Positions 1 to 64,000 of a stretch of 64,000 nt of DNA are shown here, piece by piece. The position numbers were made by a program, and so were the translations under genes. The DNA comes from Actinokineospora baliensis (GTDB taxonomy: Bacteria; Actinomycetota; Actinomycetes; Mycobacteriales; Pseudonocardiaceae), in NCBI RefSeq assembly GCF_016907695.1, contig NZ_JAFBCK010000001.1, positions 7,617,388 to 7,681,387 on the forward strand, written 5' to 3'. The notes under the pieces are model-generated. The model made no database searches and had not been told where the DNA came from. It saw only the letters and a list, made by a program, of their open reading frames with translations. The stretch's first letter is position 1; each line of letters begins with the position of its first letter.

Positions 1-2
1 TG

Positions 3-1427
3 AGCCGGTTGCCGCTGCGCTACTTCGACAGCCGGCCGCGCGGCGAACTGCTGTCGCGGGCCACCAATGACATCGACAACGTCGGGCAAACCGTGCAGCA
101 GATCTCGTTCCGGGTGCTGGCGTCGTTCATCAACTTCGTCGGCGCGCTGACGATGATGCTGGTGATCTCATCGCCGCTGACCGCGGTCCTGCTGGTGACG
201 ATGCCCGCGGCGGTGCTGCTGACCAGGGCCATCGGCAAGCGCGCGCAGCCGGGGTTCGACCGCGAGTGGACGGCGACAGGCAGGCTCAACGGGCACGTCG
301 AGGAGGTGTACTCCGGCCACGAAGTGGTCACCGCGTTCGGCCGCCACGCCGAAGCCGAGCGGGTGTTCGCCGAGCACAACGCCGACGTGCGCGCCTCTGG
401 CGTCAAGGCCGAGTTCACCTCGGGGCTGATCGCGCCCGCGATGACGTTCCTCGGCAACGTCACCTACCTGCTTGTCGCAGTGCTCGGCGCGGTCCTGGTG
501 ACCACGGGTGCGCTGTCGATCGGCGGGATCCAGGCCTACCTGCAGTACGCCGTGCAGGTCAACCAGCCGATCACGACGCTGGGCTTCCTCGCGGGTCGCA
601 TCCAGTCGGCTGTCGCGTCGGCGGAGCGGGTGTTCGCGCTGCTCGACGCCGAGGAGCAAGCCCCGGAGGTCGCGCGGGGGCGGCGGGAGCCGGGACCCGG
701 CGCGGTCGAGTTCCGGGACGTGTCGTTCGGCTACGCGCGGGACCAGCCACTGATCGAGCACCTGTCGCTGTCCGTCCGACCAGGACAGACCGTGGCCATC
801 GTCGGGCCGACCGGCGCGGGCAAGTCCACCCTGGTGAACCTGCTGCCGAGGTTCTACGACCTCGACGGCGGCACGATCACCCTGGACGGCGTCGACATCG
901 CCACGATGACCCGTGACGACCTGCGCGCCGAGATCGCCCTGGTGCCGCAGGACACGTGGCTGTTCCACGGGACCATCGCCGAGAACATCGGCTACGGCCG
1001 CCCGGGCGCGACCACCGGTGAGATCCTCGCCGCCGCCCGCGCCGTGCACCTGGACCCGCTCATCCGCGCCCTGCCGCAGGGCTACCAGACCCGGCTCGAC
1101 GAAGACGGCGGTGGCCTGTCCGCGGGCGAACGGCAACTGATCACGCTGGCCCGGGCGTTCCTGGCCCGTGCCACCGTCCTGGTCCTCGACGAGGCGACGA
1201 GTTCGGTGGACACCCGCACCGAGGTGCTCGTCCAGCGCGCCATGGCCACCCTGCGCCACGGCAGGACCAGCATCATCATCGCCCACCGCCTCACCACCAT
1301 CCGGGACGCCGACGTGATCGTGGTCCTGGCGAATGGCCGGATCGTGGAACAGGGCGATCACCAGCACCTCTTAGCGGCCCGAGGTACCTACGCCCGCTTG
1401 CACGCCGCGCAGTTCACCGCAGCCTAG
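3..1427 (+). CDS. ABC exporter, fused permease-ATPase (5' truncated)
   Basis: C-terminal 474 residues of a homodimer- or heterodimer-forming ABC exporter; the reading frame is open to the window edge, so the start lies upstream. The first residues (LPLRYFDSRPRGELLSR) are the coupling region of the transmembrane domain. Several hydrophobic helices follow up to about residue 200 of the fragment. The nucleotide-binding half shows Walker A GPTGAGKST, signature LSAGERQLI, Walker B VLVLDEATSS and the H-loop IIAHRL. It carries a rare TTA leucine codon at 1371-1373. It ends 2 bp from the convergent methyltransferase gene. The substrate cannot be told from sequence; multidrug or lipid export is usual for the family. 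Confidence 0.93.
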   Translation, partial: SRLPLRYFDSRPRGELLSRATNDIDNVGQTVQQISFRVLASFINFVGALTMMLVISSPLTAVLLVTMPAAVLLTRAIGKRAQPGFDREWTATGRLNGHVEEVYSGHEVVTAFGRHAEAERVFAEHNADVRASGVKAEFTSGLIAPAMTFLGNVTYLLVAVLGAVLVTTGALSIGGIQAYLQYAVQVNQPITTLGFLAGRIQSAVASAERVFALLDAEEQAPEVARGRREPGPGAVEFRDVSFGYARDQPLIEHLSLSVRPGQTVAIVGPTGAGKSTLVNLLPRFYDLDGGTITLDGVDIATMTRDDLRAEIALVPQDTWLFHGTIAENIGYGRPGATTGEILAAARAVHLDPLIRALPQGYQTRLDEDGGGLSAGERQLITLARAFLARATVLVLDEATSSVDTRTEVLVQRAMATLRHGRTSIIIAHRLTTIRDADVIVVLANGRIVEQGDHQHLLAARGTYARLHAAQFTAA

Positions 1428-1429
1428 GG

Positions 1430-2287
1430 TCACCCTCGGCGGACTACTAGGCAGATCTCGTCCTCAGTGCGGAACTCGCCTACCTCGGTGAACCCGAACT
1501 CGGCGAAGAACCGGCGAAGTACCCCGGCCTCCCGGCGCTCGATGTCCTGCCGCTTGGCCATTGCGGTGCGGGAACCGCTGAACACCAGTAGGTCCGCAGG
1601 TGTGCGCGCGAGCACCTCCAGCGCCTTTGGTGCTCGTCGTGCCACCACGGGAAGAACCTTCAACACCAGCGCGACATCTACCCGCGCGGGAAGGCCTTGG
1701 GCGCTAAGAGCGGCCCAGTCCTCGTTCAGGTCCCACTGCACGGGGTGGATGCGGGGCTCGGTCCGGGCATAGGCCCGCACCGCCCGGATGGCCTCCGGAT
1801 CGGTGTCGACCGCCCACAGCTCCTTCACGGGTGGGTTGTCGAGCGGAAAGAGCAACGGGAGCACGCCACAGCCGACGTCGAGAACGCTGTCAGGGCTACC
1901 GATGTGCTCGAAGAGCTGACCGAAGAACCCATCGAGGTCGCCCAACCGCTCCGCAGTGGAGATGTGCCCCGCGACCACGGCCCGCACGGCATCGGCGACA
2001 GGTGCCCCCGGCGGGAGGTCCACCAGCCGGTCAACGGCCTCGGTGGCGGAGGACTCGGCTGGCCGGTACCGCCGCAAGTGGTGGTAGATCTCCTTCTTGG
2101 CGGCGGTCGCGGCGTCGCGGTAGACCCTGAGCCGCTTGACCTTGTCGACGGAGTCGGCGTCCGCGATGGCGCTCACCAGGGCGCGGTTGCGGCCGAACGA
2201 CTCGACCACCATGTCGACCGCCTGGTCGTGCTCGATGCGGTAGCGCCGGACGATGTCACCGGCCAGGTCGGCGGCGACGGAGCGCAT
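1430..2287 (-). CDS. FmrO/Sgm-type 16S rRNA methyltransferase relative
   Basis: 285 aa. The C-terminal half is an SAM-dependent methyltransferase with the glycine-rich motif SVLDVGCGVLPLLFP and acidic ribose-binding AVDTDPEA. The preceding stretch HISTAERLGDLDGFF and the later VALVLKVLPVV match the layout of the aminoglycoside-resistance family that methylates N7 of G1405 in 16S rRNA (FmrO, Sgm, ArmA). Membership comes from motif comparison by eye, so the target base is not proven. The gene starts 13 bp after the stop of the transglycosylase gene on the same strand, so the two are probably co-transcribed. Resistance in the producer is possible, but the operon partner suggests a nucleic-acid modification role instead. 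Confidence 0.75.
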   Translation of the reverse strand: MRSVAADLAGDIVRRYRIEHDQAVDMVVESFGRNRALVSAIADADSVDKVKRLRVYRDAATAAKKEIYHHLRRYRPAESSATEAVDRLVDLPPGAPVADAVRAVVAGHISTAERLGDLDGFFGQLFEHIGSPDSVLDVGCGVLPLLFPLDNPPVKELWAVDTDPEAIRAVRAYARTEPRIHPVQWDLNEDWAALSAQGLPARVDVALVLKVLPVVARRAPKALEVLARTPADLLVFSGSRTAMAKRQDIERREAGVLRRFFAEFGFTEVGEFRTEDEICLVVRRG

Positions 2288-2299
2288 CAGGTCGATGGC

Positions 2300-3319
2300 T
2301 CAGCCCTCCAGTTCGCGCCAGGACCGCTCGAGGGCGCTGGTGGGAAACCAGGCGCCGTGCACCTCGAGGATCTCCTCGAGGTAGTCGTTGAGGGTGTCCG
2401 TGTCGAGCCGGGTGTTGATCTCTTCCATGGTGGCGCAGATCGTCCACAGGTTGTGCAGGAACAGGTCCTCACCCTCCGGGAACACCGTCGGGTCCTCGGC
2501 GCACGCCGGACACGCGCAGCGGTACTCCCCTGCCTGCAACGGCCCAGGGTCCCGGATGGCGCCATATGGCGTCATGTACCAACCGTCACGCGCGAAGTGG
2601 CCGTAAGAGGCTGAGTCGAAGATGTTGACGCCGCAAGCCGTGAGGAACGGCAGCTCGCACGGGTCACCCGCGCCATAGAGGTGCATGGGCACGTCTGGGC
2701 CGATGACCTCGCGGGCGTCCTTGGCGACAGCGCCGACGAACCCCATGTCGTGGTTGCGGTTGAAGAACGGCACCAGGCTGCCCAGGGCCAGGTAGCGGAC
2801 CCCCATGTCGCGCAGGGTCCGCACGCTCCGGTGGCGCAGGTCCATGTACCGGCCGCCCTGGGTGACCCCGGCGAGGATGCCGCGCTCGACGATCCCCAGC
2901 GCTTGCTTGATCCGCTTCTCGGTGGCGGTCAGCTTGGCCTCGGCGGTCGAGCGGGAGTCGCCGGGCGGGGTCACCAGGTCCAGCGGGGCGAGGATGTCGC
3001 TGCCGATGCGGTCCTGGAACCGGACGATGTCGCGGTTGTCCAGGTAGAGCTTGCGGGTGAACCCCTGGAAAGCACCGGAATCGGTGGTGACCAACCCGTC
3101 GAATCCGAGGTAATCGTGTAAGCCCTGTTCCAGGACCTGTTCGCGCAGGTCGCGCTGCTTGTAGAGGAAATAGGAGTTGACGATGCACCCGTCGACCCGG
3201 GGACCGTCCTCCCAGCTCTCCAACAGGCCGTGCTGGCGGTGCGGCTGGTACACCGGGAGGAACAGGGGGAGCCGGTGTTTGCTCTCCCGATTGGTCACGA
3301 ATACCCGCGAAGCCCGCAT
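2300..3319 (-). CDS. Archaeosine/DpdA-type 7-deazaguanine transglycosylase
   Basis: 339 aa, TGT superfamily: exchanges guanine in a nucleic acid for a 7-deazaguanine base. Visible hallmarks are the active-site segment [10 protein letters not shown], the pocket segment [10 protein letters not shown], the nucleophile region [17 protein letters not shown] (archaeal TGTs have the same FDSASY form; bacterial queuine TGTs have FDCVLPTR), and the zinc site CACPAC followed by the histidine of LFLHNL. There is no C-terminal PUA-like domain. The queC-queE-queD operon is divergent from it and supplies preQ0, the substrate of archaeal TGT and DpdA. No queF is present, so preQ0 rather than preQ1 is the likely base. 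Whether the target is tRNA, rRNA or DNA is open. Confidence 0.85.
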
Positions 3320-3325
3320 CGACCC

Positions 3326-3331
3326 AGTCTA
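3326..3331 (-). promoter_or_regulatory. Candidate -10 element, leaderless start of the transglycosylase gene
   Basis: Reading the minus strand, TAGACT lies 6 nt before the ATG at 3319. Transcription would begin at or next to the start codon, giving a leaderless mRNA, which is common in actinomycetes. No Shine-Dalgarno sequence precedes this ATG, in agreement. The -35 region is weak. On the plus strand of the same 131-bp gap, TAGGCT at 3404-3409 is a possible -10 for queC. Confidence 0.45.
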
Positions 3332-3450
3332 ACCAGCGTGAACACCGGTCACCGAGGCAGGCGCGGCGGCACCGGGTGAGCCGTGCCACTGACCCGACCG
3401 GAGTAGGCTCACCCCCGGACGACGAGGGCGGACGAGAGGGTCGGACGAGC

Positions 3451-4143
3451 GTGACAGCGACGAAGCGCAAGGCGGTTGTGCTGCTCAGCGGGGGGTTGGA
3501 CTCGGCGACGGTCCTGGCCATCGCCGCAGCGGACGGCTTCGAGACCTACGCGCTGAGCTTCCGCTATGGCCAACGGCACTCGGTCGAGCTCGCGGCGGCG
3601 GGTCGGGTGGCCACCGCCCTGGGCGCGGCCAAGCACGTAGTGGCCGACATCGACCTGCGCGTCTTCGGCGGCTCCGCGCTCACCGACGACTCCCTAGAGG
3701 TCCCGCACCACGACAGCGCCGAGGCCGTCAGCCAGGACATCCCGATCACCTACGTGCCCGCGCGCAACACCATCTTCCTGTCCTTCGCCCTCGCCTGGGC
3801 CGAAACCCTGGGCGCGCAGGACATCTTCATCGGGGTCAACGCCCTCGATTACAGCGGTTACCCCGATTGCCGCCCGGAATACATCGAGGCGTTCCAGAAA
3901 ATGGCGAACCTGGCCACCAAGGCCGGGGTCGAGGGCACCCAGGACCTCACCATCCACATGCCGCTGGTGGCGCTGACCAAGGCGCAGACCATCGAGCGCG
4001 GACTCGCCCTCGGCGTGGACTACAGCCTCACCCACAGCTGCTACGACCCGCTCGGCGACCAGGCCTGCGGCACCTGCGACTCGTGCCTGCTGCGCGGCCG
4101 CGGCTTCGCCGAACTCGGGCTCACCGACCCGGCGCTTGCCTGA
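3451..4143 (+). CDS. queC: 7-cyano-7-deazaguanine (preQ0) synthase
   Basis: 230 aa. Converts 7-carboxy-7-deazaguanine, ammonia and ATP to preQ0. The N-terminus has the PP-loop motif [12 protein letters not shown]. The C-terminus has the zinc cysteines of [16 protein letters not shown]. The GTG start at 3451 was chosen because it lies 9 residues before the PP-loop; the open frame further upstream has no family similarity. The stop overlaps the queE start (TGATG). It is first gene of the queC-queE-queD operon and divergent from the transglycosylase. GTP cyclohydrolase I, which makes the QueD substrate, is not in the window and is probably shared with folate synthesis. Confidence 0.96.
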
Positions 4144-4781
4144 TGTACCTGATCAAGGAGATCTTCTACACCCTGCAAGGCGAGGGCTCACACGCCGGGC
4201 GGCCCTCGGTGTTCTGCCGCTTCAGCCGCTGCAACCTGTGGACCGGCCGGGAGAAGGACCGCCACCGGGCCACCTGCACGTTCTGCGACACCGACTTCGT
4301 CGGCACCGACGGTCCGGGTGGCGGCAAGTTCGCCACCGCTGAGGCACTCGCCGCGGCGATCACCGCGGCCTGGGCGGGCGCCGCGCACCCGCGCAGCAGG
4401 CCGTACGTCGTCTGCACCGGCGGCGAACCCCTGCTGCAGCTGGACAAGCCCGCGGTCGACGCATTGCACGCGGCCGGTTTCGAGGTCGCGGTCGAGACCA
4501 ACGGCACCCGCCCCGCCCCGCCCGGTCTGGACTGGATCTGCGTCTCCCCCAAGTCCACCGCGCCAGTGGTGCTGACCAGCGGCGACGACCTCAAGCTGGT
4601 CTTCCCCCAGCCCGACGCGATGCCGGAGCTGTTCGAGCACCTCGACTTCGCCCACTTCCTGCTCCAGCCCATGGACGGCCCGGACATCGAGGCCAACACC
4701 CGCGCCGCGGTCGAGTACTGCCTGGAGCACCCGCAGTGGCACCTGAGCCTGCAGACCCACAAGTACCTGGGAATCGCCTGA
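4143..4781 (+). CDS. queE: 7-carboxy-7-deazaguanine synthase (radical SAM)
   Basis: 212 aa. Radical SAM ring contraction of 6-carboxytetrahydropterin to 7-carboxy-7-deazaguanine. It begins with the family signature [18 protein letters not shown]. The iron-sulfur cysteines follow in the CNLWTGR...CTFCDTDF arrangement, where a long spacer separates the first cysteine from CxxC, as in one known QueE subgroup. The SAM-binding TGGEPLLQ motif is present. ATG at 4143 overlaps the queC stop, and its own stop overlaps queD, so the three are translationally coupled. Confidence 0.96.
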
Positions 4782-5140
4782 TGGAGATCTTCCGCGAGTT
4801 CACCTTCGAGGCCGCCCACCGGCTGCCCAACGTCCCGGAGGGCCACAAGTGCGCGCGGCTGCACGGGCACTCTTACCGCGTTGTGGTGACTGTGTCCGGG
4901 CCCGTCGACCCCACCGCGGGTTGGGTGATGGACTTCGGCGACCTCAAGGCCGCTGTGAAGCCCGTAGTCGCCGAGCTCGACCACTACTACCTCAACGAGA
5001 TCCCCGGCTTGGAGAACCCGACGAGCGAGGTGCTGGCGGAGTGGCTGTGGACCCGCCTCGCCAGCGACCTCCCGCTCTCGGAGATCACCGTGCGCGAGAC
5101 GTGCACCTCCGGCTGCACCTACCGCGGACCGTCGAGCTAG
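4781..5140 (+). CDS. queD: 6-carboxytetrahydropterin synthase
   Basis: 119 aa, the usual QueD length. Converts dihydroneopterin triphosphate to 6-carboxytetrahydropterin. Zinc-binding histidines are visible in FEAAHRL and LHGHSYRV. The catalytic region includes DFGDLK and ELDHYYLN. The C-terminus keeps the conserved [11 protein letters not shown] segment. ATG at 4781 overlaps the queE stop (TGATG). Its last bases overlap by 4 bp the 3' end of the convergent ATP-grasp gene. Confidence 0.95.
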
Positions 5141-6468
5141 ACCTCGGCGAACTTCAGCTGCACCCTCTTACGGGTTTCGGCATAGAGGCGGTCGATCTGG
5201 TCGACGTCGTGGCAGTCGTAGAAGGCGTCATAGCAGTACAGCCAGTGGACGCGGTTGGCCTTGGAACCGTCGCGCGGTGGGATGTGCTGCCCCTCTTGCA
5301 GGTACTTCTGTTCGAAGCTGAACTCGGGCTGGGCGTGCACCCACGACAGACCCTCTAGCTCCTGGAACGTCCCTGACTCTTGGGCGTTGACGAACACGCC
5401 TAGAGTGAAGCCTTCCCGGCCTTCGAACTTCTCCGGCAGCGCTTCGCCTACGAGCAACTGGAAGCGCATCTGGCGCGTGTCGATACCGAACCAGTTGTCC
5501 AGTGTCTGGGGAACGGCACCGCCGCCAAGGCGCGGGTTCAGCTCGATCATGTGGACACGGCTGCCGTCCCACTTGAACTCGATATGCACGAAGGTGTCGT
5601 CCACGCCAAGCGCGGTCACGGCCTCTTGCATCGCCGAGTGGATGACAGCGTGCTCGGACTCGCTGAGGAACGGCGTTGGGCACAGGTTCGCCGTCTCGAA
5701 GCGATAGGCGCCGTCGCTGTCCCAGAAGTACTTCTCTTGCGTAAGGAGGCCGGTGAGCTTGCCGTGCTGCACGAACGCCTCTAGGGACAACTCGCGTCCG
5801 GTCACGAACGCCTCCACGAGGAGCTGGGTGCGCGGGTCCCACTGCCTGCCGTCGTCGGTGCGGAAGGTGTGGATGTCCTTGTCCTCGGCCAGTTCCGCGA
5901 AGACGGTGCTGATCAGGTCGTAGCCCTGCTCGGCGTTGTCGATGATCTCGACGTAAGAGCCGCCCGTGCCCCAGATGGGCTTGACGATGAACGGGTAACC
6001 CAACCGCTGCCCGATCTCGGCCACCCGCGCCTCGGTCACCTCATCACGACCAAGCACGAAAGCCTGCGTAGGCATGATGTCGGACAACACTTCACGCAAC
6101 AGCGGCTTGATGCGGCAATTGAGCTGGCCACGCTTACCGGGGAACGAGATGCCCAGCCGGTCCGACACGCCCAGCTGCATGTGCCAGATCTTGTCGTTGA
6201 GGGTGACCCAGTTGGCCAGGCGCCCCCTATAGGGCGCCAAGAGCTCAGCGACGACGTCGGTCGAGTACACGTCCGCGCAGGCGAGCACGACGTCAGCACA
6301 GTCCACGTACCGTTCCACGGACTCCGGGGCGGCCAGCACGAGCGACCGCAGCCCCATCTTGCGCAGCAGGTCGCAGCGGATCTCAACCTCCCCGAACCGC
6401 TCCAGGCCGGGAAGCGCGACGTCCACGTGAAACCCGCCACCGTCGTTGTGCGTGTCGCTGTCCTGCAT
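5137..6468 (-). CDS. ATP-grasp carboxylate-amine ligase family protein
   Basis: 443 aa with the ATG at 6468. A TTG at 6480 (four residues longer) is equally possible because AAGGAAG lies at good distance from it. The ATP-grasp fold is seen in [17 protein letters not shown] (nucleotide-binding lysine and glycine loop), [16 protein letters not shown], and the metal-binding [22 protein letters not shown]. The family makes amide or thioester bonds through acyl phosphates; substrate unknown. It is the third gene of an operon after the membrane protein and tandem-GNAT genes (73-84 bp gap). It is close enough to the PKS cluster that a role in amide release cannot be excluded, but nothing in the sequence shows that. 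Confidence 0.85.
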
Positions 6469-6552
6469 CCGGTGTGCCAACTCCTCGCTTCCTTGTCCTA
6501 CGACCGATGCTAGTGCGGACCGACGACAATTGCGAACAGTTCCAACGAATCC

Positions 6553-7893
6553 TCAGCGGAACCTGGCGAACTCCAACCCATCCAGCGATCCCAGCACCTC
6601 GGGTGCCAACGGTGCGTGGTAGACGACGTCCATGATCTCCGCCAGCGTCACCCGCAGCTCGCTGACCGGCAGCGACACCGGGCCGTATCTACGACCGAAC
6701 GGCTTGAACAGCAAGCGCACCAGCTCATCAACCCCGGGCTGCCGGTAGTCCACGTCGAGCTCTTCGAACCCCACGGCCAGGAACGGCCCCGGGTCGGTGT
6801 GCAGCCCTACTTCCACGTACCAGCCACGCGCGGTGGGGCGGTCGCGCAGGAGAGCGCATTCGATCCGGCCTACAAGCGCGCGAAAGCGCCCACGCAGTCG
6901 TCCTTCCAACGCCACGTAGCCGCACAGCCCGGCCGTCTCGAAGCCGAACAACGACACCATTCCCTCGACGTCGTCGTCCTCGCTGCCCCGCAACGTCCAC
7001 AGGTGGTAGCCGCCGACGTCCGTCAGTGCGCGTTCGAACTCGGACTCAGGTACCGCCAGCGGGCTCTTACCGAACGCCCTGCGGTAGCACGACCGCAGAG
7101 CAGCTAGATCTGGGTCGTTCGCGTCAGTGAGCCGATGCACGTGCAGGGGCTGGCTGGGGTCAACCCCAACGTACGCCGCGAGCGACAGGGTGCGCATCTC
7201 GGACAACCCGCGCAGGTAGTCGACCATCCGCCGGTAGTCAGCGCTACTGTCCGGTTCGCTGATCCGCATCGCCCATCTTAGGTACTCGTGGACGACAAGC
7301 TGTATGGCACCGGGATCAAGCCGGTCTGGCAGGAACGACTTCACTATGAGCAGTAGGTTCGCAACCGACTCTTGCCCTGAAGACAACGGCGGTTGCGTGT
7401 AAGGGAAGTCCAGCCCCTGGTAACCCCAACGGTCCCAGATCAGCGCTCGCGTCACCGGGTCGAGGTTGTCGGGCACGTCGGACGGCGCGCGCGGGTCGTT
7501 TATCTCGGCGACCACGTGCGCCAGAGGTCCGTTTCCACTCGTCTTAGCGTCGTTGTCGAGCAGCCGCTCCGTCTTGGCCACTAGTGAACGCCCGGTACCA
7601 CCTCGCCGGGCTTGGGGTGTCACTAAGAGGAACTCGATGACACCAGCGTTCGGCTCCGCCAGGTAGTCCGATACCGAGCAGCCGACAGTGACGCCATCGC
7701 GGATCGCAAGCACTATGTGGTAGTTGTTGCGGCCATACCACCCCACTGGCTTGCGGCGCAGGTAGTCGACCATGTTCGCCATGGACTCGCGCTCGTCCGG
7801 GTCGGGGAACTCCACCACGTAGTGGCGGTAGAAGTCCGCCAGCAGCGCTAGGTCGGCCGGATCGGCGGTGAGGTCACGGAACTCGAGCGTCAC
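6553..7893 (-). CDS. Tandem GNAT-like protein, unknown function
   Basis: 446 aa from GTG at 7893, chosen because it overlaps the stop of the upstream gene (GTGA). The N-terminal half carries an acetyl-CoA-binding loop, VTPQARRGGTGRSLV, preceded by a beta-strand EFLLV, typical of GNAT acyltransferases. The C-terminal half (about residues 265-420) again resembles a GNAT fold (LHVHRLTDANDPDL, later GMVSLFGFE) but lacks a clear glycine loop and may be degenerate. Tandem GNATs next to ATP-grasp enzymes occur in systems that aminoacylate or acylate peptides or small molecules; that is family knowledge, and the substrate here is not identifiable. Confidence 0.7.
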   Translation of the reverse strand: MTLEFRDLTADPADLALLADFYRHYVVEFPDPDERESMANMVDYLRRKPVGWYGRNNYHIVLAIRDGVTVGCSVSDYLAEPNAGVIEFLLVTPQARRGGTGRSLVAKTERLLDNDAKTSGNGPLAHVVAEINDPRAPSDVPDNLDPVTRALIWDRWGYQGLDFPYTQPPLSSGQESVANLLLIVKSFLPDRLDPGAIQLVVHEYLRWAMRISEPDSSADYRRMVDYLRGLSEMRTLSLAAYVGVDPSQPLHVHRLTDANDPDLAALRSCYRRAFGKSPLAVPESEFERALTDVGGYHLWTLRGSEDDDVEGMVSLFGFETAGLCGYVALEGRLRGRFRALVGRIECALLRDRPTARGWYVEVGLHTDPGPFLAVGFEELDVDYRQPGVDELVRLLFKPFGRRYGPVSLPVSELRVTLAEIMDVVYHAPLAPEVLGSLDGLEFARFR

Positions 7894-9359
7894 GCGGCCA
7901 CCTTGGTCAGGTAGGAGGTGAGGATCTGCGACAACTGGCACGCAGCGTACGTCTCGCGGTGCGTTGGTGGCAGTGACTGACGCACCCGACCAGCCCAACC
8001 TTGTGTAGTCAGGTGGCTGACCCAGGCATCGCCGAACAAGGTCTCCTTGACCGACTGCCCTAGCGGCGCCGGGAACTCTATAGGCTTGCCGCACCCACAT
8101 TCGTCTATGGCGCAAGCGAAGCTGAGCACCACGTCGGGCTTAGAGGCGAGGATCGTCTCCACCGATGTACGGATCTTCGTGGCCAACTGGGCCTTGAGCA
8201 TGCGGTAGGTGACGTCATCGGCGACGTTGCCGTGCTCGAAGAAAGTCAGCATGTTCTGCCACGGCTCCAGCCGCGACTCCGGCTTGCCGTCTGGGCCGCA
8301 GATGACCAGGATCGCCCAGATGTAGGCGGAGTAGTACCGCCGTGGGGCATTGCCCGCCCTACCGCCCGCACGCTGGATCTGCCCGGTCACCTCCAAGACG
8401 AGATTGCCTTGCCCAGGACTGGTTTCCGGCTGTTGGGCCGCGCAGAGGTCATCAGGGTCGATGGTAGTGGCGTTTTTAAGCACACCGACAACGACCGAGC
8501 GCACAGCGAGCGAGCTGAAGCCGCCTTCCTGCGACCGCGGTAAGGGCATCTCGCTCGCTTCACCGGACCGGGTCACCAACGCGATCGAGTTGTTCTCGTC
8601 CCCATAGCCGAACTGCAGGACCTTACGGCCGATCCAGCGGTCACATGTGCCGAACGGCGCGCTAGGGCCCCACGCCGACCAACAGGTGAAGAGGTTCGCC
8701 TGGAACGAGCGCAGGTCTTCTAGGCCGTTGTCGGCCCCGGTCATGATCTGGCTGTAGCCGTCGATCGACTTCTTCCAGTCCTCGTCGAACCGCGACAGCA
8801 AACCCGCGAGCAGGTGCAGCGGCGCCACGAAGCCCTCCTCCACCCGGATCGTCGACTGGAACTCCTCCGGCTTGGCGTCGACCATGGAGTTGCCCGCCAC
8901 GCGCACCCGGAAGTAGCGCACGATGTCGGGCTCGGCCTTGGCCAGGTCGAAGCAAGTGGGCACCGTGATCAGTGCACCGTTCTCGTTCTTCATGAGGTGT
9001 GCCAGTTGCGCCTTTAGGTCCGAGAACCAGTCCCTGCGGTCGACTCGATACTCGCGCACAGCGTCGCGGTACTCGTGGCGGTGGCGGTACTCGTACTTGT
9101 CCGGCTTGACCGGCCGCGGGTTGAGGAGCTCCGACTCCGCCCGCATGCACGCGGCCCGGTAGAGCTCCTTACGCGTGAGACCGAACCCTAGGGACTTGGC
9201 CACTGCGTAGACCGCGCGGAAGATCCTGGTCAGCTTGAACCGCCGGTACACGGTCCGGTTCAGCAGCCGCACCGCGGGCCGAACGTACATGAAGATGAAC
9301 AGAAGACCGGCGATCACGGGAAGGCCGATCTGGAAGAAGCTGTTCAGGAACTCGACCAT
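7890..9359 (-). CDS. Membrane-anchored protein of unknown function
   Basis: 489 aa. The ATG at 9359 has a good ribosome site (CAGGAGG 5 nt upstream). One hydrophobic helix at about residues 8-28 (FFQIGLPVIAGLLFIFMYV) should anchor it, with the rest cytoplasmic. The soluble part contains a Cys-rich piece, CAIDECGCGKP, near the C-terminus that could bind a metal. I recognise no domain family. It is first gene of the three-gene operon, with a 4-nt overlap to the GNAT gene. The 278-bp gap upstream separates it from the divergent ABC exporter; TATGAC on the minus strand at 9572-9567 is a candidate -10. The open frame continues upstream but without family support. Confidence 0.7.
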   Translation of the reverse strand: MVEFLNSFFQIGLPVIAGLLFIFMYVRPAVRLLNRTVYRRFKLTRIFRAVYAVAKSLGFGLTRKELYRAACMRAESELLNPRPVKPDKYEYRHRHEYRDAVREYRVDRRDWFSDLKAQLAHLMKNENGALITVPTCFDLAKAEPDIVRYFRVRVAGNSMVDAKPEEFQSTIRVEEGFVAPLHLLAGLLSRFDEDWKKSIDGYSQIMTGADNGLEDLRSFQANLFTCWSAWGPSAPFGTCDRWIGRKVLQFGYGDENNSIALVTRSGEASEMPLPRSQEGGFSSLAVRSVVVGVLKNATTIDPDDLCAAQQPETSPGQGNLVLEVTGQIQRAGGRAGNAPRRYYSAYIWAILVICGPDGKPESRLEPWQNMLTFFEHGNVADDVTYRMLKAQLATKIRTSVETILASKPDVVLSFACAIDECGCGKPIEFPAPLGQSVKETLFGDAWVSHLTTQGWAGRVRQSLPPTHRETYAACQLSQILTSYLTKVAA

Positions 9360-9637
9360 GGCGGCCTCCTGCACCTCGGATGGCCCCACGACGGTAGCGA
9401 TCTCGTTGCCCGGCTTTCGCCGCACAACCGAGCCACACTCACGACATTTCCACGACAGGGTCGGATTCCCGCTGACCGGCACTGGCCAGATGTTCACCTG
9501 ATGGTGTGGGATCGGCTGGTCAGCACGGATTCCGACGCCAGCGAGCCGATCTTGGGAGCGGAAACTGTCATACCCCGTCCGGATCCTCGGTGGTGCACGG
9601 TGACGACGAAACGTTGACGACCAAGGGGGACCACGAG

Positions 9638-11548
9638 ATGACGACGGCGAAGAGCAAACCCGGGGCACCGCTGGCGGAGTTGTCCGCCCCGGTGTGGTTC
9701 GGCCACGCGGACCAGGTGATCCGCGCCAGCCTGTGGCAACTGGTGCGGGCGCTGCCCGCGGCGATGGGGCTCGTGGCGCGCACGGCCTGGCGGGCCGACC
9801 GCGCGGCGGTCTCGCTCGGGTTCGGCGCGCAGGTGGTGTCCGGGGTGGTGACCGCGATGGGCCTGCTCGCGGTCACCGGGGTGCTGACGTCGCTGTTCGT
9901 CGCCGGGCCGACGCCGGATCGGTTGGTCGCGGCGGCGCCGTCGCTGGTCGTGCTCGCGGTGGCGTACGCGCTGCGCGGAGTGGCGGACACGGTGGTCTCC
10001 GGCGCCACGCTGCGGTTGCGGCCCAAGGTGCGCCACCGCGTCGAACGGGACCTGGCCGAGACGATGTCGCGGATCGACCTGGTCACCTTCGACGAACCCG
10101 ACTTCCACGACGGCCTGGAGCGCTCGAGGCACGCGGGCATGGACGCCGTCGACTCCGCCACCCACCAGGCCATCGTCGTGGTCGGCGGGGTGATCTCGCT
10201 GGTGGCCACGGCGGCCACCGCCGCCCTGCTGCACCCGCTGCTGCTGCCCATCCTGCTGCTGTCGGTCGCGCCGGAGACCTGGGCGACCCTGCGGACCGCC
10301 CGGCTGGAGTACGAGTTCGTCGCGACCACGATCGAGACCAGGCGCAGGCGGTCGCTGACCACGGACCTGCTGGCACACAAGGAATCCGCCGCCGAGGTGC
10401 GCGTGTTCGGCGCGCAGCCGTTCCTGCTCGCCGAGCACGACCGGCACTCCCGCGTGATGGAAGACGCCCAGATCGCGCTGGGGGCCAGGCAAACCAGGGT
10501 GGCGCTACTCGGCCGGGCCCTGTCCGGTGTCGGCATCACGCTCGCGTACGTCACCCTGGGTTGGCTGCTCTACATCGGGGCCACACCACTGGCTGTCGCG
10601 GGTGCCGCACTCCTGGCGATCCGCACCGTGCGCGCCTCCCTGACGCAGGTGGTGCTCGCCGCAAACCGGATGTTCGAGAAGTCGCTCTACATCAACGACC
10701 TCATCACCTTCTTCGACCACACCGAACGCCGGACCAAGCGGCCCACCGGCCGAATCGCGCCCGTCGACCCGGAGGTGATCGCTGTGCGCGGGGTGTCGTT
10801 CAGCTACCCGGGGGCGACCAGGCCCGCCCTCGACGACATCGACCTGACCATCCGGCGGGGGCAGGTCGTGGCCCTCGTCGGCGAGAACGGCTCAGGCAAG
10901 TCGACCCTGGCCAAGCTGCTCGCCGGGCTCTACCAACCCGCCACGGGCAGCATCGCCTGGGACGGGGTGGACCTGGCCACCGTCGACGCCCCCTCGGTGG
11001 CCGCCAACGTGGCCGTCGTGATGCAGGAGCCCACCCGCTGGCCGCTCACCGCCCGGCACGCCGTCACATTAGGCAGGCCCCACCGCATGGACCCCGGCGA
11101 TCGCCACCTCGCCCAGGTCGCCCGTGACTCCGGCGCCGACGCCGTGGTCACCACCCTCACCCACGGCTGGGACTCCCTGCTCACCACCAGGTTCCGCGAC
11201 GGCCACGACCTCTCCGGCGGCCAGTGGCAACGCCTCAGCGTAGCCAGAGCCCTCTACCGCGACGCCCCCATCCTCATCTGCGACGAACCCACCGCCGCCC
11301 TGGACGCCCGCGCCGAAGCCGCCGTCTACGAGTCCCTCCGCACCCTGCAATCCGGCCGCACCGTAGTCCTCATCACCCACCGCCTAGCCTCCGCCCGCCA
11401 AGCCGACCTCATCGTCGTCATGCACCAAGGCCGCATCCTCCAAACCGGCACCCACCCCCACCTCTTAGCCACCAACCCCCACTACGCCGACCTCTACACC
11501 CTCCAAGCCAACTCCTACCGCGACACCCCCACCAGCCAACCCACCTAG
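9638..11548 (+). CDS. ABC exporter, fused permease-ATPase
   Basis: 636 aa half-transporter. The start at 9638 is preceded by AAGGGGGA, a strong ribosome site; an open frame before it is not needed. The transmembrane domain occupies about residues 35-340. The nucleotide-binding domain has Walker A GENGSGKST, signature LSGGQWQRL, Walker B ILICDEP and H-loop ITHRL. Two TTA leucine codons are present (11069-11071 and 11465-11467), so translation may depend on the rare leucyl tRNA. It lies between the ATP-grasp operon and the PKS cluster and faces the aminomalonyl cassette tail-to-tail. It could export the cluster product, but substrate cannot be read from sequence. Confidence 0.92.
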   Translation: MTTAKSKPGAPLAELSAPVWFGHADQVIRASLWQLVRALPAAMGLVARTAWRADRAAVSLGFGAQVVSGVVTAMGLLAVTGVLTSLFVAGPTPDRLVAAAPSLVVLAVAYALRGVADTVVSGATLRLRPKVRHRVERDLAETMSRIDLVTFDEPDFHDGLERSRHAGMDAVDSATHQAIVVVGGVISLVATAATAALLHPLLLPILLLSVAPETWATLRTARLEYEFVATTIETRRRRSLTTDLLAHKESAAEVRVFGAQPFLLAEHDRHSRVMEDAQIALGARQTRVALLGRALSGVGITLAYVTLGWLLYIGATPLAVAGAALLAIRTVRASLTQVVLAANRMFEKSLYINDLITFFDHTERRTKRPTGRIAPVDPEVIAVRGVSFSYPGATRPALDDIDLTIRRGQVVALVGENGSGKSTLAKLLAGLYQPATGSIAWDGVDLATVDAPSVAANVAVVMQEPTRWPLTARHAVTLGRPHRMDPGDRHLAQVARDSGADAVVTTLTHGWDSLLTTRFRDGHDLSGGQWQRLSVARALYRDAPILICDEPTAALDARAEAAVYESLRTLQSGRTVVLITHRLASARQADLIVVMHQGRILQTGTHPHLLATNPHYADLYTLQANSYRDTPTSQPT

Positions 11549-11557
11549 CACCACCGC

Positions 11558-11579
11558 TCCCCGAAGGCCCGCTCGGGGA
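11558..11579 (+). terminator. Hairpin after the ABC exporter gene
   Basis: A perfect 7-bp stem (TCCCCGA paired with TCGGGGA) with an 8-nt loop starts 10 bp after the stop codon. There is no U-tract, which is usual for actinomycete terminators. Confidence 0.5.
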
Positions 11580-11643
11580 AACAGAGAGGAGGCCGTGCGA
11601 CACCTAGACCCCCAGTGGCGGTGGCCAACCAGCCGGGCGAAAG

Positions 11644-11849
11644 GTGCCACCCCAGCCCACCGAGCCAGCCCCGCCAACCCAGCCACTGGACACTCGGAGC
11701 TCAGGTGCCAGGGCAACCACCCGACTCCGACCACCGAACTCAGCCACTGGACACTCGGAAGCCGCCGGTGCCACCCCAACCCACCGAGTCAGCCCCGCCA
11801 ACTCAGCCACCCGACTCCGACAGCATTGCCAGCCACTGGACACTCGGAG
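11644..11849. repeat. Degenerate direct repeats
   Basis: A 44-nt stretch at 11644-11687 recurs at 11768-11811 with three differences. The core CAGCCACTGGACACTCGGA occurs three times (11680, 11741, 11830) at uneven spacing of 61 and 89 bp. CACCCGACTCCGACC-like pieces are also duplicated. The repeats lie in the non-coding part of a 517-bp convergent gap. Open frames through them are low-complexity (Pro/Ser/His) and not convincing. Nothing resembles a coding gene in this gap. Confidence 0.7.
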
Positions 11850-11864
11850 CCGCTGGTGCCATCT

Positions 11865-12010
11865 GCTCGATGGGGTGGACCTGTTTTGTGTGGGGGAGCG
11901 GCAGTCGTAGCGTTCCTGCGCGGACAGGGCCACGCTTTTCGGCCCCAGCTTTGCGGTCCTGCCACGGCTGTCGTAGGGGCCCCACGCAAAACAGGTCCAC
12001 CACATCGAGC
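11865..12010. repeat. MITE-like 146-bp inverted-repeat element
   Basis: Two 31-bp arms (11865-11895 and 11980-12010) are inverted copies differing at two positions; each includes GTGGACCTGTTTTG. They flank an 84-bp centre with weaker internal dyad symmetry (GCCACGCTTTTCGG against AGCTTTGCGG). No open frame of transposase type is inside. The element sits between two convergent genes, so it could be a miniature transposable element, a mobile intergenic repeat, or a large bidirectional terminator. No target-site duplication is obvious. Confidence 0.6.
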
Positions 12011-12065
12011 CCGCACTAAAATCGCGGATCCGATGCAAGGCGCGAAGCGACGAGCCGGCAAGGAC

Positions 12066-13199
12066 TCAGCTCCGCGCCAACGTCAGCTCCGCGATCTGAA
12101 CCTGCTGGATCTCCGAGGTCCCCTCAATGATCTCCTGGATCTTCGCGTCCCGCAGATACCTCTGCACCGGATAATCCGACGAAACCCCACTAGCCCCATG
12201 CGCCTGCACCGCCGCAGCAGCCGCAGCGAACGCAGCCCGCGAAGCGAAGTACTTCGCGATCAACGTCTGGCGGATCGCGTCGCGGTGGGCCGCGGCGCGC
12301 ATCTGGCCCGTTTGGCGGCAGAGCAGGCGGGCGGCTTCCACCGAGGTGATCATCTCTGTGAGCGAGCGCTGGACCAGTTGGTGTTCGGCCAGCGGCGCGT
12401 CGAACTGGGTTCGGGTGCGGGTGTAGTCGAGGCTCGCGTCCAGGCAGCCTTGGGCCAGTCCCACCGAACCGCAGGCGGTGCTGTAGCGGCCGTAGTCCAG
12501 CGATGACGTGGCCACCAGGTCGAAGGTCAGTCTGCCGTGGCTGAGGAGGTTCGACTCGGGGACCACCACGGAGTCCAGGTGGACCTCCCCCAGTTCCGAC
12601 GCGCGCAGGCCGAGGAGGCCGGTGATCGGGGACACCGACAGGCCGGGGGAGTCCCGCTCGACGATGAAGGCGGCCGGGTCGTCGTCGAGGCGGGCGAAGA
12701 CCAGGAAGACGCCTGCGCGTTGGGCGAAGCTGATCCACTTCTTGCGGCCGGTGATCTCGTACCCGTCGAGCACCTTGCGGGCGGTGGTGGTGCCGTTTCG
12801 GGCGTCGCTGCCGACTTCGGGTTCGGTCAGGGCGAAGGAGCCGATGACCGAGCCGGTGCCGATGGCGGGGGCCCAGCGGTCGGCGAGGTCCTTGCTCCCC
12901 CACCGCAGGATGGCGTGGGCGACCATGCCCTGGACGGCGACCAGGTTCCGGACCGAGCCGCAGCCGCGACCGAGTTCTTCGCTCAGCAGGCCGTAGGTCA
13001 CCGCGTCCATGCCGGTCCCGCCCGCCTCGGTGGGCAGCGTCGGCACGAGCAGGTGCGCGGCGGCCAGGTCGGTGATGATCGAGTCGTCGAGGTGTTCCTG
13101 GTGGTCCCAGGTGCCCGCGCGCGGGATGAGGCGCTCGTCGACGAAGCGGGCGAAGGCGAGGAGGCTGTCGCGCTGGTCAGTGGTGAGACCGTGCAGCAC
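12066..13199 (-). CDS. Acyl-CoA dehydrogenase acting on carrier-bound aminoacyl group (ZmaI-like)
   Basis: About 377 aa. The GTG at 13199 has GGGG 7 nt upstream; a TTG at 13211 is an alternative. The acyl-CoA dehydrogenase family is clear from FALTEPEVGSDA, the flavin-binding GRKKWIS, FDAPLAEHQLVQ, and the catalytic glutamate in IIEGTSEIQ. In zwittermicin biosynthesis the homologous function (ZmaI) oxidises the semialdehyde formed from seryl-ACP to aminomalonyl-ACP. Here it is the last gene of an operon with the loading ligase, the ACP and the hydroxyacyl dehydrogenase. Its 5' end overlaps the ligase gene by 23 bp. The role is inferred from this four-gene context. Confidence 0.88.
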   Translation of the reverse strand: MLHGLTTDQRDSLLAFARFVDERLIPRAGTWDHQEHLDDSIITDLAAAHLLVPTLPTEAGGTGMDAVTYGLLSEELGRGCGSVRNLVAVQGMVAHAILRWGSKDLADRWAPAIGTGSVIGSFALTEPEVGSDARNGTTTARKVLDGYEITGRKKWISFAQRAGVFLVFARLDDDPAAFIVERDSPGLSVSPITGLLGLRASELGEVHLDSVVVPESNLLSHGRLTFDLVATSSLDYGRYSTACGSVGLAQGCLDASLDYTRTRTQFDAPLAEHQLVQRSLTEMITSVEAARLLCRQTGQMRAAAHRDAIRQTLIAKYFASRAAFAAAAAAVQAHGASGVSSDYPVQRYLRDAKIQEIIEGTSEIQQVQIAELTLARS

Positions 13200-14382
13200 C
13201 TGGGTCCCCAATCCGGTCGGTGACGGCGGTGGGCCAACCGGCCGGGTCGGCGCCGTGCTGGCAGAGGAAGGCGTAGGCGAGGCGCTCGAGGCCGAAGCCG
13301 ACGCAGCCGCTGGCGGTGGGGCCGCCCGCGGGCCCGGTGATGTCGAAGGACTCGCCGAAGAACTGGCCGTGCAGGTTGAACGAACCCACGGCGATGTCGC
13401 GGTCCGCGGCCACCGGGACGCGGAGCTCGAACTTCAACTCCATCATCCGCTGGGACAGGATCTTGCCCGCGGTGTCGGCGTTGCCGAAGAAGTGGTCGTT
13501 GGCCACCTCGCAGTGCCCCGCCAGCTCCAACTCCTCCAGCAGCGCGTACGCCCGCGCCATGACCGCGTTGCGGCACCCGGTCGCGAAGTCCTCCCCGCCG
13601 AGGAACACGATCTCGCGGATGGTGAAGTCCCACAACCGTTCCATGCTGGTGTGGTAGCGCGACTCGTAGCGGAAGGACTTCCCCCGCGAGGTGACGACCA
13701 TCTCCGACGGCAACCGGCGGCCGGTGTACTGGTGGTAGGTGTGGTAGCACATCGTCGGCGGCAGGCAGTAGGTCTTGTCCTCGCACTGGGCGAACAGGTC
13801 GTCCGGGAGCCGCCCGCCGTCGCGGTAGCGGTCGACGAAACCGTTGTAGACGTCGATGTCGTTGTGCAGCCGGGTGACGAACATGGCGAACTGGGGGAAC
13901 GAGCCGAAGTACCCGAACCGGTCCAGCACGCTGGTCGGCAGCAGCGTCGGGTACCGGAACTCGCGCGAGCCGGGCAACTCGAGCGCGATCGCCAGCAACC
14001 TGGCATCCAGGTAGTCCACAAGGGACAGCAGTGGTTCGCCGAAGCCCACCTGACCCTCGCCAGCGACGAAGGCGGCGTCACCGGCCAGCAATTCGGGGAA
14101 CGGGTCGACGAAGGTCGCCTCGACCGGGCAGCGCCACACCTGCTTCGGCGGCAGCGGGCGCTGGGTGAGCACTTCGGCGGCCACGACTTTCCCGATTTTC
14201 ACCGCGATGGCCGATTCCTCGGCATCACCGGAAATCACCAGGTCGACCGCGCTGATATCCCCGCCTTCGGCCACCAGGTCGAACTCGGTGATCGCACTGG
14301 AGACGAAGAACAGCCGTTTCGCCAGTTCGGGCGCCAGGTCACCGGGAACGGGTTGTGCCAACGGCACCCGCAGCGCGCGCAT
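13177..14382 (-). CDS. SerRS-like amino acid:[acyl-carrier-protein] ligase
   Basis: 401 aa. A class II aminoacyl-tRNA synthetase-like catalytic domain without a tRNA-binding part. Motif 2 is in SFRYESRYHTSMERLWDFTI and motif 3 in GCVGFGLERLAYAF. Candidate zinc ligands are the Cys of PPTMCYHTYH, the Glu of FTIREIVF and the Cys of SGCVGFG, the Cys/Glu/Cys set of methanogen-type SerRS and of the amino acid:carrier protein ligases. Those enzymes charge glycine or alanine onto a free carrier protein. Here the next gene upstream encodes such a carrier and the neighbours match aminomalonyl-ACP formation, so L-serine is my predicted substrate. ATG at 14382 overlaps the ACP stop (TGATG); a GTG one codon earlier is possible. 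Confidence 0.88.
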   Translation of the reverse strand: MRALRVPLAQPVPGDLAPELAKRLFFVSSAITEFDLVAEGGDISAVDLVISGDAEESAIAVKIGKVVAAEVLTQRPLPPKQVWRCPVEATFVDPFPELLAGDAAFVAGEGQVGFGEPLLSLVDYLDARLLAIALELPGSREFRYPTLLPTSVLDRFGYFGSFPQFAMFVTRLHNDIDVYNGFVDRYRDGGRLPDDLFAQCEDKTYCLPPTMCYHTYHQYTGRRLPSEMVVTSRGKSFRYESRYHTSMERLWDFTIREIVFLGGEDFATGCRNAVMARAYALLEELELAGHCEVANDHFFGNADTAGKILSQRMMELKFELRVPVAADRDIAVGSFNLHGQFFGESFDITGPAGGPTASGCVGFGLERLAYAFLCQHGADPAGWPTAVTDRIGDPGAARSHH

Positions 14383-14627
14383 CACACCGCGGCGAGTTTG
14401 CGGGTGACCAGTTCGTCCACCCGGTCGACGCTGCGGAAATGGTCGAACCGCAGGTCGTCCCCGGTGACCTGGACGCCGAACTCCTGCTCGACGAACACCA
14501 CCAGTTGCATCACGAACATCGACCGCACCAGGCCGCGTTCGAAGATGTCGTCGTCATCGGCGAGTTCGGTTTCGGTGATGTTGTCCAGGACGAACTCCCG
14601 GATCCTCGCCTTGCTGTCCGCGCCCAT
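14382..14627 (-). CDS. Free-standing acyl/aminoacyl carrier protein
   Basis: 81 aa, typical ACP size. It begins MGADSKARIREFVLDNI and has acidic helices. The usual DSL phosphopantetheine site appears as DIFERGLVRSMFVMQLVV, where the serine after GLVR occupies the attachment position. The start codon abuts the stop of the hydroxyacyl dehydrogenase, and the next gene overlaps its stop, so production is tightly coupled. It probably carries seryl, then formylglycyl, then aminomalonyl groups and delivers the extender to the last PKS module (ZmaH-like role in zwittermicin). Confidence 0.88.
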   Translation of the reverse strand: MGADSKARIREFVLDNITETELADDDDIFERGLVRSMFVMQLVVFVEQEFGVQVTGDDLRFDHFRSVDRVDELVTRKLAAV

Positions 14628-15512
14628 CTACCTCGCCCCTCCCGACCCGCTCGCGCCGGATCCGTAGTCGAAGAACCCCCGCCCGGTCTTGCGACCGTGC
14701 AGCCCGGCGTCGACCATGCCGGTCAGCAGCGGGCAGGGCCGGTACTTGCCGTCCTTGAACTCGTCGTAGAGCACCTCGATCGACAGCAGCACGGTGTCGA
14801 GGCCGATCAGGTCCGCGGTCTCCAGCGGGCCCATGGTGTGCCCGAAGCACTCGACGAACAGCCGGTCGATGTCGGCGGCGGTGCCCACGCCCTCGTGCAG
14901 CAGGAACACCGCCTCGTTGACCGTCAGCATCATCACCCGGTTGGTGACGAACCCCGGCGAGTCGTTGACCACCACGCTCTTCTTGCCCAGGGCCGTGATG
15001 AACCCGCGCATCCGCTCCAGCGTGTCCGCTGACGTGCGGCGACCCCGGATGACCTCGACGGTGGGCTTGAGCGGCACCGGGTTCATGAAGTGGGTGCCGA
15101 CCACGTCTTCGGGTCGCCCGGTCAACGCCCCCAACCGGGTGATCGGGATGGCCGAGGTGTTGACCCCGACCGGGGTGCCCGGGGCGAGCAGCTCGCCGAG
15201 CCGCCGGTAGATGGGCGCCTTGACCTCGAAGCGCTCGGTGGCGTTCTCCACCACCAAGTCGGCGGCAGCGAGGTCGGCGAGGTCGGTGCTGAACACCGTC
15301 CCGGCGACGACCTCGGCCGCGGTGATCGCCGAGGCGGGCGCCAGGAGCGCGTACAGCCGCACGTCATCGGCTATCGTGCGTTGTACGCTTTTCAGGATTT
15401 CCGGCTCGCGGTCGAGGAGAATGACCTGGAATCCGGCCTGGCGCAGGGCGATCGTGACGCCCCTTCCCATTACCCCCGCGCCGACGACACCCACTGTGTG
15501 AACGCTGGCCAC
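14628..15512 (-). CDS. 3-hydroxyacyl-CoA dehydrogenase family oxidoreductase (ZmaG-like)
   Basis: 294 aa from GTG at 15512 (GAGGGG upstream). The Rossmann NAD site is VGVVGAGVMGRGVTIAL. Family motifs VVENATERFEVK, GTHFMNPVPLKPTVEVI and DSPGFVTNRVM are present, and the C-terminus ends with GRKTGRGFFDYG. It is first gene of the aminomalonyl cassette. By analogy with zwittermicin ZmaG it should oxidise the serine hydroxyl on the carrier to the aldehyde. It is transcribed divergently from the PKS genes across a 451-bp gap. Confidence 0.9.
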   Translation of the reverse strand: MASVHTVGVVGAGVMGRGVTIALRQAGFQVILLDREPEILKSVQRTIADDVRLYALLAPASAITAAEVVAGTVFSTDLADLAAADLVVENATERFEVKAPIYRRLGELLAPGTPVGVNTSAIPITRLGALTGRPEDVVGTHFMNPVPLKPTVEVIRGRRTSADTLERMRGFITALGKKSVVVNDSPGFVTNRVMMLTVNEAVFLLHEGVGTAADIDRLFVECFGHTMGPLETADLIGLDTVLLSIEVLYDEFKDGKYRPCPLLTGMVDAGLHGRKTGRGFFDYGSGASGSGGAR

Positions 15513-15963
15513 TGCCGATTCGACCCCCTCGCCGCACCGCCCGCCACCAGGGCGGAAATCCGTTGAGTTGGAACTGGCTGCCACGCCAAGGTCTCGGCAC
15601 GGACCCGACACCGGTATTACCGGATTAGTCGGTCGAGTCCACTGTGCACGATCCTCTCCGCGCCGAACAACGGGCCCCATCCGGCGGCCCCTTCCCGACA
15701 CTACCCCAACGGGGCGCCCGTGCGGCAGGGGTGCGAGAGCGATCCGGTCAATCCACTCGCGAGGGAGTAGAACTGGGGGCGCGGCTGGGTATAGTCGAAA
15801 GCCGGGGCCGTTGTTCGCCACCATTGGTGCGCCCCGGGTGGACGGTGTCGACCGATGTCGCACCCACTGGATAACCCGTATGACGTTGTACGCACGCTGT
15901 TGTCGGACCGACCGCCGAGGCGTCCACGCGAGGTGTCGGGCGCATGTCGTTGGGGGCACGCAG
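15513..15963. promoter_or_regulatory. Divergent promoter region of the biosynthetic cluster
   Basis: 451 bp without a convincing gene, between the aminomalonyl cassette (minus) and the first PKS gene (plus). It contains a 13-bp perfect palindrome at 15611-15623 (CCGGTA-T-TACCGG) that could be an operator; read on the minus strand it includes TAATAC as a possible -10. For the plus strand, TATAGT at 15790-15795 is a candidate -10 with no clear -35. No cluster-specific regulator gene is adjacent. Confidence 0.45.
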
Positions 15964-18900
15964 ATGACCGAGAACGCCGCTGTGCCAGTGATCACAGTGC
16001 ACGGACTCGTGGACCGGGTGCTCACCCAGCGTTCGGCTGAATCGGTCGCGGTGGTCGAGGGCAACCGCCAAGTGAGTTACGCCGACCTCGACCGGATGGC
16101 GCAACGGGTCTCGTCCTGGTTACTGGCGACGGGTGTCGGGTCGGGTTCCTTGGTGGCACTGCACTTGCGCCGCGGTCCTGAGCTGTTCGCCGCGATGCTC
16201 GGGGTCATGCGGGTGGGCGCGTGCTACGTCCCGATGGACACCGCCGACCCGGCGGCCCGGCTGCGCGCGATCGCCGACGACGCTGCCATCACCGTGTTGA
16301 TCACCGAACCCGGCCTGGACGCGCCATTCCCCGCGCGCACCCTGCTCGTGGACGACGCGCTCATGGACAGTGTGCCGCCGGACGGTCCCAGCCGCGCGGC
16401 CACCGACGTCGACGCCCCGGTCTACACGATCTTCACCTCCGGCTCGACCGGGCGCCCCAAGGGTGTCCCGATGACACACCGGTCGCTGGTCAACCTGCTG
16501 TGGTGGCACGAACGCGAACGGCCGGGCAGCAACCAGGCGCGTACCGCGCAGGTGTGCGCGGCGAGCTTCGACTTCTCCTTCCACGAGGTGTTCTCCACGC
16601 TGTGCTTCGGCGGAACGCTCGTCGTCGCCGACGAGCAGACCCGCCGGGACCCGCACGCGCTCGCGGATTTCCTTGAACGGCAGGGAATCGAGCGGCTGTT
16701 CGCCCCGGTGTCCACGCTGACCCAGTTGGCCGAGGCCGCACGTGGGCGCACTACCGCACTGCCCGTCCGCGACGTGGTGACCACCGGGGAGCGGTTGCGC
16801 ACGACCCCGGCGCTGCGGGCGTTCTTCCAGCGCACGGACGGCGGCAGGCTGCACAACCACTACGGCGCCACGGAATTCCAGGACGCCACGACGCACACCC
16901 TCGACGGCGACCCCGCCGGGTGGCCGGACGCGGTACCGATCGGCAAGCCCATCGCCGGGGTCGAGGTGCACGTCCTCGACGACGACCTCACCCCGGTGCC
17001 CGAGGGCGAGCTCTACATCGGCGGTGTGGGTGTCGCAGGCGGCTACCTCAACCGCCCGGACCTGACCACAGAGCGCTTTCTGGACAACCCCTTCGGGGCA
17101 GGGCGGCTCTACCGCACGGGTGATATCGGCCGGATCTCCCCTGACGGAACGGTGGAACACCTGGGGCGTGCCGACGACCAGGTGAAGGTCGGCGGCGTCC
17201 GGGTCGAGCCGGGTGAGGTGGAGGCCGTCCTCGAGTCGCACGCCGACGTCCGGGAAGCGGTCGTGGTGGCTCAGCGGGTCGCCGGGCGGGAGCGGCTGGT
17301 CGCGCACGTGCTGGCCCCGAGCGCGGTCGACGGGACCTTGCCGCGGCGACTGCACCGGTACCTCTCCGACCGGCTGCCCCGGTACCTGGTCCCGGAGGCG
17401 TACGAGGTGCTCGACGCGATGCCGCGCACCGCGAGCGGTAAGACCGACCGCCGCGCCCTGCTGCCCCCGGAGGTGCTCGAGCGACTCTCCGACGATCCCG
17501 TCGTGGCCGCCCGCACGGGCACCGAACGCCTGCTCAGCGAGGTGTGGCAGGAGCTGCTGGGGCTCGACGAGGTCAGCACGACGGACAACTTCTTCGACAT
17601 CGGCGGAACCTCGCTGCACCTGGTCGCGCTGCGGGACGCGCTCGCCGAGCGGACCGGGGGCGCGTTCTCCCTGGTCGACCTGTTCAGCCATCCCACCATC
17701 AGGGGGTTGGCTGCCCACTTGGACCGGGAAGCGCCCGCGCTCGCACCGCGCGAGCGGTCCGCGGCAGGCGGGGACATCGCGATCATCGGCATGGCGGGCA
17801 GGTTTCCCGGCGCGGGCGACACAGCAGCGTTCTGGCGGGATCTGGTCGCGGGCGTGGAATCCGTGAGTGCCCTCGACGAACTCGACCAAGTGGACCCGGC
17901 TCTGCTGGACAACCCCGACTACGTGCGAGCAGCCGCGGCGCTGCCCGACATCGACCGGTTCGACGCGGCGTTCTTCGACATCAACGCCAAAGAGGCGGCC
18001 GCGATCGACCCGCAGCACCGGCTGTTCCTGGAATGCGCGTGGGAGGCCTTCGAAGACGCCGGGTACCGACCGGGCGCAGAGCACGGCGCTGTGGGGGTCT
18101 TCGCCGGGTCGAGCATGAGCACGTACCTGGTGAACAACCTCACCCGAGGCGCGAGCGGCCCCTTCATAGAGGCGGATATGGCCCAGTTCCAGGCGAAGCT
18201 GGGCAACGACCGCAACTACTTGCCGACTCGGGTCTCTTACAAGCTCGACCTGCGCGGGCCGAGCGTTGCGGTGCAGACAGCGTGCTCGACATCGTTGGTG
18301 GCGGTGCACCTCGCGTGCCAGAGCCTGCGGTCGGGCGAGAGCGACATGGCGCTCGCGGGCGGTGTTTCGGTGATTGTGCCGCAGCGCGGCGGGTACCTCT
18401 ATGAAGAGGGCATGGTCCGGTCCCGCGACGGGCATTGCCGTGCCTTTGACGCGGAGGCCGACGGGACGCTGTTCGGCAACGGGTGCGGCGTGGTGTTGCT
18501 TAAGCCGTTGGCGAAGGCTCTATCAGACGGTGACCGGGTGATCGCGGTGGTCAAGGGGTCCGCAGTCAACAACGACGGGTCGGTGAAGGTCGGGTTCACC
18601 GCGCCTAGTGTGCGGCGCCAGGCCGAGGTGGTGGCCGACGCCCTGGCCGACGCCGGGGTACCCGCCGGATCGGTCGGGTACGTGGAGGCGCACGGCACGG
18701 GGACGGCGATCGGGGATCCCATCGAGGTGGCGGCGCTGAACGCGGCGTTCCAACTCGATGGTCCACTTCCGGCGGGGAGTTGTGTGCTGGGGTCGGTGAA
18801 GACCAACATCGGGCACCTCGACGAGGCCGCCGGGATCGCCGGGCTGGTCAAGGCGGCGCTGGCGGTCGAGCACGGCACGGTGCCGCCGACAGTGCACTTC

Positions 18901-21900
18901 ACCAGGCCCAACCCGGAGATCGACTTCGCGGCGGGTCCGTTCTTCGTCTCCGCCGAGCCGACACCGTGGCCGGAGTGGGCGACGACCCGGCGGGCCGGGG
19001 TGAGTTCGTTCGGCATGGGCGGGACGAACTGCCACGTCGTGCTGGAGCAGGCGCCGCCGCAGCAAGAGGTCACCACCGCGCCAGGCCCGCACGTGCTGAC
19101 CGTGAGCGCTAAGTCCGCGCAGGCACTGCGAGAGCTCATCGCCCGGTACACCGAGCACCTCACTACGCATCCCGACCTCGCGATGTCCGATGTGTGCGCG
19201 ACGGCCGCGGCGGGCAGGCAGGTGTTCAGCCACAGGTTCGCGGCTGTGGTCTCAACAACCGCAGACGCACTGCAGGCTCTGGAGTCCTCTATAGAGGAGC
19301 CACGTCGGTCGAAGGTCGCGTTCCTGTTCAGCGGGCAGGGATCGCAGTACGCGGGTATGGGACTGGCTCTCTACGAAGAGCATCCGGTGTTCCGCGCGGC
19401 TATAGAAGAGTGCGCGGCACTTCTGTCCGGACTGTTCGACCTGCACGCGGTTCTCGCGGACGAGACGGCGATCAACGACACCGCGCACGCGCAGCCCGCG
19501 TTGTTCGCCATTGAGTACGCCTTGGCGAAGCTGTGGCTGTCATGGGGCGTGCGACCGGAGGCGCTGCTCGGTCACAGCGTGGGCGAGTTCGTTGCCGCGC
19601 ATCTGGCCGGGGTGTTCTCGTTGACCGGCGCGATCACGCTGGTGGCCCATCGGGGTCGGCTCATGCAGGCCTTGGACGAGCCGGGCCGGATGGTGTCGGT
19701 GGCCGCTGCGGAATCGGCAGTGGTCGAACTCGTCGAGCAGCACACCGAGGTAGCGATCGCGGCGGTGAACTCGCCGGGATCGACCGTGATATCAGGTCGC
19801 GCCGAACAGGTCGAGCAGGTCCAGGCGGAGCTGGAGCGTCGTGGTGTGCGGTGTAAGGAGCTCATCGTCTCGCATGCGTTCCACTCGCCTCTTATGCGAC
19901 CCATGCTGGCGGAGTTCGCGACGATCGCGGGCGGGGTGACCTATCACGAGCCAACGATTCCGGTCATCTCCAACGCGACCGGCGCTGTCGCGGGGCCGGA
20001 GATCGCGACTGCTGAGTACTGGGTCGACCACGTGCTCAACACGGTCCGGTTCGGTGATGGTGTCCGCACTCTCATCGAGTCTGGCGTAGACGTGTTCATA
20101 GAGGTGTCACCTCGACCTACGCTGCTGTCCCACATAGAGGCTGATGCCCTGCTTGTGCCATCGCTCCGACAGGGCCAAGGGGCAGAGCAGTTGCTGCGCG
20201 GCGCAAGAGATCTGTTCGCGGCTGGGGTCGATATCGACCTTGCAGCGCTCTATGAGCGCAAGGGGCACCACAAGGTTGCGTTGCCTACGTACCCGTGGCA
20301 GCGGGAGCGGCACTGGATCGACGCGCCAACCACGCACCAACCCACAGCTGGCGGTCCTCTCATCGGTCAGCGCTTGGACATCGCCGACAGCGATGACATC
20401 CGGTTCCAGGCCACGCTCGGTCCGAAGACACTGTCGTGGTTGGGTGACCACCGGGTGTTCCAGTCGATTGTCATGCCCGGCGTGGCGTTCCTGGAGACCG
20501 CTCTGGCCGCCCACCACGAGGCGTTCGGCGGTGCGGGCGCGGTGGTGCGCGACTTCTTCGTGCACCGCGCGATGAGCTTCGCCGACGCGGGTGCCCTGCG
20601 CGAGGTGCAGATCGCACTGCTACCTGACGGTCTGCGGATCCACTCGCGTGTTCCCGGCGATCGCCAGTGGACGTTGCACGCCTCCGGCGCGACCGGTTCA
20701 CCTGACTCACCGCTGGCTGCGGAGCCTCTCGCTGCGTTGCGCGAGCGGTTCACCAACGAGGTCCCGGTCGAGGAGATCTACCAGGGTGAGCGGGAACGGG
20801 AAATCGACCTGGGTGAGCTGTTCTGGGCGACCGAACGGCTGTGGCGGGACGGCACCGCCTGCCTGTCGGAGATAGCGCTGCCAGCCGCTCTGCGCGGCGA
20901 GACCAAGCACCGAATCCATCCGGTGCTGCTAGAGGCCTGTTTCCTCGCTCTTACAGTCACCTACCCAGAGAAGTACGGCAGGCGCACCTATGTGCCGGTG
21001 GGTGTCGAGAAGTTGACTCTGCACGCCAAGGTCGGCACTCACGCTTGGTGTCACGCCCGGCTTCGGCCTAGTGACAGCGAAACCCCGGAGACCTTGCACG
21101 GCGACGTAGACCTCTTCGACGCCGATGGCTCTCTAGTGCTCACCATGGAGGGCATCCTCCTGAAACTGGCCACTAGGCAAGCGATGCTCGGCACAGAGGC
21201 CTGGCGTGACTGGCTCTACACCACGCAGTGGGAGGAGGCGCCCGCAGCAAAAGTGTCAACCGACCGACCGCTGGTGGTGACAGGGGGCGCCTTCGCCCAC
21301 CTCGGCGATGCCGCTAAGAGCGCAACCCCGGGGCGGGCGGTCCTCTATTGCCTTCCGGCCGAGTCTTCGAGCACCGACGCAGCAGAGCTCGCCACTCCCC
21401 TGCTCGACGTCGTCCGCGACTTGGCGGACAGCGGTTCGAAGCTCGTCGTAGTCACCCGTGGCGCGCAACCCGCTGGGACTCGAGCTGTGGCCAGCCCAGC
21501 CCAAACGGCTCTATGGGGGCTAGGCAGAGTTATCGCGCTGGAGCACCCAGACCTCGGCCTCACCTTGATCGACCTCGACGAGTCCACCCCGGCCTCTGTC
21601 GTGCTCGATGAGCTGTCGAGCGATGAGCCGCAGGTCGCCTACGAGAACGGCACTCGCTATGTCGCCCGCCTGAGCCGCGAGACCGCGCCCGGGACAGGTC
21701 CTACCCTCAGTCCGGATGGGATGTACCTCATCACCGGCGGCCTAGGTGGTCTTGGCCTGGAGACCGCTCGGCTGCTGCACCGCCAAGGCGCCAGGCACCT
21801 CGTGCTGGTCAGCCGTTCGGCACCTGGTCCAGACGCCGAGAAGGTCATCGCCGAGCTGCGAGCCGCAGGCACCGAGGTCCGCACCGCGGCCGTTGATGTC

Positions 21901-22782
21901 TCCGACGAGACGGCCCTCAAGGAGCTCCTGGACGGCCTCAGCGATCTCCGAGGTGTGTTCCACCTGGCCGGGGTACTCGACGACGGTGTGCTCGCCCAGC
22001 AGACCCCCGAACGGTTCCGGACCGTTCTGGGTGCCAAAGCGGACGCGGCCTGGCACCTGCACCGGTTGACCGACAACCTGGACCTCTTCGTCCTGTTCTC
22101 CTCGATCAGCTCGGCGCTGGGCTCGCCCGGCCAGGGCAACTACGCCACCGCAAACGCTTTCCTGGACGGCTTGGCCGAGTACCGACGCGGACTTGGGCTA
22201 CCCGCGCTGGCTGTGCAGTGGGGTTCGTGGGCCGAGACCGGCATGAGCGCCCGCGCGGGCTTGAACGACAAGCTGACCTCCCTTGGCGAAGGTGTCATCC
22301 CGACCGAGGAAGGTGTGGCGGCACTGGCATCCCTGCTCGGAACCAATGGCGTGCGAGCAGTACTACCGATCGACTGGCAGCGGTTCTTGAAGCACCAGCT
22401 CACTGTGCCGCCGGTTCTGTCGCGGTTCCAGACCAAGAACGACGACAACACGTTCCGCGATCGCCTAGAGGCCGCGCCACAGGAGCAGCGACGTGACCTG
22501 CTGGCAGCGGAGGTACGCGAGCAGGTCGTCCGCAGCATCGGTACCGACAACGGCCTAGGGCCGGATGTGGGCTTCTTCTCGCTAGGGCTGGACTCACTCA
22601 GCTCGATCGAACTGCGCAATCGCCTCCAGACAGCGCTAGGGCAGCGCCTGGGGCAGACGGTCGTCTTCGACCACCCGACGCTGTCGAGCCTGACCGACCA
22701 CCTTGTCTCTGAGCTGGGCCTGACCGACACCGACGACGTTGCCCGGCTCTTGGCGGCCAAGCTCGGACTGGGGGTCTTATGA
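15964..22782 (+). CDS. Hybrid NRPS-PKS loading protein: A-PCP-KS-AT-DH-KR-ACP
   Basis: 2272 aa. Adenylation domain (about 1-510) with TIFTSGSTGRPKG, RLYRTGDIG and the C-terminal lysine of RTASGKTD; carrier domain with phosphopantetheine Ser 550 (DIGGTSLHL). The KS has active Cys 774 in QTACSTS and the later EAHGTG and KTNIGH histidines. The AT has GHSVG (Ser 1205) and HAFH near 1304, a malonyl-type signature. The DH (about 1490-1660) is unusual: HRVFQSIVMP has Gln where the motif glycine belongs, and the second motif HPVLLEACF has Glu for Asp. The KR has TGGLGGLG, LDD and the catalytic Tyr of GNYATANAF; ACP Ser is in GLDSL. Start at 15964 follows TTGGGGG; open frame upstream lacks similarity. 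Residue 53 and the last residue are TTA codons. The A-domain pocket does not match common codes; guanidinoacetate or glycine is my guess from pathway logic. The stop overlaps the next PKS start. Confidence 0.93.
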   Translation: MTENAAVPVITVHGLVDRVLTQRSAESVAVVEGNRQVSYADLDRMAQRVSSWLLATGVGSGSLVALHLRRGPELFAAMLGVMRVGACYVPMDTADPAARLRAIADDAAITVLITEPGLDAPFPARTLLVDDALMDSVPPDGPSRAATDVDAPVYTIFTSGSTGRPKGVPMTHRSLVNLLWWHERERPGSNQARTAQVCAASFDFSFHEVFSTLCFGGTLVVADEQTRRDPHALADFLERQGIERLFAPVSTLTQLAEAARGRTTALPVRDVVTTGERLRTTPALRAFFQRTDGGRLHNHYGATEFQDATTHTLDGDPAGWPDAVPIGKPIAGVEVHVLDDDLTPVPEGELYIGGVGVAGGYLNRPDLTTERFLDNPFGAGRLYRTGDIGRISPDGTVEHLGRADDQVKVGGVRVEPGEVEAVLESHADVREAVVVAQRVAGRERLVAHVLAPSAVDGTLPRRLHRYLSDRLPRYLVPEAYEVLDAMPRTASGKTDRRALLPPEVLERLSDDPVVAARTGTERLLSEVWQELLGLDEVSTTDNFFDIGGTSLHLVALRDALAERTGGAFSLVDLFSHPTIRGLAAHLDREAPALAPRERSAAGGDIAIIGMAGRFPGAGDTAAFWRDLVAGVESVSALDELDQVDPALLDNPDYVRAAAALPDIDRFDAAFFDINAKEAAAIDPQHRLFLECAWEAFEDAGYRPGAEHGAVGVFAGSSMSTYLVNNLTRGASGPFIEADMAQFQAKLGNDRNYLPTRVSYKLDLRGPSVAVQTACSTSLVAVHLACQSLRSGESDMALAGGVSVIVPQRGGYLYEEGMVRSRDGHCRAFDAEADGTLFGNGCGVVLLKPLAKALSDGDRVIAVVKGSAVNNDGSVKVGFTAPSVRRQAEVVADALADAGVPAGSVGYVEAHGTGTAIGDPIEVAALNAAFQLDGPLPAGSCVLGSVKTNIGHLDEAAGIAGLVKAALAVEHGTVPPTVHFTRPNPEIDFAAGPFFVSAEPTPWPEWATTRRAGVSSFGMGGTNCHVVLEQAPPQQEVTTAPGPHVLTVSAKSAQALRELIARYTEHLTTHPDLAMSDVCATAAAGRQVFSHRFAAVVSTTADALQALESSIEEPRRSKVAFLFSGQGSQYAGMGLALYEEHPVFRAAIEECAALLSGLFDLHAVLADETAINDTAHAQPALFAIEYALAKLWLSWGVRPEALLGHSVGEFVAAHLAGVFSLTGAITLVAHRGRLMQALDEPGRMVSVAAAESAVVELVEQHTEVAIAAVNSPGSTVISGRAEQVEQVQAELERRGVRCKELIVSHAFHSPLMRPMLAEFATIAGGVTYHEPTIPVISNATGAVAGPEIATAEYWVDHVLNTVRFGDGVRTLIESGVDVFIEVSPRPTLLSHIEADALLVPSLRQGQGAEQLLRGARDLFAAGVDIDLAALYERKGHHKVALPTYPWQRERHWIDAPTTHQPTAGGPLIGQRLDIADSDDIRFQATLGPKTLSWLGDHRVFQSIVMPGVAFLETALAAHHEAFGGAGAVVRDFFVHRAMSFADAGALREVQIALLPDGLRIHSRVPGDRQWTLHASGATGSPDSPLAAEPLAALRERFTNEVPVEEIYQGEREREIDLGELFWATERLWRDGTACLSEIALPAALRGETKHRIHPVLLEACFLALTVTYPEKYGRRTYVPVGVEKLTLHAKVGTHAWCHARLRPSDSETPETLHGDVDLFDADGSLVLTMEGILLKLATRQAMLGTEAWRDWLYTTQWEEAPAAKVSTDRPLVVTGGAFAHLGDAAKSATPGRAVLYCLPAESSSTDAAELATPLLDVVRDLADSGSKLVVVTRGAQPAGTRAVASPAQTALWGLGRVIALEHPDLGLTLIDLDESTPASVVLDELSSDEPQVAYENGTRYVARLSRETAPGTGPTLSPDGMYLITGGLGGLGLETARLLHRQGARHLVLVSRSAPGPDAEKVIAELRAAGTEVRTAAVDVSDETALKELLDGLSDLRGVFHLAGVLDDGVLAQQTPERFRTVLGAKADAAWHLHRLTDNLDLFVLFSSISSALGSPGQGNYATANAFLDGLAEYRRGLGLPALAVQWGSWAETGMSARAGLNDKLTSLGEGVIPTEEGVAALASLLGTNGVRAVLPIDWQRFLKHQLTVPPVLSRFQTKNDDNTFRDRLEAAPQEQRRDLLAAEVREQVVRSIGTDNGLGPDVGFFSLGLDSLSSIELRNRLQTALGQRLGQTVVFDHPTLSSLTDHLVSELGLTDTDDVARLLAAKLGLGVL

Positions 22783-25700
22783 ACAGCCCCAACTACGACG
22801 CACTGCTGCGTAAGGCGCTGGCGCGAATAGAGCACCTGGAGTCCGAGCTCCAAGCGGCGAAGGTGACCGCCCCGGAGCCGGTGGCGGTGGTCGGGATCGG
22901 CTGCCGCTTCCCCGGCGCGGAGGGCCCGGCGGAGTTCTGGCGGCTGTTGGTCGAGGGTCGGGACGCGATCACCGAGGTGCCGCCGGATCGATGGGACATC
23001 AACGCCTACTACGACCCAGACCCGGACAAACCTGGTCGGATGAGTACCCGGTACGGCGGGTTCGTGCCCAACCCGGCCGGGTTCGACACCGCGGCTTTCG
23101 GGATCTCCGCCCGTGAGGCCGCCAGCATCGACCCACAGCAACGGATGCTGCTTGAGGTCACCTGGCGCGCGTTCGAGCACGCGGGGATGCCGGTGAAGGA
23201 CCTACCAGAGCGCACTGGCGTCTATGTAGGCATCAGCAATGTCGACTACCGCGAGGCGATGGTCCTCCATGGTGAAGACAACATCGACGGCTACTTCAGC
23301 TCCGGTAGCACGACCAGCACAGCTAGCGGGCGCCTCTCGTACTTTCTCGGCCTAACGGGTCCGTCGCTGTCTATAGACACCGCGTGCTCCTCGTCTGCGG
23401 TCGCGCTGCACCTCGCGGTACGCGACCTGCGGGCGGGCACGTGCGATGTGGCCGTGGCCGGTGGGGTCAACCAGATCCTCACCCCACACGAGACCATCAG
23501 CCTGTCCAAGGCCCGGATGATGGCCCCTGACGGCCGTTGCAAGCCGTTCTCCGCTGCGGCGAACGGCTATGTGCGGGCCGAGGGCTGCGGCATGGTTGTT
23601 CTTAAGAGGCTGTCGGACGCCGAACGCGACGGGGACAACATCCTCGCGGTGGTGCTGGGCAGCGCGACCAACCAAGACGGCAGGCGTAGCGGTCTAACCG
23701 TTCCGCACGGCCCCTCCCAACAGGCCGTCATCCGGGAGGCGCTGCGCGACGCGGGTGTCTCGCCTATAGAGGTCGGCTACATAGAAACCCACGGCACGGG
23801 TACTGCCCTGGGAGACCCGATCGAGGCTGGAGCACTGGGCGCTGTCTTCGGAGAGCGGGAGCGCCCTCTCGTGCTGGGGGCGGTGAAGTCGAACCTGGGT
23901 CACTTGGAGTCCGCAGCGGGCATCGCGGGTGTGATCAAGGCCGTGCTGTCCGTCCAGCACGGCCTGGTCCCGCCGAACCTGCACTTCGACGAGCCCAGCG
24001 AGTTCGTGGACTGGTCACTCCCTCTGCGGGTGCCGACGGCCGCCGAGGAGTGGCCGCAGGGTCGCCGGGTGGCAGGGGTCAGCTCGTTCGGCTTCAGCGG
24101 CTCCAACTGCCACATCGTGCTGGCGGGCGGGGAGACGGCCCCCATGCCTGCCAACACAAACCGGTCGGCCGCGGTGGTGACCGTGTCGGCAGCCTCGGAG
24201 TCCGCCTTGCGGGCCGCTCAGCGGCAGCTGGCCGAGCACGCCACGATCGGGTCTGCCTACACGGCCAACACCGCGCGCAGCCACTTCGAGCACCGGGCGG
24301 CGGTGGTCGTGACTTCGGACGGCGAGGTGACGATCAAGACCGGTCGCGCTGGTCAGACCCCGCCGAAGGTCGCGTTCGTGTTCACCGGGCAGGGCGCGCA
24401 GCACCCGAGGATGGGCGGGTGGTTGATGCGCGGCAGCACGGTCTTCGGCGACATCATCCGCGAGTGCGACGAGGTCGTCCGGCCCCTGCTCGGCCGCGGT
24501 CTCACCGAACTGCTCGACGGCGAGGTCAGCGAAGAGGAACTCGCCCGCACCGAATACGCCCAGCCCGCGCTGTTCGCCTACGAGTACGCCCTCGCCCGGA
24601 TGTGGTCCTCGTGGGGCGTGCGCCCGACGGCGTTGCTCGGCCACAGCGTAGGTGAGTTGGTCGCTGCTTGCGTCGCCGGGATGTTCTCGCTGGAAGACGC
24701 GCTCCGCCTGGTCGTCGCCAGGGGACGGCTGATGCAGGCCCTGCCCGAGGGCGGCCGGATGGTGTCGCTGCGCGGCACCCGTGAGGTGATCGAGGCGGCC
24801 ATCGCCGAGTACCCGCTGGTGAGCGTCGCGGCGGTGAACGGGCCCCAGGAGATCGTCATCTCCGGGGACGGGGTGCAGGTGGGCGGTGCCGTCGAACGCT
24901 TGGCCGAGCACGGGGTGACCGGACGTGACCTGCGTGTCTCCCACGCTTTCCACTCCCCGCTGATGCGGCCGATCGTGGACGAGTTCACCGAAGTGTTGCG
25001 CGGCATCACCTTCTCTGCCCCGAAGGTCCCGCTGGTGTCCAATGTGACCGGTCAGCCGATCACCTCGACGGGCCCGGACTACTGGGTGCGGCACGCGCTG
25101 GAACCGGTGTTGTTCGCCGACGGTGTGCGAGCACTGGCCGACAACCACGTGTTCCTGGAGATCGGCCCACAACCGGTGCTGTCGGCTCTCGGCCACGGCC
25201 TGCTACCCGAACGCGCGTGGCTGCCGAGTGCACGCCGAACGCGCGAATGGGAGGAGCCCGCCACGGCCCTGGCCGAGCTCTACGTCCGCGGCCACCCCAT
25301 CGACTGGGCCGCCTACCACGAGTCCCCACAGCAGCGGATCGACCTGCCCGGCTACCCGTTCCAGCGCGAGCGGCACTGGTTCGCACCTGAATCCACTTCG
25401 GACAACCAGTGGCTCCACCGGGTCACCTGGGAGCAAGCCAATCCACAGCCCCCTGTGGATACTGTGGACAACGTCCGCTTCGAACCGGAACCCGCCACCG
25501 GTGATCCCGCCACGCACGCCCACCGTCTCGCGACCGACCTCCTGGCAATGGTCCAGGACATCGTCGCTCGCTCCGAGCCGCCTCGACTGCACGTGGTCAC
25601 TCGGCACGCACACGCACTGAGTCCACAAGAGACAACAGATCCTTCGCACACCGCTGTCTGGGGCCTTCTCCACACCATCGCCGCGGAGTACCCCGAACTA

Positions 25701-26900
25701 CACCTCACCGCCGTCGACACCGACGATGTCGACTCGCCGACCAGCGCCCCCTTCACCGTCATCCGCAACGGCGTCCACCACCACCCCAGGCTCACCCCCG
25801 CGCCCGCGGCCAGCTCGGTCGAACTGAAGCGGGACGGCACCTACCTGGTCACAGGCGGGCTGGGCGGCCTCGGATTGCGCACAGCCGAGGAGCTCGCCGG
25901 AGGCGGTGCGGGCACGATCGTGCTCACCAGCCGCCGCGAGCCGACGAGCGCCCAGCGGGCGAAGATCGCCGACATCGCGGCCGACGTGCGGGTCCACTGC
26001 GCCGACATCAGCGATCCGAACGCGGTGGAAGCCCTGATCGAGGCGCACGGGCCATTCCAGGGCATCGTGCACGCCGCTGGCGTGGTGGATGACGCGATCC
26101 TGGCGCAGCAGAGCGCCGAGCGGTTCCACGCTGTGCTGGCGCCGAAGGTCGACGGCGCGTGGCACCTGCACCAGAAGGCCACCGATCTGGACTTCTTCAT
26201 CGCCTTCTCCTCCATCTCGACGTTCCTCCCGACGTTCGCCTCCGGTGGGTATGCCGCCGCGAACGCGTTCCTCGACGGCCTCATGGCGCACCGCAGGGCC
26301 GCCGGGTTGCCCGGTGCCGCCATCCAGTGGGGACCGTGGTCGGACATCGGCATGGCTGCGGATGAAGTCCACGAACGGTCTGGATTGCTCGTCATCGACC
26401 CGGATCGGGGTGCCCGACTGGTACTGAGCGGCGAGTCGGTGGCGGTGGTCAACGCCGACTGGGCGGCCCTCAGCACGACGACGGGCTTGGCACCCGGCTT
26501 CTTCGGTGTCGAGCCTGTGCCGCAACAAGCGAGTCCGTCGCTGCGCGGGGAGATCGGTGCGGCCAAGGACAAGGTGGGCTACCTGGGTGAGCAGGTCGAG
26601 CTGATCCTGCGGGACGTGCTGGGTGCGCGCACGCGGCTGAGCGGGCAGCAGGGGTTCTTCAGCATGGGCATGGATTCGCTGATGGCGGTGGAGTTCCACT
26701 CCCGGCTGACGAGGGCGCTGGAGCTGTCCATCCCGCCCACGGTCGTCTTCAAGCACTCGACCCTCGACGACCTCATCCCCTACTTGGCGGACGAACTCGA
26801 ACTGAGTCCACAAGAGATGGCCGAGGAGGAGGACGTGTCCGCCGCCGATCTGGTGGCGCGGATCAGCCGGAGTTTCAGCACGCACGTGGACGAGGACTGA
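22779..26900 (+). CDS. Type I PKS module: KS-AT-KR-ACP
   Basis: 1373 aa. It begins with a short helical docking segment (ALARIEHLESELQAA) before the KS. The KS active Cys is residue 203 in DTACSSS, with ETHGTG and KSNLGH. The AT carries GHSVG (about residue 621) and HAFH, a malonyl-CoA signature. The AT-to-KR linker is short, so there is no DH or ER. The KR (about 1020-1200) keeps TGGLGGLG, the VDD triad and the Tyr of GGYAAANAF; expected output is a beta-hydroxy unit. ACP Ser is in GMDSL near 1300. It starts inside the previous PKS stop (ATGA) and is followed after 15 bp by the third PKS, so chain transfer 1 to 2 to 3 is colinear. Confidence 0.95.
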   Translation: MNSPNYDALLRKALARIEHLESELQAAKVTAPEPVAVVGIGCRFPGAEGPAEFWRLLVEGRDAITEVPPDRWDINAYYDPDPDKPGRMSTRYGGFVPNPAGFDTAAFGISAREAASIDPQQRMLLEVTWRAFEHAGMPVKDLPERTGVYVGISNVDYREAMVLHGEDNIDGYFSSGSTTSTASGRLSYFLGLTGPSLSIDTACSSSAVALHLAVRDLRAGTCDVAVAGGVNQILTPHETISLSKARMMAPDGRCKPFSAAANGYVRAEGCGMVVLKRLSDAERDGDNILAVVLGSATNQDGRRSGLTVPHGPSQQAVIREALRDAGVSPIEVGYIETHGTGTALGDPIEAGALGAVFGERERPLVLGAVKSNLGHLESAAGIAGVIKAVLSVQHGLVPPNLHFDEPSEFVDWSLPLRVPTAAEEWPQGRRVAGVSSFGFSGSNCHIVLAGGETAPMPANTNRSAAVVTVSAASESALRAAQRQLAEHATIGSAYTANTARSHFEHRAAVVVTSDGEVTIKTGRAGQTPPKVAFVFTGQGAQHPRMGGWLMRGSTVFGDIIRECDEVVRPLLGRGLTELLDGEVSEEELARTEYAQPALFAYEYALARMWSSWGVRPTALLGHSVGELVAACVAGMFSLEDALRLVVARGRLMQALPEGGRMVSLRGTREVIEAAIAEYPLVSVAAVNGPQEIVISGDGVQVGGAVERLAEHGVTGRDLRVSHAFHSPLMRPIVDEFTEVLRGITFSAPKVPLVSNVTGQPITSTGPDYWVRHALEPVLFADGVRALADNHVFLEIGPQPVLSALGHGLLPERAWLPSARRTREWEEPATALAELYVRGHPIDWAAYHESPQQRIDLPGYPFQRERHWFAPESTSDNQWLHRVTWEQANPQPPVDTVDNVRFEPEPATGDPATHAHRLATDLLAMVQDIVARSEPPRLHVVTRHAHALSPQETTDPSHTAVWGLLHTIAAEYPELHLTAVDTDDVDSPTSAPFTVIRNGVHHHPRLTPAPAASSVELKRDGTYLVTGGLGGLGLRTAEELAGGGAGTIVLTSRREPTSAQRAKIADIAADVRVHCADISDPNAVEALIEAHGPFQGIVHAAGVVDDAILAQQSAERFHAVLAPKVDGAWHLHQKATDLDFFIAFSSISTFLPTFASGGYAAANAFLDGLMAHRRAAGLPGAAIQWGPWSDIGMAADEVHERSGLLVIDPDRGARLVLSGESVAVVNADWAALSTTTGLAPGFFGVEPVPQQASPSLRGEIGAAKDKVGYLGEQVELILRDVLGARTRLSGQQGFFSMGMDSLMAVEFHSRLTRALELSIPPTVVFKHSTLDDLIPYLADELELSPQEMAEEEDVSAADLVARISRSFSTHVDED

Positions 26901-26915
26901 GGGAGGAACGCCGAG

Positions 26916-38263
<11,348 letters not shown>

Positions 38264-38267
<4 letters not shown>

Positions 38268-39289
38268 GCCAAGCCGTGGACAACCACACCGCGTTCACCC
38301 GGGTCCCGGTGATCGACATCGGCGCGCTGGTCACCCCCGACCCCGACCCGGCCGCGCTGCGCCGGGTGGTGGACGAGATCGGGGCCGCCTGCCGCGACAT
38401 CGGGTTCTTCTACGTCGCCGACCACGGCGTCGACGCCGCCGACAGCGCCGAGATGTTCGCCGCGGCCAAGGCGTTCTTCGACCTCCCGCTGGCCGCGAAG
38501 ATGAAGATCCGCCTCGGCGGCACGACCGACCAGTTCCGCGGCTTCGTGCCGCTGGGCGGCGAGGTCACCGCAGGCAAGACCGACTGGCACGAATGCCTTG
38601 ACCTGCAACCGAAGTGGGGCCGCGACGCCACCAGCGCCGCCACTGTGCGGGCGGTGCGCGACCAGCACCCGCTCGACGACCCCGAGCAGTGGCCCGCCGA
38701 GCTGCCGTGGTTCCGGACGGTGATGATGCGCTCCTGGGACCAGATGTGGGCGTTGAGCGCGCGCATCGCCGCCGGGATGGCGCTGAGCCTCGGCCTCGAC
38801 GAGCACTTCTTCGCCCGGTTCGAGGGCGCCGAGCTCAGCGACCTGCGGATGGTGCACTACCCGCCGTTCAGCCAGGAGGCGCACCCGCACGCACCCGACG
38901 GGTTCACCATCGACCAGACCGAACTGGGCTTCGGCGCGCACGTGGACTACGGGTTCCTCGCCGTGTTGCAACAGGACGGTGTCGGCGGGCTGGAGGTCCG
39001 CAACGCGCGCGGCGAGTGGATCGCGGCACCGCACATCCCCGGCACGTTCCTGGTCAACATCGGGTTGATGATGCAGCGCTGGACCAACGACCGCTACCAG
39101 GCGACCTGGCACCGGGTGCAGATCCCGGGTACCAGCGACCGCTACTCCATCCCGTTCTTCTTCGAACCGCGCTTCGACGCCGTGGTCGCCCCCCTGCCGC
39201 AGTGCGTCGACGCGGACAACCCCCCGCGCTACGAACCCTGCGAGTTCGGCCCTTATGTGGTCAACCTCTTCGCAAAGGCCTACGACTAA
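38264..39289 (+). CDS. 2-oxoglutarate/Fe(II)-dependent oxygenase
   Basis: 341 aa, isopenicillin N synthase-like double-stranded beta-helix family. The iron triad is His 226 and Asp 228 (GAHVDYG) with His 283 (ATWHRVQ); the oxoglutarate-binding Arg 293 and Ser sit in DRYSIPFF. The N-terminus VPVIDIGAL and IGFFYVADHGV are typical. The segment GGEVTAGKTDWHE resembles the equivalent region of the bacterial ethylene-forming enzymes. ATG at 38264 overlaps the PKS stop (ATGA), so it belongs to the operon. Hydroxylation or desaturation of the chain, or oxidation of an arginine- or guanidine-derived group, are plausible; the substrate is not shown. Confidence 0.92.
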
Positions 39290-39317
39290 CCGATCCCACA
39301 CCGAAAGCAGGCGCCGC

Positions 39318-40460
39318 ATGCAGCAAGTGTCCGAAGTGGTCAACTCGTGGAACGAGTGGGACCCGCTGGAGGAGATCGTGGTCGGGTCGGCCGACGGGGC
39401 GAACTTCGAGCCGAGCGAGCCGGGCAACCGGCCGCAGATCCGCAACGCCGCGCCCGGCACGCCGTTCCCGACCGGGCCCAAGTCGGCCGAGGCCGTCGAC
39501 CGCGCCAACGAGGAGCTGGCCGGGCTGGTGTCGCTGCTGGAGTCCGAGGGCGTGCGGGTGCGCAGGCCCTCGCCGCACGACTTCGCCCAGCCGGTGCGCA
39601 CCCCCGACTTCACCTCGGCCAACCAGTACTGCGCGGTGTGCCCGCGGGACGTGATGATCACCATCGGCAACGAGATCATCGAGGCGCCGATGTCGCGGCG
39701 GGCCCGCTACTTCGAGTACCAGCCCTACCGGGACCTGGTGTACGAGTACTGGAACGCCGACCCGGCGGTGGTGTGGACGACCGCGCCGAAGCCGTCGATG
39801 GCCGACCGGATGTACCGCGAGGAGTTCTGGGACGTCCCGCTGGCCGAACGGCACGCGCGCATGCACTCCTTCGAGTTCTGCATCACCCAGGACGAGGTCG
39901 TCTTCGACGCGGCGGACATGAGCCGCTTCGGCCGCGACATCGTGGTGCAGGAGTCGATGACCACCAACCGGGCTGGCATCGCCTGGCTCAAGCGGCACCT
40001 GGAGCCCAAGGGGTTCCGGATCCGGCCGGTGCACTTCCCGCTGGACTTCTTCCCCTCGCACATCGACTGCACGTTCGTGCCGCTGCGGCCGGGCCTGGTG
40101 CTGACCAACCCGGACCGACCGCTGCGCGAGGGCGAGGAGAAGCTGTTCCTGGCCAACGACTGGGAGCTGGTCGAGGCGCCGGAACCGACCACCGGCAACG
40201 ACGACATGCCCGAGTTCTGCCAGTCGTCGAAGTGGCTGTCGATGAACGTGCTCAGCATCGGCCCCGGCAAGGTCATCTGCGAGCAGCAGGAGAAGCCGCT
40301 GCAGGAACTGCTGTACACACTGGACTTCGAGGTGTTCCCGGTCCCGTTCCGCAACGTGTTCGAGTACGGCGGGTCGCTGCACTGCGCCACCTGGGACGTG
40401 CGCCGCACCGGGGCCGGGGAGGACTACTTCCCGCACTCCGACTACCAGCCGCTGGTCTGA
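39318..40460 (+). CDS. L-arginine:glycine amidinotransferase family protein
   Basis: 380 aa from ATG at 39318. It transfers the amidino group of arginine to an amine. By alignment with human AGAT the catalytic triad is kept: Asp 197 (VFDAADMSRF), His 248 (FPSHIDCTF) and Cys 356 (GSLHCATWDVRR). Conserved SSKWLSMNVL is present. Within the cluster it is the obvious source of a guanidine. With glycine it would make guanidinoacetate, which I propose as the starter for the loading adenylation domain; amidination of the finished vicinal diamine is the alternative. It lies 28 bp after the oxygenase and 15 bp before the carbamoyltransferase gene. Confidence 0.94.
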   Translation: MQQVSEVVNSWNEWDPLEEIVVGSADGANFEPSEPGNRPQIRNAAPGTPFPTGPKSAEAVDRANEELAGLVSLLESEGVRVRRPSPHDFAQPVRTPDFTSANQYCAVCPRDVMITIGNEIIEAPMSRRARYFEYQPYRDLVYEYWNADPAVVWTTAPKPSMADRMYREEFWDVPLAERHARMHSFEFCITQDEVVFDAADMSRFGRDIVVQESMTTNRAGIAWLKRHLEPKGFRIRPVHFPLDFFPSHIDCTFVPLRPGLVLTNPDRPLREGEEKLFLANDWELVEAPEPTTGNDDMPEFCQSSKWLSMNVLSIGPGKVICEQQEKPLQELLYTLDFEVFPVPFRNVFEYGGSLHCATWDVRRTGAGEDYFPHSDYQPLV

Positions 40461-40475
40461 GGGGAAGGGATCGCC

Positions 40476-42185
40476 ATGTACATCCTCGGGGTCAACTCGG
40501 TCTACCACGAGTCGTCGGCCTGCCTGGTCCGCGACGGGGTCGTGCTCGCCGCGGCCGAGGAGGAGCGGTTCAACCGGGTCAAGCACGGCAAGGAGGCCCG
40601 CTCGGACAACCCGGACGAGCTGCCGCGCGAGGCCATCGACTTCTGCCTGGCCACAGCGGGCATCACGCTCGCCGAGGTCGACCACGTCACGGTCGCGGCG
40701 GACCCGGACGTCATCGCCGAGGTGCTACGGCTCGGGCTGCCGTCGCCGTGGGCCGACCGGGCGGACCAGAAGCGGTTCCTGGGCAAGCTGCCCGACATCC
40801 CGCGCCGGTTCGGCGAACTCGGCTTCACCGGCGAGTTCCACTGGGTGGCCCACCACACCGCGCACGCGGCGTCGGCCTATTTCGCCTCGTCCTTCGACGA
40901 CGCCGCCGTCCTGGTGGTCGACGCCCTGGGCGACGACGCGTTCTCCACCCGCTTCTACCGCGCGCGGGGCACCACGCTCGACCACGTCCAGAGCGTCCGG
41001 TACCCGGCGTCCATCGGTTACCTGTGGGAGCTGGTGTCCGTCTACTTGGGATTCGGCGTGTACGACGCGGCGAAGGTGATGGGCCTGGCCGCCTACGGAG
41101 ACCCGACCCGCTTCGCCGCCGCTTTCGACCGCCTGGCCTGGACCACCCAGGACGGCGGCTTCGACATGGCCCACGACCTCCTGCGCTTCGCCGACATCCT
41201 CTACTACCCGCCGTCGGCGAACACCGGCGGACTGGTCGAGCTCCTCGGCGTCGAACCCCGCTCGCGCGGCGCGTCCCTCGACCAGGTGCACCAGGACGTC
41301 GCCGCTGCGTTGCAGGAGAAGACGAACGAGTTGGTGCTGCACATGACCAACCACCTGCACCAGCTCACCGGCTCGTCGCGCCTGTGCCTGGCGGGCGGCG
41401 TCGCGCTCAATTGCGTGGCGAACCAGATCGCGTTCGAGCGGTCCCCGTTCACCGAACTCTACGTGCAGCCCGCGGCCCACGACGGCGGCCTTTCGGTCGG
41501 CGCGGCATTGCACGTGTGGAACCACGTGCTGGGGCAGTCGCGGTCGCCGGAAATGCCGCACGCCTATTGGGGGCCGTCGTTCTCGGATTCGGCGATCGCG
41601 GACGAGCTTTCGCGCCACCCCGACCTCGTGGTGTCCCAGCCGGAGCACTTCGAGGCCGAGGTCGCGCGGTTGGTGGCCGGTGGCAAGGTCATCGGCCTGT
41701 TCCAGGGTGCGATGGAACTGGGTCCGCGCGCGCTGGGCAACCGCAGCATCATCGGGGACCCCCGCGAACGGGCGATGCGGGAGGTGCTCAACCACAAGGT
41801 GAAGCACCGGGAGTACTTCCGGCCGCTGGCGCCCAGCGTGCTCGCCGAGGCGGTGGACGAGTGGTTCGAGGTCGCCAAACCCACCAGCGCGGGCGACTAC
41901 ATGCTGATGGCCTACCCGGCGCGACCGGACAAGTACGCGCGGATGGGCGCGGTGCTGCACGTGGACAACACCTGCCGGATCCAGGCCGTGCACCGGGAGA
42001 CCAACCCGCGGTTCCACCGGATCATCACCGAGTTCGCGGCGCTGACCGGGGTGCCGATGGTGTTGAACACCTCGTTCAACGACCAGGAACCGATCATCTG
42101 CACCCCGGGTGACGCGCTGGCCACCTTCCGCAAGACCGAGATCGACTTCCTGGCGATCGGCCCGTTCCTGGTGCGCAAGGGCTAG
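40476..42185 (+). CDS. Carbamoyltransferase (TobZ/NovN/CmcH family)
   Basis: 569 aa. The N-terminal Kae1-like domain starts with YILGVNSVYHESSACLV and carries the iron-binding HHTAHAASAYF. The C-terminal YrdC-like domain has FQGAMELGPRALGNRSI, which binds carbamoyl phosphate and ATP. The family transfers carbamoyl from carbamoyl phosphate through carbamoyl-AMP, mostly to hydroxyls in antibiotics. In this setting it could carbamoylate the cyclic guanidine nitrogen, as required for guadinomine-type products, or the hydroxyl made by module 2. GGGGAAGGG lies upstream of the ATG. The 3' end overlaps the convergent SDR gene by 4 bp. Confidence 0.94.
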   Translation: MYILGVNSVYHESSACLVRDGVVLAAAEEERFNRVKHGKEARSDNPDELPREAIDFCLATAGITLAEVDHVTVAADPDVIAEVLRLGLPSPWADRADQKRFLGKLPDIPRRFGELGFTGEFHWVAHHTAHAASAYFASSFDDAAVLVVDALGDDAFSTRFYRARGTTLDHVQSVRYPASIGYLWELVSVYLGFGVYDAAKVMGLAAYGDPTRFAAAFDRLAWTTQDGGFDMAHDLLRFADILYYPPSANTGGLVELLGVEPRSRGASLDQVHQDVAAALQEKTNELVLHMTNHLHQLTGSSRLCLAGGVALNCVANQIAFERSPFTELYVQPAAHDGGLSVGAALHVWNHVLGQSRSPEMPHAYWGPSFSDSAIADELSRHPDLVVSQPEHFEAEVARLVAGGKVIGLFQGAMELGPRALGNRSIIGDPRERAMREVLNHKVKHREYFRPLAPSVLAEAVDEWFEVAKPTSAGDYMLMAYPARPDKYARMGAVLHVDNTCRIQAVHRETNPRFHRIITEFAALTGVPMVLNTSFNDQEPIICTPGDALATFRKTEIDFLAIGPFLVRKG

Positions 42186-42934
42186 CCGTGCTGGTGCCTG
42201 CGGAAGCCGCCCTCGGAGTTGATCACTTGGCCGGTGACCCACGCCGCGTCCGGCCCGGCCAGCCAGGTGATCAGCCTGGCCGGGTCCTGCGGCCGCCCCC
42301 AGCGCCCGGCCGGGAAGCGCGCCAGCAGGTCGGCGCGCTGCTCGGGGCTGGGCCAGCCGGTGTCGACCGGGCCGGGGTTCACCGCGTTCACGGTGATACC
42401 CCGGTCCGCGAGGTGGTCGGCCAGCGTCGGGGTGATGCCCGCCAGGGCCGCCTTGCTGGTGGCGTACGCGATCTCGTCCGGCATCGGCCCCAGGGCCTGG
42501 CCGGAGGTCATCAGCACCACCCGACCGCCCGCGCGGCCGTCGTGCTGGGCGGCGAACGCCTGGACCAGCAGGAGGGTGGACCGGGTGTTGACCGCCCAGT
42601 GCGCGTCGAGGGTGTCCGCGTCGAGGGTGCCCAGCGGGCCGTCGGCACCGTTGAGCGCGTGGTTGCACACCAGGATGTCGACGTGTCCAGGGGCGGCGGC
42701 GACCAGGCGCTCCGGGGCGCCGGGTGCGGTGAGGTCGAGGCCGAGGTGGGCGGCGGACAGCTCGGCCGCGAGCACCTCCGGGCCATCCGGGTCGGGGCTC
42801 CACGGCCGGTCCGCGGCGGCGTGGTGGTGCAGGAACAGGTCCGCGCCCGCCCCGGCGAGACCGCTGGCGATCGCGTACCCGATGCCCGCCCGTCTGCTGA
42901 CCCCGGTGACCAGGGCGAGTTTCCCGTTCAGCAC
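42182..42934 (-). CDS. Short-chain dehydrogenase/reductase
   Basis: 250 aa, classical SDR size. NAD(P) site TGVSRRAGIGYAIA, conserved CNHALN, catalytic Ser of LMTSGQAL and YxxxK of AYATSKAAL, and VNAVNPGPVDTGW after it. The C-terminus EGGFRR is typical of FabG-like reductases. GTG start at 42934. It is convergent with the carbamoyltransferase, so it may mark the cluster edge or be a separate gene; no substrate can be assigned. Confidence 0.9.
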   Translation of the reverse strand: MLNGKLALVTGVSRRAGIGYAIASGLAGAGADLFLHHHAAADRPWSPDPDGPEVLAAELSAAHLGLDLTAPGAPERLVAAAPGHVDILVCNHALNGADGPLGTLDADTLDAHWAVNTRSTLLLVQAFAAQHDGRAGGRVVLMTSGQALGPMPDEIAYATSKAALAGITPTLADHLADRGITVNAVNPGPVDTGWPSPEQRADLLARFPAGRWGRPQDPARLITWLAGPDAAWVTGQVINSEGGFRRHQHG

Positions 42935-42964
42935 CCGGCCTGTCTACCAGGTCGCGCGCCGGGG

Positions 42965-43285
42965 TCAGGACGAGCGGGCGGCCCTGCCCCTGGGGTCGAA
43001 CATCACCGGCACCACGTCGGCGTAGGGCTGGTCGTCGAGCTCGACGCGGGCCGGGGGGACGCCGACGAGGGTCAGCGCCCAGAAGTGGTCGACGTCGACG
43101 TTCTCGTTGCAGGCGTTGCAGGAGACGCGCACGACGCCCTCCTGCTCGCTGGCCTGCGCGCGGTAGCCGACCCGCGCCAGCGAGTGGGTGCCGACCTTGC
43201 AGGTGGCGGGCAGGATGGCCACCCGCTCACCGATGTTGCTCACGCGGTAGCGGACGGCCATGTCTGGGGGGCGGTTGTCGTACAT
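42965..43285 (-). CDS. Small conserved-looking protein with paired cysteines
   Basis: 106 aa from ATG at 43285. It contains CKVGTHSL and, about 25 residues on, VSCNACNENV, a CxxC pair that could form half of a zinc ribbon together with the earlier cysteine. The rest is hydrophilic and Arg-rich. I do not recognise the family. A long open frame on the same strand runs much further upstream but is antisense to the ABC transporter genes and is not real. TTAGGGTG lies 9 nt or so before the ATG. Confidence 0.6.
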   Translation of the reverse strand: MYDNRPPDMAVRYRVSNIGERVAILPATCKVGTHSLARVGYRAQASEQEGVVRVSCNACNENVDVDHFWALTLVGVPPARVELDDQPYADVVPVMFDPRGRAARSS

Positions 43286-43489
43286 GGCCGACACCCTAAC
43301 CCGACCGTCGAACAGATGTTCGTCCACGGTGGACCAGATCACCCGCACGGGTGGCCCTTGAGTCCACAGAGGACAGACATGGCAAGGCAGACCCCGGCGG
43401 CGTACGACGTCCGGGAACAGTGGGTGACTATCCGACCCTCGCCCGGGTGAGTCGGTCGCTGGTAGTGTCGGGACGGTCACCGCAAACCG

Positions 43490-44443
43490 ATGGGGATGGT
43501 GTTCGTGGGAACGCAGGTCCGGCCACCGATCATCTCCGGGAGCGGACTGGTGAAGCGCTTCGCCGATTTCGAGGCGGTCCGCGGAATTGATTTCCAGGTG
43601 CGCCCCGGAGAGGCTTTCGGCTTCCTCGGGCCCAATGGCGCAGGCAAGTCCTCGACCATGCGCATGGTGTCGTGCATGTCCCCGCGCACCGGCGGCGACC
43701 TGCGGGTGCTGGGCATGGACCCGGACACGCACGGCCCGGCGATCCGGGCCCGCATCGGTGTTGTGCCCCAACAGGACAACCTCGACCGCGAGCTCACCGT
43801 CCGGCAGAACCTGCACGTCTACGGCCGCTACTTCGGCCTCACCCGAGCGCAGGTGCGGGCCAAGGCGGTCGAGCTGATCGAGTTCGCCCGGCTCGCCGAC
43901 CGCGCCGACGACGACGTGGAACCGCTCTCCGGCGGGATGAAGCGCCGGTTGACCATCGCCCGCGCGCTGGTCAACGACCCGGAGGTGCTGCTGCTCGACG
44001 AGCCGACCACCGGCCTGGACCCGCAGGCGCGGCACCTGCTGTGGGAGAAGCTGTTCGCGCTCAAGCAGCGCGGCGTCACGCTGATCATCACGACGCACTA
44101 CATGGACGAGGCCGAGCAGCTGTGCGACCGGCTGGTGGTCATGGACGGCGGCAAGATCGTCGCGGAGGGCTCGCCAGCCGAGCTGATCGCCAGGTACGCC
44201 ACCCGCGAGGTGCTGGAACTGCGCTTCGCCCCCGGCGAGCAGCACGCGGCCGTGGACGCCGTGCGCGACCTGGCCGACCGCGTCGAGGTCCTGCCCGACC
44301 GCCTCCTGCTCTACACCACCGACGGCGACGCGGCCACCACCCGCGCCCACGACCGCGGCGTGCGGCCCACCTCGACCCTGGTGCGCCGCTCCACCCTGGA
44401 GGACGTGTTCCTCCGGCTCACCGGCCGAACGCTGGTGGACTAG
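43490..44443 (+). CDS. ABC-2 type exporter ATPase (DrrA/NodI-like)
   Basis: 317 aa if the ATG at 43490 is used; GTG at 43505, with GGGG 9 nt upstream, would shorten it by five residues. Walker A GPNGAGKSS, signature LSGGMKRRL, Walker B VLLLDEPTTGLD, H-loop ITTHYMDEAE. The C-terminal extension (about 225-317) is typical of DrrA/NodI ATPases that pair with separate permeases. The two permease genes follow with no gap. A TAGTGT hexamer at 43463 may be the -10. Export of the cluster product is a reasonable inference from position only. Confidence 0.94.
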   Translation: MGMVFVGTQVRPPIISGSGLVKRFADFEAVRGIDFQVRPGEAFGFLGPNGAGKSSTMRMVSCMSPRTGGDLRVLGMDPDTHGPAIRARIGVVPQQDNLDRELTVRQNLHVYGRYFGLTRAQVRAKAVELIEFARLADRADDDVEPLSGGMKRRLTIARALVNDPEVLLLDEPTTGLDPQARHLLWEKLFALKQRGVTLIITTHYMDEAEQLCDRLVVMDGGKIVAEGSPAELIARYATREVLELRFAPGEQHAAVDAVRDLADRVEVLPDRLLLYTTDGDAATTRAHDRGVRPTSTLVRRSTLEDVFLRLTGRTLVD

Positions 44444-45268
44444 GTGACCACCACCGTCGACCGCCCCACCGCGGCGGCCACCGGCGTCGTCGTCCGGCCG
44501 TGGCGCGCGGTGTGGCTGCGCCTGGAAGGCCAGTGGACCTGGTACCGGCGGCACTGGACGGCGAGCCTGCTGTCCTCCGGCCTGCAACCGGTCCTGTTCC
44601 TCACCGCCATGGGGGTGGGGTTCGGCTCGCAGGTGCGCCCGGGCCCGCTCACCGGTGGCGCGCCGTACTTGGCTTACGTGGCACCGACGATCCTCGTGAG
44701 CGGCCTGATCACGATCGCGGTCGCCGAGGCCGGGTTGCCGATCCTGTCCGGTTTCAAGTGGAAACAGGACTACTGGGCGGTCGCCTCGTCGCCGATCAGC
44801 CCGGGGCAGCTGTTCACCGCGGAACTCCTGTGGATCACCGCCCGGCTCGTCCTCGGCGCGGTGCTGTACCTGGCGGTCACCGCGCTGCTGGGCGGGTGGA
44901 CGGGACCGGGAGCGCTGCTGGTGGCACCGATCGCGGTCCTGGCTGGCGCGGCCTGCGCCACCCCGATCATGGCCTTCGCCGCCACCACCAAGGGCGACGG
45001 CCACGTCTTCGCCGCCCTGAACCGCTTCGTCGTCATGCCGATGACCCTGTTCGCGGGCACCTTCTTCCCCCTCGACCGCCTCCCAGAAGCCGTGCGACCG
45101 CTCGCCTGGATCTCCCCGCTGTGGCACGGCAACGAGCTCGCCCGCGGTGCGGCGCTCGGCGGGCTCGGGGTGTGGCCCGCACTGGGACACCTGGCGGTGC
45201 TGATCGGACTGCTGGGCCTGGGAGTCGCCACGGGACGCCGCCGCTTCCAACGCAGGCTGGTGGTCTGA
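44444..45268 (+). CDS. ABC-2 type exporter permease (NodJ/DrrB-like), first subunit
   Basis: 274 aa from a GTG immediately after the ATPase stop. About six transmembrane helices are visible, for example APTILVSGLITIAVAE and LGAVLYLAVTALLGG. The family signature near the last third is FVVMPMTLFAGTFFPLDRLP followed by ISPLWHGNELARG. It probably forms a heterodimer with the next gene product, since each is a complete permease. Confidence 0.93.
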   Translation: MTTTVDRPTAAATGVVVRPWRAVWLRLEGQWTWYRRHWTASLLSSGLQPVLFLTAMGVGFGSQVRPGPLTGGAPYLAYVAPTILVSGLITIAVAEAGLPILSGFKWKQDYWAVASSPISPGQLFTAELLWITARLVLGAVLYLAVTALLGGWTGPGALLVAPIAVLAGAACATPIMAFAATTKGDGHVFAALNRFVVMPMTLFAGTFFPLDRLPEAVRPLAWISPLWHGNELARGAALGGLGVWPALGHLAVLIGLLGLGVATGRRRFQRRLVV

Positions 45269-46093
45269 GTGTCTGTTGTGGACAACCGGCGGCGGGTTGC
45301 CGTGTTGCAGCGGGTTCTGCCGTCGGGCAGCTACGTGGGGTTGGCCCGGCGGCTGGTGGAGCGGTCGGCGTTGTTGTACGCGCGGGCGTGGATGGTGTTG
45401 CTGTCGGGGATCTTCGAGCCGTTGTTCTACGTCCTGGCGTTCCAGATCGGGTTCGGGGCGCTGGTGCCGGTGGTGACCGGGCCGGGCGGGGTGCAGCTGA
45501 GCTACGTCGCTTTCGTGGCCCCCGCGCTGTTGGTCGCCTCCGCGATGAACGGCGCCGTGTCCGAGACGATGAGCATGTTCTACAAGCTGCGCTTCGACGG
45601 CCTCTACGACTCCGTGTTGGCCACGCCGCTGGGCACCTACGACGTCGCGCTGGGCGAGTTGTCCTGGACGGTGTTGCGCAGCGGCCTGTACGCGGTGGCG
45701 TTCTTCACCGTGATGGCCGTGATGGGGCTGGTCACCACGCCGTGGGCGCTGCTGCTGGTGCCGGTCGCGTTGCTGGTGTCGATGGCGTTCGCCGCGATCG
45801 GCATGGTGTGCGCGACGGTGCTGCGGTCGTCGGCGCAGTTCGAGTACATCCACCTCCTCGTGGTGCCGATGTTCCTGTTCTCCGGCACCTTCTTCTCCGT
45901 CGAGGTCTACCCGCTGCCGCTGCGGGTCCTCGCCGAACTGTCCCCGCTCTACCACGGCGTGGAACTGGCCAGGGGGTTCTCCGTCGGCGTGCTGGGCCCG
46001 GCGGTGCTCGGCCACGTGGCGGTGCTGCTCGCCCTGACCGCGGCAGGCCTCTACGGCACGTCGCGGCGCATCGGCAAGCTCCTGCTCACCTAG
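45269..46093 (+). CDS. ABC-2 type exporter permease (NodJ/DrrB-like), second subunit
   Basis: 274 aa from a GTG abutting the previous stop. Six predicted transmembrane helices. The signature VPMFLFSGTFFSVEVYPLP and LSPLYHGVELARG closely parallel the first permease, so the two are likely old duplicates forming a heterodimer. The 3' end overlaps the convergent repeat-built ORF by 8 bp. Confidence 0.93.
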   Translation: MSVVDNRRRVAVLQRVLPSGSYVGLARRLVERSALLYARAWMVLLSGIFEPLFYVLAFQIGFGALVPVVTGPGGVQLSYVAFVAPALLVASAMNGAVSETMSMFYKLRFDGLYDSVLATPLGTYDVALGELSWTVLRSGLYAVAFFTVMAVMGLVTTPWALLLVPVALLVSMAFAAIGMVCATVLRSSAQFEYIHLLVVPMFLFSGTFFSVEVYPLPLRVLAELSPLYHGVELARGFSVGVLGPAVLGHVAVLLALTAAGLYGTSRRIGKLLLT

Positions 46094-46961
46094 CGGCGGA
46101 GGCCTCGATGACGGCGATCGTGCGCAGCACCACCGGGCGCGGTTCCCCGCTCTCGACCGCCTCGACCAACCCGCGCAACACCGCGACCAGCCCCACCACC
46201 CCGGCCACCCCGCGCAGCGCCGCGATCAGCCACCACAGACCGTTGACCAGGCCGCGATCCCTTGCCACAGCGGCGAACCGCCTGGCGAGCACCACCCGCC
46301 CATGGCACGCGACCGCGGCGGCGAGCCTGCCGATGATCAACGCCTCGAACCCGGCCACCGCACCCGCCTTCCCCAGTCCGACCCCATCGGGCCAGTACAG
46401 CCCGACCCGGGTGCCCGCGAACGACCCGTCTTCGGCTGTCAGCCGTTCAGCCGACACCGCCAAGCCGAACGGTGCCGACACCCGGCCGCCCGCGAACGAC
46501 CGGTCTTCGGCTCTTGGCCGTTCGGCGGGCACCACCAGGACCGAACCAGCGACGCGCACCTCAACCACACCCGCACGGCACGCGGCCGCGGGCCCGCTGA
46601 TGATCAGCAGCTCGTACCCGGTGGCCACGACTTCCGAGGTCCCGGTGCGGCGTTCGGCGGACACCGCCAGGGGCGAGACGGCAGCGACTCCCACCACAGC
46701 ACCCGCCCTCACCTGCCCGAATCCGTCCAGCCGGTACAGCCCGGTCTGGCCGCGGGCGAACGACCGGTCCGAACCCGCGCGGCACGCAAACGCAGCGGCG
46801 AACCCGCCGATGATCAACGCCCCCGCGACCACGCCCGCCCTCCCCTGTCCGAATCCGTCCAGCCAGCACCGCCCGGCCCGGGCGAACGACCGGTCTTCGG
46901 CTGTCAGCCGTTCGGCGGATACTGCCGGGGGCGAAACGGCGGCGGCGGGCTGGTCGATCAA
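46086..46961 (-). CDS. Repeat-built hypothetical protein
   Basis: 291 aa from TTG at 46961; a later start is possible. It is Ala/Gly/Val-rich and made of about three degenerate repeats, each with SAERLTAEDRSFA, then GLYxxDGxGxGxAGAV, then ALIIGxxAAAxAC. The C-terminal 50 residues (LWWLIAALRGVAGVVGLVAVL) are hydrophobic and unique. No signal peptide is evident. The opposite strand is also open but reads as Pro/Arg-rich low complexity, so minus-strand coding is preferred. I recognise no family. It fills the gap between the exporter and the sensor kinase and could be a non-coding repeat region instead. Confidence 0.45.
   Translation of the reverse strand: MIDQPAAAVSPPAVSAERLTAEDRSFARAGRCWLDGFGQGRAGVVAGALIIGGFAAAFACRAGSDRSFARGQTGLYRLDGFGQVRAGAVVGVAAVSPLAVSAERRTGTSEVVATGYELLIISGPAAACRAGVVEVRVAGSVLVVPAERPRAEDRSFAGGRVSAPFGLAVSAERLTAEDGSFAGTRVGLYWPDGVGLGKAGAVAGFEALIIGRLAAAVACHGRVVLARRFAAVARDRGLVNGLWWLIAALRGVAGVVGLVAVLRGLVEAVESGEPRPVVLRTIAVIEASAAR
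46306..46926. repeat. Imperfect tandem DNA repeats of about 130-150 bp
   Basis: The segment at 46306-46463 recurs at 46783-46926 with roughly four-fifths identity by eye. Parts of it recur between (46578-46625 and 46660-46769). Recognisable cores are GCGAACGACCGGTCTTCGG, CCGATGATCAACGCC and CCGAATCCGTCCAGCC. They encode the repeat motifs of the minus-strand protein. Confidence 0.7.
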
Positions 46962-46979
46962 ACCTGCGTGGCAGCCCCC

Positions 46980-48110
46980 GTGACCGAGGACGCGCAGGCC
47001 GCGCTGGACCGGGTGACCGCGCTAGCGGGTGCGTCGATGCGGGGTGCGGTGGCGGTCCTCGGCGGGGTGGCCGCGGTCGCAGGGCTGGCGCCGCCGGTGT
47101 CGCTGCCCGTGGTGCTGGTCGCGGTGGCGGTGAGCGTGCTGTGGTCGGCGGTGTTCGCGCTGATCACCGTCCGGCACGGTGTCCTGGGCTGGGTCATGCT
47201 GGTCGACATCGCCCTGACCACCGCGTTGTGCCTGCTGCAGCCGTGGCTGGTGGCGCCGGAGCTGCGGTTGGGCGGGGCGAGCTGGGTGGACGGGCTGACC
47301 TCGATGACGATCGTGGTGGCCAGCATCGCCTGGCGGCCCCGGCTGGCCGTGCCCGCCGGGCTGCTGGTCGCGCTGACGCACGCGCTGGGCGCCTGGCAGG
47401 AGGGCGGGGCGCTGGGCACGCTGGGCATCCACCTGATCCAGATCGCCGCGACGGCCGCGCTGATGACGGTGCTGCGCCGCGCCGCCCGGGTCGCCGACGA
47501 CGCGCTCGACGAGTTGCGCGCCACCGAACGGGCGGCGGCCGTGCTGCGCGCGCGGCGGGCCGACGAGCGGGCGCACAAACGGGAACTGCACGACACGGTC
47601 CTCGCGACGCTGACCACGATCGGCACCGACGGCATCACCGCGACCTCGGCGGCACTGCGCGCCCGCGCCGCGGCCGACCTGGCCATCGTCGAGGGCGCGA
47701 TCGACGCGGGCGAACCGGACATCGACGTCGACCTGCGCCACGAACTGCGGGCGGTGGCCGACCGGGCCCAAGTGGAGGTGGTGGTGGACCTTGTCCCCTG
47801 CAAGGTCCCCGTGCACGTCGCCGCCGCGTTCGCCGAAGCCGCCGCCCAAGCCCTGGCCAACGTCGCCAGGCACACCCGCGTCGACCGGGCCCACCTGTCC
47901 CTGACCACCGACTGCGCCTCGGTCCTGGTCACCATCACCGACACCGGCCCCGGCTTCGACCCCACCACCGTCCCCCGCCACCGCTACGGCGTCCGAGAGG
48001 GAATCCAAGGCCGAATGCGCTCCACCAACGGCGACGCCGACATCACCTCCGGCCCCACCGGCACCACAGTGACCCTCCGCTGGCCCGCCACCCCGGAGCC
48101 CACCCCGTGA
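46980..48110 (+). CDS. Membrane sensor histidine kinase (NarL-system type)
   Basis: 376 aa from GTG at 46980. About five transmembrane helices fill residues 15-165. The dimerisation/phosphoacceptor region is HKRELHDTVLATLTTIG, where HDTVL is the HisKA_3 phospho-His box. The ATPase region has AEAAAQALANVARHT (N-box) and TITDTGPGFDP (G-box). The stop overlaps the next gene (GTGA). It probably phosphorylates the LuxR-type regulator at 49458, with the degenerate kinase between them as partner. Confidence 0.9.
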   Translation: MTEDAQAALDRVTALAGASMRGAVAVLGGVAAVAGLAPPVSLPVVLVAVAVSVLWSAVFALITVRHGVLGWVMLVDIALTTALCLLQPWLVAPELRLGGASWVDGLTSMTIVVASIAWRPRLAVPAGLLVALTHALGAWQEGGALGTLGIHLIQIAATAALMTVLRRAARVADDALDELRATERAAAVLRARRADERAHKRELHDTVLATLTTIGTDGITATSAALRARAAADLAIVEGAIDAGEPDIDVDLRHELRAVADRAQVEVVVDLVPCKVPVHVAAAFAEAAAQALANVARHTRVDRAHLSLTTDCASVLVTITDTGPGFDPTTVPRHRYGVREGIQGRMRSTNGDADITSGPTGTTVTLRWPATPEPTP

Positions 48111-49198
48111 CCGCTGAGCCGAGTGTTGTTGTTGCTGAGCGGTATGCGCGGGGGGCGACCGTGGCGGCGGTGGTGATCGCGGGGTTTTGGCACCTGGGGT
48201 ACGACTCCGTCGTCACGGTGGCGAATTGGGGGGTTTACACCAGGCAGTGGGCTGCGGCCGTCGGGTGGGTGTTGTACCTGGTGGTGGGGGTGGCCGGGGC
48301 GGTGTTGTTGCTGCGCGGGGGTTCCCGGCGGTGGGCTTGGCCGTTGGGGGTGGCGGCGCTGGCGGTGGACGTGTTGCTCGTGTTGGCGGCGCCGGCGCAG
48401 GTGATCTTGCCGCCGAATTGGGCTTGGGGGGCGGTGGGGTGGGTGGCGGTGATCGTGTTCTGGCGGCACCGGGCGGCGCACCTGGTGGCGTTCCTGGTGG
48501 CCGACACCGCCCTGCTGGTCGTCAGCATGGTCGCGGTGGACGCCGGGTCCAGCCAGCACGTCTCGCGGGCGATCATGGTGCTGCTCGGCGCGTTCACCCT
48601 GCAGCTGGGCTACAACTTCGGCGGGCACGGGCTGCGCACGGCGGCCGGGTGGGCCGCGCGGGACTCGGCGGCGAGGACCGAGGCGACGGCGCGAAGGGCG
48701 GCCGCCGAGGCGGTGGCGGAGGACCGGGCGCAGCGGTACCGGGAGTTGCACCGGGCCACGGCCACGTTGTTGGCCGAGCTCGCTGCGGGCGCGGACCCGG
48801 CAGACCCGGCGATCCGGCGGCGGGCCGCGGCGGGGGCGGCGCGGTTGCGCAGGCTGATGGCCGAGACCGACGACGTGCCGGATCCGCTGCTGCACGAGCT
48901 GCGCGCCGGGGCGGATGTCGCCGAGCGGCGCGGGGTGCAGGTGTCGCTGTCGGTGGTCGGCACGGTCCCGCAGCTGCCGGTCGACCTGCGCCGGGCGTTG
49001 ACCGAGGCGCCGATCCTGGGGTTGAGCGCGGCCAGGTCGGTGGCCAGGGTGACGGTGGTGGCCAGCCAGCAGGAGGTGGCGGTCGCGGTGGTCGCCGACG
49101 CCCCGCCGGTCCGCCTGTCCCAACCCCGCGGCGTCGACCTGACCCACGACCGCGACGGCGACCAGCTGTGGCTGGAGACGAGGTGGACCGGTGGCTGA
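48107..49198 (+). CDS. Degenerate kinase-like membrane protein
   Basis: 363 aa from GTG at 48107. Six or so transmembrane helices fill residues 15-165, mirroring the upstream kinase. A coiled segment rich in Ala/Arg/Glu (ARRAAAEAVAEDRAQRYREL) is followed by a region resembling a kinase core. The phospho-His box is not canonical, and no N-box asparagine or DxGxG glycine box is visible. It is probably a kinase paralogue that lost catalysis and acts as a sensor or regulatory partner. The operon continues to the response regulator after a 259-bp gap that holds a strong hairpin. Confidence 0.75.
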   Translation: MTAEPSVVVAERYARGATVAAVVIAGFWHLGYDSVVTVANWGVYTRQWAAAVGWVLYLVVGVAGAVLLLRGGSRRWAWPLGVAALAVDVLLVLAAPAQVILPPNWAWGAVGWVAVIVFWRHRAAHLVAFLVADTALLVVSMVAVDAGSSQHVSRAIMVLLGAFTLQLGYNFGGHGLRTAAGWAARDSAARTEATARRAAAEAVAEDRAQRYRELHRATATLLAELAAGADPADPAIRRRAAAGAARLRRLMAETDDVPDPLLHELRAGADVAERRGVQVSLSVVGTVPQLPVDLRRALTEAPILGLSAARSVARVTVVASQQEVAVAVVADAPPVRLSQPRGVDLTHDRDGDQLWLETRWTGG

Positions 49199-49291
49199 GG
49201 CAGGGGTGACGGTTGGGCGCCCAGAGCGGCGGGTCGCACGCCACCCGGCTCCGATCCGTGCCCTACCGCGGCCGAAGCGAGCAGACCTCGC

Positions 49292-49328
49292 GCCTGGCCT
49301 GCTGGCCGCCCATCGCAGCAGGCCAGGC
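49292..49328 (+). terminator. Strong hairpin between kinase pair and response regulator
   Basis: A perfect 13-bp stem (GCCTGGCCTGCTG paired with its complement) with an 11-nt loop lies 94 bp after the kinase-like gene. It may terminate or attenuate transcription, so the response regulator may have its own promoter in 49329-49457. Confidence 0.55.
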
Positions 49329-49457
49329 GAACACCGCGACGAGCCCGAGTTGTCCACAGGCCACCCCCGCGCGCACCCCTTTCCGTCAGTCCCCCCGCCG
49401 TAGAATGCGATTCGGGGGCTGCTCAGTGCGGTTCGATCGTGAGCGGGAGGGGGACCG

Positions 49458-50126
49458 ATGACCGGCCTGCCGGTGACCGTGGGGATCATCGAGGACCACC
49501 CGGTGGTCGTGGACGGGGTCACCACGTGGATCAACGCCGACCCCGGGCAGCGGGCGGTGGTCGTGGGCAGCGGCGCCGATGTCGACGAGGTGCTCGCGGG
49601 ACCCGCTGGGGCGGCCGATGTGCTGCTGCTGGACCTGCACCTGGGTGAAACCGTGGTGGTGGACCGGGTCGCGGAGCTGTGCACCGCCGGGCGGCGGGTG
49701 GTGGTGTACTCGGGGATGGACGACCCGGACACGATCCTGGCGGTGCTCGAGGCGGGGGCTTCGGCGTTCCTGTCCAAGCACGAGGCGGGCGGGCACTGCG
49801 TCGACACGATCGTCGCGGTCGCCACGGACCGGCCGTACGTGACCCCGTCGGTGGCGGGGGCGCTGCTGTCGGAGGCGCCGCACCTGTCGGCCCAGGAGCG
49901 AACGGCGCTGCTGCTGTGGTTCCAGTCGATGTCCAAGGCGTCGGTGGCGCGCCGGATGGGGTTGAGCGAGGCGACGGTCCGGCAGTACATCGACCGCGCC
50001 AGGGTCAAGTACGCCAAGCTCGGCCGCCCGGCGCCGACCAAGACCGCGCTGCTGGCCAGGGCGATCGAGGACGGCTTGATCCGCGCGGACGAGATCCGCG
50101 AGTACCGCTCGCACGCGGCCGAGTAG
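49458..50126 (+). CDS. LuxR/NarL-family response regulator
   Basis: 222 aa. Receiver domain: acidic pair in GIIEDHPVV, phospho-acceptor Asp in VLLLDLHLGE, Thr/Ser position in VVYSGMDD and Lys in AFLSKHEAG. The C-terminal helix-turn-helix has LSAQERTALLLWFQSMSKASVARRMGLSEATV, shown here only to mark its place, in residues about 140-205. GGGAGGGGG precedes the ATG. It pairs with the kinase at 46980. The region next to the exporter and PKS cluster makes control of those genes possible but unproven. Confidence 0.92.
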   Translation: MTGLPVTVGIIEDHPVVVDGVTTWINADPGQRAVVVGSGADVDEVLAGPAGAADVLLLDLHLGETVVVDRVAELCTAGRRVVVYSGMDDPDTILAVLEAGASAFLSKHEAGGHCVDTIVAVATDRPYVTPSVAGALLSEAPHLSAQERTALLLWFQSMSKASVARRMGLSEATVRQYIDRARVKYAKLGRPAPTKTALLARAIEDGLIRADEIREYRSHAAE

Positions 50127-50128
50127 CC

Positions 50129-50728
50129 GTGGCCAGGCGCAACCGGGTGACCCCCACCGGCGATCTCGTCGAGACCCCGCACCGCGGCACGCTGATGGGC
50201 AACCGCGGCGTGCTGCACGACGCCGCGGGGACGATCGTGCGCCGCTCCCAGGTCCGCCGCTGGATCACCTGCGAGCTGACCTTCCGCGGCCGCCGCCGAC
50301 CGGTCATGGCGCCCGGTAAGTACACCGAGCTGTTCTTCCTCGACGAGGCCGTCGCCCTCGCGGCCGGTCACCGCCCCTGCGCCGAGTGCAGACGCCAGGA
50401 CTACCTGCGGTACCGCGAACTCTGGTCGTCCACACAGGACACCCAACCGCCCGGCGCCGACGACATGGACGCAGTGCTGCACACCGAACGCGCCCTGCTC
50501 GACGGCCGCCGCCAAACCCACACCCTGGCCGACCCACCCACCGGCACCTTCGTCATGGCGGACGGCTCGCCCTGGCTGGTGGCCCACGGTCGCCTGCACC
50601 TCTGGACCCCCGCGGGCTACACCACCACCCGCCCCCTCCCGAGCACCCCACTCGACGTCCTGACCCCACCCACCAGCACCGCCATCATCGCCGCAGGCTT
50701 CACCCCGCGCCTGGCCGTCACCCCGTAG
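50129..50728 (+). CDS. Conserved hypothetical protein
   Basis: 199 aa from GTG at 50129, 2 bp after the regulator stop. The central segment GKYTELFFLDEAVALAAGHRPCAECRRQDY is shared, to my recollection, with a family of actinomycete proteins of unknown function. The CAEC pair may bind a metal. N-terminal residues are basic. No membrane segments or enzyme motifs are recognised. Confidence 0.75.
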   Translation: MARRNRVTPTGDLVETPHRGTLMGNRGVLHDAAGTIVRRSQVRRWITCELTFRGRRRPVMAPGKYTELFFLDEAVALAAGHRPCAECRRQDYLRYRELWSSTQDTQPPGADDMDAVLHTERALLDGRRQTHTLADPPTGTFVMADGSPWLVAHGRLHLWTPAGYTTTRPLPSTPLDVLTPPTSTAIIAAGFTPRLAVTP

Positions 50729-50732
50729 CGGT

Positions 50733-51266
50733 TCATGCCCCCGGCACGGGGCCGAACAGCCAGGTGCCGGGAGCGGTCCGGTCGTCGCCTGCCCAGAACT
50801 CGGTCCACAGGGCGGTGAACTCTTCGCGGGAGAGGGTGCCGTTGCCGTCGGTGTCGAGTAATCGGAAGACGTCACCCAACTCGGTGGGGCGGCCGTTCCA
50901 GGCTTCGACCAGGCGGTGGTGTTCGGCGGGGGTGATGCGGCCGTCGCGGTCCTCGTCGACGGCGTCGAAGAGGGCGTTGGCGGTTTCGGTGACGGCCTCC
51001 GGGGCGCTGTGCAGCTGGTCGACGACGCCGAGCACGTCGTGCACGGTGACCTGGTCGGTGCCAGCGGCGGCCCGCAGGGTGTGCCACCAGCCGAGCATGA
51101 TGGTGGCCAGCCGGTGGTGCTCCGGCGAGCCCGCCGCCGCGCCGCGCAGCAGGCACCAGCGGTCGGTGAGCGCGACGAAGTCGGCCTCGGTCAGCGCCCC
51201 GTCGTGGTCGTGGTCCATCGCGGCGAACACCCCGGTGATCTTCGCCCGTTGGAACCCGCTGGCCAT
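50733..51266 (-). CDS. EF-hand calcium-binding protein (calerythrin-like)
   Basis: 177 aa from ATG at 51266, with GGGAGG 6 nt upstream. Three canonical EF-hand loops are visible: DHDHDGALTEAD, DEDRDGRITPAE and DTDGNGTLSREE. A fourth, between the first and second, is degenerate (GTDQVTVHD). This is the arrangement of calerythrin and related actinomycete calcium buffers or sensors, which are cytoplasmic. No operon partner is on its strand. Confidence 0.92.
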   Translation of the reverse strand: MASGFQRAKITGVFAAMDHDHDGALTEADFVALTDRWCLLRGAAAGSPEHHRLATIMLGWWHTLRAAAGTDQVTVHDVLGVVDQLHSAPEAVTETANALFDAVDEDRDGRITPAEHHRLVEAWNGRPTELGDVFRLLDTDGNGTLSREEFTALWTEFWAGDDRTAPGTWLFGPVPGA

Positions 51267-51402
51267 GCCGCCTCCCGGTGTCGGTGGAGCTCCACTCTCA
51301 CCCACGACCCCCGCCCGGGCAGCCCCCAGTGCGGTGGTGCCGAGGTGCAAACGGGCGGTTACCCGCTGCCACCGAGCAGCGCCACCGCCGCATCCGCGGG
51401 GC

Positions 51403-51408
51403 TAGACT
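51403..51408 (+). promoter_or_regulatory. Candidate -10 element of modABC
   Basis: TAGACT lies 44 bp before the modA start in the 186-bp gap after the EF-hand gene. No clear -35 element, ModE-type operator or molybdenum-cofactor riboswitch is recognised. Confidence 0.35.
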
Positions 51409-51452
51409 GCCGATCGACCCGAATCCGCGGTTACTCGTCCCTGGAGGTCTGG

Positions 51453-52184
51453 ATGCGCGCCCTTCTCCTCGCGGTACTGCTGGTCTTAACCGGCTGTTCG
51501 TCGAGCCAGGGCCAGGAGCCCACCAGGACGGTCACCGTGTTCGCCGCCGCCTCGCTGACCGAGGTGTTCACCGCGATCGGCAAGGACTTCGAGGCCGCCA
51601 ACCCCGGCGTCAAGGTCGCCTTCAACTTCGCGGGCAGCTCGGCGCTGGCCCAGCAGATCAACCAGGGCGCACCAGCCGACGTGTTCGCCTCCGCGGCCCC
51701 GGCCAACATGCAGCAGGTGACCGACGCGCTCTCGCCAGTCACCTTCACCCGCAACCAACTGGAGATCGCCGTCCCCAAGGGCAACCCCGGCAAGATCACC
51801 GGCCTGGCCGACTTCGGGGACGCGAGCCGCAAGATCGCCCTGTGCGCGGAGCAGGTGCCGTGCGGGGCGGCGGCCAAGAAGGCGCTGGCGGCGGCCGGGG
51901 TCACCGGTGCGCCGGACACCCTGGAGCAGGACGTCAAGGCGGCGTTGACGAAGGTGCGGCTGGGCGAGGTCGACGCGGCGCTGGTCTACCGCACCGATGT
52001 CAAGGCCGCCGGTGCCGAGGTGGAGGGCATCGACTTCCCCGAGGCCACCGCCGCGGTGAACGACTACCCGATCGCCGTGCTGGGCAAGGCCCCGAACTCC
52101 GCGGACGCGAAGGCGTTCGTCGACTTCGTCCTGTCCGACCGCGGCAAGACCGCGCTCACGAACGCCGGGTTCACGGCCCCGTGA
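51453..52184 (+). CDS. modA: Molybdate ABC transporter substrate-binding lipoprotein
   Basis: 243 aa. Lipoprotein signal peptide MRALLLAVLLVLTGCSS with lipobox LTGC (Cys 15). The mature part begins TVTVFAAASLTEVFTAIGKD, the ModA signature, with FNFAGSSALAQQINQGAPADVFASA forming the oxyanion site; both are family hallmarks. VNDYPIAVL and the C-terminal helix are present. GGAGG is upstream of the ATG. A TTA leucine codon (51486-51488) lies in the signal peptide. The stop overlaps modB (GTGA). Confidence 0.95.
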   Translation: MRALLLAVLLVLTGCSSSQGQEPTRTVTVFAAASLTEVFTAIGKDFEAANPGVKVAFNFAGSSALAQQINQGAPADVFASAAPANMQQVTDALSPVTFTRNQLEIAVPKGNPGKITGLADFGDASRKIALCAEQVPCGAAAKKALAAAGVTGAPDTLEQDVKAALTKVRLGEVDAALVYRTDVKAAGAEVEGIDFPEATAAVNDYPIAVLGKAPNSADAKAFVDFVLSDRGKTALTNAGFTAP

Positions 52185-52978
52185 ACGGACGGCGGGTGAG
52201 TCGGGGGAGGCTCCCCGCCGTTCTTGTCGTGCCCGCCCTCGTCGGGCTGGCCTTCTTGGTGCTGCCGTTGGTGGGTCTGCTCGTGCGGACCCCCTGGGCG
52301 GAGCTGCCCACCCGGCTGTTCAGCGCCGGGGTGGGTGAGGCGCTGCGGTTGTCGTTGGTGTGCGCGAGCTTGGCGACGGTCGTGTGTGTGGTGCTGGGAG
52401 TTCCCCTTGCGTGGGTGCTCGCTCGCGGGGAACTCCCAGGCCGGCGTTGGATCCGCGCACTGGTGACCGTGCCATTGGTCCTACCGCCAGTCGTAGGCGG
52501 TGTCGCTCTGCTGTTGGTGCTTGGCAGGCGTGGGCCTATAGGCGAACTGTTGGACAGTTGGTTCGGAGTGTCCTTGCCGTTCACCACCGCCGGGGTGGTC
52601 GTGGCGGAAGCGTTCGTAGCCATGCCGTTCCTGGTGATCTCGGTAGAAGGCGCGCTGCGGGCAGCGGACCCGCGGATCGAAGAGGCAGCGGCGACGCTAG
52701 GCGCGTCCCGCTGGCTCACGTTCCGCCGGGTGACGCTGCCTTCGGTGATGCCGGGTGTAGTGGCGGGCACGGTGTTGTGCTGGGCTCGTGCTCTAGGCGA
52801 GTTCGGCGCGACGATCACGTTCGCGGGTAACTTCCCAGGCGAGACAACAACGATGCCATTGGCCGTCTACCTGGCACTGGAGACTGATCCGCAGGCAGCG
52901 ATCGTGTTGAGCGTAGTGCTGTTGGCGGTGTCAGTGGCTGTTTTGGCCAGCCTGCGTGATCGGTGGGTGGGCGGATGA
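52181..52978 (+). CDS. modB: Molybdate ABC transporter permease
   Basis: 265 aa from GTG at 52181, overlapping the modA stop. Five or six transmembrane helices. The permease EAA loop is EEAAATLGASRWLTFRRVTLP, followed by RALGEFGATITFAGN, which is characteristic of ModB/CysT permeases. Codon choice shifts visibly near 52450 toward less G+C-rich synonyms and stays so into modC. The stop overlaps modC (ATGA). Confidence 0.95.
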   Translation: MNGRRVSRGRLPAVLVVPALVGLAFLVLPLVGLLVRTPWAELPTRLFSAGVGEALRLSLVCASLATVVCVVLGVPLAWVLARGELPGRRWIRALVTVPLVLPPVVGGVALLLVLGRRGPIGELLDSWFGVSLPFTTAGVVVAEAFVAMPFLVISVEGALRAADPRIEEAAATLGASRWLTFRRVTLPSVMPGVVAGTVLCWARALGEFGATITFAGNFPGETTTMPLAVYLALETDPQAAIVLSVVLLAVSVAVLASLRDRWVGG

Positions 52979-54000
52979 ACCTCGACGCGCTACTACGCGT
53001 GGACCGCGCTGGCCTGGACCTACCGCTCATTGTCGAGCCCGGCGAGGTAGTGGTCGTGCTGGGTCCCAATGGCGCGGGCAAGACAACCGCACTACGCGCG
53101 CTGGCGGGCCTACTGCCGTTGCGTGACGGGCACATCCGGCTAGGCCAACACGTCTGGGATGCTCCGCCGCGCGAGTTCGTGCCACCGCAGCAACGCCCGG
53201 TCGGCATGGTGTTCCAGGACTACCTCTTGTTCCAACACATGTCCGTCCTGGAAAACGTCGCCTTCGGGTTGCGCGCCCGCGGTACACCCCGGCACGAGGC
53301 CCGATCCCGCGCGTCGACGTGGTTGGACACCGTGGGCTTGGCCGATCGCGCGGGTGACCGGCCGTCAGCGCTGTCCGGCGGTCAAGCCCAACGCGTCGCG
53401 CTCGCTCGGGCCTTGGCGACCGGCCCGGAGCTGTTGCTACTCGACGAGCCCCTCGCCGCGCTGGATGCCGGCACTCGACTCCGAGTGCGCGCGGAGCTGG
53501 CCCGCCACCTAAAGAACTTCCCCGGTAGCACGGTCTTGGTGACCCACGACCCGGTGGACGCCATGGCCTTGGGCGACCGCCTAGTGGTCATCGAGGACGG
53601 CCGCGTGACCCAAACCGGCGTCCCCCGCGAAGTGGCCCAGCACCCCAAGACCGACTACATCGCTCACCTGGTCGGTCTCAACCTCTTGCGCGGCAACGCC
53701 AAAGGCACCGAAGTCACCCTCGACGACGGCGACGCTCTTACAACCACGACCGCCGCTTCCGGTGCCGTCAATGTTGCTTTCGCCCCAACGGCTCTCCGCC
53801 TCGGCCATACCCGTCCGCAGGGCGCCAACGCCTGGCAGGTCACTGTTACCGCTGTGGAGCAGCACGCGCACACGACCCGCGTGCACTTGGGCTCCTTGTC
53901 CGCAGACCTTGCGCCAGCCGCCCTAGCCGACCTAGACCTCAACGAGCCTCTATGGGCGAGTGTGGCGCCGGAGGATCTACGCGTCTACGAGTCGCGGTAG
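52975..54000 (+). CDS. modC: Molybdate ABC transporter ATPase
   Basis: 341 aa from ATG at 52975 (a GTG four codons earlier is less likely). Walker A LGPNGAGKTT, Q-loop VFQDYLLF, signature LSGGQAQRV, Walker B LLLLDEPLAALD, H-loop VTHDPVDAM. The C-terminal about 75 residues form a TOBE-like molybdate domain. The last 24 bp overlap the convergent histidine kinase gene. Confidence 0.95.
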   Translation: MNLDALLRVDRAGLDLPLIVEPGEVVVVLGPNGAGKTTALRALAGLLPLRDGHIRLGQHVWDAPPREFVPPQQRPVGMVFQDYLLFQHMSVLENVAFGLRARGTPRHEARSRASTWLDTVGLADRAGDRPSALSGGQAQRVALARALATGPELLLLDEPLAALDAGTRLRVRAELARHLKNFPGSTVLVTHDPVDAMALGDRLVVIEDGRVTQTGVPREVAQHPKTDYIAHLVGLNLLRGNAKGTEVTLDDGDALTTTTAASGAVNVAFAPTALRLGHTRPQGANAWQVTVTAVEQHAHTTRVHLGSLSADLAPAALADLDLNEPLWASVAPEDLRVYESR

Positions 54001-55407
54001 CGCTACGGAGAACGTCGTGCCCGCAGCTGGGGTCGACTGCACGGCTATCGAGCCACCATGGGCGAAGACCAAGGCATCCACGATCGCCAACCCCAGCCCG
54101 GTGCCGCCGCTTTCCTGGGTCCGCGAGGGGTCAGCCCGGTAGAACCGCTCGAAGACGCGCTCCGCCTGCTCCGGGGTCATCCCCGGCCCCTCGTCGGCAA
54201 CCTCGAACATCGCCGTGCGCCCGGTCAGCCGGACACGGACCTCCACAGCTCCTGCCGTGTGCCGGAGAGCGTTGCTGACAAGGTTGGACGCCACCTGCCG
54301 CAGCCGCTGGGTGTCACCCAAGACCACAGCCTCTTCATCGCCGATGTCCAACTTCAGCGCTATAGACCTGTCGGGTGAGACAACGCGTGCATCGTGCACA
54401 GCGTCAACGGCGATGACAGTCAGGTCAACAGGTGCGAGTTCCAATGGCCGCTGCCGGTCCAGGCTCGCCAACAGCAGCAGATCCGCCACTAGGGCACTCA
54501 TCCGCTCTGCCTGCCCCTCGATACGGGACATCACTTCGCCGACGTCGGCAGCCGCGCCTTGGCGATAGAGCTCCGCATAGCCACGGATGGAGGTAAGAGG
54601 CGTGCGCAGTTCATGGCTGGCATCGGCGACGAACCGGCGCATGCGCCCCTCGGAGATCCGAGCGGCCTCTTCCGACCGGGCACGCGCGTGGAACGCCTGC
54701 TCGATCTGGCCCAGCATCCCGTTCAACGACACCGCCAACCTGCCGACCTCGCTGCCCGGCCGCCGCACCGGCACCCGGCGCGACAGGTCACCGGCGGCGA
54801 TCGCCTCCGCGGTGCCCTCCACCTCCTCCAGCGGCCGCAGACCACCCCGGACCAGCGCGTACCCGGTCGCCGCCAGCAGCACCAGCGCGCCGAGGCTGAT
54901 CAGCAGGAACGTCCGCCGGAGGTCGTCGACGGCCGTGTCGACATCGGCCTGGCTGGTGGCGACGACCACCTCGTCCTCGCCGAGCGGCCGGACGAGCACC
55001 CGCCACCTCGGCGAGGCGTCGCCCTCGGAGTCGACGGTCAGGTAGCTGCCGGGGTCGACCGAACCGAACGCGGGCAGCGCCGGGCGGACGTCGCTGTCGC
55101 GGCGCGGGCCCACGTCGATGACCTGGCCGTCCGGGTGGCGCACCAGCACCACCTCCCACTGCGCCCACGCCGGGCCGCGGTTCGAGCGGCTCGGGTCGAC
55201 ACCGGTGATGAGCTGGCGCTGGGCCAGACCGCTCATCCGGTCCAGCCGGGAGTCGATCTGGCCCAGCAGGTAGTTCTGCATGACCTGCGCGCCGATCGCC
55301 CACGTGCCGAGTAGGCCCGCCGCGGCGAGCACTACGACCACCAACACCAGGTACACGCGTAGAGGCAGCCGCCCGAAGGCCTCACCGATGCGGCCGAGGC
55401 CTCTCAC
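53977..55407 (-). CDS. OmpR-system sensor histidine kinase
   Basis: 476 aa. Transmembrane helix near residues 17-40 (VYLVLVVVVLAAAGLLG), an extracytoplasmic sensor region, a second helix near 170-190, a HAMP domain (LRPLEEVEGTAEAIAAGD), H-box FVADASHELRTPLTSI, N-box LRQVASNLVSNALRHT, and G-boxes DEGPGM and GGTGLGLAIV. It resembles mycobacterial TrcS/TcrY kinases. GTG start overlaps the response regulator stop. It is last gene in a six-gene operon with a MacAB-like pump, which it probably controls. Confidence 0.94.
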   Translation of the reverse strand: MRGLGRIGEAFGRLPLRVYLVLVVVVLAAAGLLGTWAIGAQVMQNYLLGQIDSRLDRMSGLAQRQLITGVDPSRSNRGPAWAQWEVVLVRHPDGQVIDVGPRRDSDVRPALPAFGSVDPGSYLTVDSEGDASPRWRVLVRPLGEDEVVVATSQADVDTAVDDLRRTFLLISLGALVLLAATGYALVRGGLRPLEEVEGTAEAIAAGDLSRRVPVRRPGSEVGRLAVSLNGMLGQIEQAFHARARSEEAARISEGRMRRFVADASHELRTPLTSIRGYAELYRQGAAADVGEVMSRIEGQAERMSALVADLLLLASLDRQRPLELAPVDLTVIAVDAVHDARVVSPDRSIALKLDIGDEEAVVLGDTQRLRQVASNLVSNALRHTAGAVEVRVRLTGRTAMFEVADEGPGMTPEQAERVFERFYRADPSRTQESGGTGLGLAIVDALVFAHGGSIAVQSTPAAGTTFSVALPRLVDA

Positions 55408-56087
55408 GGTGCCCGCAGCACATAGCCGAACCCGCGCACGGTGTGGATAAGACGAGGATCGCCGTCGTCGACCTTGCGACGCAGGTACGAGATGTAGGAC
55501 TCGACGACCCCGGCCTCACCGTTGAAGTCGTAGTTCCACACCTGGTCGAGGATCTGCGCCTTCGACACCACCCGGCCCACGTTGCGCAGCAGGTAGTGCA
55601 AGAGCTTGAACTCCGTCGGAGACAGCTCGACCGACTTGCCTGCCTTACGCACCTCGTGGCTGTCTACGTCGAGTTCGAGATCCCCCACCGCCAACCGCTC
55701 CGGCGCCGCCTCGGAGGGGCGGGTGCGACGCAGGATCGCGGTGACCCTGGCGATGACCTCTTCCAGGCTGAACGGCTTGGTCACGTAGTCGTCGCCACCG
55801 ATGGTCAGGCCGGTGACCTTGTCCTTGTTGGCGTCGCGGGCGGTCAGGAACAGCACCGGCACCCCGTGCCCACCCGCGCGCAACCTCCGCAGCACGTCGA
55901 AGCCGTCCCGGTCGGGCAGCATCACGTCCAGCACCAGCAGGTCCGGTCGCAGCCGCTCGGCCTGGCTCAGCGCGTCGGTGCCGGTCGCGGCGGTGGCCAC
56001 GGTGAACCCCGCGAACCGCAGGCTGGTGGCCAGCAGGTCGCGGATGCCGTCGTCGTCCTCGACGACCAGCAACGACGCCGGGGTCAC
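55404..56087 (-). CDS. OmpR-family response regulator
   Basis: 227 aa. Receiver with VVEDDDGI, phospho-acceptor Asp in LVLDVMLPDRDG, LTARDA and conserved Lys in YVTKPFS. The C-terminal winged helix has LSPTEFKLLHYLLRN, VVESYISYLRRKVD and IHTVRGFGYVL. It resembles TrcR/TcrX. GTG start overlaps the stop of the upstream membrane-anchored protein gene. Confidence 0.95.
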   Translation of the reverse strand: MTPASLLVVEDDDGIRDLLATSLRFAGFTVATAATGTDALSQAERLRPDLLVLDVMLPDRDGFDVLRRLRAGGHGVPVLFLTARDANKDKVTGLTIGGDDYVTKPFSLEEVIARVTAILRRTRPSEAAPERLAVGDLELDVDSHEVRKAGKSVELSPTEFKLLHYLLRNVGRVVSKAQILDQVWNYDFNGEAGVVESYISYLRRKVDDGDPRLIHTVRGFGYVLRAP

Positions 56088-56629
56088 CCCGCCGCCTGCC
56101 TGCGCGTCAGCGCCCGCGCGGTCACCGAGCCGTCCTCGGCCTGCTGCCCCTGGACCACGACCGGGTCGCCAGCGGCGAGGTCGGTGAGCGCGCCCTTGGT
56201 GACCAGGTCGACCGTGGTGGAGTCCGATGTGGACACCTTGACGAGCTTACCGTCCTGCGTCTTGACGTACACGGTGGAGCCCTCGACGTGGTCGACGGTC
56301 CCGACCGTGCCGCCCCGCCCCTGCCCGGGTACGCCTTGGCCGCCCTGCCCGGGGACGCCCTGCCCGCCGTAGCCGCCGCCGGGGAAACCGCCACCGCCCG
56401 GGCCGCCGTAGCCACCGCCCCGCCCCTGCCCGGCCGCGGGTGCGGCGGTCGCGGGAGAGGCCAGCGCCTTGTGCACGAGGGCGCCGCCGCCGAAGGCGAG
56501 CGCCACGAGCACGGCCACCGCGAGCCCGATGGTGACCTTGCTGACGCCCTTGCCCGCCGCGCGCAGCTCCTTGTCGATGTCACCGCCGACCGGCTGGTTC
56601 AACAGCGGGTCCTGCTCTGGTGTGGTCAA
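56084..56629 (-). CDS. Membrane-anchored Gly-rich protein with DUF5666-like domain
   Basis: 181 aa from TTG at 56629. An N-terminal cytoplasmic stretch of about 30 residues, a single transmembrane helix (TIGLAVAVLVALAFGGGAL), a Gly/Gln/Pro-rich linker with YGGPGGGGFPGGG-type repeats, then a C-terminal beta-rich domain (GTVDHVEGSTVYVKTQDGK, DPVVVQGQQ) similar to DUF5666. It lies between the pump permease and the response regulator, so it may be a surface-exposed accessory or sensor part of the same system. Confidence 0.8.
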   Translation of the reverse strand: MTTPEQDPLLNQPVGGDIDKELRAAGKGVSKVTIGLAVAVLVALAFGGGALVHKALASPATAAPAAGQGRGGGYGGPGGGGFPGGGYGGQGVPGQGGQGVPGQGRGGTVGTVDHVEGSTVYVKTQDGKLVKVSTSDSTTVDLVTKGALTDLAAGDPVVVQGQQAEDGSVTARALTRRQAAG

Positions 56630-56639
56630 GGCCTATCCC

Positions 56640-57839
56640 CTATTCGTGTCGCAGTGCTTCGATGGGACGCAGGCGAGCGGCCCGGCTCGCCGGGTAGCTG
56701 CCGAAGAACAGGCCGATCACGGCCGAGACGGCGAAGGCCAGCAGCACCGAGGACGGCACGATCACCGGCGTGATGCCCGCGATGGTGAACCGGGCGCCGA
56801 TGAACCCGGCCGCGACCCCGAGCGCGCCGCCGAAGAGGCTGAGCATGGTCGCCTCCAGCAGGAACTGGCCCAGGATGGCGCCGCGCCTGGCGCCGACGGC
56901 CTTGCGGATGCCGATCTCGCGGATCCGCTCGGTGACCGTGACCAGCATGATGTTGGTGACCCCGATCCCGCCGACCAGCAGCGAGATCGCCGCGACCGAG
57001 GCCAGCAGCACGGTGAAGGTGTCCGTGGTCGCGGTGCGCGCGGTGAGCAGCTGCTCCTGGCTCAGGATCCGGTAGTCGGCCTGCTGGCCGAACCCGATCT
57101 TGTGCCTGCCGTCGAGGATGGTGGTGACCTGGGCCTGGGCCGCGCTGATGGTGTCGGCGTTGGTGGCCTGCACGACGATCTGCGACAGGCTGCCGTAGCC
57201 GGTGAGCGCGTTCTGCACGGTGCTCAGCGGGGCGACGGCGGTGTCGTCGGCGTCCTGCAGGCCGCTGGAGCCCTTGGTCGCCAGGACGCCCACCACGGTG
57301 AACGGGATGTTGTTGACCAGGACGGATTCCCCGACCGGGTTGCCGGTGGGGAACAGCTGGGTGGCGACCGTGGCGCCGATGACGACGACCTTGCGGCCCT
57401 GCGCGAGGTCGTCGTCGGTGAACAGGGCGCCCTGGGCGACCGAGCTGTTCGTGGTGCCGAAGTAGGCCGGGTCGGTGCCCAGGAACTGGGAGATGCTGTA
57501 GCTGACCGAGCCGTGCGCGGCGGTCGCCGAGGTCGAGGTGACCGGCGAGGCCGACTTCACCGCGGGGGCCTCGACCGGGTCCGCGAGCGCCTTGGCGTCG
57601 GCGGTGGTCAACGGCTTGGTCGACGAGCCCGCCTGGGCGCGTTGCGGTGACACGGTCAGCACGTTGGTGCCCAGGCCCGCGATGCTCTGCTGCACCGACT
57701 GGGAGGCGCCGTTGCCGACCGCGATCAGCAGGATGACCGAGGCGACGCCGATCATGATGCCGAGCGTGGTCAGCGCCGAGCGGAGCTTGTTGGCCGTGAC
57801 GCCGCGCACGGCGAAGGCCAGGACCTCGGTGAACCTCAC
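56640..57839 (-). CDS. MacB-like ABC permease
   Basis: 399 aa from GTG at 57839, overlapping the ATPase stop. The N-terminal helix follows ANKLRSALTTLGIMIGV, a signature of MacB/FtsX permeases. A large extracytoplasmic domain covers about residues 45-275. The last three helices and the motif TERIREIGIRKAVGAR are classical. The C-terminus PASRAARLRPIEALRHE is also typical. It works with the ATPase and the HlyD-like protein as a tripartite-style exporter adapted to a monoderm cell. Confidence 0.95.
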   Translation of the reverse strand: MRFTEVLAFAVRGVTANKLRSALTTLGIMIGVASVILLIAVGNGASQSVQQSIAGLGTNVLTVSPQRAQAGSSTKPLTTADAKALADPVEAPAVKSASPVTSTSATAAHGSVSYSISQFLGTDPAYFGTTNSSVAQGALFTDDDLAQGRKVVVIGATVATQLFPTGNPVGESVLVNNIPFTVVGVLATKGSSGLQDADDTAVAPLSTVQNALTGYGSLSQIVVQATNADTISAAQAQVTTILDGRHKIGFGQQADYRILSQEQLLTARTATTDTFTVLLASVAAISLLVGGIGVTNIMLVTVTERIREIGIRKAVGARRGAILGQFLLEATMLSLFGGALGVAAGFIGARFTIAGITPVIVPSSVLLAFAVSAVIGLFFGSYPASRAARLRPIEALRHE

Positions 57840-58522
57840 GCGGGCACCCCCTGCGCGATCCGGCCGTCGACCACCCGGACCACCCGGTCGGCGTGCGCGG
57901 CGACGTCGTCCTCGTGCGTGATCAGCACGACGGTGCGGCCACCGGCGTTGAGCTGGTCCAGGATGCCCATGACGTCCTGGCTGCTGCGGGTGTCGAGGTT
58001 GCCGGTCGGCTCGTCGGCCAGCACGATCGCGGGCGCGGTGACCAGGGCGCGGGCGATCGCGACCCGCTGCTGCTGGCCGCCGGAGAGTTCGTTGGGCCGG
58101 TGGTGGGCGCGGTCGGCGAGGCCGACCATGCGCAGCGCCGCCATCGCCCGCGCCCGCCGCTGTGCCCGCCGAACCCCGGCGTAGACCAGCGGCAGCTCGA
58201 CGTTGGCCAGCGCGGAGGTGCGCGGGATCAGGTTGAAGGACTGGAAGACGAACCCGATCTTGCGGTTGCGCATCAGCCCGAGCTGGGCCTCGCCGAACTC
58301 GGAGGTGTCGATGCCGTCGATCAGGTAGCTGCCCGAGGTGGGCAGGTCGAGGCACCCGAGGATGTTGAGCAGGGTGGACTTGCCGGAGCCGGAAGCACCC
58401 ATGATGGCCAGGTACTCCCCACGAGCGACGGTGAGATCGAGGCCTCTTAGCGCGTGTACGGCGGTGTCACCCGAGCCGTAGGTCTTGCGTAGGTCGCGGA
58501 CCTCGATGACGGGCGCGGTCAC
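57836..58522 (-). CDS. MacB/LolD-type ABC ATPase
   Basis: 228 aa from GTG at 58522, overlapping the stop of the HlyD-like gene. Walker A GASGSGKST, Q-loop VFQSFNLIPR, signature LSGGQQQRV, Walker B IVLADEPTGNLD, H-loop ITHEDD. The longer open frame upstream is antisense-phase noise over the HlyD-like gene. Confidence 0.95.
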   Translation of the reverse strand: MTAPVIEVRDLRKTYGSGDTAVHALRGLDLTVARGEYLAIMGASGSGKSTLLNILGCLDLPTSGSYLIDGIDTSEFGEAQLGLMRNRKIGFVFQSFNLIPRTSALANVELPLVYAGVRRAQRRARAMAALRMVGLADRAHHRPNELSGGQQQRVAIARALVTAPAIVLADEPTGNLDTRSSQDVMGILDQLNAGGRTVVLITHEDDVAAHADRVVRVVDGRIAQGVPA

Positions 58523-59658
58523 CGGCCCGGCCCGGTTCCACCGGTACCGCCCGGCCTCGCGCCGCCGCCTGTGCCACCAAAGCCACCACCGGCACCACCA
58601 AGGCCGCCCGCGTTGCGATTGTTGCTCTGTGTGCTGGTAGCGACCTGCGGTAGCACTACCTGCTCGTTCTCCGTAAGGCCCGACAGAACCTGCACATAGG
58701 TATCGCCCTTGACGCCCAACTCCACCGTCTTGCGCACCTCCTGCCCGTTCTCCATGACGGTGACCGAGCTCGCGTTGCCCACGGTCTGCACTGCGGCCGA
58801 GGGGACCGCCAACGCGTTCGCGGCGTTCGCGACGGTGATGGTGACGCTGGCCGACTGGCCCGGCTTGAGGTTCGCGGGCGGGCTGGTCAACGACAACGTG
58901 GTGCCGTACTGCACGACGTTGCTCGCGGTCGTCGGGAGCAGGTCGATCGCGACCACCGCCGCCTGGATGGGCTGGTTGGGCAGCGCGTTGACGGTGACGG
59001 TCGCGGCCTGGCCCACCTTGAGCTTGCTGACGTCGCTCTCGGCCACGTCCGCGTGCAGGGTGAGGTTCTTCAGGTCGGTGACGACGAAGTCGCCGGAGGC
59101 CGTCGTGCTGCTCGAACTCGCCCCGGACCCGCCCGACCCCGCCTTGCCGCCGACGGCCACGTTCACCGCGGTGACCGTGCCGTCGCCCGGCGCGGCCAGG
59201 GTCATCCCGGCGAGGGTGGCCTTGGCCTGGTCCCTCGACAGCACCGCCTGGGTGACCTGGTTGTCGAGCTGGTCGGTGTCCTTGCCCTCCGCCTCGGCGG
59301 TGTCCCGGTTGGTGACCGCCTGGCTGAGGTTGTTCTGGGCGATGGTCAGCTGCAGCTTGGCCTGGGACGTGTCCAGGGTGCCGAGGGTCTGCCCCTTGGT
59401 CACCACGTCGCCGACCTTGACGTTGACCGTGGCGACGGTGCCGGAGCTGCCGAAGGACGCCGTCCCCGTGTAGCCGCTCTGCACCGCACCGGACGCCGTC
59501 ACCGTCTCGGTGACGTCCCTGGCCGTGACCGCCGCCGTCCGCGTGGTCGCGGCGGCAGCCGGTTCGGTGCCGGAGTCGAAGAAGAAGTAGTACCCGCCGA
59601 GCCCTACCCCGACCAGGACCACAGCCAAGAGCCCGTTGACGAGCCACCCGCGTCTCAT
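58519..59658 (-). CDS. HlyD/MacA-like membrane fusion protein
   Basis: 379 aa. N-terminal membrane anchor LLAVVLVGVGLGGYYFFF; lipoyl/biotinyl-like halves around VATVNVKVGDVVTKGQTLGTL and APGDGTVTAVNVAVGG; a helical hairpin between them (QLTIAQNNLSQAV to SRDQAKATL); a beta-barrel region and a Gly-rich C-terminal tail. It couples to the MacB-like permease. First gene of the operon that runs to the two-component system; a 66-bp gap separates it from the next minus-strand gene upstream. Confidence 0.93.
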   Translation of the reverse strand: MRRGWLVNGLLAVVLVGVGLGGYYFFFDSGTEPAAAATTRTAAVTARDVTETVTASGAVQSGYTGTASFGSSGTVATVNVKVGDVVTKGQTLGTLDTSQAKLQLTIAQNNLSQAVTNRDTAEAEGKDTDQLDNQVTQAVLSRDQAKATLAGMTLAAPGDGTVTAVNVAVGGKAGSGGSGASSSSTTASGDFVVTDLKNLTLHADVAESDVSKLKVGQAATVTVNALPNQPIQAAVVAIDLLPTTASNVVQYGTTLSLTSPPANLKPGQSASVTITVANAANALAVPSAAVQTVGNASSVTVMENGQEVRKTVELGVKGDTYVQVLSGLTENEQVVLPQVATSTQSNNRNAGGLGGAGGGFGGTGGGARPGGTGGTGPGR

Positions 59659-59724
59659 AGCCGGATATCTTCGACACGGACGCTGTGGCCGACCTACGAG
59701 AAAGCCGGCAGTTCCCTGTGAGTC

Positions 59725-60543
59725 CTATAGGCCCTCTCGGAGGCGTGTGGCCAACCCTTCGATGATGCGGGCGCTGTCATCCGGGGCGAAGGAGACATCC
59801 CGGATGAACCCGACCGCCTCTTGGTAGATGCCCACGTCCACCGGCCGGTGGAGCCACAGCGTGGACGTCTTGGTCGCGACGAAGACCACCGGTCCTATGC
59901 GCTTGGAGTCGATGACGGTGAAGGGACCGTCCAACCCGGGGTGCCATCCGAGCCCTGCCGGGGTTATCCGGAGCTCTATATGTGGGCGACGGGTCATCGC
60001 CACTAGGTAATCCAACTGCTCCACGGCAGCCTCTTTGCCACCTATGTGCTGATGCAGAGCGGACACCCCTATCAGCGCGGTGTACCTAGTGGGCCTGTCG
60101 CCGGTAAGAACCTCTTGGCGCCGCAACGTGGTCTCAACCTCGTGGTCGCTGCGCGGGATCGACCTAAGAACCGCCGGGGTCTGCAACAGCTCCGGCAAGA
60201 CCAATGGCGAAACTTGCACGATGCCACTGGCACTCCGCTCGCACTCCACATAGGCCGCCGCCTGCTGCTGCCGCTCGATCTCGGTGGCCGCGAACCACTG
60301 TGGATCGTCCAGCCGGTACGCGAGGGTCATCAGCTCATCGTGGCGCGCACCGTCCACCCCGTAGGTGGCGAACATGCGGGAAACCAGTTCGGGCCTGGGA
60401 GTCCGGTTCCCGTTCTCGTAGCGCGACAGCGTCGGCGCGTCCCGGTCGAGCGACTTGGCCACCTCGCGGAGGGTCAGGTCACTGGCTTCCCTGGTGCGGC
60501 GCAGCACGTTGCCCAACGCGACGCCTTTGGGCGTCCTCGCCAT
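59725..60543 (-). CDS. XRE-family regulator with DUF5753 domain
   Basis: 272 aa from ATG at 60543. The N-terminal helix-turn-helix (about residues 10-65) includes LTLREVAKSLDRDAPTLSRYENG. The rest is a DUF5753 ligand- or partner-binding domain typical of the large actinomycete family that pairs with small DUF397 proteins. No DUF397 gene (about 60-70 aa) is adjacent; the divergent gene at 60709 is unlike it. The gene uses less G+C-rich synonymous codons than its upstream neighbours. Confidence 0.92.
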   Translation of the reverse strand: MARTPKGVALGNVLRRTREASDLTLREVAKSLDRDAPTLSRYENGNRTPRPELVSRMFATYGVDGARHDELMTLAYRLDDPQWFAATEIERQQQAAAYVECERSASGIVQVSPLVLPELLQTPAVLRSIPRSDHEVETTLRRQEVLTGDRPTRYTALIGVSALHQHIGGKEAAVEQLDYLVAMTRRPHIELRITPAGLGWHPGLDGPFTVIDSKRIGPVVFVATKTSTLWLHRPVDVGIYQEAVGFIRDVSFAPDDSARIIEGLATRLREGL

Positions 60544-60708
60544 GCTTCTACCCCTTTGTTGACAGGCCGGAGACAACCAACGGTGACCGACCGGACGACG
60601 AAATCGCCGGATGCTCGTATCGCAAACGCGTCGCGGAACCCGGCGGGACGGCACGAGACTGGCGGTGAATCGGTTTCTGATTGTAGATCACAGGACACGG
60701 AGTTGGTG

Positions 60709-61059
60709 ATGACCGGTACCCGCGACCCCATCACGGAAGCGGAAGCGCTGCGGCGTTTCCCGGAACTGGGCGCCTTGGTGGCACTGCGCGAACGGCAGTG
60801 GCGATTCCACCTGCTCGGCGAGAACGACGAACTGGTCGCCGTCGCCGCGACGCACACCGAGGAGCGGTTCACCGACGCGGTGTTCGTCTTCGACCGCCAC
60901 CACGTGCTGGCGAACCGCCTCGTCGCCGACGGGGTGGTGTGGATGAAGGACGGCACGGACCTGGTCGAGGTGGTCACCGACCTGCTGGCGCTGCCGCTGC
61001 CGGGTGAACCGGGCGCGCCGAGCCTGGTCATCCGGTCGACCTCGTTGTGGATCCCGTGA
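60709..61059 (+). CDS. Hypothetical protein divergent from XRE regulator
   Basis: 116 aa from ATG at 60709; a GTG one codon earlier is equivalent. The sequence is acidic, beginning MTGTRDPITEAEALRRFPEL, with a hydrophobic FTDAVFVFDRHHVLANRLV core. I recognise no family. It overlaps by 4 nt a tiny membrane-peptide gene. Divergent placement suggests control by the XRE regulator, or a toxin/antitoxin-like or signalling pair; no motif supports more. Confidence 0.6.
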   Translation: MTGTRDPITEAEALRRFPELGALVALRERQWRFHLLGENDELVAVAATHTEERFTDAVFVFDRHHVLANRLVADGVVWMKDGTDLVEVVTDLLALPLPGEPGAPSLVIRSTSLWIP

Positions 61060-61163
61060 GCGGCGGCGACCTCTGGCAGCTGGTCCTAGGACTCATCGTG
61101 CCGGTGCTGCTCGTCTACGCGGCGCTGGTGTGGTGGAGCTGTTCCCGAGATCGATGGAAGTAG
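61056..61163 (+). CDS. Small single-pass membrane peptide
   Basis: 35 codons from a GTG that overlaps the preceding stop (GTGA), ending with TAG. The peptide has one long hydrophobic stretch, LVLGLIVPVLLVYAALVWW, followed by a basic tail with Cys, Arg and Lys. Overlap coupling and the clean helix make it a credible gene that size filters would miss. A perfect terminator follows 73 bp later. Function unknown. Confidence 0.5.
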   Translation: MSGGDLWQLVLGLIVPVLLVYAALVWWSCSRDRWK

Positions 61164-61236
61164 CACATTGTAATCAGCACTTTCCCAGGCCATCCGCCGG
61201 TCTTCGGTCCGGTTTCGCCGATGTGGGCGGACAGGA

Positions 61237-61266
61237 AAACGCCCCGGGTTCGCGCCCGGGGCGTTT
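61237..61266. terminator. Bidirectional intrinsic terminator
   Basis: Perfect 12-bp stem (AAACGCCCCGGG with its complement) and a 6-nt loop TTCGCG, with A-rich and T-rich flanks on both sides. It lies between the convergent small-peptide gene and the SRPBCC gene and can serve both. Confidence 0.85.
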
Positions 61267-61299
61267 CTGCCGTGAATGGGTCCTAGGACTCGCGGAGGA

Positions 61300-62004
61300 T
61301 CAGGCGAACACACCGTTCAGCCAGTTCTGCCACGCCTCGGTGGTCTTGTCCGCGTCGGCGGCACCGAACAGGTGGTGCGCGAGCGACACCGGCGCGCCCC
61401 ACGGCTCGCGGCAGTAGAAGCGGTAGAGCGCGTCACCGGAGCGGAGGCCGATGAACTGACCCTCCAGGTAGTCGACCTCGACGTCGACCGGGTCGAGGCC
61501 GGGCACGTCCACCTTGATCCGGTCGCCGACGGCGGTGACGCCGAGAGCGCGGCGCACCACGTCCACCGAGCCCTGCGCGGTGGACGCTTCTGGGCCGTCC
61601 GCAGCCACGTAGGTCGCGGCCTGCCCCGGGAAGAACTTGACGTACTGCCCGAGGGAGTGGAGGTAGAAGTCGGTGTGCTTGCCCGCGCCGTCGTACTGGG
61701 TGTCCCAGTCGTCGGTGAAGATGCCGCTGTGGACGTACCGGAGCACGGTGGTGCCGCCGTCGCGCGCCTCGATGATGTGCTCGAGGGCGTTGAACCAGCC
61801 GTCCGGCCCGTCGGTGCGGACCGACGCCTGGTGCGGCGGGTCCCACACCGTGATGCGACTACCGGACTCGTCGACGGATCCGTCCGAGCCGGGCCACGGC
61901 ATCGGGAACAGCCAGGAACCGTTGTTCTCGGTGATGGCGTTGAAGACCTGCTCCGGGGTGGCCTCGACGACGATCTCGCGGCGGATCTCGAACTGCTTCG
62001 ACAT
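61300..62004 (-). CDS. SRPBCC (AHSA1/START-like) domain protein
   Basis: 234 aa from ATG at 62004 (GGAAGG upstream). It starts with the family pattern EIRREIVVEATPEQVFNAIT, followed by the WDPPHQASVRTDG strand region and a C-terminal helix ending AWQNWLNGVFA. Such proteins bind hydrophobic ligands in a helix-grip fold. The ArsR-type regulator gene is 37 bp upstream on the same strand, the common ArsR-AHSA1 pairing, so it is probably under that repressor. Confidence 0.88.
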   Translation of the reverse strand: MSKQFEIRREIVVEATPEQVFNAITENNGSWLFPMPWPGSDGSVDESGSRITVWDPPHQASVRTDGPDGWFNALEHIIEARDGGTTVLRYVHSGIFTDDWDTQYDGAGKHTDFYLHSLGQYVKFFPGQAATYVAADGPEASTAQGSVDVVRRALGVTAVGDRIKVDVPGLDPVDVEVDYLEGQFIGLRSGDALYRFYCREPWGAPVSLAHHLFGAADADKTTEAWQNWLNGVFA

Positions 62005-62041
62005 GGCTGGGGTTCCTTCCGGGTTCTGGGGGTGCTGCGGT

Positions 62042-62635
62042 TCAGCGGTCGTGCTGGGGCTTGGGACTGGGGTGCAACGCGACGATGAAGCGGTGCTTGC
62101 GGCCGTTGGGCGCGTCCTCGGTGTGGTACTTGCGGACGAGGTCGGCGACCACGTCCTGCAGTTCGCCCGCGAAGGCGGCCCGGTCGGCCGCCGTGGCGAA
62201 GGTGATCTCGGCATCGCTGGCATAGGTCGCCAGCCGCTGCTTCGCCGCCGTCGCGCCGGCGATGAGCTGACCCAACTCCCGCACCAAACGCGCGGCCAAG
62301 GCGAGCAGCCACCGCGCGGAGAGCTGGTCCGGCGACTTCGACGGATCGGGGGCCACCGCGGAGAGCGCAGCAGGCGAGATCACGTAAGAGGCCGCGGTGG
62401 CCCTGAGAACGCGCTCCGTGCAGTTGCCCTTGCGCCGCTCCTCGACGAGCTCGACCAAGCCGTGCTTCTCGAGGGCGCGGAGGTGGTAGTTGACCTTCTG
62501 CCGGGGCAGCCCGACCACCTCGGCCAGCGAACTGGCCGAACCGGGCTCCGCGAGCGCGGCCAGCAGGGCTGAGCGCACCGGGTCCAGCGTGACCTCGGCA
62601 GCCGCCGGGTCGTCGATCACCGCTACGTCGAACAT
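62042..62635 (-). CDS. ArsR-family transcriptional regulator
   Basis: 197 aa. Winged helix in residues about 15-85: DPVRSALLAALAEPGSASSL, then GLPRQKVNYHLRALEKHGLVEL. There are no metal-binding cysteines, so it is not a classical metal sensor. The C-terminal half is helical (LAARLVRELGQLI) and may dimerise or bind ligand. The predicted operator covers its own -35 region, so autorepression is likely together with the downstream SRPBCC gene. Confidence 0.92.
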   Translation of the reverse strand: MFDVAVIDDPAAAEVTLDPVRSALLAALAEPGSASSLAEVVGLPRQKVNYHLRALEKHGLVELVEERRKGNCTERVLRATAASYVISPAALSAVAPDPSKSPDQLSARWLLALAARLVRELGQLIAGATAAKQRLATYASDAEITFATAADRAAFAGELQDVVADLVRKYHTEDAPNGRKHRFIVALHPSPKPQHDR

Positions 62636-62647
62636 GGGACAACCCTC

Positions 62648-62692
62648 TCACCGACAACTTTTCTTGTCAAGGACGACTTGAGTTGTCGGTGA
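62648..62692. promoter_or_regulatory. Operator and promoter of the ArsR-SRPBCC operon
   Basis: A perfect 12-bp inverted repeat, TCACCGACAACT at 62648-62659 and its complement at 62681-62692, flanks an inner CTTGTCAAG (62663-62671). On the minus strand a consensus -35 TTGACA is at 62670-62665, inside the dyad, with GAGGGT 17 nt on as a weak -10. Repressor binding here would block RNA polymerase. The right arm may also affect the divergent methyltransferase gene. Confidence 0.75.
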
Positions 62693-62745
62693 CTGAACGC
62701 CGTACCCTGCTCTGACCTGCCCATCTCCGCCCCGATCGGGAGCCC

Positions 62746-63774
62746 ATGCCCACCTACGCGCTGCTCGTGCGGCCCGCCCTCAACCGCGTCTACGCCGACT
62801 CGTCGGTGGACCTGATGGCCGCCGAACTGGCCGTGTTCGGCGACCGGGTGCTCGGCGGGCGGATCGGCGGGATCGAGCCGGTGCGCATCGGCGGGGTCCC
62901 CTACCTCGGCTTCGACGCCGAAGGCCTCGACGACCGCGACGTCCGCTACCTCGCGAACCTGTCCTCCGCCTACGCGCTGTTCGAGCGGCGGGACGACCTG
63001 CTCGCACCGGTGGAACTGGCCGGGCTGGACCGGTTCGACGACGACCTGATCACCATCCAGAAGTACTCGGGCAAGACCAACGAGCACTTCACCAAGCTGA
63101 TGCTCAACCTCGCCGTGGCGTCATCGGAGTTCGCCGGGGAGATGCTCGACCGCAGGCTCCGCGTGCTGGACCCCCTGTGCGGGCGGGGGACGACGCTCAA
63201 CCAGGCGCTGATGTACGGGTACGACACCGCCGGGATCGACCTGGACATGAAGGACTTCGACGCGTACTCGACGTTCCTGCAGACCTGGCTCAAGCGCAAG
63301 CGGCTCAAGCACACCGCCGAGGTCACCCGCGTCCGCCGCGAGGGCAAGGTCATCGCGCGCCGGTTGACCGCATCGGTCGGGATCGACAAGGAGAGCTACA
63401 AGGCCGGGGACGCCCTCAGCCTCGACTACGTCAACGCCGACACCACAGAGGCGGCGAAGTTCCACCGCGCGTCCACTTTCGACGTGATCGTGGCTGACGC
63501 CCCTTACGGCGTGCAGCACGGCAGCCGCGCGGGCGGCGGACTCCACCGCGGCCCTCTAGAGCTGGTCCAGGCGGCACTACCGGGCTGGGCGTCGTTGCTG
63601 CGCGCGGGCGGGACCGTAGTGCTGTCGTGGAACACCAATGTGGTTCCGCGGGAGGCACTGGTTGACGCATTGGCATCCGCGGGGCTGACACCACTCGACG
63701 AGGGGCCGTACCTGGGCTTCTCCCACCGGGTCGACCAGGCGATCGTGCGGGATGTCGTAGTCGCGCGTAAGTGA
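62746..63774 (+). CDS. TRM11/UPF0020-type nucleic-acid methyltransferase
   Basis: 342 aa. The methyltransferase core has SAM-binding VLDPLCGRGTTLNQAL (about residue 142) and the catalytic VADAPYGVQHG, a variant of the DPPYG motif of N-methyltransferases acting on tRNA guanosine or on DNA. QKYSGKTNEHFTKLMLNLA is seen in the TRM11/Trm-G10 relatives. GGGAG is just upstream of the ATG. No THUMP domain is evident. The target nucleotide is unknown. Confidence 0.85.
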   Translation: MPTYALLVRPALNRVYADSSVDLMAAELAVFGDRVLGGRIGGIEPVRIGGVPYLGFDAEGLDDRDVRYLANLSSAYALFERRDDLLAPVELAGLDRFDDDLITIQKYSGKTNEHFTKLMLNLAVASSEFAGEMLDRRLRVLDPLCGRGTTLNQALMYGYDTAGIDLDMKDFDAYSTFLQTWLKRKRLKHTAEVTRVRREGKVIARRLTASVGIDKESYKAGDALSLDYVNADTTEAAKFHRASTFDVIVADAPYGVQHGSRAGGGLHRGPLELVQAALPGWASLLRAGGTVVLSWNTNVVPREALVDALASAGLTPLDEGPYLGFSHRVDQAIVRDVVVARK

Positions 63775-63783
63775 GCCGTGGCC

Positions 63784-64000
63784 CTAACCACGCAGAGCGG
63801 CTAAGAGCGCGTCCACGTCCTCATCGGACGTGACGATGCTCGGCCCTACGCGCACGTGCCGCTCGTTGTATGGAGTGACCGAGGCAGAGACGCCCTTCGC
63901 CGCCAGTGCCGCCACCACCGCCTGGGGCTGCACTGTGTCGACGTCGAAGCAGATGATCCCCGCCGACAACTCAGGTGCGGCAGGGGTGACGACCCGGATC
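63784..64000 (-). CDS. Class V aminotransferase, C-terminal fragment
   Basis: Last 71 codons of a gene whose start lies beyond the window. The frame is open to the edge. The segment ELSAGIICFDV, then AALAAKGVSASV, RHVRVGPSIV and the final DVDALLAALRG are the C-terminal small domain of cysteine desulfurase/isopenicillin N epimerase-like PLP enzymes. The catalytic lysine is outside the window. Exact reaction not determinable. Confidence 0.75.
   Translation of the reverse strand, partial: IRVVTPAAPELSAGIICFDVDTVQPQAVVAALAAKGVSASVTPYNERHVRVGPSIVTSDEDVDALLAALRG

What the first reader, a model, noticed from the sequence alone, without database searches (positions are those of the whole stretch)
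12066..42185. Guadinomine-type PKS/NRPS cluster
The sequence shows an aminomalonyl-ACP cassette, a four-module assembly line with an embedded aminotransferase, an arginine:glycine-type amidinotransferase and a carbamoyltransferase. Guadinomine, a type III secretion inhibitor from Streptomyces, is known to need a chimeric PKS/NRPS, aminomalonyl-ACP and a carbamoylated cyclic guanidine. The match of enzyme types is strong. Domain order here predicts a 2,3-diamino acid chain with one hydroxyl and a cyclic guanidine end, close to guadinomic acid, but without the NRPS that would add a peptide. It would be a new or variant producer.
Basis: partly seen in the sequence, partly recalled or inferred. 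Interest (0 to 1): 0.88.

Follow-up and report, generated by a model that had tools for sequence, protein, structure and literature searches.

The report
Guadinomine-like cluster with RNA-modifying genes
A soil actinomycete carries a gene cluster for a guadinomine-like compound (a blocker of the bacterial type III 'injection' system whose target is unknown), and beside it sit conserved genes for chemically altering the cell's own RNA, which hints that such compounds act on the protein-making machinery.

Summary
12066-42185 encodes a seryl-loading aminomalonyl-ACP-type cassette, a loading module plus four PKS modules with an embedded aminotransferase and a terminal condensation domain, a 2OG oxygenase, an arginine:glycine-type amidinotransferase and a carbamoyltransferase. 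The seryl-ACP ligase's best-scoring hit outside Actinokineospora is from Streptomyces sp. K01-0509, the guadinomine producer (70%). The same PKS domain order recurs in 8 other genomes (Actinokineospora, Nocardia panacis, Streptomyces glomeratus in part, and another genus), so this is a guadinomine-like family. The rest of the gdn cluster could not be compared.

That TGT occurs in exactly the 5 of 16 Actinokineospora genomes with the cluster. In wider, overlapping samples (394, 397 and 160 genomes) every carrier had the cluster, and in two it sits inside it. S. glomeratus has the cluster, no TGT, but an RNA m5C-type methyltransferase instead.

Best reading: a guadinomine-type product, with RNA-modification genes that protect the producer's translation machinery. 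The protective role is inferred.

The parts
1430..2287 (-). Rmt/Sgm (FmrO)-like rRNA methyltransferase, directly downstream of TGT
2300..3319 (-). Archaeosine-type tRNA-guanine transglycosylase, 339 aa
   Evidence: TIGR00432 228 bits (cut-off 350) vs Q-type 76 and DpdA 28; PDB 1iq8 155 bits vs 60 or less for queuine-type TGTs; DSG, FDSAS and CxCxxC...H residues C268, C270, C273, H289 invariant in 7 of 7
3376..4143 (+). QueC, 7-cyano-7-deazaguanine (preQ0) synthase
   Evidence: TIGR00364 202 bits, cut-off 150
4125..4781 (+). QueE, 7-carboxy-7-deazaguanine synthase
   Evidence: TIGR04508 355 bits, cut-off 240
4781..5140 (+). QueD
   Evidence: TIGR03367 115 bits, cut-off 89
5137..6480 (-). ATP-grasp ligase, L-amino-acid-ligase-like
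   Evidence: PF13535; best PDB match L-amino acid ligase BL00235, 54 bits; relatives near the cluster in S. glomeratus, G509 and G1318 (51-52%) and in 4 other Actinokineospora (80-91%)
12066..13211 (-). acyl-CoA dehydrogenase of the aminomalonyl-ACP-type cassette
   Evidence: PF00441/PF02770/PF02771
13177..14385 (-). SerRS-like seryl-ACP ligase
   Evidence: PRK07080 153 bits (cut-off 357); PDB 3mey 124 bits; 70% to K01-0509 protein P0129
14382..14627 (-). discrete acyl carrier protein
   Evidence: NCBIfam ACP families, weak, below cut-offs
14628..15536 (-). 3-hydroxyacyl-CoA dehydrogenase of the cassette (start approximate)
   Evidence: PF02737, PF00725
15964..22782 (+). PKS1: loading A-ACP, module 1 KS-AT-DH-KR-ACP
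   Evidence: ATG 15964 chosen by comparison with A. terrae and an RBS-like stretch
22779..26900 (+). PKS2: module 2 KS-AT-KR-ACP
26916..38267 (+). PKS3: module 3 KS-AT-DH-ER-KR-ACP fused to module 4 KS-AT-ACP-aminotransferase-C
   Evidence: two separate ORFs in 8 of 8 relatives; compared with A. diospyrosa the docking ends are replaced by a Pro-rich linker
38264..39289 (+). 2-oxoglutarate/Fe(II) oxygenase
   Evidence: PF14226, PF03171; PDB 9ovh 209 bits
39318..40460 (+). arginine:glycine-type amidinotransferase
   Evidence: PDB human AGAT 274 bits, SxtG 239; GGSLHC motif in 9 of 9 clusters
40476..42185 (+). carbamoyltransferase
   Evidence: PF16861 221 bits, PF02543 161 bits
43490..46093 (+). 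ABC exporter, three genes (ATPase and two ABC-2 permeases)
   Evidence: relatives beside the cluster in S. glomeratus, G509, G1318 (57-81%); not so in N. panacis

Best explanation
The cluster makes a guadinomine-type molecule (probability about 0.8). Predicted route, by domain logic: the amidinotransferase moves the amidino group of arginine to glycine or a similar amine; the A-ACP loading module activates the guanidino acid; module 1 extends and dehydrates, and the guanidine adds to the double bond to close a five-membered cyclic guanidine; module 2 leaves a hydroxyl; module 3 a saturated unit; module 4 adds an aminomalonyl unit and its aminotransferase converts the 3-keto group, giving a 2,3-diamino acid. 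The 2OG oxygenase and the carbamoyltransferase tailor the product, the terminal C domain releases it onto an amine (amino acid or a dipeptide made by the ATP-grasp ligase), and ABC pumps export it. The neighbouring TGT, QueC/E/D and Rmt-like methyltransferase belong to the cluster and modify the producer's tRNA or 16S rRNA as self-protection (about 0.45). Shown: gene content, domain order, conservation, co-occurrence. Inferred: every chemical step and the protective role.
For: PKS domain order conserved in 9 clusters, that of S. glomeratus read from two contigs without the end of module 2 and most of module 3; amidinotransferase GGSLHC, aminotransferase YGK and C-domain HHxxxDG motifs in 9 of 9. 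Seryl-ACP ligase 70% to K01-0509. A-domain pocket near-invariant in 9 of 9; AT4 motif GHSTG/HAPH in 9 of 9 but in none of the other 25 ATs. TGT in 5 of 16 Actinokineospora genomes, the same five as the amidinotransferase. In 394 class, 397 order and 160 genus genomes the TGT carriers (2, 3 and 2, overlapping, the window's genome counted in two of the samples) all have the cluster. In G509 and G1318 methyltransferase and TGT lie inside the cluster. TGT and core trees agree. The methyltransferase model matches m7G1405-type enzymes best. S. glomeratus, without TGT, has an RNA m5C-type methyltransferase beside the ATP-grasp gene.
Against: AT4 lacks the hydrophobic RXR signature proposed for ACP-linked extenders (it has DGR; against the rule in PMC4207774). 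DH1 has Glu for the usual Asp in 9 of 9 and Gln (7) or Arg (2) for the usual Gly and may not dehydrate normally. TGT and methyltransferase score below the curated cut-offs of their closest families, so their substrates are unproven; the methyltransferase's structural matches do not cover residues 1-75. S. glomeratus keeps the cluster without TGT. QueC of 125 bits or more is also found in 7 of 11 Actinokineospora genomes without the cluster. Reviews say guadinomines lack antimicrobial activity or do not suppress growth (passages), which fits poorly with a ribosome target. N. panacis has no ATP-grasp hit in its 70 kb region.
Confidence: 0.7

Rival explanations
1. The TGT/QueCED/methyltransferase genes are a separate RNA- or DNA-modification island that only happens to lie beside the PKS cluster.
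For: QueC of 125 bits or more occurs in 7 of 11 genomes of the genus without the cluster. S. glomeratus has the cluster without TGT. 7-deazaguanine islands such as dpd exist in bacteria (passages of PMC11888242).
Against: In three lineages with different gene order the TGT-methyltransferase pair stays with the cluster, and in G509/G1318 it is embedded between cluster genes. No TGT carrier without the cluster was found. DpdA model only 28 bits.
Confidence: 0.2
2. The preQ0 genes and TGT serve biosynthesis: a 7-deazaguanine is attached to, or carried by, the final product.
For: QueC/E/D make preQ0, a known precursor of 7-deazapurine natural products (PMC11888242 passages); the genes travel with the cluster in 8 genomes.
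Against: The TGT keeps the catalytic-motif and CxCxxC...H residues of a nucleic-acid transglycosylase (roles recalled), and I saw no gene that would join a deazapurine to the chain; the assembly line, as far as covered, is the same in S. glomeratus, which has no TGT.
Confidence: 0.13
3. The cassette supplies hydroxymalonyl- rather than aminomalonyl-ACP, so the product is a 2-hydroxy-3-amino acid and not guadinomine-like.
For: A discrete ACP and dehydrogenases also make hydroxymalonyl-ACP in zwittermicin (PMC6395733 passages).
Against: The loading enzyme is an amino-acid:ACP ligase of SerRS type, not a glyceryl synthase, and is 70% identical to the K01-0509 protein.
Confidence: 0.07

Closest known systems
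Guadinomine (gdn) cluster, Streptomyces sp. K01-0509
   Same: SerRS-like seryl-ACP ligase 70% identical. Aminomalonyl-ACP enzymes, PKS, cyclic guanidine and carbamoyl genes as in the paper's abstract (recalled; the paper is not held).
   Different: The rest of gdn could not be compared. Here I found no full NRPS module in the cluster stretch, and a TGT/preQ0/Rmt-like module is present; whether gdn has one is not known to me.
Streptomyces glomeratus DSM 41457 cluster (no product known to me)
   Same: Same genes in the covered parts: cassette, A-ACP and module 1, start of module 2, end of module 3, module 4-AmT-C, 2OG, amidinotransferase, carbamoyltransferase, ABC exporter, ATP-grasp.
   Different: Split over two contigs; no TGT in the genome; second 2OG; second L-amino-acid-ligase-type gene; RNA m5C-type methyltransferase.
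Zwittermicin A extender-unit genes
   Same: A discrete ACP and dehydrogenases for aminomalonyl-ACP starting from serine (PMC6395733 passages).
   Different: Zwittermicin uses the seryl-AMP synthetase ZmaJ (an adenylation enzyme, recalled); here a SerRS-like ligase.
Archaeosine tRNA-guanine transglycosylase (TgtA)
   Same: Closest family; DSG, FDSAS and CxCxxC...H residues kept.
   Different: 339 aa against 582 in 1iq8 (no room for its C-terminal domains), bacterial, below the family cut-off.
Rmt/Sgm m7G1405 16S rRNA methyltransferases
   Same: Best structural matches and best sequence family.
   Different: 75 bits against a cut-off of 250; substrate untested.

Membership tests
guadinomine (gdn) family | aminomalonyl-ACP cassette with SerRS-like seryl-ACP ligase | tested here: met
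   genes present; chemistry not tested
guadinomine (gdn) family | amidinotransferase and carbamoyltransferase for a carbamoylated cyclic guanidine | tested here: met
   genes present; chemistry not tested
guadinomine (gdn) family | PKS collinear with the guadinomine chain | tested here: inconclusive
guadinomine (gdn) family | NRPS part that adds the peptide | tested here: inconclusive
   only a terminal C domain plus an ATP-grasp ligase found here; a separate A-C-PCP protein seen in G509 and G1318
AT domains for ACP-linked extenders (rule of PMC4207774) | hydrophobic residues at the RXR motif | tested here: not met
   AT4 has DGR; its GHSTG/HAPH motif is nevertheless unlike AT1-AT3
archaeosine TGT TIGR00432 | score over the curated cut-off | tested here: not met
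   228 against 350 bits
TGT superfamily | both catalytic aspartates and zinc ligands | tested here: met
   invariant in 7 of 7; roles recalled; PF01702 147 bits, cut-off 26
dpd DNA-modification islands | DpdA | tested here: not met
   28 bits against 200
Rmt 16S rRNA (G1405-N7) methyltransferases NF000466 | score over the curated cut-off | tested here: not met
   75 against 250 bits
Rmt 16S rRNA (G1405-N7) methyltransferases NF000466 | methylation of G1405 | not testable with these tools
   needs an assay on 30S subunits

The most novel reading that the evidence does not exclude
Guadinomine-type compounds act on the translation machinery (16S decoding site or tRNA), and this family protects itself by putting 7-cyano-7-deazaguanine into its own tRNA or rRNA with a dedicated archaeal-type transglycosylase, together with an Rmt-like methyltransferase: a kind of antibiotic self-resistance not described in the papers that my searches listed, and a lead to the unknown target of the guadinomines.
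Probability: 0.3. Interest if true: 0.93.

Novelty: new variant of a known kind. Interest (0 to 1): 0.72.

Why it matters
Guadinomines A and B are called the most potent natural type III secretion inhibitors in one review, yet their mode of action is not understood and yields are low (passages of PMC6963908 and PMC9740592). A family of related clusters in actinomycete type strains gives possible new sources. RNA-modifying genes that stay with the cluster across genera point to translation as the target, and this can be tested directly. A transglycosylase used for self-protection would be a new resistance principle.

Tried and rejected
Hydroxymalonyl-ACP cassette: rejected, because the loading enzyme is an amino-acid:ACP ligase. 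DpdA/phage-type DNA modification: DpdA 28 bits, no PHROGs match for the TGT, and the best phage and plasmid rows listed are 22-25% identical. The PKS3 fusion as a plain frameshift: unlikely, because against A. diospyrosa the docking ends are replaced by an unrelated Pro-rich linker. A protein search with the PKS3 C-terminus listed no close relatives; the split proteins of the Actinokineospora and S. glomeratus relatives (1884-2026 residues) fall below the tool's length limit (0.55 of 3783), so this is not evidence of novelty. I did not find a genome with the K01-0509-type cluster itself: 394 Streptomycetaceae gave only S. glomeratus at 81%, and the other 7 hits at 46-52% were not examined; nor were the 16 hits at 42-53% in 390 genomes of the window's family. 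A structure model of the TGT was never accepted. The tenth letter of the A-domain code printed was set by hand and not measured. One search was a mistake (a protein motif entered as DNA) and is not used. Paper searches (EfmM; TAN-1057) gave listings only and are not used.
Full report
Observation. The loading enzyme for the aminomalonyl-ACP-type cassette is a SerRS-like amino-acid:ACP ligase. The assembly line is A-ACP | KS-AT-DH-KR-ACP | KS-AT-KR-ACP | KS-AT-DH-ER-KR-ACP | KS-AT-ACP-aminotransferase-C. The window lies at the end of a single-contig 7.68 Mb genome; its same-genus genomes include the records of Actinokineospora diospyrosa, terrae, globicatena and inagensis, by matching contig coordinates.

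Relation to guadinomine. In the protein search with the seryl-ACP ligase, after the window's own protein and three Actinokineospora proteins, the next best by score is 'Seryl tRNA synthetase, Streptomyces sp. K01-0509' (P0129), 70% identical to the window; a Kitasatospora protein (P0132) is 98.7% identical to P0129. K01-0509 is the guadinomine producer (passages of reviews PMC6963908 and PMC9740592). The JACS 2012 gdn paper is not held, so what I say of gdn beyond that protein is recalled.

Family. Four other Actinokineospora species, Nocardia panacis, Streptomyces glomeratus and two genomes of another genus in the same order (G509, G1318) carry the same order of PKS domains; the tailoring and cassette genes are arranged differently in G509 and G1318. 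In S. glomeratus the cluster is in two contigs, and the end of module 2 and most of module 3 are not covered. Identity of core proteins and domains to the window runs from 41 to 95%. The A-domain pocket residues (recalled positions) are DFHF(V/L/I)THDA in 9 of 9, so the clusters probably load the same starter. AT4 has GHSTG and HAPH in 9 of 9; the other 25 ATs have HAFH or NAFH. AT4 does not show the hydrophobic RXR signature proposed for ACP-linked extenders in PMC4207774 (passages). DH1 keeps His but has Glu for the usual Asp in 9 of 9, and Gln (7) or Arg (2: G509, G1318) for the usual Gly; I suggest a dehydratase/cyclase that closes the guanidine ring, as inference. The terminal C domain has HHxxxDG in 9 of 9 and the aminotransferase YGK in 9 of 9. 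Modules 3 and 4 are fused in the window and separate in 8 of 8 relatives; against A. diospyrosa a Pro-rich linker stands in place of the docking ends.

Linkage. In the genus the TGT (E up to 1e-20) is in 5 of 16 genomes, the same five as the amidinotransferase, and the Pfam TGT family finds none over its cut-off in the other 11. With E up to 1e-50 it is in 2 of 394 class genomes, 3 of 397 order genomes and 2 of 160 genomes of G509's genus (samples overlap and the first two include the window's genome). Besides Actinokineospora these are G509 and G1318, found by the TGT alone; both hold the full cluster with methyltransferase and TGT between the 3-hydroxyacyl-CoA dehydrogenase and carbamoyltransferase genes. 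N. panacis has an ordinary TGT elsewhere and the divergent one at the cluster. So all 8 carriers that I met have the cluster, but they form only about three independent lineages, since G509 and G1318 are close and the five Actinokineospora are one genus. In A. diospyrosa the methyltransferase was not seen because the stretch fetched ends inside the TGT. TGT and core trees agree where they overlap (one TGT split has support 0.414 only); with G509/G1318 as the outer branch, S. glomeratus, grouped with N. panacis (0.986) in the core tree, would have lost the TGT; the amidinotransferase tree alone does not group these two (0.676). Against linkage: S. glomeratus has no TGT at all, and QueC of 125 bits or more is present in 7 of 11 genomes of the genus without the cluster.

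A second methyltransferase. Beside the ATP-grasp gene in S. glomeratus lies a 348-residue m5C-type RNA methyltransferase: Pfam RsmB/F 125 bits, tRNA C49 model 157 and RsmF 155 bits (both below cut-off), best PDB match 3m6u 'rRNA methylase'. No match of 35% or more was seen in the other regions. It may be tRNA- or rRNA-directed; one genome only.

Mechanism. Product: about 0.8 for a guadinomine-type cyclic guanidine diamino acid. Peptide attachment: the ATP-grasp ligase (near the cluster in all relatives except N. panacis) and the terminal C domain offer a route without an A-PCP module; in G509 and G1318 an A-C-PCP protein is present as well. Self-protection: about 0.45. It rests on lineage-specific RNA-modifying genes that keep company with the cluster. 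Reviews state that guadinomines do not inhibit growth and that the mode of action is not understood (passages). Aurodox, also found with an EPEC haemolysis screen, has analogues tested on EF-Tu and lowers T3SS expression without stopping growth in liquid medium (passages of PMC9740592), so a translation-directed compound can look like a T3SS inhibitor.

Literature. Searches combining archaeosine/preQ0/TGT with gene clusters (19 papers with four of five terms, 12 listed), TGT with self-resistance (none), 7-deazaguanine with polyketide and transglycosylase (2) and archaeosine with TgtA and horizontal transfer (82, 8 listed) showed no title or abstract start on such a module in a polyketide cluster (I saw listings, and for PMC11888242 passages). 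Most subscription papers are not in that library.

Noticed in passing
26916-38267: Modules 3 and 4 are fused into one 3783-residue protein by a Pro-rich linker, while the 8 relatives have two proteins.
   Followed up: yes
L026:10461-11507 (-), S. glomeratus: RNA m5C-type methyltransferase next to the ATP-grasp gene of the TGT-less cluster.
   Followed up: partly
L026:9170-10417 (+), S. glomeratus: A second L-amino-acid-ligase-type ATP-grasp gene near the cluster.
   Followed up: no
S. glomeratus, N. panacis, A. terrae, A. inagensis, G509, G1318: A second 2OG oxygenase (42-61% to the S. glomeratus copy) goes with the cluster; not found in the regions held of the window's genome, A. diospyrosa and A. 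globicatena.
   Followed up: partly
L067:13866-18813 (G1318); G509: A-C-PCP NRPS and an isopropylmalate-synthase-like gene beside the cluster.
   Followed up: no
6553-9668: GNAT-like and unknown proteins shared with A. diospyrosa (the GNAT-like one also with A. inagensis); no clear role in the cluster.
   Followed up: no
L028:10310-11809 (-), N. panacis: An amidase gene between carbamoyltransferase and QueC, with no match in the other regions.
   Followed up: no
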